Assembly: GCA_903944085.1 (NCBI GenBank)
Contig: CAJAQO010000123.1
Coordinates: 1-35,855, forward strand
Direction: 5' to 3'
Length of the DNA: 35,855 nt
Source of the DNA: an uncultured Verrucomicrobia subdivision 3 bacterium
GTDB taxonomy: Bacteria; Verrucomicrobiota; Verrucomicrobiia; Limisphaerales; UBA11358
Shown: positions 1-35,855 of the stretch, piece after piece
How the letters are laid out: every line of letters begins with the position of its first letter
Position numbering within the stretch: position 1 is the stretch's first letter
Translations under genes and position numbers: made by a program
The notes under the pieces: generated by a model
Database searches by the model: none
Seen by the model: the letters and a program-made list of their open reading frames with translations, nothing else
Told to the model about the DNA's origin: nothing

Positions 1-1
1 C

Positions 2-1303
2 GGCAATGGCACGAATCTGACTTCGCTCAATGCCAACAATCTGAACGGCGGCACGGTGCCGCTGGCACGTTTGAGCGGCATCACAAGCAGCCAGCTTGAT
101 GCCGCTACCTGGCAGCTCGCGACCAATCTGAACGGCGGCAGCGCGGCCTTGGCGAGCAATGTCGTCTCCGGCATCTCGCTGACGAACGCATTCATCACCG
201 GCTCGATTTTCGCGGGCAATGGCGGCGGTTTGACCAGCCTCAGCGCGGCGCAATTGGTCAGCATCGGCAATACGAACACCGGTGCCGGCGGAAATTTCTT
301 TGTCGGATCGGCGGGTAATTCAACTATGACCGGCTACAACAACACTGGTGCGGGCTTGCATGCTCTCAATGCCAATCTCGGCGGCATTGCCAACACGGCG
401 GTTGGCTTAAATGCGCTGCTGTCGAACACGACCGGGGCCAACAACACGGCCAACGGGGCTTATGCGCTGCAAGCCAGCATCAGTGGAAATAACAACACCG
501 CCAGCGGCGAACAGGCGCTTTACGCAAATACAAACGGAGCCAACAATACGGCCAGCGGAATCAACGCGCTTTATACAAACACGAGCGGCTCGGACAACAC
601 GGCTGCCGGGGCTTATGCTCTTCAGGCCAACACGAGCGGCTTCGGCAACACTGCGGTTGGGCACAATGCGCTCTATGCAAATTCGATCGGCTCCAACAAC
701 ATTGCGCTGGGCTTTCAAGCGGGCCAGGCGGTCACCGGCAGTTCCAACATTGACATCGGGAACACCGGTTTTTCGAGCGACGCCAATTTCATCCGTATCG
801 GCAGCGGTCAGAGCCAGGCTTACATCGCGGGCATTGCCGGCACCACGGTTGCCAGCGGTGTGGCGGTTTATGTGAATCCTTCCGGCCAGCTCGGCGTGCT
901 CACGTCTTCCGCCAAATTCAAACAGGACATCAAGCCCATGAATGACGCGAGCGATGTGCTGCTTTCATTGCATCCGGTGACTTTCAAATATCGACCGGCA
1001 TTCGATGTTCAGGGCATTCCGCAATTTGGCCTGATCGCCGAGGAGGTGGAAAAAGTGGATGCCGATTTGGTTGCGCACGATGACCACGGTGGAATTTTCA
1101 CCGTCCGCTACGAAGCGGTCAACGCGATGCTGCTGAATGAATTTCTCAAGCAGCATCGCCAGGTTGAAACGCAGAAGCAAGAGATCGAAAAGTTGAAACA
1201 GAAGGCTGATAAATGGGACGCGCTCGACCAGCAAAACAATTCACTGGTCGAACGATTGGGCCAACTGGAAGCCTTGGTGAAACAGCTTGCGACCGCGAAA
1301 TGA
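2..1303 (+). CDS. Repeat-rich surface/tail-fibre-like protein with C-terminal S74 (endosialidase chaperone) domain, 5' partial
   Basis: The reading frame is open from base 2 with no stop upstream, so the N-terminus lies outside the window; the first GTG (56) is probably internal. The visible protein is low-complexity and rich in Asn, Gly, Ala and Thr. It then has eight exact 17-residue repeats built on NTAxG..AL, like YadA-head or tail-fibre beta-solenoid repeats. From about residue 284 (numbered from base 56), SSAKFKQDIKPM followed by FGLIAEEVEKV is the signature of the intramolecular chaperone domain of peptidase family S74. In that family the domain drives trimerisation and is then cleaved off. 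The last 50 residues are a charged coiled coil (KQEIEKLKQKADKWDALDQQ). A surface or adhesion fibre is the likely role; a phage tail fibre is possible, but no phage genes are nearby. Family assignment of the C-terminus is firm; biological role is inferred. Confidence 0.85.
   Translation, partial: GNGTNLTSLNANNLNGGTVPLARLSGITSSQLDAATWQLATNLNGGSAALASNVVSGISLTNAFITGSIFAGNGGGLTSLSAAQLVSIGNTNTGAGGNFFVGSAGNSTMTGYNNTGAGLHALNANLGGIANTAVGLNALLSNTTGANNTANGAYALQASISGNNNTASGEQALYANTNGANNTASGINALYTNTSGSDNTAAGAYALQANTSGFGNTAVGHNALYANSIGSNNIALGFQAGQAVTGSSNIDIGNTGFSSDANFIRIGSGQSQAYIAGIAGTTVASGVAVYVNPSGQLGVLTSSAKFKQDIKPMNDASDVLLSLHPVTFKYRPAFDVQGIPQFGLIAEEVEKVDADLVAHDDHGGIFTVRYEAVNAMLLNEFLKQHRQVETQKQEIEKLKQKADKWDALDQQNNSLVERLGQLEALVKQLATAK
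341..748 (+). repeat. Eight in-frame 51-bp repeats (17-aa units) in the surface protein
   Basis: The Asn of the NT(A/G)xG motif recurs exactly every 17 residues (residues 96, 113, 130, 147, 164, 181, 198 and 215, counted from base 56). This gives 8 x 51 bp without an indel. Each unit reads roughly NNTASGxxALYANTxGx. The regular period fits stacked coils of a beta-roll or solenoid stalk. Confidence 0.85.
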
Positions 1304-1367
1304 GCAATCCTTGAAAACTTCTTTTGTTTATTATTCTTGCGGATTCCTGCCAGCAGCCAGGCTGGCT

Positions 1368-1736
1368 TCAGGGCCGCTGGAATTGTCTTGCCGCCGCCGA
1401 TAGATGGTTCGCCGGATACGGCAGCGCCACGGATGCTGGTTCCTCGGCGGCAGGCTGGCGCGCGCCAATCGAGGTGGCAATGAGGCCGTAGAGTTCGTAA
1501 AATCCGAGGCGGTTGACCGCTTCGAAAATATCGGTGGTCCGTTCCGTGCCGCTGAAAAATCCGTTGTTGCAGCGCTTGAGGGTTTCGGCGGTGAGCGACG
1601 GGTCGTTGCTGATGAACTCGACGATGCGATCAATATCGCGGTCCGGATCGCGGAACAGGTCAAGCAGTTGAATGGCCGCAATCGAGTCGGCTGGCAGGGA
1701 TTCGGCGCGATAGGTGGAATGGCTGAAATTCTCCAT
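1368..1736 (-). CDS. Short HDOD-domain protein (half-length)
   Basis: The 122-residue product contains the front half of an HDOD domain: LLDLFRDPDRDIDRIVEFI, then SNDPSLTAETLKRCNNGFF, then AVNRLGFYELYGLIATS. HDOD domains are signalling or output modules related to HD phosphohydrolases but usually without catalytic residues, and normally span about 200 residues. Here the similarity ends near residue 75 and a short Pro/Ala-rich tail follows. I chose the ATG at 1736; an in-frame TTG lies two codons upstream. No clear Shine-Dalgarno sequence is seen. The gene converges on the S74 protein gene. It may be a genuine short form or a truncated remnant; the other frame below it shows no continuing HDOD sequence. 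Confidence 0.6.
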   Translation of the reverse strand: MENFSHSTYRAESLPADSIAAIQLLDLFRDPDRDIDRIVEFISNDPSLTAETLKRCNNGFFSGTERTTDIFEAVNRLGFYELYGLIATSIGARQPAAEEPASVALPYPANHLSAAARQFQRP

Positions 1737-2010
1737 AATCAAGTGGTGTTAGCGATCCAGCACCCGCTGCGGCTGGCGGGTTCCGACTGGCTTCAGAAAA
1801 ATTCTTTTGACCGATTTCATTTTAATTAACCGTATTGTTAATCGGCAATTATCGAGCGGAGTAAAAGACTTTTCGGACCAATTTCCAACCACGGTTTTCG
1901 GCGAGAGCGGCCGTGGGCGCCGCAACCGAACTATTTCGTCACACGCCGAGGCTTTAGCTGGGCAGCGTTTCAGCCGATATCAATGTTGGCCGGCAAAACA
2001 AGCCTGAATT

Positions 2011-2268
2011 ATGAATATGGAAAATGTTCGCCACGGATTGATTCACACGCGCCGCATCATCAACCGCTTTGGAAATGCCTGGCTGATCCGCAGCGAGAGC
2101 GGAAAGCATGAGTTGGTCGGCGGCAGCGATGATGATTACACGGCCGCCAAAGAATGGGTCTCAATTTTCGCCCATGACATCGTATTCAGCCGGGCTGAAA
2201 AACGCCTGCGCCAAGCCCGGTTTGGCTTTGATGTCCCGATCGTCCGGTTTTCGCGTCTGGCAAATTAG
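2011..2268 (+). CDS. Small hypothetical protein
   Basis: The 85-residue product has no recognisable catalytic motif. It is mixed and charged, and reads like a soluble globular protein (MNMENVRHGLIHTRRIINRF, then GNAWLIRSESGKHELVGG). Its stop codon (TAG, 2266-2268) overlaps the stop of the convergent GH2 gene (TTA read on the other strand, 2265-2267). This tight convergent arrangement and the ordinary amino-acid composition support a real gene. No function can be assigned. The 270 bp upstream (1740-2010) are less GC-rich and could hold its promoter, but I see no clear -35/-10 pair. Confidence 0.5.
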   Translation: MNMENVRHGLIHTRRIINRFGNAWLIRSESGKHELVGGSDDDYTAAKEWVSIFAHDIVFSRAEKRLRQARFGFDVPIVRFSRLAN

Positions 2269-5200
2269 TTGCCGGTCAGCCGGAAAAATTGGCTGCCAGA
2301 ACCAACCGGCAAGGTGACGTTGAATTGCGCGTTGTTGCTGCCAACGACGTTGGTGATCGGCACCCAGAAAATTGGCGACGTCAAATTAGTCGTGGCATAT
2401 AACACCCAGTCGTTCGCCCAGCCCGGCCAGCTCAAAGTCAGCAAGCCGGCGCTGAGGCTGAAGCCGATCACTGGCTTGGGCAGGAACACGCCCACCGCCG
2501 CGGAGTTGACGCTGTAGCCGCAGGCGCTGACCGCAGACACGGCATAGTAGTTGGTGATGCCGCTGATGGCGTTCGTGTCCACAAAGCTGCTGGCAGTCAG
2601 CCCGGTTGCGATGAGATTAAAAGTCCCGCTCGCGTTGGTGGCCGACCAAAAATTGTAACTGGCTGCGCCAGCGACCGGCATCCAATTACAGGTTATCTTC
2701 CGGTTGCCGGCGGTCGCCACCAGACCGGTCGGAACTGCCGGAGCCGCACCGCTGCCCAAGCCATATTTGCACTTCAATGCGTTTTCTTCGGCGGTGCGGT
2801 CACTGTCGGCTAGCGGCGTGTTGAAAATTTTAACTTCGGCAATATCGCCCGTCAGAAAGTTGATCAATGTTTGTTGCGCGCCCAAAACCAACTGCGTGGG
2901 CGAAGTCAGCGACTGCGTGCCGCCCGTGGCCGTCCCGGCTTGCACTCCATCCACATAAAGCACCAGCGCGCCGCTGCTCCGCGTCCGCTTGAAGGTCATG
3001 ATGTGCGGCTGCCCGTTGTTGTAGCCGGAACTGGAAGAAACCACCGTTGTATCCGGATTGCCGGTTCCCGCCAGCAGCACGCCATTGGTATTGAGACTGG
3101 TGCCGAAGTCATCAACCACGCCACTTACTTCCCCATTGACCAATCCCGCGCCTTGATAATATGCCGTGCCGGTGCCGATGCCTTTGCTGGCGCGAAACAC
3201 GCAGATGATGGTGAAATCATCCTGCACTGGACGATTGAAAGCCAGATAAGTGCTGTTCGCCGAAGTGAACCGCACCACCGGCAGCCCGTTCATGGCTCCC
3301 GTCACATACGTCGGTTGCTGGCCGGTAGTAACCTGCGTGGCGTTGTTGGTATTACCGCTGACATCACGCCAGGTGGACACCGGCGCGCCGTTGGCCAAAC
3401 CCGTGATCGCATCAGCCTTGAACCAAGTTGTGAGCGCAAAAGGCGTAGCACTCACCTCGCTGGAATTGTTGCCCGAACCGAAGTAGTTCGCGGCCGCCAC
3501 AACGTAGTAATAAGTCGTGCCGTTCACCGCGTTCGTGTCGGTATAAGTGGTCGCCGACGTGATGCCAATGACGTTATAAGTTCCGCCGCTGGTGATTGAG
3601 CGGCTTACCACATAGCTCGTCGCCCAAGCTGGCGCGCTCCAACTTAAAGTCACTTGCGCACTGCTGGTCGTGGCCGTCAGATTCGTCGGCGCGACGGGCG
3701 GAAAAGCGCTGTTGTAATAAAGCGCGGATATTTCATTGTTGCCCAAGGCCCGGTTGAAAATCTGAATCTCATCCAGGCTGCCGTTGAAATAGCCGCCGCC
3801 CGAGGCGATTTGACCAAAATACAGTTTCGTCGAAGCCGTCAGCAAATTCGTGTTGCCCGTGCCGGTGGCTTCCAGATTACCGTCCACATAAACGCTCATC
3901 GCGCCGGTTGCCGCCACGCGGGTCGCCACGCATTGATGCCAGGATCCGTCATTGATGGCTTTGCCGGAGGCAATGGTCGTGTCGGGATTCCCGACCCCAA
4001 ATGCAAACTTATTGCCGACCAGCGCCGTTCCGAAATCGTTGTTGACTAAGGTGACATCCCCGTCCACCAAGCCGGCTCCCCGATACCATTGTCCCGTGCC
4101 GCCGGTCTGGAGAGTTTTGACCCAGAACGCGATGCTAAAATCACTGCTGATCAAGTTGCTGATTTGGACGTAATTATTGACGCCGTTAAAACTTAGACAG
4201 CCATTGATCTGGCCGCTGGCATTCCAACTCGCGCCACTTACGATCCCATTATTGCCACTTCCGGTGGCATCTATGGCGATAACTCCATTCGTCGCATCCA
4301 ACGGCCAATAACCCAGGTTATCCGTGGGCACTGTCAGCGTGTTTGCCACCAATTTCTTTTTGGCAATGCCCACATCAATGTTTTGTCCGCCCGTGGTCTG
4401 ATGGCAATGCACGGCAATCAGATTAGAGCCGTTGGGAATCAAGGCGTTCATGCCAGCGGTATTCATTGGCAGCAGAACATACGCCGTAGAATAACCGGTG
4501 GCGGAACCGGCCAACACGCCGTTGAGATAGATTTCGCAATCCTCGTCATGAAAACAATTGAACACGAGATTGCTTAAATCGTTTGTGGAAAGGTTACCCA
4601 AAGTGAATTGAGTGCGTATCCAAATGTTTGAATTATTCCAGGTTGTGCGCACCACCGCGCCCGGCGTGCCGGCTGTGCCAAAGCCGGCTTGCCCGGAACT
4701 CCAACTCGAAGCATCAAAATTAGTGGCATACCAATTCGCGGGAATAGTGTTGGTTGTGTTGCTGGTGGTATAGCTCCAAGGGCGGCCAGCATTCTGGGAA
4801 GTCGGCAAAACGTCCGTTAAGTATAGTGTTCCGGTAATGGCTTTCTGGTTGGAAATATTTATTTTATTAAGATCAGGTTTCAGCAACCGGTCATAAGTCA
4901 TTAGTCCGTTGCACTCGTTTTCCACATCGGTGATCTGCGTGTAGATGGCTGCATTCAAGCCGCCGTTCGCGGCGGTTTTGAAATTAACCGCTTCGCTGAT
5001 GTAGGAATCATAAAGCTGGGCGATGTTATCGAGCGAGCTGGCCATCAGGTAGCCTGTCCCGGCCTGAGCCGCATTCCATAAGTGGCCGGTCACATGCCAG
5101 GCAATGCCGCCAAATTCGCCATCCACCGGCGCTTGCGTGGTGCTGATGGGATCACCCGGATCAGGATAGCTATGGGAATCGAGAACATCGCCCGCACCCA

Positions 5201-6614
5201 CCCAATTGTTGCCGCTCGCCTGGTTGCACAGTCGTGAAGGATCCAGCGCCTTTACCAAATTAACCAGATAAGTGGTATTAGTTTGGCCGTAAGTTCCATT
5301 TTCCGACTGGCCCTGGCCCTCGTTGAAAACATCCCACATGATGATCGCCGGACTATTCCAATGGTTGGTGACTAGGCACGTCAATTCGGCGATAAACTGG
5401 AACGGATCAATCTGCTTCGGGCTGCCCGTGTAAGAATTGCAGCTCGGCATATCCTGCCAAACCATGATGCCCAGTTTGTCCGCCCAATAATACCAGCGCT
5501 GCCGTTCCACTTTGATATGCTTGCGAACAGTATTAAAACCCAGCGCTTTTTCTTCCTGGATATCGTAAGCCAGCGCGGCATCGGTGGGCGCCGTGTAAAT
5601 TCCGTCCGGCCAGAAGCCTTGATCGAGCGGCCCCATTTCAAACAACACTTGGTTGTTCAGCAGCATTTTCGGAATGCCGCCCACCTTGCTGACCGAAATT
5701 TTCCGCATTCCAAAGTAACTGGTCACCGTGTCATTGGTCACGCCGTTGTGGACGACTGAAATTTGGAGGTCATACAAAAACGGGCTGGTCGGCGACCATA
5801 GTTTCGGATTGGCAATCGGAATATCCAACTCCGTTTGCGGATTGCCGTTCGTCGTAGCGACCACCGTGCCGGTGTCCAGCACCGTGGCCGAAACGGTGAC
5901 TCCACTGGTGGCATAAGTATTGACTGTGAGTCGCAGGCGGGAGTTATCCACGTCGGGAATGATGGAAAGATTTTGAATCCCAAAACCATCCACCGGCTCC
6001 AGCCACACGGGCTGCCAGATGCCGGAGGACGAAGTATACATAATACCTCCCGGATAAAGTGTTTGTTTGCCCCGCGGTTCGCCCATGCTGTCCTCCGGGC
6101 TGTAAACTTGCACGATCAATTCCTGCGCGCCGTTGCCGCTCAAGTAAGGCGTGATGTCATAGCTGAACGGATCATAGCCGCCTTTGTGCAGGCCGACACT
6201 TTGACCGTTGATATAAACTTGCGACTGCCAGTTCACCGCGTCGAGATGCAGAATGATCCGCTTGCCGCTCCAAGCCGGCGGCACGGTGAACGTCTGGCGA
6301 TACCACGACCAAGCATAATACTGCATGACGCCGGAAATCGCCGACTCCATCGGGTAAGGCACCAGAATCTGGCCGGACAAAGTCTTGTTGGTCGGGACGG
6401 CATCCGTGTTGGTGACGCCGGCCTGAAACTGCCAGATGCCATTCAAATTCAGCCAGTTTGTTCTGACCATTTGCGGTCGCGGATATTCCGGCAGCGGCGC
6501 ATTCGTATCAATGAGGCTGGCCCAGCGCGTCATCAGCGGTCCCTGTTTCATCTGCCAGGCACCCGCTTCGGTGGCGAGCAGCAGACTGGCCAACCACGGA
6601 AAAAACCGTTTCAT
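2265..6614 (-). CDS. Secreted glycoside hydrolase family 2 enzyme with LamG and fibronectin III modules
   Basis: The product is 1449 residues from the chosen ATG (6614), which starts a signal peptide (MKRFFPWLASLLLATEAGAW); upstream in-frame starts at 6638 and 6701 would lengthen the N-terminus. In order it has a GH2 sugar-binding jelly roll (~55-200), an immunoglobulin-like domain (~205-305) and a TIM barrel. The barrel carries the acid/base Glu in WDVFNEGQG (~E432) and a candidate nucleophile Glu in DGEFGG (~E500). Then come a galactose-binding-like segment (~610-750), a LamG domain (~770-965), FN3 (~973-1058), a second LamG (~1065-1290), FN3 (~1293-1375) and a terminal beta module ending FFRLTGN. 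GH2 enzymes are retaining beta-galactosidases, glucuronidases and mannosidases; the exact substrate cannot be read. Export and carbohydrate-binding modules point to extracellular polysaccharide breakdown. Confidence 0.9.
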   Translation of the reverse strand: MKRFFPWLASLLLATEAGAWQMKQGPLMTRWASLIDTNAPLPEYPRPQMVRTNWLNLNGIWQFQAGVTNTDAVPTNKTLSGQILVPYPMESAISGVMQYYAWSWYRQTFTVPPAWSGKRIILHLDAVNWQSQVYINGQSVGLHKGGYDPFSYDITPYLSGNGAQELIVQVYSPEDSMGEPRGKQTLYPGGIMYTSSSGIWQPVWLEPVDGFGIQNLSIIPDVDNSRLRLTVNTYATSGVTVSATVLDTGTVVATTNGNPQTELDIPIANPKLWSPTSPFLYDLQISVVHNGVTNDTVTSYFGMRKISVSKVGGIPKMLLNNQVLFEMGPLDQGFWPDGIYTAPTDAALAYDIQEEKALGFNTVRKHIKVERQRWYYWADKLGIMVWQDMPSCNSYTGSPKQIDPFQFIAELTCLVTNHWNSPAIIMWDVFNEGQGQSENGTYGQTNTTYLVNLVKALDPSRLCNQASGNNWVGAGDVLDSHSYPDPGDPISTTQAPVDGEFGGIAWHVTGHLWNAAQAGTGYLMASSLDNIAQLYDSYISEAVNFKTAANGGLNAAIYTQITDVENECNGLMTYDRLLKPDLNKINISNQKAITGTLYLTDVLPTSQNAGRPWSYTTSNTTNTIPANWYATNFDASSWSSGQAGFGTAGTPGAVVRTTWNNSNIWIRTQFTLGNLSTNDLSNLVFNCFHDEDCEIYLNGVLAGSATGYSTAYVLLPMNTAGMNALIPNGSNLIAVHCHQTTGGQNIDVGIAKKKLVANTLTVPTDNLGYWPLDATNGVIAIDATGSGNNGIVSGASWNASGQINGCLSFNGVNNYVQISNLISSDFSIAFWVKTLQTGGTGQWYRGAGLVDGDVTLVNNDFGTALVGNKFAFGVGNPDTTIASGKAINDGSWHQCVATRVAATGAMSVYVDGNLEATGTGNTNLLTASTKLYFGQIASGGGYFNGSLDEIQIFNRALGNNEISALYYNSAFPPVAPTNLTATTSSAQVTLSWSAPAWATSYVVSRSITSGGTYNVIGITSATTYTDTNAVNGTTYYYVVAAANYFGSGNNSSEVSATPFALTTWFKADAITGLANGAPVSTWRDVSGNTNNATQVTTGQQPTYVTGAMNGLPVVRFTSANSTYLAFNRPVQDDFTIICVFRASKGIGTGTAYYQGAGLVNGEVSGVVDDFGTSLNTNGVLLAGTGNPDTTVVSSSSGYNNGQPHIMTFKRTRSSGALVLYVDGVQAGTATGGTQSLTSPTQLVLGAQQTLINFLTGDIAEVKIFNTPLADSDRTAEENALKCKYGLGSGAAPAVPTGLVATAGNRKITCNWMPVAGAASYNFWSATNASGTFNLIATGLTASSFVDTNAISGITNYYAVSAVSACGYSVNSAAVGVFLPKPVIGFSLSAGLLTLSWPGWANDWVLYATTNLTSPIFWVPITNVVGSNNAQFNVTLPVGSGSQFFRLTGN

Positions 6615-6888
6615 TTGCGAAATCAACTGGTGGCTCATAAATAAAATGCTTGCCGACGCGGGCGTTTTCAATGGCTTGAGAATTTTCCGGCGCAAGCCCA
6701 TTCAGCGGCTGAACGTGCTTTGAATCAATCCCATCCGGTCGGTGCCGGCAATGGACAGCGGTGAAAATTCAGTCTCGTAAATTAACGGCGTTTCCGGCCA
6801 GCGTCATGTGGCATGAAAAGGCCACATTCGTTGACGCCGCCGTCCGGATCGCTGCTAGCTTGCTAGACGAGCCGCGTTTCCCGACTAT

Positions 6889-6907
6889 GTTCAATCTGTG
6901 TTTGAAC
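6889..6907. promoter_or_regulatory. Inverted repeat GTTCAA-N7-TTGAAC over the uvrB start
   Basis: Two perfect 6-bp half-sites flank 7 bp and span the GTG start codon of uvrB (6898). GTTC/GAAC half-sites are used by LexA repressors of several phyla, and uvrB is a classic SOS gene, so an operator is conceivable. Part of the repeat is coding sequence, so chance is not excluded. Confidence 0.3.
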
Positions 6908-8919
6908 TCGTTTCCGATTACGCGCCCGCCGGCGACCAGCCGCAGGCGATTGAAAAGCTGACCGCCGGAATTATTTCCGGCGCGAAGCACCAGACCTTGC
7001 TTGGCGTCACCGGTTCGGGAAAAACTTTCACGGTCGCGAACGTCATCCGAAACATCAACAAGCCCACGCTCGTCATCTCGCACAATAAGACGCTGGCCGC
7101 GCAGCTCTACGCCGAGTTCAAAAGTTTTTTCCCGCACAACGCCGTCGAATACTTCGTCAGCTACTTTGATTTTTACCAGCCGGAAGCCTACATCCCGCGC
7201 ACCGACACATTCATCGAAAAAGATTCCAGCGTGAACGACGACATCGAGCGGATGCGGCTGTCCACGATGGCGTCGTTATTCACGCGGCGCGATGTCATTG
7301 TCGTCGCCAGCGTGTCGTGCATTTACGGCATTGGCAGCAAGGAGGATTACGCGGCGATGGTGATTCCCGTCCGCGTCGGCTTGGAATTATCGCGTGAACA
7401 ACTGCTCTCGCGTATGGTGGACTTGCAGTATTCGCGCAACGACATCGCCTTCGAGCGCGGCAATTTCCGAGTGCGCGGCGACACCGTGGAAGTCTGGCCC
7501 GCCGGCCGCGAAGATGGTTTGCGCATCGAATTTTTCGGCGACACCATCGAAAAGCTCACCCGCTTCGAACCGTTGACCGGCAGGAAAATCGAGTCGCTGC
7601 AAGGCAATATGATTTTTCCGGCGAAACAATTTGTGACGACCGGCGACAAAATGAAACGCGCGCTGCTGGCCATCCGCGAGGAACTGGGAATTCGCATCGC
7701 GGAATTTGAGCGCGATGGAAAACTGCTCGAAGCCCAGCGGATCAAAATGCGGACGGAATTTGATTTGGAAATGATGGAGGAAATGGGTTTCTGCTCGGGC
7801 ATTGAAAATTATTCCCGGCACATCGCCAACCGTCCGCCCGGCTCGCGCCCGACGACGCTGTTTGATTTTTTCCCGGATGATTATCTGCTCGTGATTGACG
7901 AATCGCACGTCACGGTTTCGCAAATTGGCGGAATGTATGAAGGCGACAAGTCGCGCAAAACCGTTTTGGTGGATCACGGTTTTCGCCTGCCGAGCGCGCT
8001 GGACAACCGGCCGCTGAATTTTCTGGAATTTCAAGGACTGCAAAACCAGACGATTTACGTCAGCGCCACGCCCGCGCCACGCGAAATCGGTTGGTCGCAA
8101 GGCAAAGTCGCGGAACTCGTCGTGCGCCCGACCGGTTTGATTGATCCCAAAGTCACGCTCAAGCCGCTCAAGGGGCAAATTGATGATTTGATGGAAGAAG
8201 TCCGCAAGCGCAGCGACAAAAAAGAGCGCACGCTCGTCACCACTTTGACCAAACGCACCGCCGAGGAATTGACCGATTATCTGCGCGACATCGGCATCCG
8301 CGTGCAATACCTGCACAGCGACATTGACGCGATTGAGCGCGTGGAAATTCTCCGCTCGCTGCGCAAAGGCGAGTTTGATGTGCTCGTCGGCATCAATCTT
8401 CTGCGCGAAGGACTGGATTTGCCGGAAGTGTCGCTCGTGGCGATTCTGGACGCGGACAAGGAAGGTTTTCTGCGCAGCGAAACCAGCTTGATCCAAACCG
8501 CCGGCCGCGCCGCAAGGCATTTGAACGGCGAAGTCATTTTGTATGCCGACGTGATGACGGACAGCATCAAGAAATTTCTCGCCGTCACCGAAAAACGCCG
8601 CGCGCGGCAGATCGCCTACAACACCGAACACGGCATCACGCCGCGCAGCGTGGTCCGCGCGGTGGAAGAAAGCCTGGCGGTTCAAGAAGATCAGCACGCG
8701 GCGGCGACCGGCTTGTTGCGCGAAACCACGACCGACTTGGATTTCACTGAAACGATCCGCGAACTCGAGGAGGAAATGTTGAAGGCCGCCGAGGATTTGC
8801 AGTTTGAAAAAGCTGCGCTGCTCCGCGACCAGATCAAGGAACTGAAACACATGATGGACGGCACGAAATCCGAAACGAAGCCGGTGAGTTATCGGAAATC
8901 AAAACGGGCGAGGAAATAG
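6898..8919 (+). CDS. uvrB: UvrABC excinuclease subunit B
   Basis: This 673-residue protein is full length for UvrB, the helicase-like damage-verification subunit of nucleotide excision repair. It works with UvrA in damage loading and recruits UvrC for incision. Visible motifs are the Walker A GVTGSGKTFT near residue 40, the beta-hairpin region YFDFYQPEAYIPRTDTFIEKD-like near residue 90, the DESH box (VIDESHV), helicase motifs V and VI (GINLLREGLDLPE, QTAGRAAR) and a C-terminal UVR motif (LEEEMLKAAEDLQFEKAA). The GTG start at 6898 gives the standard N-terminus MFELVSDYAPAGDQP. The gene is single and divergent from the GH2 gene across about 280 bp; its start codon lies inside an inverted repeat. 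Confidence 0.98.
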   Translation: MFELVSDYAPAGDQPQAIEKLTAGIISGAKHQTLLGVTGSGKTFTVANVIRNINKPTLVISHNKTLAAQLYAEFKSFFPHNAVEYFVSYFDFYQPEAYIPRTDTFIEKDSSVNDDIERMRLSTMASLFTRRDVIVVASVSCIYGIGSKEDYAAMVIPVRVGLELSREQLLSRMVDLQYSRNDIAFERGNFRVRGDTVEVWPAGREDGLRIEFFGDTIEKLTRFEPLTGRKIESLQGNMIFPAKQFVTTGDKMKRALLAIREELGIRIAEFERDGKLLEAQRIKMRTEFDLEMMEEMGFCSGIENYSRHIANRPPGSRPTTLFDFFPDDYLLVIDESHVTVSQIGGMYEGDKSRKTVLVDHGFRLPSALDNRPLNFLEFQGLQNQTIYVSATPAPREIGWSQGKVAELVVRPTGLIDPKVTLKPLKGQIDDLMEEVRKRSDKKERTLVTTLTKRTAEELTDYLRDIGIRVQYLHSDIDAIERVEILRSLRKGEFDVLVGINLLREGLDLPEVSLVAILDADKEGFLRSETSLIQTAGRAARHLNGEVILYADVMTDSIKKFLAVTEKRRARQIAYNTEHGITPRSVVRAVEESLAVQEDQHAAATGLLRETTTDLDFTETIRELEEEMLKAAEDLQFEKAALLRDQIKELKHMMDGTKSETKPVSYRKSKRARK

Positions 8920-9195
8920 CGCCGCTGAGAACGTCACTCATCTTCAAACATTTTTCCTTCTCGCCTTTTCAAACGCGTTTTCACTGTTTCCAAAATGAAT
9001 TTGAAATCATCAAATGGATAATTTGAACCTTCGAGACCAGAAAAGTGAGAACCTCCAACCTAAATCGAATCAAGGTCTTTGCAGACGGCCCACCAGCGCA
9101 GCAGCATATTCCAAGATTTCGCCCCTGACGGGGTTGTTAAACCGGCAAAAAGCGCCTGTTTTGTATAAAGCTCTGTGAACAAGCCTGTTTCACGG
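8920..9195. other. Gene-free stretch after uvrB
   Basis: No convincing gene is seen between uvrB and the 21-bp repeat array; frames here are short or low in coding character. The segment contains an AT-richer patch with a direct AATTTGAA repeat near 8998-9030. No clear terminator hairpin with a T-run was found. Confidence 0.5.
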
Positions 9196-9469
9196 CTGCA
9201 CAAGGCGTCCAACAGCTTGCACAAGGCGTCCGGAGGGCTGCACAAGGCGTCCGGAGCCTTGCACACGGTCGCCGCTGCCTTGCACACGGCGTCCAACGCG
9301 TTGCACAAACCGGCCGATGGATTGCACGCGGCGGCCGGGAGGCGGCACAGGGAGTTGGAACGGTCGCACAGGCGGGCCGGCAAGCTGCACAGGGCGTCCG
9401 TGGCTTTGCACGGCGTTTTTCCAGCGGCTGCACACGCTGGCCAATGCGCTGCACATGCCACGCGCGCAT
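9196..9469. repeat. 21-bp tandem repeat array (11 in-phase units, then 2 shifted units)
   Basis: Units start with (C/T)TGCACA, followed in the best copies by AGGCGTCC. They recur every 21 bp from 9196 to 9426, and two more copies appear shifted by 1 bp (9428-9448 and 9449-9469). Because 21 is a multiple of 3, every open frame becomes a heptad repeat. On the plus strand, from a GTG at 9175, it reads LHKASNS, LHKASGG, LHKASGA, LHTVAAA and so on. Minus-strand frames read ALCSPPD- or RLVQPSG-like heptads. The plus-strand frame runs on into sequence antisense to the next gene, so I do not call it as a gene. It could be a decayed coiled-coil gene or a non-coding minisatellite. Confidence 0.75.
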
Positions 9470-9480
9470 CCGACTGGCAA

Positions 9481-10152
9481 TTACACCGAACTATTTTTGA
9501 TGCCCAGTCGTGCGCCAGCCTGGGTCGCATCATGCCAGAGCTGAATCTGTTCGCCGAGTTTTTCCAGCCACGGCAGCACCCGTTTTTCGAGCGCGTCGGA
9601 GAGCTGGATGTTGTCTTGGGAATCGCAGGCGGCATCCACCTGGCGCACGATGACCGCGATCTGTTCGAGCTGCCAGCGGCGCAGTTGGTGAAAGGAAACA
9701 CCGTCACAAAGCGGGCAGAAGTTTTCCGGAATGAGGCTCAAGGTGAGCACCGGCTCCTTGAGTTGGCAGGCGACGTGCCACCAGAGTTCGCGCGCCGTGG
9801 CGGGATTGTTGATGAGCACGAGCGTCAGCGCGGTTTCGACGGATGCGCGGGCGCGATCCGCCTGCTGCCGCGCAATGGTGAGCAGCAACAACGGCCACTC
9901 CGCCAGCGGCAGCGTTTCGGCATCCACGCGGCAGAATTCTTTTTTGTCAGCCAGCGGCAGGGAAAGATTGAGCGGACAGCCGTCCACGGCCAAAACAGCC
10001 AGCACGCGCTGGCCAGCCAGCGCCAAAGATTCGAGATAGGAACGGATAGCGTTGAGCGAATTACGTCCGAGCGGCAGCGCCACTGTCTCGCTGTCCAGCG
10101 TGACGAAAATTTTCCCTGCCGTCTCGCTTAATCCAGTATTCGCGTGATTCAT
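9481..10152 (-). CDS. Hypothetical cytoplasmic protein
   Basis: The 223-residue product has no signal peptide and no membrane segment. Its N-terminal half looks alpha/beta (KIFVTLDSETVALPLGRNSL, VLAVLAVDGCPLN). The C-terminal half is helical and contains a CPLC pair (ENFCPLCDGVSF) that could bind metal or be redox active. The start ATG at 10152 is the first in frame. The upstream intergenic gap to the SMP-30 gene is short (83 bp), and both genes lie on the same strand, so co-transcription is possible. I do not recognise the family. Confidence 0.65.
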   Translation of the reverse strand: MNHANTGLSETAGKIFVTLDSETVALPLGRNSLNAIRSYLESLALAGQRVLAVLAVDGCPLNLSLPLADKKEFCRVDAETLPLAEWPLLLLTIARQQADRARASVETALTLVLINNPATARELWWHVACQLKEPVLTLSLIPENFCPLCDGVSFHQLRRWQLEQIAVIVRQVDAACDSQDNIQLSDALEKRVLPWLEKLGEQIQLWHDATQAGARLGIKNSSV

Positions 10153-10205
10153 ATGCCTCTTGCATCGGTAATATACACCGGGTCAAGAGACTTTTCTTGG
10201 GAGAG

Positions 10206-10225
10206 TTATTCACAGGTTATTCACC
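10206..10225 (+). other. Two tandem DnaA-box-like 9-mers
   Basis: TTATTCACA (10206-10214) matches the DnaA-box consensus TTATNCACA. TTATTCACC (10217-10225) is one base off and lies 11 bp downstream in the same orientation. They sit in the 83-bp gap between the SMP-30-like gene and the unknown gene. Two boxes alone do not make an origin; DnaA-linked regulation or chance are alternatives. Confidence 0.3.
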
Positions 10226-10235
10226 GATGCTTTGG

Positions 10236-11123
10236 CTATTTGGCCGGGTTCGCGCCTGCGATCTGCAACCGGATGGAATAGAACGATTCGCTTGCTGTGA
10301 TGAAGAGCGTTTTATGGTCCGGCCCGCTGAAGCAGACATTCGCCGACCATTTTTCCGGCACGTCAATGTGGTCAATCTGTTTGCCCGCCGGATCAAACAC
10401 CGTCACGCCCTTGCCGGTGAGATAAAGATTTCCCGCCGCGTCAATCGTCATGCCGTCCGAACCGAGCGCGCAGAAAAAAGTTTTGTTCGTCAGCGCGCCG
10501 TCTGGCTGGATGTCGTAGCGCCACGTCTGCCCGGCGCGGATGTCCGAGACGAACAGTTTTTTTCCGTCCGGCGTGCCAGTGATGCCGTTGGGTTTCTTCA
10601 AATCATCCGTCACCTGCGTCAAAGTTTTCCGGTCGGGCGAAAGATAAAAAACCTCCTCGTTCGTCAGCGCCATGCTGTCGTGATCCCACCATTTGCGTTT
10701 GTAAAATGGGTCGGTGATGAACATTCCGCCGTTGGGCGCGACCCACACGTCGTTCGGGCCGTTCAGATATTTGCCCTGAAAATTCGTCACCAGCACGGTC
10801 ACGGTCTTGTCCGGCGCAATGGCCCAAAGCTGGTTGTGCTCGTCCGCACAGGCAATCAAATTGCCCGCCGCATCGAAATACATTCCGTTGGCGTAGCCGG
10901 ACGGCTGGAGAAACGTGGATAGTTTTCCGTCCACGCTCCACTCCATGATGCGGTTGTTTGGCTGGTCCACAAAAAACACGTTGCCCGCTCGGTCGCGCGT
11001 CGGCCCTTCGGTGAAGGCGAAGTCGCCGGAAAGTTTTTCGAGTTTCGCGCCCGGCGCGACGACGCCATCGGCAAACGCCGCCGTCGCGAGGATGAAAAAT
11101 GCCGCCGTTAGAATGGATTTCAT
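10236..11123 (-). CDS. Exported SMP-30/gluconolactonase-like beta-propeller protein
   Basis: The 295-residue protein starts with a signal peptide (MKSILTAAFFILATAAFADG), which is why I chose the ATG at 11123 over longer in-frame starts. The body is a six-bladed propeller of the SMP-30/gluconolactonase/LRE family. Metal-site elements are in the expected order: Glu in FTEGPTRD, Asn/Asp in NGPNDVW, and Asp in SDGMTIDAAGN. Repeated blade motifs such as DAAGNL and PNGITGTPDGKKLFVSD are clear. Family members are Ca2+/Zn2+-dependent lactonases acting on sugar lactones. An envelope lactonase is the best guess, with the substrate unknown. It is divergent from the membrane-protein gene at 11230 across about 106 bp. 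Confidence 0.85.
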   Translation of the reverse strand: MKSILTAAFFILATAAFADGVVAPGAKLEKLSGDFAFTEGPTRDRAGNVFFVDQPNNRIMEWSVDGKLSTFLQPSGYANGMYFDAAGNLIACADEHNQLWAIAPDKTVTVLVTNFQGKYLNGPNDVWVAPNGGMFITDPFYKRKWWDHDSMALTNEEVFYLSPDRKTLTQVTDDLKKPNGITGTPDGKKLFVSDIRAGQTWRYDIQPDGALTNKTFFCALGSDGMTIDAAGNLYLTGKGVTVFDPAGKQIDHIDVPEKWSANVCFSGPDHKTLFITASESFYSIRLQIAGANPAK

Positions 11124-11229
11124 GGTTTGCCGAAAATTTGGCGGGAATGCGGACGCAAAGCCATCAAAATCGCGCCTTGTTTTTCGTGCGGAAAAGAAGC
11201 AACTTGCAGGCGCAGTCCCTGACCGCATC

Positions 11230-11682
11230 ATGCAGCCCGGCACCAAAAAACTCCTGCGCTTTCTGCAAAGCTGGATCATCAACACCGTCGCGGTGCTGGT
11301 GGCCGTGATGATTTTGCGCAAAGGCATCAGCTACGACGACAAGCTGGGCAACCTGCTGGTGGCGTCCTTGCTGCTGGGTATTCTAAACGCTTTTGTCCGC
11401 CCGATTCTGATGCTCATTGCGCTGCCGCTGTTGATTTTCACGCTCGGACTTTTCACGCTCGTCATCAACGCGCTGCTGCTCTACCTCGTCGGCGCGCTAT
11501 TGCAGCCCAATTTCATGGTGGCCAGTTTCGGCTACGCTTTCCTCGGCGCGCTGGTCATCAGCGTCATTTCGGTCGCCCTGAACGTGCTGACCGGCAACTC
11601 GCGGGTTTCTGTGCAGCGCGGCCGGCCGCCGGGGCCGCCGAAAAATCCCGGCGGTGGCAGCGGGCCGGTGATTGATGTATGA
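11230..11682 (+). CDS. YvlD/phage-holin-4-like integral membrane protein
   Basis: The 150-residue protein has four hydrophobic segments (INTVAVLVAVMIL; LLVASLLLGILNAFV; LIALPLLIFTLGLFTLVINALLLYLVGALL; GYAFLGALVISVISVALNVL). It ends in a Gly/Pro/Arg-rich cytosolic tail. The pattern NAFVRPILMLIALPL followed by FTLGLFTLVINALLLYLVGAL is characteristic of the YvlD/DUF360 family, called phage holin family 4 in databases although chromosomal members are not lysis proteins. Their function is unknown. The ATG at 11230 gives a start just before the first segment. The gene ends 60 bp before trmB, which converges on it. Confidence 0.8.
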   Translation: MQPGTKKLLRFLQSWIINTVAVLVAVMILRKGISYDDKLGNLLVASLLLGILNAFVRPILMLIALPLLIFTLGLFTLVINALLLYLVGALLQPNFMVASFGYAFLGALVISVISVALNVLTGNSRVSVQRGRPPGPPKNPGGGSGPVIDV

Positions 11683-11698
11683 AGGAAATGAAGCAGTA

Positions 11699-11762
11699 AG
11701 AATGTAGAATGAAAAAATAATTTCGCCGGCGGCCGGATTCTTCATTCGGCATTCTTCATTCT
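11699..11762. terminator. Inverted repeat between convergent genes
   Basis: AGAATGTAGAATG (11699-11711) pairs with CATTCTTCATTCT (11750-11762) with one mismatch. A GCCGGC-rich inner palindrome lies between them. It sits between the convergent membrane-protein gene and trmB, and its right arm encodes the last residues of TrmB (..GRMKNAE). A bidirectional terminator is plausible; arms of heptamer-like GAATG repeats also suggest a small repetitive element. Confidence 0.45.
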
Positions 11763-12446
11763 GCCTTTAAGTTGATACGCCACCCGCAAAGTTGGGATTC
11801 CCTGCGCATTAAAATCCCGCTCGAAGTCCGTTACGATTTCCGCCAAGGCCGCTCGCGTCGCGATTTTTTCAAATGCCTTCGCCGCGTCAAAAACTTCGTT
11901 CATCTGCTGAAAATAATCCGCATCATCCGTCCGCAAAAAAACCTGGCCGCCGGGTGCGAGCGCGGCGCTGGCCAGCGCCGGAAAAGCTTCGTTGATGAGC
12001 CGGTGCCGGCGGTGTTTTTTTTTCGGCCACGGATCGGGGAAATAAATGTGCAGCGCCTGCACGGAATGCGCCGGCAGCAGATATTGCAAAAAATACGCCG
12101 ACTCGATGCGGAGGCCGCGCAGATTTTGCAGCGCCGCGCGCCGGCCTTTGCGGTCGAGTTTTTGGAGACGGCCCAGCAGCCGTTCGACGCCGATGCAATT
12201 GTTCGCCGGATTCCGCCGCGCATATTCGACCAGAAACGAGGCGTCGCCGCAGCCGAGTTCCACTTCCAACGGTTGCGGCATGGCGAAAAGCTGTTCCAGC
12301 CGGAGACGCTGAACGACCGATGGCAGCGGATAAACCAGCCCGTCGGCGGGCGGTGTCGGGCGATCCGGCTGGTTGAAAACAGATGGTTGCAAGGGGCGCA
12401 AGCTGCCGTTCTCCGTCGCTGCTGGCAAGGCAAAATCGAAATTCAT
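11742..12446 (-). CDS. trmB: tRNA (guanine-N7-)-methyltransferase
   Basis: The 234-residue enzyme belongs to the TrmB family, which methylates N7 of guanosine 46 in the tRNA variable loop using S-adenosylmethionine. It shows the SAM motif I (LEVELGCGDASF), the family hallmark IYFPDPWPKKKHRRHRL near residue 135, and the late motif TDFERDFNAQGIP near residue 205. Length and motif order are normal. The first ~45 residues are Pro-rich and more variable. The gene is divergent from the lipoprotein gene at 12577, leaving 130 bp that probably holds both promoters. Its C-terminal codons overlap the terminator-like inverted repeat. Confidence 0.95.
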   Translation of the reverse strand: MNFDFALPAATENGSLRPLQPSVFNQPDRPTPPADGLVYPLPSVVQRLRLEQLFAMPQPLEVELGCGDASFLVEYARRNPANNCIGVERLLGRLQKLDRKGRRAALQNLRGLRIESAYFLQYLLPAHSVQALHIYFPDPWPKKKHRRHRLINEAFPALASAALAPGGQVFLRTDDADYFQQMNEVFDAAKAFEKIATRAALAEIVTDFERDFNAQGIPTLRVAYQLKGRMKNAE

Positions 12447-12576
12447 GCCCGGAATTTTGGCGGCGGGCAGATCCGCAACCGACGGTGTGCGAAAAACTTT
12501 TCAACCCGCTTCGCTTTCGGCATCATGGTTTGCGTTTCTCAAAATAAACGAGTCAGCGCGGCGGGCGAAAATTTTC

Positions 12577-13128
12577 ATGACGAAAACACAAATGACAGCA
12601 ACCGTTGGCTCAACCACCACGGACCACGCCGGTCTGCGGCCGGCTGCGTTTCCTGCGGGTGAGCATTTCCGCTGTTTTCTCCCGGCAGTTTTTCTGGCCG
12701 GCATTGTATTTTTATCCGGCTGCCAGACCGCCACTCAAAGTTTGTTCACCGCCGCCGGTCCTGACTGGCACGTCCAGCAGGGCCAGGCGCTCTGGCGACC
12801 GCAGCGCGGCCTGCCGGAATTTGGCGGCGATCTCGTGCTCGCACGCGACGATGCCGGGCGTTGCCTAATTCAGTTCGATAAAACGCCGCTGGCCATTTTG
12901 TCCGCACAGATTACGACGAATCAATGGCTCATAAAATTTCCGCAGCGCAATTACAGTTTCAGCGGACACGGTTCGGGCTCGACGCGTTTTAGCTGGCTGT
13001 ATTTGCCATTGGCTCTCGACGGCAAACCATTGCCGAAACAATTGCATTTTGAAAACAAACCGGACGGCGGCTGGCGCTTGGAAAATTCGCGCACCGGCGA
13101 AACTGTGGAAGGATTTTTGTCGCCGTGA
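12577..13128 (+). CDS. LolB-like/DUF3261-like outer-membrane lipoprotein (candidate)
   Basis: The protein has a lipoprotein signal: a long N-region, a hydrophobic stretch (FLPAVFLAGIVFLSG) and a lipobox LSGC. The mature part is about 140 residues of mainly beta character and ends GWRLENSRTGETVEGFLSP, like the closing strands of LolA/LolB-fold proteins. No catalytic motif is seen. I chose the ATG at 12577; ATG at 12592 is equally possible. The stop overlaps the GTG start of the exporter (GTGA), so the two are translationally coupled. In aryl-polyene clusters a DUF3261 lipoprotein accompanies the MMPL exporter and LolA, so a role in receiving lipid at the outer membrane is inferred. The lipoprotein call is firm; the LolB likeness is tentative. 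Confidence 0.65.
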   Translation: MTKTQMTATVGSTTTDHAGLRPAAFPAGEHFRCFLPAVFLAGIVFLSGCQTATQSLFTAAGPDWHVQQGQALWRPQRGLPEFGGDLVLARDDAGRCLIQFDKTPLAILSAQITTNQWLIKFPQRNYSFSGHGSGSTRFSWLYLPLALDGKPLPKQLHFENKPDGGWRLENSRTGETVEGFLSP

Positions 13129-15584
13129 GTCCTTTCTTGAAACGCTGGTGGTGGGCTTTGCTCGTCGTGGCAATCGGCCTCGGACTGGCGCGGCTGCGCT
13201 TTGACGTGGACATTCTCGACCTGCTGCCGCCGGATGAACCATCCGTCCAAGGATTAAAACTTTACCAGCAACATTTCACAAACGCCCGCGAACTCATCGT
13301 CGCACTTCGCGCGCCAGATTCTGACACGGCAGAACGGCTCGCCGGCGAACTCGCGCTGCGGTTGCGGCAGGAAACCAATTTGGTTTCCGAAGTGACTTGG
13401 CAGGCACCGTGGATGGAAAAACCCGAGCAGCTCGGCGAGTTACTCGGCTGGTTGTGGTTCAACCAGCCGCCAAATGATTTTGCCGCGCTCACCAATCATC
13501 TCGCGCCCGACCAGCTCAAGCCGCAGTTGGATGAGACCCGCGAACTCCTCGCCAACTCGATGTCGCCGATGGATCTCGCGCGGCGCTCGTTTGATCCGTT
13601 CAACCTGCTGACCATGCCCGCGCTGACCAACCTCAGCGGCATGAACATGGATCAGGGCAATCAGATGTTCGCCTCCAACGACGGAAAATTTCGACTGCTG
13701 TATTTGCAATCTGCCGTGGATTTGGCCAGCTACCGCGACTGCGAAAATTGGTTGCAACAAATTCACGCCGTCGTTGCGGAATTGCAAAGTGGAAATTCAA
13801 AAGACGATTGGAAAAATGTCACGGTGCATTACACCGGTCGTCCGGTTTTCGTGGAAGAAATCGCCACCTCGATGCAACGCGACATGAGCCATTCCGTCGG
13901 TGGCACCGCCACGGTCATCGCCATTTTATTCTGGCTCATGCATCGCCGCTGGAAACCAATGCTGTGGCTGCTCGCGTTGCTGGGTTTGATTTTATTTGCA
14001 ACGCTCGCGCTCGGCGCGCTGGTGCTCGGCACGATCAGCGTCGTCGCGCTCGGTTTTGCCGCCGTGCTGCTCGGCCTGGCCGTAGATTATGCCGTCGTGC
14101 ATTATCAGGAGGCGCTGTCGCATCCGCAAATGACCGTGCCGGAAATCCGCCGCGCCATCGCGCCGAGCATTTTGTGGGCGGCCATCACCACGATGTGTGC
14201 GTTCTTGGTTTTGAACCTCGGCGGTCTGCCCGGTCTCGGCCAGCTTGGCTCGCTCGTGGCCATCGGCATCGGCGTGTCGGCGCTCGTGATGGTGATGATT
14301 TATCTGCCGCCGCTTTTTCCCGAACGTCGTCAGCCGCGTCCGAATCAAGCGCCTTTCCGCTGGTGGAATTATTTCGTCGCGCCGCAGGAACCTGTCGCCG
14401 TCGAAATTTCCACCGCCGGGAATTCTTCTCATCGCGCCGCGTTTCTCGTGACCGGCTTGATTTTTCTTGGCGCGTGCATCGTTTTGTTTTTTCGACAACC
14501 AGGTTTGGATCACACCGGCAACGCCTTGCAGCCAGTGCACGGCGAGGCGCAAACGACGCTCGACGAAATGACCGCGCAACTCGGGCTGCCGCCGCAGCCG
14601 CTCTGGTTGATCGTTCCCGGTCGCGACGAAGCAGAAGTTTTTCAGCGTCTTACCAACGCCGAAGTCTTGCTGAACGGCGCGGTGAGCAATCGTCTCATCG
14701 AAAAATTTCTGCTGCCCGACACGCTCTGGCCGCGCGCCGAATTTCAATCCGCCAATCGCGCCACTGCCGCGGCGCTCGGCGAAAAAGGCCCGCTGCTGCG
14801 AGCGGCCTTGGTTGACGCAGGTTTTAATACGAACGCCTTCGTTCTGACTGCGGAACTCGTGCGCACTTGGGCGGGTGCCGGTGAAAGCAAATCGGTGATG
14901 TGGCCGACGAATCAAGTCAGCCAGTGGTTGCTGAAACGTTTCGTCGCGCGCACTGCTGACGAATGTCTCGTGATGGGTTTGATTTATCCGGCGACGAACC
15001 AAGTGGACGCGGCGGAATTGTCCGCGCTATCGAAAAATCTAGCGCAAAACCACGCGCTGCTTTCCGGCTGGGAATTGCTCGGCAGCGCCACGCTCAAACG
15101 CGTGCAGTCCCGCATGTGGCAGGTCATCACACCGATGGTCGTGCTCGTGCTACTCTCGCTGTGGTTCGCGTTTCGTCGCGCGCTGGAAATTTTGCTCGGC
15201 CTGACCGTCTTGTGTTTGAGCGGAATTATTTTGCTTGCCACGATGGCACTGGCTGGCTGGAACTGGAATTTGATGAACCTCATGGCGCTCCCGCTGATGC
15301 TGGGCACCGGCGTGGACTACACAATCTTTATCCAACTCGCGCTGCGTCGGCACGGCGGCGATCTCGTCGCCGTGCGTCGGTCCGTTGGTCGCGCCTTGAT
15401 GCTCTGCGGTGCCACCGCCGTGGCCGGGTTTGGTTCACTCGCCGGTTCCAGCAATCTCGGCATGGCCAGCCTTGGCAAAGTCTGCGCCGTCGGCATCGGC
15501 ACCAACATGCTCATCTCGGTTTTTCTGCTGCCGGCTTGGTGGCGATTCTTCAGTCCAAAGCCTAAAGTCCAAAGTCCAAAGTAA
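13125..15584 (+). CDS. MMPL/RND-family exporter
   Basis: The 819-residue inner-membrane protein has the two-fold RND/MMPL layout. There is a TM helix near residues 5-22, a large periplasmic loop (~25-250), five TM helices (~255-400), a second TM plus periplasmic loop (~440-660) and five final helices. Asp-Tyr pairs in the fourth helix of each half (LAVDYAVVHY, D321; GTGVDYTIFI, D731) are the proton-relay positions of this superfamily. It begins with GTG overlapping the lipoprotein stop. Related exporters of this length sit in aryl-polyene, flexirubin and xanthomonadin clusters, where they are thought to move lipid-linked products out of the inner membrane. Its extreme C-terminus (SPKPKVQSPK) is encoded by a short tandem repeat and may be a recent extension. 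Confidence 0.88.
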   Translation: MSPFLKRWWWALLVVAIGLGLARLRFDVDILDLLPPDEPSVQGLKLYQQHFTNARELIVALRAPDSDTAERLAGELALRLRQETNLVSEVTWQAPWMEKPEQLGELLGWLWFNQPPNDFAALTNHLAPDQLKPQLDETRELLANSMSPMDLARRSFDPFNLLTMPALTNLSGMNMDQGNQMFASNDGKFRLLYLQSAVDLASYRDCENWLQQIHAVVAELQSGNSKDDWKNVTVHYTGRPVFVEEIATSMQRDMSHSVGGTATVIAILFWLMHRRWKPMLWLLALLGLILFATLALGALVLGTISVVALGFAAVLLGLAVDYAVVHYQEALSHPQMTVPEIRRAIAPSILWAAITTMCAFLVLNLGGLPGLGQLGSLVAIGIGVSALVMVMIYLPPLFPERRQPRPNQAPFRWWNYFVAPQEPVAVEISTAGNSSHRAAFLVTGLIFLGACIVLFFRQPGLDHTGNALQPVHGEAQTTLDEMTAQLGLPPQPLWLIVPGRDEAEVFQRLTNAEVLLNGAVSNRLIEKFLLPDTLWPRAEFQSANRATAAALGEKGPLLRAALVDAGFNTNAFVLTAELVRTWAGAGESKSVMWPTNQVSQWLLKRFVARTADECLVMGLIYPATNQVDAAELSALSKNLAQNHALLSGWELLGSATLKRVQSRMWQVITPMVVLVLLSLWFAFRRALEILLGLTVLCLSGIILLATMALAGWNWNLMNLMALPLMLGTGVDYTIFIQLALRRHGGDLVAVRRSVGRALMLCGATAVAGFGSLAGSSNLGMASLGKVCAVGIGTNMLISVFLLPAWWRFFSPKPKVQSPK
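15552..15581 (+). repeat. AGTCCAAAG short repeat at the exporter 3' end
   Basis: AGTCCAAAG occurs at 15552-15560, 15566-15574 and 15573-15581, forming an AAAGTCC heptamer run right before the stop codon. It encodes the tail PKVQSPK. Confidence 0.7.
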
Positions 15585-15593
15585 ATTTCCGCG

Positions 15594-16502
15594 ATGGACG
15601 CGAACGAACAACCTGCCCGTGCAAAACAGCCCGCCTTTTATCGCGGCGGCATGTGGCGCTGCGGAGTGTCGCTCGCGCGGATGTTGCCAGCAGGTTTGGT
15701 AAAAGGCATCGCCCGGTTGCTCGCCGGTTTATATTGGTGCCTCCAGCGTCAGCGCTGCGAAGTCGTTGTGCAAAATTTTCTCCCGGTTTTTTCCGGCGAT
15801 CAATGCGCCGCGGAAAAAGCCGCGCGCACCGCGCACAAAAATTTCGCCGCCAAGCTCATTGATTTGTGGTGTGTCGAAAGCGGCGAAGTCACGCGCAACT
15901 GGCTGACCACCGACGGCGAACTTGAAATCATCCACGCCGCGCGGCGACGCGGTCACGGCACGCTCTTCATCACGCTGCACCTCGGCAATTGGGAACACGG
16001 CGGCATGTTGCTCACGCAACTCGGCATCCGGCTGACCATTCTCACGCAGGCCGAGCCTGACGACGGACTCACCGACCTGCGCAAGGCTGCACGCGCCCGC
16101 TACGGCGTGGACACGCTGATCATCGGCGACGATGGTTTCGCGTTTGTGGAAGTCATCAAACAACTTCAGGCCGGCGCGGATCTGGCGATTTCACTGGATC
16201 GGCCGCCCGATCGCGGCGGTGTGCCGGTGGAATTTTTCGGACACAATTTTGAGGCGTCGCTCGCCGCCGCAGAATTAGCTCGCGCGTCCGGCTGCGCGCT
16301 GATCGGCGTGACGATCGTTCGCCGCCCTGATGGTTACGCGGTGAAGGTGTTGCCGGAATTTATTTACGACCGGAAAAATTTGGGCAGCCGCGAGGCGCGT
16401 CGCGACCTCACGCAGCAAATCCTGCGTGCATTCGAGCCCGAAATTCGCAAGGATATTGAGCAATGGTATCAATTCACGCCCATCTGGCCGCGGAAAAAAT
16501 GA
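15594..16502 (+). CDS. LpxL/HtrB-like acyltransferase
   Basis: The 302-residue protein belongs to the lipid A acyltransferase (LpxL/LpxM) superfamily. The catalytic HX4E motif is intact in LHLGNWEHGG (H129, E134). The C-terminus has the usual DIEQWYQFTPIWPRKK. The family transfers acyl groups from ACP to a lipid hydroxyl at the inner face of the inner membrane; an N-terminal hydrophobic region (~residues 30-50) would anchor it. The gene starts 10 bp after the exporter stop and its stop overlaps the next start (ATGA at 16499-16502). Such acyltransferases are standard members of aryl-polyene/flexirubin clusters, so it probably acylates the cluster product or joins it to a lipid, rather than being the housekeeping lipid A enzyme. 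Confidence 0.85.
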   Translation: MDANEQPARAKQPAFYRGGMWRCGVSLARMLPAGLVKGIARLLAGLYWCLQRQRCEVVVQNFLPVFSGDQCAAEKAARTAHKNFAAKLIDLWCVESGEVTRNWLTTDGELEIIHAARRRGHGTLFITLHLGNWEHGGMLLTQLGIRLTILTQAEPDDGLTDLRKAARARYGVDTLIIGDDGFAFVEVIKQLQAGADLAISLDRPPDRGGVPVEFFGHNFEASLAAAELARASGCALIGVTIVRRPDGYAVKVLPEFIYDRKNLGSREARRDLTQQILRAFEPEIRKDIEQWYQFTPIWPRKK

Positions 16503-17215
16503 GGAAGAATTTTTATAAGGAAACCAAGAAGCCAGGAACTCCCAAAAAAGCTTCCTGGTTTCCCGGTTTCCTTATTTTGGTTTTACTGGCTGCCGGACTG
16601 CGCGCCGCCGATTACGACGCGCAATTTAACAAATGGTTTGAAGTGCAAACCAATTTGCAAAGCTGGACCGGCGATTTTACGCAGACGCGGACGCTCACGG
16701 TTTTGAATCAGCCGCTGATTTCGCATGGCAAAGTCTGGGTCAAGCCGGGTGAATTCCGCTGGGAACTTGGCCAGCCGGCACAAACCATCGTGTTGCGGAC
16801 ACCAGCACAATTACTCATCGTTTATCCCCGGCTCAAGCGCGCGGAGAAATATCCGCTCGACGCTGTGCCGACCGGTCCGATGAAAGACGCGCTGTCCCTG
16901 CTTGATGCCAGCCTCCCGCGCGATCGCGCGACGATGGAAAAAAGTTTTGCGTTATTGTCGGCCATGGAAACCAACTCCATTTTGCAAATGACGCTGCAAC
17001 CGCGCAGCGAGGCCGCGCGCAAATTCATCGGACAAATCGTGATCGGTTTTCACACCAATGATTTCACCATCGCCGTCACGGAAATGAAATTCGCCGACGG
17101 CTCCAAGCTGCACAACGATTTTACCAATGTCGTGCTAAACGCGCCGATTGAAGCAAAAATGTTCGAGTCGCATTTGCCGGCGGATTACACCATTTCCGAA
17201 CCGTTGAAAAAATGA
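16499..17215 (+). CDS. LolA-like periplasmic lipoprotein/lipid carrier
   Basis: The 238-residue product has a signal peptide (hydrophobic FPGFLILVLLAAGLRA, cut before ADYDAQF) after an unusually long basic N-region. The mature part shows the LolA pattern: WTGDFTQTRTL, then GKVWVKPGEFRWELGQP, then TIVLRTPAQLLIVYPRLKRA. LolA carries lipoproteins across the periplasm; homologues in aryl-polyene-type clusters are thought to carry the lipid product. The ATG at 16499 overlaps the acyltransferase stop, which decides the start. The stop overlaps the dehydratase ATG. Codons ~6-26 lie inside a long inverted repeat, so the N-region may have been reshaped by a small palindromic element. Confidence 0.85.
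   Translation: MRKNFYKETKKPGTPKKASWFPGFLILVLLAAGLRAADYDAQFNKWFEVQTNLQSWTGDFTQTRTLTVLNQPLISHGKVWVKPGEFRWELGQPAQTIVLRTPAQLLIVYPRLKRAEKYPLDAVPTGPMKDALSLLDASLPRDRATMEKSFALLSAMETNSILQMTLQPRSEAARKFIGQIVIGFHTNDFTIAVTEMKFADGSKLHNDFTNVVLNAPIEAKMFESHLPADYTISEPLKK
16515..16575. repeat. Palindromic element inside the lolA-like signal-peptide region
   Basis: The outer arms are perfect: ATAAGGAAACC (16515-16525) with GGTTTCCTTAT (16565-16575). The inner arms are CCAGGAA (16532-16538) with TTCCTGG (16552-16558), and the loop is 13 bp. It lies wholly within coding sequence. The RNA would form a strong hairpin shortly after the start codon and could lower translation of this gene relative to its operon neighbours. 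Confidence 0.75.
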
Positions 17216-17667
17216 GCGCCTCGCCGGAAATTTTGCAGCTCGCCATGCGCTCGCTGCCGCACGGGCCGGAATTTCGGTTTGTGGACCGGATGATCAGTCT
17301 CACGCCGGGCAAGGAAGGCGTGGGCGAATATCACGTGCGCGGTGACGAATATTTTCTGCGCGGCCATTTGCCGGACGAGCCGATCATGCCGGGCGTGCTG
17401 ATGACGGAAGCGGCGGCGCAGGTGGCCGGCATGGTGGCGCAGGAAGATCCCGCGAATCCGCGCTGGCCGCGCCTGAAACTGACGGCGTTGCGCGCGGTGA
17501 AAATTCTCGGCGCCGTGCGCCCCGGCAACACGCTGCGCATCGAAGCCGTGATCACGGGCATCTTGGGCGACATGATTCAGGCGCGGGTTTTCGCATCCGT
17601 GGCCGGCGAAAAAGTATTGTCGGCGGAAATCACCTTGAGCGGTTCTGCTCCGGCAAAAAGCACATGA
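17212..17667 (+). CDS. FabZ-like 3-hydroxyacyl-ACP dehydratase
   Basis: The 151-residue single hot-dog protein has the FabZ active site: His in RGHLPDEPIMPGV (H52) and Glu in LMTEAAAQVAG (E66). It also has the substrate-tunnel strand FRFVDRMISL. FabZ enzymes dehydrate (3R)-hydroxyacyl-ACP to trans-2-enoyl-ACP. Start and stop both overlap neighbours (ATGA at 17212-17215 and 17664-17667), so it is translated as part of the cluster and is unlikely to be the housekeeping fabZ. In aryl-polyene clusters such dehydratases build the conjugated chain. No ketosynthase or ketoreductase is present here, so it must borrow these from elsewhere. Confidence 0.9.
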   Translation: MSASPEILQLAMRSLPHGPEFRFVDRMISLTPGKEGVGEYHVRGDEYFLRGHLPDEPIMPGVLMTEAAAQVAGMVAQEDPANPRWPRLKLTALRAVKILGAVRPGNTLRIEAVITGILGDMIQARVFASVAGEKVLSAEITLSGSAPAKST

Positions 17668-18398
17668 CGGCATCGGCGGAAAAATCAGTGCGCCCATTTT
17701 GTTTCGAGCGCGACACCTTTGCTTTCGCGCACGAGCTGGTTTGGAAATATCATTTCGATCCGATCACCGGCGCGATGACCACTTGCAAAACCGAGCCGCC
17801 GCCGGCCTATTATCATCGCTGCTTCGTCTTGGTGCGCGCGACGCGATTGTTTTTCGACTATGCCTGCTTCGCGCCAGAGCTGCCACCGGCGGCGGCGGCG
17901 AACTATCAACAACTTGTCCGCAAAATCATTTCTTCCAACCCGCGCCGAACATGCGCTAATTCGGAACGATTTGTGATTCCCGGTTTCGACGGCTTGCGTT
18001 CGTTCAGCCGCGCGCACGAGCCACTACTCAAAGCGGAATGCGGCGCGGCGTGGGAATCCTATTTTTTGCGCAGCCATTGGCGCATGATTTTCAAGGTCTA
18101 TGGCCGGTTTCAGGAAAAGATGGCGGAGAAATTAAAACGTTCGTTGCAAAAGCGCGGCGTATCGCTCGTGCATCTGTTTCGTTTCCCGCGCATCACCATC
18201 AATCACGGCATCGTGCTGTATGGTTTCACCGAATCAGATTCGCAAATTGAATTCGAAGCCTACGACCCGAATCTTCCCGAACATCCGGTGAAACTGATTT
18301 ACGAAAAACAACAGCGCGTGTTTACCTTTGCGCCGAGCATTTATTGGGGCGGCGGCGTGTTGAGCGTGATGGAAATTTTTTGCGACTGGCCTTATTGA
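17664..18398 (+). CDS. Unknown cluster protein, possible papain-like fold (BtrH-like?)
   Basis: The 244-residue soluble protein begins with ATG overlapping the dehydratase stop. Near the C-terminus a His in TINHGIVLYGF and an Asp in EAYDPNLPEH are spaced like the His/Asp of papain-like cysteine enzymes, including C39-like peptidases and the butirosin acyltransferase BtrH. Cys in YYHRCFVLVRATRLFF is a candidate nucleophile. If so, it could transfer an acyl or aminoacyl group from the ACP encoded just downstream. Other conserved-looking stretches are KAECGAAWESYF and HWRMIFKVYGRF. The fold suggestion rests only on motif spacing. It is the last gene of the first coupled operon. Confidence 0.6.
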   Translation: MTASAEKSVRPFCFERDTFAFAHELVWKYHFDPITGAMTTCKTEPPPAYYHRCFVLVRATRLFFDYACFAPELPPAAAANYQQLVRKIISSNPRRTCANSERFVIPGFDGLRSFSRAHEPLLKAECGAAWESYFLRSHWRMIFKVYGRFQEKMAEKLKRSLQKRGVSLVHLFRFPRITINHGIVLYGFTESDSQIEFEAYDPNLPEHPVKLIYEKQQRVFTFAPSIYWGGGVLSVMEIFCDWPY

Positions 18399-18399
18399 T

Positions 18400-18756
18400 T
18401 TACGATTTGCGTTTGCGCGGTTGCCAAAAGGCCACGCCAAAGAAAAACGTGCCACAGCCGTTCAGCCCTAAAATGTAGCCGATTTTATAGCCACGGCCCA
18501 CGTTGTTCGGCGCATAAATCGGCACATCTTTTCCGCCGAGCAAACCCGGCAGTGCGGCGGGCATGAGCGCGCCTTCCAGCAAACCGGTATAAAATCCCGC
18601 AACGTAATCGGGCTGGTAATAACGCGGTGCCGCCCAACCTTGGGCAAAAATCAGCGTCAGACTGATCGCGGTCAACGCAATGAACTTTATGATGATTACC
18701 TTCGCGGGGGAAAGGCCGGCGGCTGCGGCGGCTGGTGCCTGATTGGATTCTGCCAT
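18400..18756 (-). CDS. Small membrane protein of unknown function
   Basis: The 118-residue protein has a hydrophobic N-terminal helix (VIIIKFIALTAISLTLIFA), a central Gly-rich segment (AGFYTGLLEGALMPAALPGLLGG) and a C-terminal helix (GYILGLNGCGTFFFGVAFW) before a basic tail. The ATG at 18756 is chosen over a longer upstream start because it begins a normal protein start. It lies opposite to the cluster, with its stop 2 bp after that of the preceding gene. No family was recognised. It may be a passenger or an accessory membrane component of the cluster. Confidence 0.6.
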   Translation of the reverse strand: MAESNQAPAAAAAGLSPAKVIIIKFIALTAISLTLIFAQGWAAPRYYQPDYVAGFYTGLLEGALMPAALPGLLGGKDVPIYAPNNVGRGYKIGYILGLNGCGTFFFGVAFWQPRKRKS

Positions 18757-18857
18757 CCGGCAAAGGATGTTCCGGTGCCGGCGGCCGGGCAAGCAGATAA
18801 TGCCGCACGTCTCCATGCTTGACGCCGTTTCGAGCCACTTCATACTTGGGCGAATTA

Positions 18858-19133
18858 ATGATTCCTGAAACGGATCCCAAGATTATCGCCGCGAAACTTT
18901 GCGAGTTTGCGCGGACCAACTTTGTCGCCGAGGGCGTGCAATTTGACGAACACAGCCCGTTGTCCGAGGCGGGCATTGATTCCTTTGCGCTCGTGGAACT
19001 GGTGCTTTTTTGCGAGCGCGTGCTCGGCGTCCGCGTGCCGGATTCCCATTTGACGCCTGCGAATCTGGCTTCAATGTCGTCGCTGGCCAAGTGCATTTCT
19101 GAACTCGCGCGGACGGGGCAGTCTTCCGTTTAA
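18858..19133 (+). CDS. Acyl carrier protein
   Basis: The 91-residue protein is a typical four-helix ACP. The 4'-phosphopantetheine attachment Ser is in GIDSFALVEL (S42), followed by the helix II/III pattern LFCERVLGVRVPDSHLTPAN. The ATG at 18858 gives a normal-length ACP; an upstream ATG at 18819 would add 13 residues without similarity. It opens the second cluster operon, 17 bp before the condensation-like gene. It probably carries the acyl chain handled by the dehydratase, the acyltransferases and the AMP ligase. Confidence 0.9.
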   Translation: MIPETDPKIIAAKLCEFARTNFVAEGVQFDEHSPLSEAGIDSFALVELVLFCERVLGVRVPDSHLTPANLASMSSLAKCISELARTGQSSV

Positions 19134-19150
19134 AATTTTCGGCAGCGATT

Positions 19151-20488
19151 ATGTCTGACCTGCCCCGTCAAATTCGCCTGGCCGCCGGGGATTACTTCAT
19201 GCACGGGCAGGATTGCCGGATGCGGCGGGTCGGTCTGCCCGGAAACGTCTGCTGCGCGGTCATTAAATTGGACCAAGGCTTTGACGTGGAACGGCTGCGC
19301 CGACGCCTCGCCGAATCGCCGATCATGGACTGGCTGGCGCGCGCGCGGATTTATCGCATCTTGCCAATGTTGTTTCCGCCGCTCTGGCGGGCCACAGAAA
19401 AACCAAAAACAATTTTATTCGAACACGCCGGCCAGAACGGCGTCGCGAACCAGTCGTGGTTTTTGCCGGAGGTTGTCGCCGGTCGCGAATTGCACGCCAG
19501 TCGCGGACCGGGACTGGCGTTTGACGTGATGCGCCATGCGGACGGCACGAGCCATTTGTTTCTTTCCTGGAATCACACCTGCCTCGATGCGCGCGGCTTG
19601 GATTTTTTGTTGAACCATCTCAACGCGGACGAAAACGCAAATCCCGCGCCCAAAGCTCCGAACTTCATCAGCCCGAAACAACTCGGCTCCGGTCTGGCTG
19701 GCTGGTGGCCCAACGTAAAGCTGGCGCGCAGTTGCAAAAAATGGCTCGATGCATCCGGCGCGGACCCGCTGTTCAGCCTGCTGCCGCCCGGACCGCGACC
19801 CGCGTCGTGCAAAAATAATTACCGCCTCATTTATTTCAACGAAGCCGAGACGGCGCAGATTGACGCGCGCTGCCAGCAGTTCAACTGCGGATTCCGGCGC
19901 AGCCATTTTTATCTCGCGGCTTCCCTGCGCGCGCTGCACGGCGTCGCCACCCAGCGTGGCAACCAAGACGGCGCATATTTGATTCCCGTGCCGCACGATA
20001 CGCGCAAACGTGGTGCCAACGGCCCGATTTTTTCCAATCATCTCTCGATTTTGTTTTACCGCCTCGAGCCGAAATTCGCCGGCAACATTTCAGGCATTCT
20101 CGGCGAATTGAGCCGGCAGATGACCGATCAGATTCGCGATAAATTTCCCGAAAGCTGCATGGCCGCGCTCGACATGTTCAAGCCGCTGCCGCTCGGTTTT
20201 TACGTCAACCACCTCGGCAAACCGACACGCGGCAAATTCGCCACGTTCAGTTTTTCCGATTCCGGCGAAACCTGCGCCGGCATGAAAGATTTCATGGGCG
20301 GAAAAATTCTGGAAGTCACGCATCTCGTGCCCGCCTGGCGTCCACCTGGATTGATGGTGGTGTTTTTGAAATTCGGCAACCGTTTATCCGCGCAGATTTC
20401 CTGGGTGGATGACTGCCTGACCATCGCGGAAGTGAACGGCATGGAGCGCGATGTGCGCCAGGCGCTGTTGACAGAACCGGCGGCATGA
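19151..20488 (+). CDS. Condensation-domain-like acyltransferase
   Basis: The 445-residue protein has the CoA-dependent-acyltransferase/NRPS-condensation fold signature. The HHxxxDG-type motif appears as WNHTCLDARG (H142, D146), and the later PVPHDTRKRG followed by FSNHLSILFYRL matches the second conserved region of WS/DGAT and Pap-type enzymes. It stands alone, not fused to other domains. Members transfer acyl groups from carrier proteins or CoA to alcohols or amines. Coming directly after the ACP gene, it likely esterifies the ACP-bound chain to an acceptor. It is followed after 11 bp by the FAD oxidoreductase gene. Substrate is unknown. Confidence 0.8.
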   Translation: MSDLPRQIRLAAGDYFMHGQDCRMRRVGLPGNVCCAVIKLDQGFDVERLRRRLAESPIMDWLARARIYRILPMLFPPLWRATEKPKTILFEHAGQNGVANQSWFLPEVVAGRELHASRGPGLAFDVMRHADGTSHLFLSWNHTCLDARGLDFLLNHLNADENANPAPKAPNFISPKQLGSGLAGWWPNVKLARSCKKWLDASGADPLFSLLPPGPRPASCKNNYRLIYFNEAETAQIDARCQQFNCGFRRSHFYLAASLRALHGVATQRGNQDGAYLIPVPHDTRKRGANGPIFSNHLSILFYRLEPKFAGNISGILGELSRQMTDQIRDKFPESCMAALDMFKPLPLGFYVNHLGKPTRGKFATFSFSDSGETCAGMKDFMGGKILEVTHLVPAWRPPGLMVVFLKFGNRLSAQISWVDDCLTIAEVNGMERDVRQALLTEPAA

Positions 20489-20499
20489 ACTGATTTTGC

Positions 20500-21783
20500 A
20501 TGGCCGTGACAACCCCGCTTTCAACCCGCTGCCCGGAAATTTCCTGCGACGTGCTGGTCATCGGCGGCGGCGCGGCGGGCATCGCCGCCGCCACGGCAGC
20601 CGGACGTGCCGGGGCAAAAGTCATTTTGCTGGAACGCTACGGTTTTCTCGGCGGCCTCGCCACCGCTGCGCAAGTCGGCACAATTTGTGGCTTGTATTTG
20701 CGCGATACGACCGGCACTGCCGCCACGCCAGTTGGCGGCGGATTTCCAAATGAGTTTGCCACGCGATTGCAGACCGTTGGCGGCGCCAAACCTCTCCGCG
20801 TGGATCAAGGTCTTTGGGTGTTGCCGTATTCGCCGCCGGCTTTCGCGCGCGTGGCGGACGCTGTGGTTGGCGAATCTCAAAATGTGAATTTAATTTTGCA
20901 CGCCACCGTCGCGGAAGTGCGGATGGAAAATTCGCGGATGAATCTAGTTTGCGCGCTGGCGTGGAACGAGCCGCTGAATTTTTCTCCGCAGGCCGTGGTG
21001 GATTGCACCGGCGAGGCGACCGCCGCCGCGCTGGCCGGAGCGGATTCAGAAAACGGAGCCACCGACCAGGCACCCGCCTTGGTTTTTGTCCTGGAAAATG
21101 TTGATCCAAGTCTAGCTGAACGCGGTTTGCTCGAAGTTCGCCGCGCGTTGCGCCGCGCGGTCCAGGACGGTTCTTTGCCTGCCATCTGCGAACGGCTGGC
21201 GCTCGTTCCCGGCATCGGCACCAATGGCCGGCTGGCGCTCAAATTAAGTTTGTTTCCCGCCGATTCCGGCCGCCAACTCTGGCAGCAGGTGACGGATTGG
21301 GAACGGGAGTCACGCGCGCTGCTTGAACCGCTGTATCTTTTCCTCGTTGAAAACGTCGCCGCCTTTCGGAACGCGCGGCTGGATTCCGTCGCGCCGCAGC
21401 TTGGCGTCCGCTCCGGTCGCCGCATTCTTGGTCGTGCGCGGTTGACCGACGATGAAGTGTTGCATGTGCAGAAGTCGTCACAGGGAATCGCACGCGGTTG
21501 CTGGCCGATGGAGCGCTGGGGGAAAAGTCCGCGCCCGGAAATGAATTATTTTGCCGAGCGCGATTTTTACGAAATTCCGCTCGATTGCCTGCGCCCGGCG
21601 GAATTGGAAAATGTGTTCGTGGCTGGTCGCTGTCTTTCGGCGGAGACGGGCGCGATGACTTCCGCCCGCGTCATCGGCACCGCGCTCGCCACCGGCTGGG
21701 CGGCGGGAACGGCGGCGGCGTTTCAAGCGGCGGGCCGTCCGTTGGATGAAGCTGTCACGCTCATTCGGAAACAGATGTCTTAA
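20500..21783 (+). CDS. FAD-dependent oxidoreductase
   Basis: The 427-residue protein has an N-terminal Rossmann motif (VLVIGGGAAGIAAATAAGRA, then LLERYGFLGGLAT). Its C-terminal FAD loop is FVAGRCLSAETGAMTSARVI. This pattern fits the FAD_oxidored (PF12831) group, whose members are mostly uncharacterised dehydrogenases or reductases. There is no signal peptide, so it is cytoplasmic or peripheral. Its place between the condensation-like protein and the AMP ligase suggests it oxidises or desaturates the cluster intermediate. The reaction cannot be specified from sequence. Confidence 0.85.
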   Translation: MAVTTPLSTRCPEISCDVLVIGGGAAGIAAATAAGRAGAKVILLERYGFLGGLATAAQVGTICGLYLRDTTGTAATPVGGGFPNEFATRLQTVGGAKPLRVDQGLWVLPYSPPAFARVADAVVGESQNVNLILHATVAEVRMENSRMNLVCALAWNEPLNFSPQAVVDCTGEATAAALAGADSENGATDQAPALVFVLENVDPSLAERGLLEVRRALRRAVQDGSLPAICERLALVPGIGTNGRLALKLSLFPADSGRQLWQQVTDWERESRALLEPLYLFLVENVAAFRNARLDSVAPQLGVRSGRRILGRARLTDDEVLHVQKSSQGIARGCWPMERWGKSPRPEMNYFAERDFYEIPLDCLRPAELENVFVAGRCLSAETGAMTSARVIGTALATGWAAGTAAAFQAAGRPLDEAVTLIRKQMS

Positions 21784-21791
21784 CTTTTGAA

Positions 21792-21871
21792 ACCGCCGAG
21801 GCGCCAAGACGCGGAGAAAATTCCAGAACCGTCCACTAAAATTTTCCTCTGCGTCTTTGCGTCTCTGCGGT
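21792..21871. repeat. REP-like palindromic element
   Basis: The left arm 21792-21816 (ACCGCCGAGGCGCCAAGACG..) is the imperfect complement of the right arm 21847-21871 (..GCGTCTTTGCGTCTCTGCGGT). There are 21 matches in 25, with the pairing continuing as AAAATT/AATTTT at the inner ends. It lies in the gap before the AMP-ligase gene and looks like a dispersed non-autonomous palindrome rather than a gene-specific operator. Confidence 0.7.
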
Positions 21872-21882
21872 AAATTTTTTCG

Positions 21883-23316
21883 ATGAATGTTTTTGAAACG
21901 CTCGCCCAATCCGCCCTTCGGTGGCCTGACCGCGCCGCCATAATTGATGCCGGAGGCGCACTGGACTACCAATCGCTCTGGCGCGAAGTCGAGGAGTTGC
22001 GGCTGCAGCTTGACCAGCTCGGCGTGCGCGGAGGGCAAGGCGTCGGCGTGCGGGCGCGCAACGGGCGCGCGTTTGTCATCGGCGCGCTGGCGGCGCTCGG
22101 CTGTGGCGCGGTCATCATGCCGATTCATCACCAGATGAAACTGGACGAATTAACCGACATGATCGCGCAGGCTCCGTTATGCGCGATTCTCGACGAAAGC
22201 ATCGGCGCGTCCTATCCCGGCAAAACCTTCGCGCTGAAAAATCCCGGTGCAAACGGTCTGCGCTTCACGCGCCTCGAAAATTCCCAGCCGCCGCTCGCGC
22301 CGAACCTCGCGGACGCGGCGTTCGTGCGCTTCACTTCCGGCACGACTGGCGCGGCGAAAGGTGTGGTGCTGACGCATCGCGACGTGCTGGAGCGAACACG
22401 CGCAGCGAACGCCGGTTTAAAACTGACGCACGAGGACAAAATTCTCTGGGTGCTGCCGATGGCGTATCATTTTTACGTCTCCATCATTTTGTATTTGGAA
22501 ATCGGCTCGACAGTGATTGTCTCCGCTGATTATCTGGCCGGCAGTCTGTTGGAAACCGCCGCGAAACACGCGGCCACGTTTCTTTACCTCACGCCGATGC
22601 ACGTCCGCATGATGAACAGCGACCAGTCGGGCCGCGCGTTGCCGCCATCGCTGAAACGCGTGATGTCCGTGTCCGCGAAACTTCATCCGCAGTCCGCGCT
22701 GGATTTTCTCGCGAAATTCAAAGTGCCGGTGGCGCAAGGCTACGGCATCATCGAAGTGGGCTTGCCGATTCAAAATAACGACGAAGCCGCGGAACATCCC
22801 GAAGCGATTGGCCGGCCCGTGGATGGTTTCGAGGCCAAAATTGTGGATGACAAAATGCACTCGCTCGCGGAAGGCCAGACCGGCCAGCTCGCGCTGCGCG
22901 GGCCGGGAATGTTCTCCGGCTATTTGAATCCGCCTCGTTCGCGCGCGGAAATTTTGCACGACGGCTGGTTTCTCACCGGCGACCTCGCGCATCGCGACAG
23001 CGGCGGACGCATCGTTTTGGATGGACGCACGTCGTCGGTCATTCACGTCGCCGGCCACAAAGTTTTTCCCGAAGAAGTTGCCGCCGTTTTAGATCATCAT
23101 CCGGCGGTGCTGCGTTCGCGCGTTTCCGCGAAGGCGCATCCGCAAATGGGCGAGGCGATTCATGCCGAGGTGCAATTGCGTCCCGGCCAAACTGCGACCA
23201 GCGAAGACATCATCGCCTTTTGCCGCAAACGATTGTCCGCGCAGAAAGTGCCGGCCAGCTTGGAGATCGTCGCGGAAATAAAAACCACCACGAGCGGCAA
23301 AGTCCGCCACGGCTGA
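21883..23316 (+). CDS. Acyl-AMP ligase (ANL superfamily)
   Basis: The 477-residue enzyme carries the complete ANL motif set. These are the P-loop A3 FTSGTTGAAKGVVLTH, A5 QGYGIIEVGLP, A7 GWFLTGDLAHRD, A8 hinge DGRTSSVIHVAGHKVFPEE and the A10 lysine in TTTSGKVRHG. It should activate a carboxylate with ATP and load it onto CoA or the ACP encoded three genes upstream. In aryl-polyene and related clusters such ligases activate an aryl or fatty acid starter. Here it may supply the acyl starter for the type III polyketide synthase. It starts 12 bp after a palindromic element and ends the second operon. Confidence 0.9.
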   Translation: MNVFETLAQSALRWPDRAAIIDAGGALDYQSLWREVEELRLQLDQLGVRGGQGVGVRARNGRAFVIGALAALGCGAVIMPIHHQMKLDELTDMIAQAPLCAILDESIGASYPGKTFALKNPGANGLRFTRLENSQPPLAPNLADAAFVRFTSGTTGAAKGVVLTHRDVLERTRAANAGLKLTHEDKILWVLPMAYHFYVSIILYLEIGSTVIVSADYLAGSLLETAAKHAATFLYLTPMHVRMMNSDQSGRALPPSLKRVMSVSAKLHPQSALDFLAKFKVPVAQGYGIIEVGLPIQNNDEAAEHPEAIGRPVDGFEAKIVDDKMHSLAEGQTGQLALRGPGMFSGYLNPPRSRAEILHDGWFLTGDLAHRDSGGRIVLDGRTSSVIHVAGHKVFPEEVAAVLDHHPAVLRSRVSAKAHPQMGEAIHAEVQLRPGQTATSEDIIAFCRKRLSAQKVPASLEIVAEIKTTTSGKVRHG

Positions 23317-23344
23317 AGCGGAAAACGACCAGCCTGACAGCCAA

Positions 23345-24883
23345 TTATTTAGCGGGATACCGCCAAACCCAGTCACCTTTTTCGCGGTCAACCTGGCCGC
23401 TTTTGTTGAACAGGGTTTGTCCGCCATCGTCCTGCTCATTCCAGCCCACGGAGTAAAGAATAAATTGTCCGGCTTCCGTGCGGCGATAATGCAAGGGCTG
23501 GCCGTTGATCACGTCGTGCGGCACTTGGGCGATGAATTGCGGCGCCAGCAGGTCGAGCGTTTCCGGATAATTTCCATGCGCCAGCCGGAAGCGTTCGAGG
23601 GCGCACGCCACGCGCGCCAAATCCACGCTGACCTGGGCGAAGGCGAATTTTGCCACGGCTCGGCTGATGGCCGGAAAAGACATCCCGGCTTCAATCTTAT
23701 AAGGTGAATAATGCTTCAATTCGGCAGCCACAGCGGTATTGGCTTGCCGCACGGCGGCGGGCGAAACCAGCCGATTTGTCACTTCCACCAGCGGTCGGAG
23801 AAATTGCTCATTCAGCCGCGCGCAGGCGAGTTCGTTTTGATAAAAGAAGGCGGCCGGCATGAACCGGAGACTGATCGTCACCGCCTTGGTTTTGCCGGCT
23901 TCCGCCACCGTGGTTTCGTATTTGCGGGTGAGCCTTTGATTTTCCAGCGTGTCCGTCGCAAACACCATTTCGCCGCGCATGGCCAGTTGGTAGTCGGCCA
24001 GAAAATCCCGTTGCGCGAGTGCCTGTTCGAGTTCGGCAAGCTGCGCGTCGGTCCACCGGTGTTGCGCGAGGCCCTCGTAAATCGGCAAGAGCGTGTAGGG
24101 CGTGATGGCCATGCTGACAAGATGTGTGATGAGCAAAGGTTCCTGCCGCAAGGCGTCGCCGAGGCGCAGCAGGAGCCGGACATCTTCGAGGGCGGCGGCG
24201 GATTGGTTATCGCCCAATTCCGCGATGGCCCGCAAATTGAGAACCTGCGTGCACTGTTTGAACTTTGCGAGATACGCCAGCAGCGACGAGAATTCCTTCG
24301 CATCGCCGGCCGAATAATCGCCCAGCCAGGCATAAGGCCGGCGGCTCGCGGCACGCAATTCCTCGATGGCCGCACCGTATTTGCTCAATGCCAGCAAAAC
24401 ATCGGCCGCCGGCGATTGCGCCTGCGCCGCGACCGGAAATTCGCCTGCGCCGTTGGTCGCGGAGTTGCGGTAATAATCCTGCCAGTTTTTTAAATTGGTC
24501 AAACGCGCGCGTTCCCAAGACGCCCCGGTTTGGTCGGGAACGTCGCTGGCATCTCGGCGATACGGCGACATGCTAAGCCGGTCAACGAGATGCGTGGTTG
24601 GTTTCCAAGCCAGTGTTTGGTCGTCCCATTCCGCCGCCGTCGCGCCGGAAAAAATCGGAGCCTTGATAAAATTCTGATCGTCCGGCACGGGATTGGTCGG
24701 GGCGAATGCCGACCAGTCAAAGCGCTCGCCGCGCGCTTCGGCTGCGTGCTTGTAATTTTCCCAGGCGCGTTTTCCGCGCCAGTTTTCTTCGGTGATCAAA
24801 ACGGCGGCCAAAGTGATGAGGCCTGCCAGGCTGATCAATCCCCAGCGGAGCAGCCGCCAGCGCCAGCTGGTTTTCGCATTCAT
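23345..24883 (-). CDS. Membrane-anchored hypothetical protein (third gene of ECF sigma operon)
   Basis: The 512-residue protein has one N-terminal TM helix (LISLAGLITLAAVLIT) and a large, probably periplasmic, helical body. The C-terminal ~80 residues (RLAHGNYPETLDLLAPQFIA, then DVINGQPLHYRR, then FILYSVGWNEQDDGG) resemble the tail of type II secretion pseudopilins and related Verrucomicrobiota/Planctomycetota surface proteins. It follows the small membrane protein by 3 bp and shares its operon. No catalytic motif is evident. A sensing or cell-surface role linked to the sigma factor is an inference. Confidence 0.7.
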   Translation of the reverse strand: MNAKTSWRWRLLRWGLISLAGLITLAAVLITEENWRGKRAWENYKHAAEARGERFDWSAFAPTNPVPDDQNFIKAPIFSGATAAEWDDQTLAWKPTTHLVDRLSMSPYRRDASDVPDQTGASWERARLTNLKNWQDYYRNSATNGAGEFPVAAQAQSPAADVLLALSKYGAAIEELRAASRRPYAWLGDYSAGDAKEFSSLLAYLAKFKQCTQVLNLRAIAELGDNQSAAALEDVRLLLRLGDALRQEPLLITHLVSMAITPYTLLPIYEGLAQHRWTDAQLAELEQALAQRDFLADYQLAMRGEMVFATDTLENQRLTRKYETTVAEAGKTKAVTISLRFMPAAFFYQNELACARLNEQFLRPLVEVTNRLVSPAAVRQANTAVAAELKHYSPYKIEAGMSFPAISRAVAKFAFAQVSVDLARVACALERFRLAHGNYPETLDLLAPQFIAQVPHDVINGQPLHYRRTEAGQFILYSVGWNEQDDGGQTLFNKSGQVDREKGDWVWRYPAK

Positions 24884-24886
24884 AAT

Positions 24887-25327
24887 TCAGATGACGGCGG
24901 TTTCGGTGATTTCACTGCGCGGTTTGGGCGCGGCATTTCGCGGCTGGTCGGCTTCACCAGGCAAAGCATGATCGGCCAGCAACTCGTTCAACAATTTCTC
25001 CTGGCTGAAATATGCGAGCCGCATCGCCAACGCCGGCGAGTGCTTGGCGCTGGCGACGGTGGCTGGTTCACGCTCCGCGACGTTGACGAGCAGCAGCATG
25101 ATCCAGACCGCCGCCAGTCCGGTCCAAATCCGGCGACACGGCCAAATAAGTTCCAGCCAAATCCGGTCGAAAAAGTCCGGCCACCACGCCGCCGGGCCAG
25201 TTGCCAAACTTTGGGCCTTGGTGGCTTGATGGTTGCACGCGGTCGCCACGACTTCCCGGCGGATGGCGTCCAGTTTCGGCCGGACGGTTTGGTGGCGGGC
25301 GAGCAGAATATCGCGCGGGATGTTCAT
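24887..25327 (-). CDS. Small single-TM protein, candidate anti-sigma factor
   Basis: The 146-residue protein has a cytosolic N-terminal part (~80 residues), one TM helix (IWTGLAAVWIMLLLVNVA) and a short external tail. Its ATG overlaps the sigma-factor stop (25324-25327), a coupling typical of ECF sigma/anti-sigma pairs. The N-terminus lacks an obvious HxxxCxxC zinc anti-sigma motif, so the anti-sigma role is inferred only from topology and position. Confidence 0.6.
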   Translation of the reverse strand: MNIPRDILLARHQTVRPKLDAIRREVVATACNHQATKAQSLATGPAAWWPDFFDRIWLELIWPCRRIWTGLAAVWIMLLLVNVAEREPATVASAKHSPALAMRLAYFSQEKLLNELLADHALPGEADQPRNAAPKPRSEITETAVI

Positions 25328-25869
25328 GGTGCTTTCTCCAATAAATGTCGCAGGGATTTCTTGGCGTAGTGCAGCCGTGATTTCACGGTGCCAAGCGGTG
25401 TTTCCGTGATGCGGGAAATTTCTTCGAGCGAAAAATCTTCAATAAAATGCAGCAGCAAAACGTCCCGCTGTGACAGCGGCAGTTGGTTTAGCAAATTCAT
25501 AAATTCAGTTTCGCGTTCGCGGCGGATGAGTAGATCGTCGGGGCCGTCCTCAAATTCATCCGGCGCGTCGGGAATTTCGTCGAACAGAATTTCTTTCCGC
25601 TGGCGCCAGCGCTGGACACATTTTTGGTGGGCGATCCCAAACAGCCAGCTTCCAAATTTCCTGTCCTCGCGCAGTCCGGCGATATGCCGGGCGGCGGCGA
25701 TGAAAGTTTCCTGCACGATGTCGAGGCCAGCCTGTTCGTCGCGGACCAGTTCAAAAACGTAAACATAAAGCGGCAGTTGATAGCGCCGGAAGAGCGCGTC
25801 CCACGCCGCCGGCTCCCCGGCGCGGGCCTGCGGCACGGGCAGTTGTTCGATGGCGGCCACTTCCGGCAT
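25324..25869 (-). CDS. ECF-type RNA polymerase sigma factor
   Basis: The 181-residue protein has sigma region 2 (PLYVYVFELVRDEQAGLDIVQ, ETFIAAARHI, SWLFGIAHQKCVQRWRQRK). It also has region 4 with a helix-turn-helix (LPLSQRDVLLLHFIEDFSLE, EISRITETPLGTVKSRLHYA). It lacks regions 1 and 3, as ECF factors do. The ATG at 25869 is preferred because it gives a normal N-terminus; a longer in-frame start at 25959 exists. It is divergent from the type III polyketide synthase gene across about 155 bp, so it could control that operon as well as its own. The target promoter motif cannot be read from a single copy. Confidence 0.92.
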   Translation of the reverse strand: MPEVAAIEQLPVPQARAGEPAAWDALFRRYQLPLYVYVFELVRDEQAGLDIVQETFIAAARHIAGLREDRKFGSWLFGIAHQKCVQRWRQRKEILFDEIPDAPDEFEDGPDDLLIRRERETEFMNLLNQLPLSQRDVLLLHFIEDFSLEEISRITETPLGTVKSRLHYAKKSLRHLLEKAP

Positions 25870-25993
25870 TTTCACCAAGAGGAATGGGCGAAGCGAGCAA
25901 AGGTTCAAAGCAACGGCAAAAATTATCGGCAAACCGTCATTCGCAGGTTCGCGCCTCAAGGTGGTTCAGCGTGAATTCGCCGCAATGGCTGGC

Positions 25994-26012
25994 GTGTGCG
26001 TCCGCCGCACAC
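25994..26012. promoter_or_regulatory. Inverted repeat in the polyketide synthase leader
   Basis: GTGTGCG (25994-26000) and CGCACAC (26006-26012) are perfect 7-bp arms around 5 bp. They are followed directly by TATATT (26013-26018) and, 6 bp later, the ATG at 26025. It is a candidate operator or attenuator hairpin. If TATATT is a -10 box, the transcript would be nearly leaderless. Confidence 0.4.
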
Positions 26013-26024
26013 TATATTTCGCCC

Positions 26025-27080
26025 ATGTTTATCATCGGAACCGGCACGGCCACGCCGTCGCACCGTTATACCCAGCAGGATTGTTGGACGGCGTTGAAAA
26101 ATTCCGCCCGGTTTCAGGACCTAAATTTGCGCTCACGGGCCATTTTAAAAAAAGTGCTGACCGGTGAAAACGGCATTGCCGCGCGCCACCTCGCGCTCGA
26201 CCAATTGGATAACGCCTTCGATCTCACGCCGGACGCGTTGTCGGCGCGCTTCGTGGAAAATGCGCCAGCGCTCGCCGCGCTGGCGGCGGAGCGCGCGCTC
26301 GCCGCTGCGAAAACGAGTCCGCGCGAAATTGACGCCATTCTCATCAGCACCTGCACCGGTTATTTGTGTCCCGGCCTGACGAGTTACACCAGCGAGCGGC
26401 TGGGCCTGCGGCCGGACGTGCTGGCGCTCGATTTGGTGGGGCAGGGCTGCGGCGCGGCGCTGCCGAATTTGCAGACGGCGCAGGCGCTGGTGGTGTCCGG
26501 CAATTGCGCGCGCGTGCTGTCCATCTGCGTCGAGGTGTGCAGCGCTGCTTTTTATCTCGACGATGACGCCGGCGTTCTGATCAGCGCTTGTCTGTTCGGC
26601 GACGGTGCGGGCGCGGCGGTGCTCTCGCCGACCCCCGGCGCTGGCCGGCGGATAAAATGGAAGAGCAGCGGCTCGCTCCTGAAGCCGGCTGACCGCTATC
26701 GGTTGCGGTTCGAGCAGAAAAATGGAATGCTCCGCAACATTCTTACGTCGGACGTGCCGGTGCTGGCCGCGCAACATTGCGCAACCGTTTTTGCCGACAC
26801 GCTGGCCCGCGCGGGAGCGGCGCGCGCGCAGATCAACGGCTGGATACTGCATCCGGGCGGACGCGACGTGCTGGCGGCCCTGCGCGAAAAATTCCAGTTG
26901 TCCAACGACGACGTGCGCCGGAGCGAATCCGTGCTGCGCGAACACGGCAACATGAGCAGCCCCTCCGTTCTGTTTGTTTTGCAAGCGGCGCTCGCGGAGA
27001 ATGCGCCGGGCGGGCTGTGGTGGATGTCGTCATTTGGTGCCGGCTTTAGCTGCCACGGCGCGCTGCTCGAAGTGGAATAA
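26025..27080 (+). CDS. Type III polyketide synthase (chalcone/stilbene synthase family)
   Basis: The 351-residue enzyme has the full Cys-His-Asn triad of type III PKSs: C142 in LVGQGCGAALP, H276 in GWILHPGGRDVL and N309 in EHGNMSSPSVLFVL. The thiolase-fold landmarks STCTGYLCPGLTSY and a C-terminal SFGAGFSCHGALLE loop are also present. These homodimers extend an acyl starter with malonyl units and cyclise to pyrones or resorcinols; bacterial members with these neighbours use long acyl starters. The ATG at 26025 gives the usual MFIIGTGTATP start; a longer frame upstream has no similarity. It is followed after 14 bp by a methyltransferase and then an FAD protein, the srsA-srsB-srsC order. The product is probably a phenolic lipid. 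Confidence 0.93.
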   Translation: MFIIGTGTATPSHRYTQQDCWTALKNSARFQDLNLRSRAILKKVLTGENGIAARHLALDQLDNAFDLTPDALSARFVENAPALAALAAERALAAAKTSPREIDAILISTCTGYLCPGLTSYTSERLGLRPDVLALDLVGQGCGAALPNLQTAQALVVSGNCARVLSICVEVCSAAFYLDDDAGVLISACLFGDGAGAAVLSPTPGAGRRIKWKSSGSLLKPADRYRLRFEQKNGMLRNILTSDVPVLAAQHCATVFADTLARAGAARAQINGWILHPGGRDVLAALREKFQLSNDDVRRSESVLREHGNMSSPSVLFVLQAALAENAPGGLWWMSSFGAGFSCHGALLEVE

Positions 27081-27094
27081 AAAATTACTCATTC

Positions 27095-27790
27095 ATGGAA
27101 CGAATTGTCCTTCCCGAATTGCTGGATGTCTTGCCGCCGCAGGACCAATCCGCCTTGCGGTCGCGGCGCGACCTCCGCCGGCTCAACGCCTGGATGCGGC
27201 ATCCGCGCATCATGGCTCGGCTCCTGCAAACGTATTTGGCGGATGCAGATGCCCGGCATATTGTCGAGTTGGGCGCGGGCGACGGACATTTTTTGTTTAG
27301 CGTCGCCAAGCGTTTGCGCGGCCAATGGTCCGGCGCCAAGGCGAGTTTGGTGGATCAATTGAACGCGCTTGATCCGCAACTGGCCGGAGCTTTCAAACAT
27401 CTTGGCTGGGAGGTTCGCGCGGAAGTCGCCGAGGCTTCCGCCTGGCTGCGGCAGACATCACCCATGGCGACCGATGCCGTCATCAGCAATTTATTTTTCC
27501 ACCAGTTTGAAACCGAGGCGCTCGCCGAAATGCTCCGGCTGACGGCGCGTTCGGCGCGCGTGGTCATCGCGCTCGAACCGCGCCGCACTTGGCTGCCACG
27601 GATTTGCGGGCGGCTGCTGTGGGTGATTGGCTGCGGCCCGGTCACCTGCCATGACGGTCACATTAGCGTCCGCGCCGGATTTGCCGGCCGCGAACTGTCG
27701 GCGCTTTGGCCCGACCAGCAAAATTGGGAACTGGTTGAACGTCCCGTCGGTTTGTTCAGCCACCTGTTCGTCGCGCGGCGGAAGGAGTAA
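27095..27790 (+). CDS. Class I SAM-dependent methyltransferase (SrsB-like position)
   Basis: The 231-residue Rossmann methyltransferase has motif I (HIVELGAGDGHFLF). An acidic residue in SLVDQLNAL is a candidate for binding the SAM ribose, and SNLFFHQFETEAL is a likely motif IV. It is soluble, unlike the membrane isoprenylcysteine-type BpsB of Bacillus. By position it matches SrsB of Streptomyces, which methylates an alkylresorcinol. Its stop (TAA 27788-27790) follows directly on the Shine-Dalgarno sequence of the next gene. Substrate assignment is inferred from context only. Confidence 0.85.
   Translation: MERIVLPELLDVLPPQDQSALRSRRDLRRLNAWMRHPRIMARLLQTYLADADARHIVELGAGDGHFLFSVAKRLRGQWSGAKASLVDQLNALDPQLAGAFKHLGWEVRAEVAEASAWLRQTSPMATDAVISNLFFHQFETEALAEMLRLTARSARVVIALEPRRTWLPRICGRLLWVIGCGPVTCHDGHISVRAGFAGRELSALWPDQQNWELVERPVGLFSHLFVARRKE
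27782..27787 (+). promoter_or_regulatory. Shine-Dalgarno sequence of the FAD monooxygenase gene
   Basis: AAGGAG lies 7 bp before the ATG at 27795. It is one of the few strong ribosome-binding sites in the window, and it fixes the start of the next gene against a longer upstream frame. Confidence 0.75.
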
Positions 27791-27794
27791 AAAC

Positions 27795-28844
27795 ATGCCG
27801 CCGTGCCAACCCATCACAATCATCGGCGGCGGGCTGGCAGGTCTGACTTTGGGCATCAGCTTGCGGCAGCGCGAAGTGCCGGTGAAAATTTTTGAAGCCG
27901 GCAGCTATCCGCGCCACCGCGTCTGCGGCGAATTCATCAGCGGTCACGGTCGGTCGGTGCTCGCCCAGCTTGGTTTGCTCACGCACTTGGAACAGGCCGG
28001 GGCCGTTGCCGCCCGCACGGTTCTGTTTGTCTGCGGCTCAAACCGGTCGCCGATTCGTGAACTGGCCACGCCGGCGCTGTGTTTGGCGCGTCATGCGTTG
28101 GACGCACTGCTGGCCGAATTTTTTCAACGGCTCGGCGGCGAACTGCTGATGAATTCGCGCTGGACTGCGCGCGAATCCCGCGCCGGCGTCGTTCTTGCCG
28201 TCGGCCGGCGCCCGCCAACCGCCGAACAGAATCCGCGCTGGTTTGGCCTGAAGGCGCATGTCGCGCGGTCCCATTCCGTGAAGCTGGAAGCGGATTTGGA
28301 AATGCACCTTTCACCAAATGGCTATATTGGTATTAACCGCATCGGCGGCGGCGAAGTCAATGTATGCGGACTTTTTCGCGCCGGCGAAAACCAGCGCCTG
28401 CCGGAATCAAAACAAGATTGGTTGCGCGGCGAACCCGGCTCCCTGTTACGGGAGCGATTGCAGGCGGCGGAATTTGCGACGGATTCGTTTTGCGCCGTGG
28501 CCGGGCTGCAGCTAAAACCGCAGCGGGCGGCGGCAAAAAAAGAGTGTTGCGTTGGGGATGCCTTGACGATGACGCCGCCGATCACGGGCAACGGCATGTC
28601 CATGGCCTTCGAGTCCGCTGCGCTGGCCGTCGGACCATTGGCCGATTACAGCCGCGGCCGGTTGAACTGGTCACAAGCGCAGCGGCAGATTGCCCAGAAC
28701 TGCGATACGGCGTTTGCGCGGCGGCTGGCTTGGGCGCGAGGTTTGCAGTGGATGATGCTTTCGCCCATGCTGCAAGGCCAGCTAGGAGCTTGGTTGCTGC
28801 GCTCCGACTGGCTCTGGCGGTTGATGTTCTCGCAGACGAGGTAA
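27795..28844 (+). CDS. FAD-dependent monooxygenase/geranylgeranyl-reductase-family protein (SrsC-like position)
   Basis: The 349-residue flavoprotein has an N-terminal FAD fold (TIIGGGLAGLTLGISLRQ, EAGSYPRHRVCGEFISG). Its C-terminal binding motif is VGDALTMTPPITGNGMSMAF. This combination is found in geranylgeranyl-reductase-type and aromatic hydroxylase flavoproteins. In the Streptomyces srs operon the third gene is a flavoprotein hydroxylase that turns methylated alkylresorcinols into hydroquinones and quinones; the same role is inferred here. The start is fixed by the Shine-Dalgarno sequence 7 bp upstream. A 140-bp gap with a palindrome separates it from the next gene. Confidence 0.85.
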   Translation: MPPCQPITIIGGGLAGLTLGISLRQREVPVKIFEAGSYPRHRVCGEFISGHGRSVLAQLGLLTHLEQAGAVAARTVLFVCGSNRSPIRELATPALCLARHALDALLAEFFQRLGGELLMNSRWTARESRAGVVLAVGRRPPTAEQNPRWFGLKAHVARSHSVKLEADLEMHLSPNGYIGINRIGGGEVNVCGLFRAGENQRLPESKQDWLRGEPGSLLRERLQAAEFATDSFCAVAGLQLKPQRAAAKKECCVGDALTMTPPITGNGMSMAFESAALAVGPLADYSRGRLNWSQAQRQIAQNCDTAFARRLAWARGLQWMMLSPMLQGQLGAWLLRSDWLWRLMFSQTR

Positions 28845-28965
28845 GGTTTACGCCTCGTTGCAGGAAGCGATGACGACGGGTGTTGCCGCCACGCGTGCCT
28901 GAAAAAGTTTTTCAAAACCGGTAGTTTGCTTTGAGATCGGGCTTGCAACTGCAACAAATGATGGC

Positions 28966-28981
28966 TTATTACCAGTAATAA
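28966..28981. promoter_or_regulatory. Palindrome TTATTACCAGTAATAA before the AMP-ligase-like gene
   Basis: Perfect 7-bp arms flank a 2-bp centre, ending 3 bp before the ATG at 28985. The position over the ribosome-binding region suggests an operator or translational control site. It is AT-rich, unlike its surroundings. Confidence 0.45.
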
Positions 28982-28984
28982 CAG

Positions 28985-30262
28985 ATGCTTTACGAACGCT
29001 GGCAGAAAGTAGTTCAGGAACGACAAAATGAAATTGCCATGCGCGATTTGGCTTCCGGACAGAGTTGGACGTTTGCGCAACTGCACGACGAAGGTGAAAA
29101 ACCGTTGCCGCAAACGCCGGCGATGATCCAGCCGCAGGGCAATTCCCCCGAATTCATCATCACCGTTTTGCGCGCCTGGCGTGCGCGCATCGTGGTGTGT
29201 CCGCTCGAGGCGCATCATCAATCGCTGGCGGCTTTGCCGCCGCGGCTGCCCGGCTGCCATCTCAAAACCACGCCGGCCAGCACGGGGGTTCCGCGCGCTG
29301 TCTGCTTCACGCCGGAGCAATTGGCCGCCGACGCGGAGAACATCGTGGCGACGATGGGACTGCGGCCCGACTGGCCCAATCTCGGCGTGATTTCACTGGC
29401 CTATTCCTACGGATTTTCAAGCCTCGTGCTGCCGTTGCTGCTTCATGGCATTCCGCTGTTCCTCGTGCCGTCGCCGCTGCCGGTGGCATTGCGCTGCGCG
29501 GCGCATGCGCACTGGAATCTCACTGTTGCCGCGGTTCCGGCGCTGTGGCACGCATGGCATAAAGCCGGCGCGATTCTGAGCAACGTGCGGCTCGCCATTT
29601 CTGCCGGCGCGCCGCTGCCGCTCACTTTGGAGCGCGCTGTTTTCGCGGATCATGGCGTGAAGATTCATAATTTTTACGGCTCCACCGAATGTGGCGGCAT
29701 CGCCTACGACGCGAGCCCGACGCCGCGCGAAAATGAATCCTTCGTCGGCCGGCCGCTGAAAAATGTGTCGGTGGAAATCGGCGGAAATGGCGCGCTGCTG
29801 GTGCGCAGCCGCGCGGTCGGTGAAACGTATTGGCCGGCACCGGAGCCGGCCTTGGCGGGCGGCGTTTTCCACACTTGCGATCTCGCGGAAATCAAGGCTG
29901 GTGAAATCTTTCTGCATGGCCGCACCGACGACCACATCAACGTCGCCGGCCGCAAAGTGTCGCCGACCATGATCGAACAGGCCTTGCGCGAGCACGCCGC
30001 CGTCGCCGAATGCGTCGTCTTCGGCGTGCCCAGCGGCAGTGCGGACCGGATGGATTTGATTGTGGCCTGCGTCGCGGTGGATCGGCCCAGCACCAAGGAG
30101 GAACTGAAACAGTTTTTGCTCCAGAAGCTGCCGGGCTGGCAGGTGCCGCGCGAATGGTGGTTTATCACCTCGATCAGCAGCAACGGCACCGGCAACCCTT
30201 CACGCGCCAAATGGCGGCGGGACTTTCTCGAGAATCGCGCAAAACCTGGCGTGGCGGTTTAG
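28985..30262 (+). CDS. Acyl-AMP ligase homologue with degenerate catalytic motifs
   Basis: The 425-residue ANL-fold protein keeps A5 (NFYGSTECGGIAY) and A8 (HGRTDDHINVAGRKVSPTMIE). The P-loop is eroded to TTPASTGVPRAV (~95-106), lacking the usual SGTTGxPK glycine and lysine. The A10 position, normally a catalytic Lys in a GK pair, is Asn (SSNGTGNPSRAKW, N404). It is also short for the family. It may therefore be a poor adenylation enzyme, a thioester-forming or binding protein, or a regulator. It closes the type III PKS operon, so it presumably handles the acyl starter or the product. ANL family membership is firm; activity is doubtful. Confidence 0.85.
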   Translation: MLYERWQKVVQERQNEIAMRDLASGQSWTFAQLHDEGEKPLPQTPAMIQPQGNSPEFIITVLRAWRARIVVCPLEAHHQSLAALPPRLPGCHLKTTPASTGVPRAVCFTPEQLAADAENIVATMGLRPDWPNLGVISLAYSYGFSSLVLPLLLHGIPLFLVPSPLPVALRCAAHAHWNLTVAAVPALWHAWHKAGAILSNVRLAISAGAPLPLTLERAVFADHGVKIHNFYGSTECGGIAYDASPTPRENESFVGRPLKNVSVEIGGNGALLVRSRAVGETYWPAPEPALAGGVFHTCDLAEIKAGEIFLHGRTDDHINVAGRKVSPTMIEQALREHAAVAECVVFGVPSGSADRMDLIVACVAVDRPSTKEELKQFLLQKLPGWQVPREWWFITSISSNGTGNPSRAKWRRDFLENRAKPGVAV

Positions 30263-30344
30263 CAAAATCGCGAAGCGTTTGAACGCGAAGGCGCGCGTTA
30301 TTTTATGGCGCAAATTAAATCCCGCCCCGCCTCAATCATCGTTT

Positions 30345-30362
30345 CAGAAACTGCCGTTTCTG
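30345..30362. terminator. Hairpin between convergent genes
   Basis: CAGAAAC-TGCC-GTTTCTG is a perfect 7-bp stem with a 4-nt loop. It lies in the gap between the AMP-ligase-like gene and the convergent dUTPase-like gene. It lacks a T-run, so its terminator role is uncertain. Confidence 0.35.
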
Positions 30363-30417
30363 CCCGTCGCTCAAAATGGTTTGGTTCCGGCAGTCTGCCA
30401 AAATGGGCCAATGCGTT

Positions 30418-30798
30418 TCAAATGTGCTTGGAATCGTTCTCGTCCTTTTTCGTGTAGCCGCTGTCTTGACGCTTGAAATTTACTTCGTTCTTTTTGACGT
30501 AGGCGGCAAACACATCATCCGCGCTCATGCTGAGCACCTGCGCCATGCTGATGAGAAAATGAAACAGGTCCACGACTTCAACGCGCGCATTTTGCTCGTC
30601 GAATTTTTGGTATTTGGCCCACCATTTCCACGGCACACTGTCGGTGAGCTCGGCCATTTCCTGCGACATGGCGCGGCAATAGTTGAGAATCCATTTCGTT
30701 TTTTCCTCCTCGCTCATGCCGTCGGTTTTCACGCCGATGCGTTCGTTGAGGGCTTGCTGCATCCGAAAGAGTTCGCGTAGCTGGTCAGGTTTTTCCAT
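30418..30798 (-). CDS. Dimeric all-alpha dUTPase-like NTP pyrophosphatase
   Basis: The 126-residue helical protein matches the dimeric dUTPase (dUTPase_2) branch of the MazG-like all-alpha NTP pyrophosphatases. The Mg2+-binding ExxE and ExxD motifs are seen in SQEMAELTDSVPWKWW and VEVVDLFHFLIS, and the C-terminal KNEVNFKRQDSGYTKKDEN is typical of the branch. These enzymes hydrolyse dUTP to dUMP and protect DNA from uracil. The ATG at 30798 gives a standard start (MEKPDQLRELF); the longer frame upstream lacks similarity. It is divergent from the URO-D-family gene. Confidence 0.85.
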   Translation of the reverse strand: MEKPDQLRELFRMQQALNERIGVKTDGMSEEEKTKWILNYCRAMSQEMAELTDSVPWKWWAKYQKFDEQNARVEVVDLFHFLISMAQVLSMSADDVFAAYVKKNEVNFKRQDSGYTKKDENDSKHI

Positions 30799-30871
30799 GC
30801 GCGAGTTTAACCGCCAAGCCGAGGGAAACGCCAAGAAAATTTTCAGTGCATCGCGCAAAAAATCCGCCATC

Positions 30872-31912
30872 ATGCCGGCCGACTTCATGACCGACTTGCA
30901 ATGGAACCATTTGCGGGCCGTGCTGCGCGGTGAAATTTTGGATCCGCCGCCGGTGGGCTTCATCATTGACTGCCCGTGGCTGCCGGGTTGGTGCGGACGG
31001 GACATCGCGGATTATCTTTCCAGCGAAACACTTTGGTTCGAGGCGAACCGGAAGGCTATCGAGACGTTTCCCGACGTGTGGTTTCTGCCGGGCTTTTGGT
31101 CGGAATTCGGCATGTGCACCGAGCCGTCGGCGTTCGGCAGCAAATGCCGTTTCCCGCGCAATGAATTTCCGTTCGCCGACAAAATCATCACGGACGTGGC
31201 GCAGATCGCCGACCTGGCCGCGCCGGATGTGCGCACGGACGGGCTGCTGCCGTTCATGCTCAACCGGCTGCGCTGGGCGCAGCCGCGCATTGAGGGGCTG
31301 GGCCACAAAATCCGCTTTTCCGTCTCGCGCGGTCCGCTGAACGTGGCGACGTTTCTGATGGGCGCGACCGAATTTTTGATGGCGATCAAAACTGATCCCG
31401 AGCCGGTTCACCGGCTGCTGCGCATCATCACGGATTTTCTCAAGCAATGGCACGCGCTCCAGCGCGAGACGTTTCCGACGATTGCGGGTTTGATGATGCT
31501 GGACGACATCGTGGGCTTCCTGCGCGAATCAGATTTTGTGGAGTTTGGGCTGCCGTATTTTCGCGAGCTTTACGACGTGGATTTGCCGGTGAAATTTTTT
31601 CACAACGACGCGCCGTGTGCGCAGTCCATCCGCCATTATCCCGACCTTGGCATCAATCTTTACAATCCCGGCGTCCAGACCTCGCTCGCGGAAATGCGCC
31701 GGCTGTGCGATAACAAACTTACTATTCTCGGCAATGTGCCGCCGCGCGACGTGCTGGCGCAGGGCACGCCGGACGACGTTCGCGCGGCGGTGAAAAATCT
31801 TTTGCGGGAGGCGCCGGATCGTGCGCGGCTCATTTTGTCTTGCGCCGGCGGCGTGCCGCCCGGCGTCAGCACGGCGAATCTTCAGGCGTTTGTCGAAGCC
31901 GCACGCTCGTAG
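30872..31912 (+). CDS. Uroporphyrinogen-decarboxylase-family protein
   Basis: The ~346-residue protein has the URO-D/MtaA TIM-barrel pattern: VGFIIDCPWLPGW near the start, MMLDDIVGFLRESDFVEF in the middle, FFHNDAPC and GINLYNP later, and a C-terminal ILSCAGGVPPGVSTANLQAF. This is closer to the corrinoid/methylcobamide methyltransferase-like and environmental URO-D paralogues than to the heme enzyme HemE. The substrate is unknown. Start choice is uncertain among ATGs at 30797, 30872 and 30887; 30872 is used. It has no obvious functional link to the neighbours. Confidence 0.75.
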   Translation: MPADFMTDLQWNHLRAVLRGEILDPPPVGFIIDCPWLPGWCGRDIADYLSSETLWFEANRKAIETFPDVWFLPGFWSEFGMCTEPSAFGSKCRFPRNEFPFADKIITDVAQIADLAAPDVRTDGLLPFMLNRLRWAQPRIEGLGHKIRFSVSRGPLNVATFLMGATEFLMAIKTDPEPVHRLLRIITDFLKQWHALQRETFPTIAGLMMLDDIVGFLRESDFVEFGLPYFRELYDVDLPVKFFHNDAPCAQSIRHYPDLGINLYNPGVQTSLAEMRRLCDNKLTILGNVPPRDVLAQGTPDDVRAAVKNLLREAPDRARLILSCAGGVPPGVSTANLQAFVEAARS

Positions 31913-31973
31913 TCCGCCGGCTCCGGAAAACTTTGCGCTTTGAACTTCGCGCGCAAACGCCTTTAATAATGAC

Positions 31974-32609
31974 ATGCCTACGCTTCTAGCCAACGGCGGG
32001 CCAGTGATCTGGCTCATTTTGATTGCCGCCGCCACCGCCGCCGTCGTGTTCATCGAACGCGCGCTGTTCTGCCATCGGTCCACGATCAACTCTGCGGAAT
32101 TTCTCAACGGCGTCCGCACCGTGCTCAAGCGCGACAACGTCGTCGAGGCCGTCGCCATTTGCGACGCCACCGCCGGCCCGGTCGCGCGGCTGGTGAAGGC
32201 CGCGATCCTCAACCGCGACAAAGGCCGCGACCGCGTGCGCGAAGCGGTTGAGGAGGCCGGCCTCACCGAGGTGCCGCGCCTCGAGGAAAAATTGAACCTG
32301 CTCGCCACCATCGCGCAAATTTCGCCGCTGCTCGGCCTGTTCGGCACGCTGGTCGGATTTATCCAGGTGTTCGGCAATTTGCAGCAGGCCGGGCTTTATG
32401 CCCATATTAGCGGCGGGCCGGACTCGCTTTCGGCGGGCATCCTGCAATCGCTCATCTGCGCGGCGGCCGGCATTGCGCTCGCCATCCCCGCGCACGCGGG
32501 CTACAATTACCTCGTCAGCCGCGTGAACAAAATCGTCCTCGACATGGAACGCGCCGCCGCCGAGATCGTCAACGTCGTCACCGAAAACGGCACCGGCAAA
32601 CCGCAATGA
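31974..32609 (+). CDS. ExbB/TolQ-like membrane protein with altered channel residues
   Basis: The 211-residue protein has the family's three TM helices: N-terminal PVIWLILIAAATAAVVFI, then LLATIAQISPLLGLFGTLVG, then AGILQSLICAAAGIALAIPA. ExbB/TolQ/MotA-type pentamers surround an ExbD dimer and convert proton flow into motion. T125 corresponds to E. coli ExbB T148 and is kept. The residues matching E176 and T181 are Q158 and A163. It begins an operon in which every downstream junction overlaps by 4 bp (ATGA). The family is certain; proton-motor function is questionable. Confidence 0.88.
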   Translation: MPTLLANGGPVIWLILIAAATAAVVFIERALFCHRSTINSAEFLNGVRTVLKRDNVVEAVAICDATAGPVARLVKAAILNRDKGRDRVREAVEEAGLTEVPRLEEKLNLLATIAQISPLLGLFGTLVGFIQVFGNLQQAGLYAHISGGPDSLSAGILQSLICAAAGIALAIPAHAGYNYLVSRVNKIVLDMERAAAEIVNVVTENGTGKPQ

Positions 32610-33031
32610 AATTTCCGCGCAACGCCAAAATCCTGCGCAGCCATTTTGACGTGGCGCCGTTCGCCGCCGTTTTTTTTCTGCTGGTGATTTTTCTGCTGCT
32701 CGGCGCATTTATCCCGACGGCGGGCATTCCGCTGCAACCGCCCGGCGCGGACAATCTGCCCGGCACCGACGGGTTCACCGTCGCGATGGCCGTGGACAAT
32801 CAGGAACGGCTGTATTACGAAAATCAAATCGTCACGGAGCGGATTTTGAAAAGCAGTCTGATCGCCGACGTCAAAGGCGCCCGCGAACCGCTCACGCTCA
32901 TCATTCACGCGGACCAGGCGGTCAGCTACGGGACCATCGCGCATTTGTCGCTGCTCGCGCGCGATTGCGGCATCACCAACGCCTTGCTCGCCACGCTCCC
33001 GCGCGCCGCAGCCGCGCCCGCCAAGCCATGA
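32606..33031 (+). CDS. ExbD/TolR-like protein lacking the transmembrane aspartate
   Basis: The 141-residue protein has one N-terminal TM helix and a periplasmic domain with the ExbD pattern TLIIHADQAVSYGTIAHL. In ExbD/TolR the helix starts with a motif like NVTPFIDVMLV, whose Asp (D25 in E. coli ExbD) is protonated during energy transduction. Here the aligned stretch is DVAPFAAVFFLLVIF, with Ala21 at that position. The start ATG overlaps the ExbB-like stop. It pairs with its neighbours by operon position, but it should not conduct protons by the known mechanism. Confidence 0.87.
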   Translation: MKFPRNAKILRSHFDVAPFAAVFFLLVIFLLLGAFIPTAGIPLQPPGADNLPGTDGFTVAMAVDNQERLYYENQIVTERILKSSLIADVKGAREPLTLIIHADQAVSYGTIAHLSLLARDCGITNALLATLPRAAAAPAKP

Positions 33032-33804
33032 GCGATCTGCCTGCCGATTCGTCCGCGCTGCCCCCGCAAACGCGCAGCGAAAGCTGGTCGCGGAACCGGT
33101 TTCTTTTTTTTATCGCCTTTGCGCTCGCGTTCCACCTGGCGCTGATTGTCATCTTTGGAACCACCAAACCAATTGTCCCGCGCGCCGTGACCAAGGTTCC
33201 GCATCTGCAACTGGCAACCGCCGCCAACGAACTGATTGCGCTCGGCGACCCGACGCTGTTTGCCCGGCCGAACGCGCATGATTTTGTGACCGAGTTCTGG
33301 CAGCGTCCGCCGGTCGCGAGCCAGCCGGATTTTAATTGGACGGAAGCTCCGCGCTGGTTGTTGCAACCGGACGCCGGACAATTGGGCGCCGCGTTCATCC
33401 AGTTTATGCAGACGAATGAGCCGTCGGGCCGGCCGCTGAACTTCACGCCTGCGCCGGAAGTGATCGAGCCGGTTATTGCGTCCGATGGCGCGCTGCCGCC
33501 GGCCACGACCCTGCAAATTTCCGGCGAGCTGGCCCGGCGGCTGTTGACCACGCAAACCAATTTTCCGTCCATCCAAGTCAATGATGTGATTCCGCCGAGC
33601 AAAGTGCAGGCGCTGGTGGACCCGGCGGGCAACGTCGCCTCCGCCGTGCTGCTGGAGTCCAGCACGCTCGCCGCCGCCGACCAGCAAGCCTTGCAACTGG
33701 CGCGCAATTTGCGGTTCACGCCCGCGCCCCGCCTGATGTTTGGCGAGATCACTTTCGTCTGGCACACCGTGCCGGTGATTTCAGTTGCCACCAACGCGCC
33801 ATGA
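33028..33804 (+). CDS. TonB-like protein
   Basis: The 258-residue protein has an N-terminal cytosolic stub, one TM helix (FLFFIAFALAFHLALIVIFG), a long linker and a C-terminal TonB-type domain (SKVQALVDPAGNVASAVLLE, then LARNLRFTP). TonB transmits energy from ExbB/ExbD to outer-membrane transporters. The linker lacks the classic Pro-Glu/Pro-Lys repeats, and the TM helix has the His that TonB helices carry (AFHLAL). The ATG at 33028 overlaps the ExbD-like stop, which decides the start. Its C-terminal similarity is modest, so a general TonB/TolA-family envelope-spanning role is the safe call. Confidence 0.75.
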   Translation: MSDLPADSSALPPQTRSESWSRNRFLFFIAFALAFHLALIVIFGTTKPIVPRAVTKVPHLQLATAANELIALGDPTLFARPNAHDFVTEFWQRPPVASQPDFNWTEAPRWLLQPDAGQLGAAFIQFMQTNEPSGRPLNFTPAPEVIEPVIASDGALPPATTLQISGELARRLLTTQTNFPSIQVNDVIPPSKVQALVDPAGNVASAVLLESSTLAAADQQALQLARNLRFTPAPRLMFGEITFVWHTVPVISVATNAP

Positions 33805-34025
33805 ACATTCCGCATCTGCTCGTGATTTATGTGGTGCTCGCGCTCGGGGCGCTGTGCGCGATTGGGATTCTTTCGGAGTTTCGGCGGCGGCGCTTTGGCC
33901 CGGCGCACCCGGAAGACCGCGTGTTCCGCTGCAGCAAATGCGGCTTTGTCTATACCGACGACGCCGACGTGGACCGTTCCCGCTGTTCCCAATGCGGCAA
34001 ACTCAACGAGCCAATCCAGTTTTGA
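33801..34025 (+). CDS. Membrane-anchored zinc-ribbon miniprotein
   Basis: The 74-residue protein has one N-terminal TM helix (LLVIYVVLALGALCAIGIL), a basic stop-transfer run (RRRR) and a C-terminal zinc ribbon with two CxxC knuckles (CSKCGFVYTDD, CSQCGKLNE). By the positive-inside rule the ribbon is cytosolic. The ATG overlaps the TonB-like stop, so it is a fourth operon member. No named family was recognised. A role in assembling or regulating the complex is an inference from coupling. Confidence 0.75.
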   Translation: MNIPHLLVIYVVLALGALCAIGILSEFRRRRFGPAHPEDRVFRCSKCGFVYTDDADVDRSRCSQCGKLNEPIQF

Positions 34026-34081
34026 ACTTCACCGCCGTCATCTCCTCGCGCAGTCGCGATGAAACCTTGCCACACTGAGCC

Positions 34082-34996
34082 ATGAGCAAAAAACGCATCG
34101 TCATCGCCGGCGGCAGCGGCTTCATCGGCACGGCGTTGACGCAAGCTTTCAGTGAGCGCGGGGACGAAGTCATCGTGTTGACCCGCCGCGCGCGTGCGCG
34201 CCGCGACCGGGTGCGTGAAGTGGTTTGGGATGGCGAGCATCCGGGCGATTGGATGCCATTTCTCGACGGCGCGGATGCGGTCATCAATCTCACTGGCAAA
34301 AATATCAACTGTCCGCACACGCCGGAAAATTTGCGCGGCATCCTCGCCTCGCGCGTCAATTCCGTGAACGCCCTGGCCGCCGCGATGGGGCAGGGGGCCC
34401 AGCCGCCGCGCGTCTGGGTGCAGGCCAGCGCCACCGGCTTTTACGGCGACACGGGAAACACTGTTTGTGATGAATCCGCGCCGGCTGGCAGCGACGCGCT
34501 CGCCGAGGTCTGCCGGCAATGGGAATCCGCTTTCGCCGCCGCCAAAGTGCCGCAGATTCGTAAAGTCGCGCTGCGGATCGGTTTTGTGCTCGGGCGTGGC
34601 GGCGGCGCATTGCCGGTGTTGAGCCGGCTGACAAAATATTTTCTCGGCGGCGCGGTCGGCAGTGGCCGGCAATATATCAGTTGGATTCACCTCGCGGATT
34701 TAGTGCGAATATTTGTCGCGGCGGTCGGCTCGGAAAACATGTCGGGAACATACAATGCCGTCGCGCCCGGCGCGGTGACGAACGCGGAATTCATGCGCGA
34801 GCTGCGCCGCGTGTGGCAGCGGCCGTGGAGTCCGCCCGCGCCGGTGTTCGCGGTGAAACTCGGTTCGCGGCTGCTGGGTTCCGAAGCCTCGCTGGCGCTG
34901 GTGAGCCAGCGGTGCGCGCCCAAGAGCATTTTGGCGACCGGCTTTCAATTTCAATTTACGGACCTGCGCGCGGCGTTGAACGACCTGTGCCATTGA
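34082..34996 (+). CDS. TIGR01777/YfcH-type NAD(P)-dependent epimerase-like protein
   Basis: The 304-residue short-chain-dehydrogenase-fold protein begins with the dinucleotide motif IVIAGGSGFIGTALTQAF. It shows the family markers VINLTGKNI, QASATGFYGDTG and WIHLADLVRIF, with a C-terminal DUF1731-type segment (SRLLGSEASLALVSQR). The TIGR01777 family includes E. coli YfcH; its substrate is not established. The ATG at 34082 lies 56 bp after the zinc-ribbon gene, so it may be transcribed with the preceding operon or alone. The length is normal. Confidence 0.92.
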   Translation: MSKKRIVIAGGSGFIGTALTQAFSERGDEVIVLTRRARARRDRVREVVWDGEHPGDWMPFLDGADAVINLTGKNINCPHTPENLRGILASRVNSVNALAAAMGQGAQPPRVWVQASATGFYGDTGNTVCDESAPAGSDALAEVCRQWESAFAAAKVPQIRKVALRIGFVLGRGGGALPVLSRLTKYFLGGAVGSGRQYISWIHLADLVRIFVAAVGSENMSGTYNAVAPGAVTNAEFMRELRRVWQRPWSPPAPVFAVKLGSRLLGSEASLALVSQRCAPKSILATGFQFQFTDLRAALNDLCH

Positions 34997-35211
34997 CGCC
35001 TGCAAGTCCCCTGAACCCGCCGCCGGGGATGGCAAAAAATGATTAAGTTTTGCCAACCGATGACTTGACCGGTCAATGCCGGAGTTTCAGGATTATCGCC
35101 ACAGAATGGCATGAAAAGTCTTGGAAATTCTGCGCAACGGCGACATCGGGCAAGCGGTGCAAGCTCCTCATTTCCCCTCGCGTCCTTTCCCACTGCCCGG
35201 CGGACCGCTCT
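34997..35211. other. Gene-free stretch before the 41-bp array
   Basis: No gene is supported here. A perfect 12-bp palindrome TTGACCGGTCAA is at 35065-35076. A decayed copy of the downstream 41-bp repeat may start near 35160 (AAGCTCCTCATTTCCCCTCG). Confidence 0.5.
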
Positions 35212-35498
35212 GGAATTCTCTGTTTTGACCCACCCGGAATCGCGGCTGGTTCAAAATTATCAATTCTGGCCCTCCCGCCGGTCCGGCTGGTCCACAATTC
35301 ACAATTTTACCCCTCCCGCGTTCACGGCTGCCCTGAAATTCTCAATTTTGACCCGCCCGGACGCGCGGGTGCCGCAAAATTCTCAATTCCACCCCGGCCG
35401 CGTTTCCGGCTGGTCTAAAATTCTCAAGTTTACCCCGCCCGGCTCGGCGGCTCGGTCAAAATCAAGAATTTTACCCCGCCCGCGATCCATTTTCGACT
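35212..35498. repeat. Seven tandem 41-bp repeats, non-coding
   Basis: Units start at 35212, 35253, 35294, 35335, 35376, 35417 and 35458, each exactly 41 bp with no indel. The consensus begins AAAATTCTCAATTTTACCCC and continues as a GC-rich part near CGCCCGG..CGGCTGGTC. The AT-rich core AAAATT-CTC-AATTTT is an inverted repeat, partly kept in most copies (for example 35417 and 35458). As 41 is not divisible by 3, each copy is read in a different frame, so selection on a protein is unlikely. Confidence 0.9.
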
Positions 35499-35548
35499 CG
35501 ATACCAGCCATTTGCGCAGAATATGCGACTTGGCCGGCGGCTTGGACT

Positions 35549-35566
35549 GCGGCGACACGTCGCCGC
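35549..35566. repeat. GC-rich palindrome GCGGCGAC-AC-GTCGCCGC
   Basis: Perfect 8-bp arms flank a 2-bp centre, 6 bp before a second palindrome. It looks like a REP-type hairpin. Confidence 0.65.
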
Positions 35567-35572
35567 TTTCCG

Positions 35573-35594
35573 ACTGGGAGACATGTCTCCCAGT
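35573..35594. repeat. Perfect 22-bp palindrome
   Basis: ACTGGGAGACA is followed directly by its exact complement TGTCTCCCAGT. A perfect palindrome of this length could be a binding site of a dimeric protein or half of a paired REP element with the palindrome just upstream. Confidence 0.75.
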
Positions 35595-35636
35595 TCCCAA
35601 GCGCGGTCATGCCCGCGCACTCCACATGCGCCTTCC

Positions 35637-35664
35637 CCAACTGCCAACTCCCAACTCCCAACTC
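35637..35664 (+). repeat. Heptamer tandem repeat (CCAACTC)4
   Basis: CCAACTG is followed by three exact CCAACTC units, ending 10 bp before the ATG of the last gene. It lies in the expected leader of that gene. Confidence 0.8.
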
Positions 35665-35674
35665 CTAAAAATAT

Positions 35675-35855
35675 ATGAATAATCCCATCCCCGATGCCCT
35701 CCCGCAACTGTTCGCCATGGCCGAAGACGCCGCCGACGGGGCCAAAGCCAAAGGCGCGCTCATTGACCTGAAACAAAACACCGAAGCCGCCATCCGCGCC
35801 GACCTGGCCGCCGCCAAGGCCGCCGAGCAGGCTTACGCCGACGCCAAGACCGCCA
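35675..35855 (+). CDS. Small Ala-rich hypothetical protein, 3' partial
   Basis: The frame starts with ATG at 35675 (MNNPIPDALPQLFAMAEDAA) and is still open at the window end after 60 codons. The visible part is helical and rich in Ala, Asp and Lys (KGALIDLKQNTEAAIRADLA, AAKAAEQAYADAKT), suggesting a coiled-coil or helical bundle. There is no signal peptide or membrane segment. It is preceded by the repeat- and palindrome-rich block, an unusual leader. I do not recognise a characterised family. Confidence 0.7.
   Translation, partial: MNNPIPDALPQLFAMAEDAADGAKAKGALIDLKQNTEAAIRADLAAAKAAEQAYADAKTA

Follow-up and report, generated by a model that had tools for sequence, protein, structure and literature searches.

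Candidate acyl-transfer and export half of a polyene-lipid-type cluster, next to a type III polyketide synthase operon, in a Limisphaerales bacterium

A locus in which a type III polyketide synthase (T3PKS) lies close to genes for acyl transfer and lipid export raises the question whether it encodes one pathway that operates without a ketosynthase (KS), as an earlier note had suggested, or parts of different systems. The window analysed here is the whole of contig C123 (35,855 bp). Positions 12577-23316 together with AMP ligase 2 probably form that half of an aryl-polyene (APE)/ladderane-like type II system which handles acyl transfer and export, with the other half on a second contig, C185, while the T3PKS, methyltransferase (MT) and FAD protein would constitute an ordinary alkylresorcinol-type operon. 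The components of the cluster are already known, and their combination is a rare local variant.

Profile matches and motifs (Table 1) confirm the ACP, the FabZ-like dehydratase, the LpxL-like acyltransferase, the FAD oxidoreductase, LolA and the MMPL exporter that had been named from the sequence. The AMP ligase is also present, but there are two of them rather than one, and the conserved 244-aa gene had been absent from the gene list. The top NCBIfam model for the exporter is HpnN (164.9, under its cut-off of 751.85), and the nearest model for the LolA-like protein is LolA2_flexi (57.7 bits, a weak match under the cut-off of 125). The lipoprotein gene is kept directly upstream of the MMPL gene in the loci of relatives; its lipobox is present, but Pfam and NCBIfam profile searches returned no family match for the name "LolB-like." The proposed three co-directional operons correspond to blocks of plus-strand genes, but these are separated by a minus-strand block, in which the T2SSG-like gene is a weak match (14.4 bits) and the anti-sigma-like gene is named by its position alone, and the first of them contains a minus-strand gene with a weak LptF_LptG match (18.6 bits, under cut-off).

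Table 1. Features of the window, with strand and basis of assignment.
Feature	Position	Strand	Basis
Lipoprotein-like protein	12577..13128	+	Lipobox LSGC; occupies ApeN position
MMPL/RND-type exporter, ApeM/HpnN-like	13125..15584	+	Pfam MMPL 87.6 bits, cut-off 20.5
LpxL-type acyltransferase	15594..16502	+	Pfam Lip_A_acyltrans 72.9 bits; HxxxxE motif
LolA-like periplasmic carrier	16496..17215	+	Pfam LolA 53.1
FabZ-like 3-hydroxyacyl-ACP dehydratase	17212..17667	+	Pfam FabA 67.1
Conserved 244-aa protein, possibly papain-like fold	17664..18398	+	Invariant C53, H181, D201, N203
Small protein	18400..18843	-	Conserved, opposite strand, adjoining 244-aa gene
Acyl carrier protein	18858..19133	+	Pfam PP-binding 26.4; GIDS motif
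Free-standing condensation-fold acyltransferase	19151..20488	+	Predicted fold; HxxxD
FAD_oxidored flavoprotein	20500..21783	+	Pfam PF12831, 266.6 bits
AMP ligase 1	21883..23316	+	Pfam 203.9 bits; P-loop TSGTTGAAKG
Interposed block: T2SSG-like, anti-sigma-like, ECF sigma-70 genes	23345..25959	-	Profile match for sigma
Type III polyketide synthase	26025..27080	+	Chal_sti_synt N 50.1, C 50.9; FAE1 52.8
SAM methyltransferase of T3PKS trio	27095..27790	+	Weak profiles; position conserved; tree
FAD-dependent oxidoreductase of T3PKS trio	27792..28844	+	FAD_binding_3 28.3, cut-off 22; position conserved
AMP ligase 2, short divergent P-loop	28985..30262	+	Profile match 77.8 bits

The free-standing condensation-fold acyltransferase is one of the less usual elements of the cluster. 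Pfam and NCBIfam profile searches gave no match for it, and profile-based PDB sequence searches with this protein and the 244-aa protein found nothing at E<=1. Despite the missing family match, the designation as a condensation-like acyltransferase holds, since its predicted structure (pLDDT 64.5) resembles condensation, PapA5 and wax-synthase folds (Foldseek E 1.2e-14), aligning with 8s6l at a VIA Z of 23.0 (rmsd 3.8, 388 aligned) and with PapA5 (1q9j) at a Z of 20.9 (rmsd 3.8, 337 aligned), and H142 and D146 of its HxxxD motif are invariant in 13/13 sequences. The 244-aa protein is another conserved, less usual element, with possibly a papain-like fold: clan CA structures are matched at best with a VIA Z of 7.5 (rmsd 4.2, 139 aligned) and a Foldseek E of 0.015, the four residues given in Table 1 are invariant in 15/15 sequences, and the gene is kept next to ligase 2 or FabZ in relatives. 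One further Foldseek match of this protein is CtaG with p-hydroxybenzoate (E 0.057), which is too weak for use.

No PF00109-type KS is encoded in the window. A genome-wide search located two such KSs in the same genome; on C185, one of these forms a set with a CLF and a KR, accompanied by a CrtI-like flavoprotein, a second ACP, a GT2 and a halogenase/monooxygenase-like flavoprotein. This KS has the Cys, His, His motifs and is FabF-like by its match rather than assigned by an APE-specific model. Its partner, with VGDP at the position of the Cys motif, matches neither a Pfam nor an NCBIfam model and is named CLF by its position and its KS-like sequence without the Cys; the CrtI-like flavoprotein reaches 134.7 and 119.7 bits with the carotenoid isomerase and CrtI families, both under the cut-offs. 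The genome-wide search and the loci of relatives, in which the KS lies near export genes or ligase 2, rule out the "union without any ketosynthase." A KS-containing cluster elsewhere in the genome had been named beforehand as evidence against that reading, and the C185 set is in part such a cluster. An apparent KS absence can arise when a cluster is split over two places of a genome.

C185 is unlikely to be a contaminant, although the draft genome has an estimated contamination of 4.67%, since the identities of its KS and of the window's MMPL to relatives agree (87/87% for G010 and 85/85% for G002). The composition of C185 and the window is also similar (GC 0.587 vs 0.584; tetranucleotide r 0.984), a weak argument that hardly excludes contamination because a stretch of another genome (G021) reaches an r of 0.969. 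As the KS set and the export module sit on different contigs, we infer, rather than observe, that the two halves act jointly in this organism.

The APE product is a polyene started with 4-hydroxybenzoate. Like APE clusters such as apeA-R of E. coli CFT073, the two contigs together provide a KS and CLF, a KR, a dehydratase, ACPs and an ACP-loading AMP ligase, as well as an acyltransferase/GT, LolA, an RND/MMPL exporter and a lipoprotein (PMC8253772). The KS, CLF, KR and second ACP are on C185, while FabZ, the first ACP and the two AMP ligases, which are putatively ACP-loading, are in the window; LolA and MMPL of the APE export set (LolA/MMPL/DUF3261) are matched, with the lipoprotein lacking a family match. 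Profiling of genes from the window and from the C185 stretch revealed no counterpart of the thioesterase (ApeK), second KS (ApeR) and COG4648 protein (ApeG) that the same source lists (PMC8253772). Unlike in APE clusters, the genes are split over two contigs and include an extra condensation-fold enzyme, FAD_oxidored, the CrtI-like flavoprotein, the 244-aa protein and a second AMP ligase.

The FabF-like KS with a partner without active-site Cys, the CrtI-like flavoprotein, the KR, FabZ and the ACPs are likewise found in ladderane-type FASII clusters of anammox bacteria and Desulfotalea (PMC2649909), and other studies report "ladderane" clusters in Verrucomicrobia (PMC7298704) and low-similarity ladderane calls in Ca. 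Udaeobacter (PMC7343977). The likeness is one of gene content, with the CrtI-like flavoprotein and FabF paralogues on C185, and unlike the ladderane-type clusters the present one has export and condensation genes added. The ladderane-associated B12-radical SAM protein TIGR04072 has no match in this genome at E<=1e-50. Among 146 genomes, 28 have a match, 13 of them above the cut-off, the type found with the condensation module being under it; of the 14 genomes with the condensation-type gene, 11 have a B12-radical SAM gene ahead of the FAD_oxidored gene, a position at which the window has none. Gain of a T3PKS does not explain this loss, since G002, G010 and G058 carry both. The sister lineages, which combine the radical SAM gene with KS-CLF and, where seen, the CrtI-like flavoprotein, offer material for comparison in asking how ladderane-type clusters function.

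A polyene-lipid-like system is conserved in the order, with the KS in 64 and the exporter in 66 of the 146 genomes (both at E<=1e-80), next to 57 for ligase 2 (E<=1e-60); the exporter and ligase counts include the genome studied here. KS and MMPL occur together in 58 genomes and singly in 14 (OR 89), and the odds ratios are 116 for MMPL/ligase 2 and 67 for KS/ligase 2, in tests that are not independent as the genomes are related. For the T3PKS they are 3.9, 4.5 and 3.4 with KS, MMPL and ligase 2 (nominal p 1e-4, 3e-5 and 7e-4). Among genomes with both genes, a distance of at most 25 kb was found for KS and ligase 2 in 17/52, MMPL and ligase 2 in 19/54, KS and MMPL in 10/58, T3PKS and ligase 2 in 3/38 and T3PKS and KS in 1/43, all of which, those for the T3PKS included, are lower bounds in fragmented drafts. 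Ligase 2 thus looks like a member of the export/KS module rather than of the T3PKS trio.

Streptomyces srsABC, an alkylresorcinol operon, encodes a T3PKS, a methyltransferase and an FAD-dependent oxidoreductase. The trio at 26025-28844 is indeed srsABC-like, in the order T3PKS-MT-FAD, with weak profile support for the MT (Pfam 19.7 bits, cut-off 27; NCBIfam PRK06202 39.9, cut-off 243). The C142/H276/N309 triad of the T3PKS is invariant in 38/38 distinct sequences, that of the window included, and its top NCBIfam model is DpgA (155 vs a cut-off of 425). In its types of genes the trio also resembles the planctomycete MT-oxidoreductase-T3PKS and cyanobacterial hidABC operons, but differs in order (PMC10896814). 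Among the matches listed, with a threshold of about 1e-98 on the best E and a single locus scored for each genome, a T3PKS is present in 71/146 genomes including this one, in most cases not near the module. Excluded from the count are G113, whose copy (47%) has a single in-frame stop, the fragments of G064, G027 and G046, any second copies (G000:C313, at 50%, too) and weaker matches of ~30% identity. In four genomes (the present one, G002, G010 and G058) no more than 5 kb separates the T3PKS from a module gene, and the well-assembled G001 and G070 have it on other contigs than KS, MMPL and ligase 2. The three blocks, expected to be syntenic in relatives, are not one unit in most of these fragmented drafts, and judged by sequence the trio is a separate, common and ordinary alkylresorcinol-type operon. 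The condensation gene, scored from an identity of about 60% upwards (this genome and 13 relatives, 14 of 22 genomes with matches; eight at 23-28% were excluded), is no marker of the linkage, as in only 4/14 carriers, including this one, the T3PKS lies beside module genes.

The union of trio and module is nonetheless real, though rare and, in the window, rearranged. Since the trio adjoins the module also in G058 and G010, and the T3PKS alone in G002, chance alone does not account for the neighbourhood, but it is rare and its order varies. Architecture was read in detail on selected stretches of the 146 genomes. In G058 the trio is 4 kb from the KS and lies between the KS part and ligase 2, the latter across a join of C49 and C52 inferred from contig ends; in G010, as in the window, it adjoins ligase 2, and in G002 the T3PKS is next to ligase 2 while a UbiE-like gene replaces MT and FAD. 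Ligase 2 is convergent with ligase 1 in G002 and G058, so that co-directional order is not conserved. In trees of 38 and 37 distinct sequences from selected loci among the 71 T3PKS genomes, the linked T3PKSs form a 100/94 clade shared with one unlinked genome (G020), and the linked MTs a 100/96 clade with a methyltransferase relic of G031; the linked cassettes span two families. The linked label needs two changes on the T3PKS tree, and no bootstrap tree gave one, so that a single insertion with one loss would be only one reading. In G015 and G025 the KS is followed by GT2, the FAD protein and ligase 2, past which ligase 1 lies in convergent orientation. Trio relics between flavoprotein and ligase 2 were rejected for G015, as the only matches had an E of 0.014 or worse; by eye, the gap holds another flavoprotein-like ORF.

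These data bear on what the adjacency means. That trio and module work separately and adjoin without function is an evenly balanced proposition, compatible with the best explanation: the usual separation and the unconserved orientation fit it, but related cassettes are kept by the module across two families and the T3PKS nominally co-occurs with module genes. The same two observations, together with the MT relic, the weak LolA2_flexi match and the known ester formers among condensation-fold enzymes (PapA5, wax synthase and SgcC5), would suit a hybrid pathway, in which the condensation-fold enzyme esterifies the trio's methylated/hydroxylated resorcinol to a KS-CLF polyene acid, giving a flexirubin-like ester for export to the outer membrane. 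We consider this rather unlikely, as close linkage is confined to 4/146 genomes, 10/14 condensation-gene carriers showed no T3PKS next to module genes, 28/82 genomes without KS have a T3PKS, and G002 carries its UbiE-like gene where MT and FAD would stand. The KS-free cluster of the earlier note, with the T3PKS using acyl chains from the ACP/ligase module, has in its favour a 35.9-kb contig without KS and two AMP ligases plus an ACP that could supply acyl starters, but is highly improbable given the KS-CLF-KR set in this genome and its position near module genes in relatives.

According to the favoured reading of a split type II system beside a separate operon, the AMP ligases would load acids onto ACPs, and KS-CLF, KR and FabZ would extend these to an unsaturated (polyene) chain, proposed because no enoyl reductase is seen in the cluster. 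Flavoproteins may then modify the chain, the condensation-fold and LpxL-type enzymes would attach it to a hydroxyl/amine acceptor and a lipid anchor, and MMPL, LolA and the lipoprotein would carry the product to the outer membrane. In one cluster lineage the trio may have come between the KS part and ligase 2, with inversion and separation from the KS part in the window.

Bacteroidota with flexirubin clusters, and Aequorivita with a "T3pks-arylpolyene" cluster, are described examples of polyene systems with resorcinol- or T3PKS-type genes (PMC6139392); the LolA here is nearest to LolA2_flexi, but under its cut-off, and the T3PKS link is rare. A verrucomicrobial genome, Oceaniferula, is reported to have aryl polyene and type III PKS as separate clusters (PMC9865893), and a literature search conducted largely on less than full texts found no T3PKS joined to such a cluster in Verrucomicrobiota. 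From the gene sequences a flexirubin-like resorcinol-polyene ester is possible. It is distinctly unlikely that in one Limisphaerales-type clade a T3PKS cassette was recruited into a KS-CLF polyene-lipid cluster whose condensation-fold enzyme joins resorcinol and polyene acid to an outer-membrane ester, flexirubin-like without DarAB, with a ladderane-related radical-SAM/CrtI-like branch in sister lineages. If the cassette does feed the polyene lipid in G058-like strains, a resorcinol-polyene ester could be reached in a second way. A wider search of the order, over 320 genomes, had 11 at E<=1e-155, with G264 new there; G155, G156 and G266 were new matches in a further search, and the linkage figures refer to the set of 146 genomes.

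The region is probably a split aryl polyene (APE)/ladderane-like system with a rare, rearranged type III polyketide synthase (T3PKS) neighbour; confidence in this is slightly tempered because composition is a weak argument and because the T3PKS tree is compatible with more than one insertion. In the earlier note the region was described as a type III PKS module joined to an aryl-polyene-like export module "without any ketosynthase". Gene calls and profile scans of the window bear out its gene list, while the headline of a union without a ketosynthase (KS) does not stand. Within the first block the intergenic gaps measure -7 to 17 bases, as in operons, except for ~456 bases before the ACP gene and 99 before ligase 1. 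The GC content of 26025-30262 (0.621) compared with the first block (0.585) and the right side (0.607) says little. Downstream, at 30683-33804, lie UroD/MtaA-like and TolQ/ExbB-like genes (profiles) and ExbD-/TonB-like ORFs (by eye), which look unrelated.

Genes of the window with their positions and the basis of assignment
Feature	Position	Basis or remark
Lipoprotein	12577-13128	gene call
MMPL	13125-15584	gene call + profile scans
LpxL-type acyltransferase	15594-16502	gene call + profile scans
LolA	16496-17215	gene call + profile scans
FabZ-like	17212-17667	gene call + profile scans
Conserved 244-aa gene	17664-18398	absent from the earlier list
ACP	18858-19133	gene call + profile scans
Condensation-like	19151-20488	gene call; HxxxD motif and predicted fold
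FAD_oxidored	20500-21783	gene call + profile scans
AMP ligase (ligase 1)	21883-23316	gene call + profile scans
ECF sigma block between the two gene blocks	23345-25959	minus strand
T3PKS	26025-27080	gene call + profile scans
Methyltransferase (MT)	27095-27790	profile support weak
Flavoprotein	27792-28844	gene call + profile scans
Second AMP ligase (ligase 2)	28985-30262	gene call + profile scans

Contig C123, whose positions 1-35855 make up the window, belongs to a draft genome (5.79 Mb, 335 contigs, 95.9% complete, 4.67% contaminated) that contains two PF00109-type ketosynthase genes; one of these is in a KS set on another contig, C185. The KS there is FabF-like and has the Cys, His and His motifs. 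After it come a KS-like protein in which VGDP replaces the Cys motif, a ketoreductase (KR) and a CrtI-like flavoprotein; the flanking genes encode a second ACP, a GT2, a halogenase/monooxygenase-like flavoprotein and a phosphodiesterase-like protein. The KS-like partner matched nothing in Pfam and NCBIfam, and from its position and a reading of its sequence is a putative chain-length factor (CLF). In a pattern check of six KS-CLF pairs, the KS members carried the Cys motif in all six and HGTGT in five, and VGD-P/S was found in four of the partners and not in the other two. The C185 KS is 87% and the window MMPL 85% identical to those of two relatives, G010 and G002. The match in composition between C185 and the window (GC 0.587 versus 0.584; tetranucleotide r 0.984) is weak evidence, since a comparison stretch from another genome, G021, reaches r 0.969. 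Repeat proteins (WG-repeat-like, by eye) recur next to the KS/GT2 genes (loci L135 12060-13532, L131 7475-8404 and L087 8657-9673).

Among 146 genomes of relatives, the own included, 58 contain KS together with MMPL and 14 contain just one of the two; odds ratios for pairs of KS, MMPL and ligase 2 are 67-116, values that are purely descriptive because the genomes share ancestry. Genes lie within 25 kb in 17 of 52 genomes having both KS and ligase 2, in 19 of 54 for MMPL and ligase 2, and in 10 of 58 for KS and MMPL; as the drafts are fragmented, all such 25-kb counts are lower bounds. In G015, and likewise in G025, a single contig has KS, then GT2, then the C185-type flavoprotein, then ligase 2; past ligase 2 comes ligase 1 in convergent orientation. 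Linkage, co-presence and this gene order therefore place ligase 2 with the KS/export system, and not with the T3PKS block to which it had been assigned. Ligase 2 is retained in 57/146 relatives although it is short and its P-loop diverges (in the window, TTPASTGVPRA); it may not be a normal ligase (window; L130, L142-L161). A flavoprotein-like ORF of G015 (L152 ~7700-9260; aromatic-hydroxylase-like by eye) occupies the position that T3PKS, MT and flavoprotein (the trio) have in the relative G058.

With a threshold of E ~1e-98, 71 of the 146 genomes (own included) have a T3PKS orthologue; MT and flavoprotein homologues lie downstream of it in 18 of 20 fetched stretches. The exceptions are an own-genome paralogue (G000:C313:18154-19182, L050; 50% identical), near which MT/FAD homologues were not found, and G002, in which the PRK06202-like MT and the flavoprotein give way to a UbiE/COQ5-like methyltransferase (131 bits; L033 4429-5187). 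G058 also has a second T3PKS copy (49%). The trio usually lies elsewhere than the module genes, so that the proposed union is seldom seen in relatives: T3PKS is within 25 kb of ligase 2 in 3/38 genomes with both (own, G010, G002), of KS in 1/43 (G058), of MMPL in 3/45 (own, G002, and G056 at 18 kb) and of the condensation gene in 2/11. In the well-assembled G001, T3PKS is on C17 and KS, ligase 2 and MMPL on C2; in G070 the contigs are C17 versus C15. T3PKS presence is associated with that of KS, MMPL and ligase 2 (odds ratios 3.9, 4.5 and 3.4; nominal p 1e-4, 3e-5 and 7e-4), which counts against full independence, and ancestry may explain it. Across 320 genomes of the wider order, T3PKS reaches E<=1e-155 in 11, nearest to the window's being G010, G002, G058 and G020.

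Even so, these few links are not random. The four linked T3PKSs (own, G002, G010, G058) form one clade (100/94) together with that of G020, judged unlinked on its own 24-kb contig. The linked MTs of the own genome, G010 and G058 group (100/96) with an orphan copy that adjoins ligase 2 in G031 and is separate from the MT in that genome's own trio; G002 lacks such an MT. G058 belongs to another family; there the trio has the C185-type flavoprotein on one side and the end of the contig on the other, and KS is 4 kb away. A different contig carries the acyl-transfer/export module, and ligase 2 starts 111 bases from the end of that contig. A cassette may thus have entered the cluster once and persisted in G010, G058, the window and, as T3PKS only, G002, with loss from the cluster in G020 and reduction in G031. 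Two separate insertions are a conceivable alternative: linkage requires two changes on the T3PKS tree, and none of the bootstrap trees needed one. Compared with G058 and G002, the window has the trio and ligase 2 inverted relative to ligase 1, and also apart from the KS part. The interposed block contains T2SSG-like and anti-sigma-like genes with 41%-identical counterparts near the T3PKS of G103 (L036 7581-9660), which is sister to the linked clade (94/88).

Of 14 genomes with the condensation-type gene, 11 have a B12-radical SAM gene situated between it and the FAD_oxidored gene; the window, G014 and G040 lack this radical SAM gene. For the G058 protein the best NCBIfam model is the ladderane-associated TIGR04072 (329 bits, cut-off 360); all radical SAMs of condensation modules fall below this cut-off, and 13 other relatives exceed it. 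The own genome gave no TIGR04072 match at E<=1e-50, and the G058 protein as query retrieved a partial match at 29% and nothing else. The condensation-type protein has a predicted fold (pLDDT 64.5, moderate) resembling NRPS condensation domains, PapA5 and wax synthase. Its matches at 19 named loci are in drafts labelled Limisphaerales, Verrucomicrobia subdivision 3 or Verrucomicrobia/Verrucomicrobiia/Verrucomicrobiota, with two "bacterium" and one Opitutaceae. More distant condensation-type, FAD_oxidored and AMP ligase sets (23-43% identical) occur in G004, G021, G037, G053 and G065, with an ACP match also in G004 and G021 and KS genes on the same contig in G021 and G037. The 244-aa protein, with invariant Cys/His/Asp/Asn, plausibly adopts a papain-like fold in its model; Foldseek gave no match at E<=0.001. 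In other relatives, two radical SAM genes lie near ligase 2 (L146, L148, L149), with KS adjoining in L146 and L149 and a BioB/HydE-like gene (by eye) in L146 and L148, a make-up that, partly by eye, seems more ladderane-like.

By analogy with APE clusters (PMC8253772), the ligases would load ACPs, KS-CLF, KR and dehydratase would make a polyene, the acyltransferases would join it to a lipid and LolA, MMPL and lipoprotein would carry the product to the outer membrane. "Ladderane" clusters are noted in Verrucomicrobia (PMC7298704). Since Desulfotalea with a similar cluster yielded polyunsaturated hydrocarbons, not ladderanes (PMC2649909), polyenes are the cautious guess for the module product, particularly in the present case, which lacks the radical SAM gene. 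Expressed planctomycete T3PKSs from such operons gave alkylresorcinols, and the methyltransferase and oxidoreductase of one operon introduced one methyl group, probably at a carbon (PMC10896814); a comparable activity is most likely for the trio of the window. A "T3pks-arylpolyene" cluster was named previously in Aequorivita (PMC6139392).
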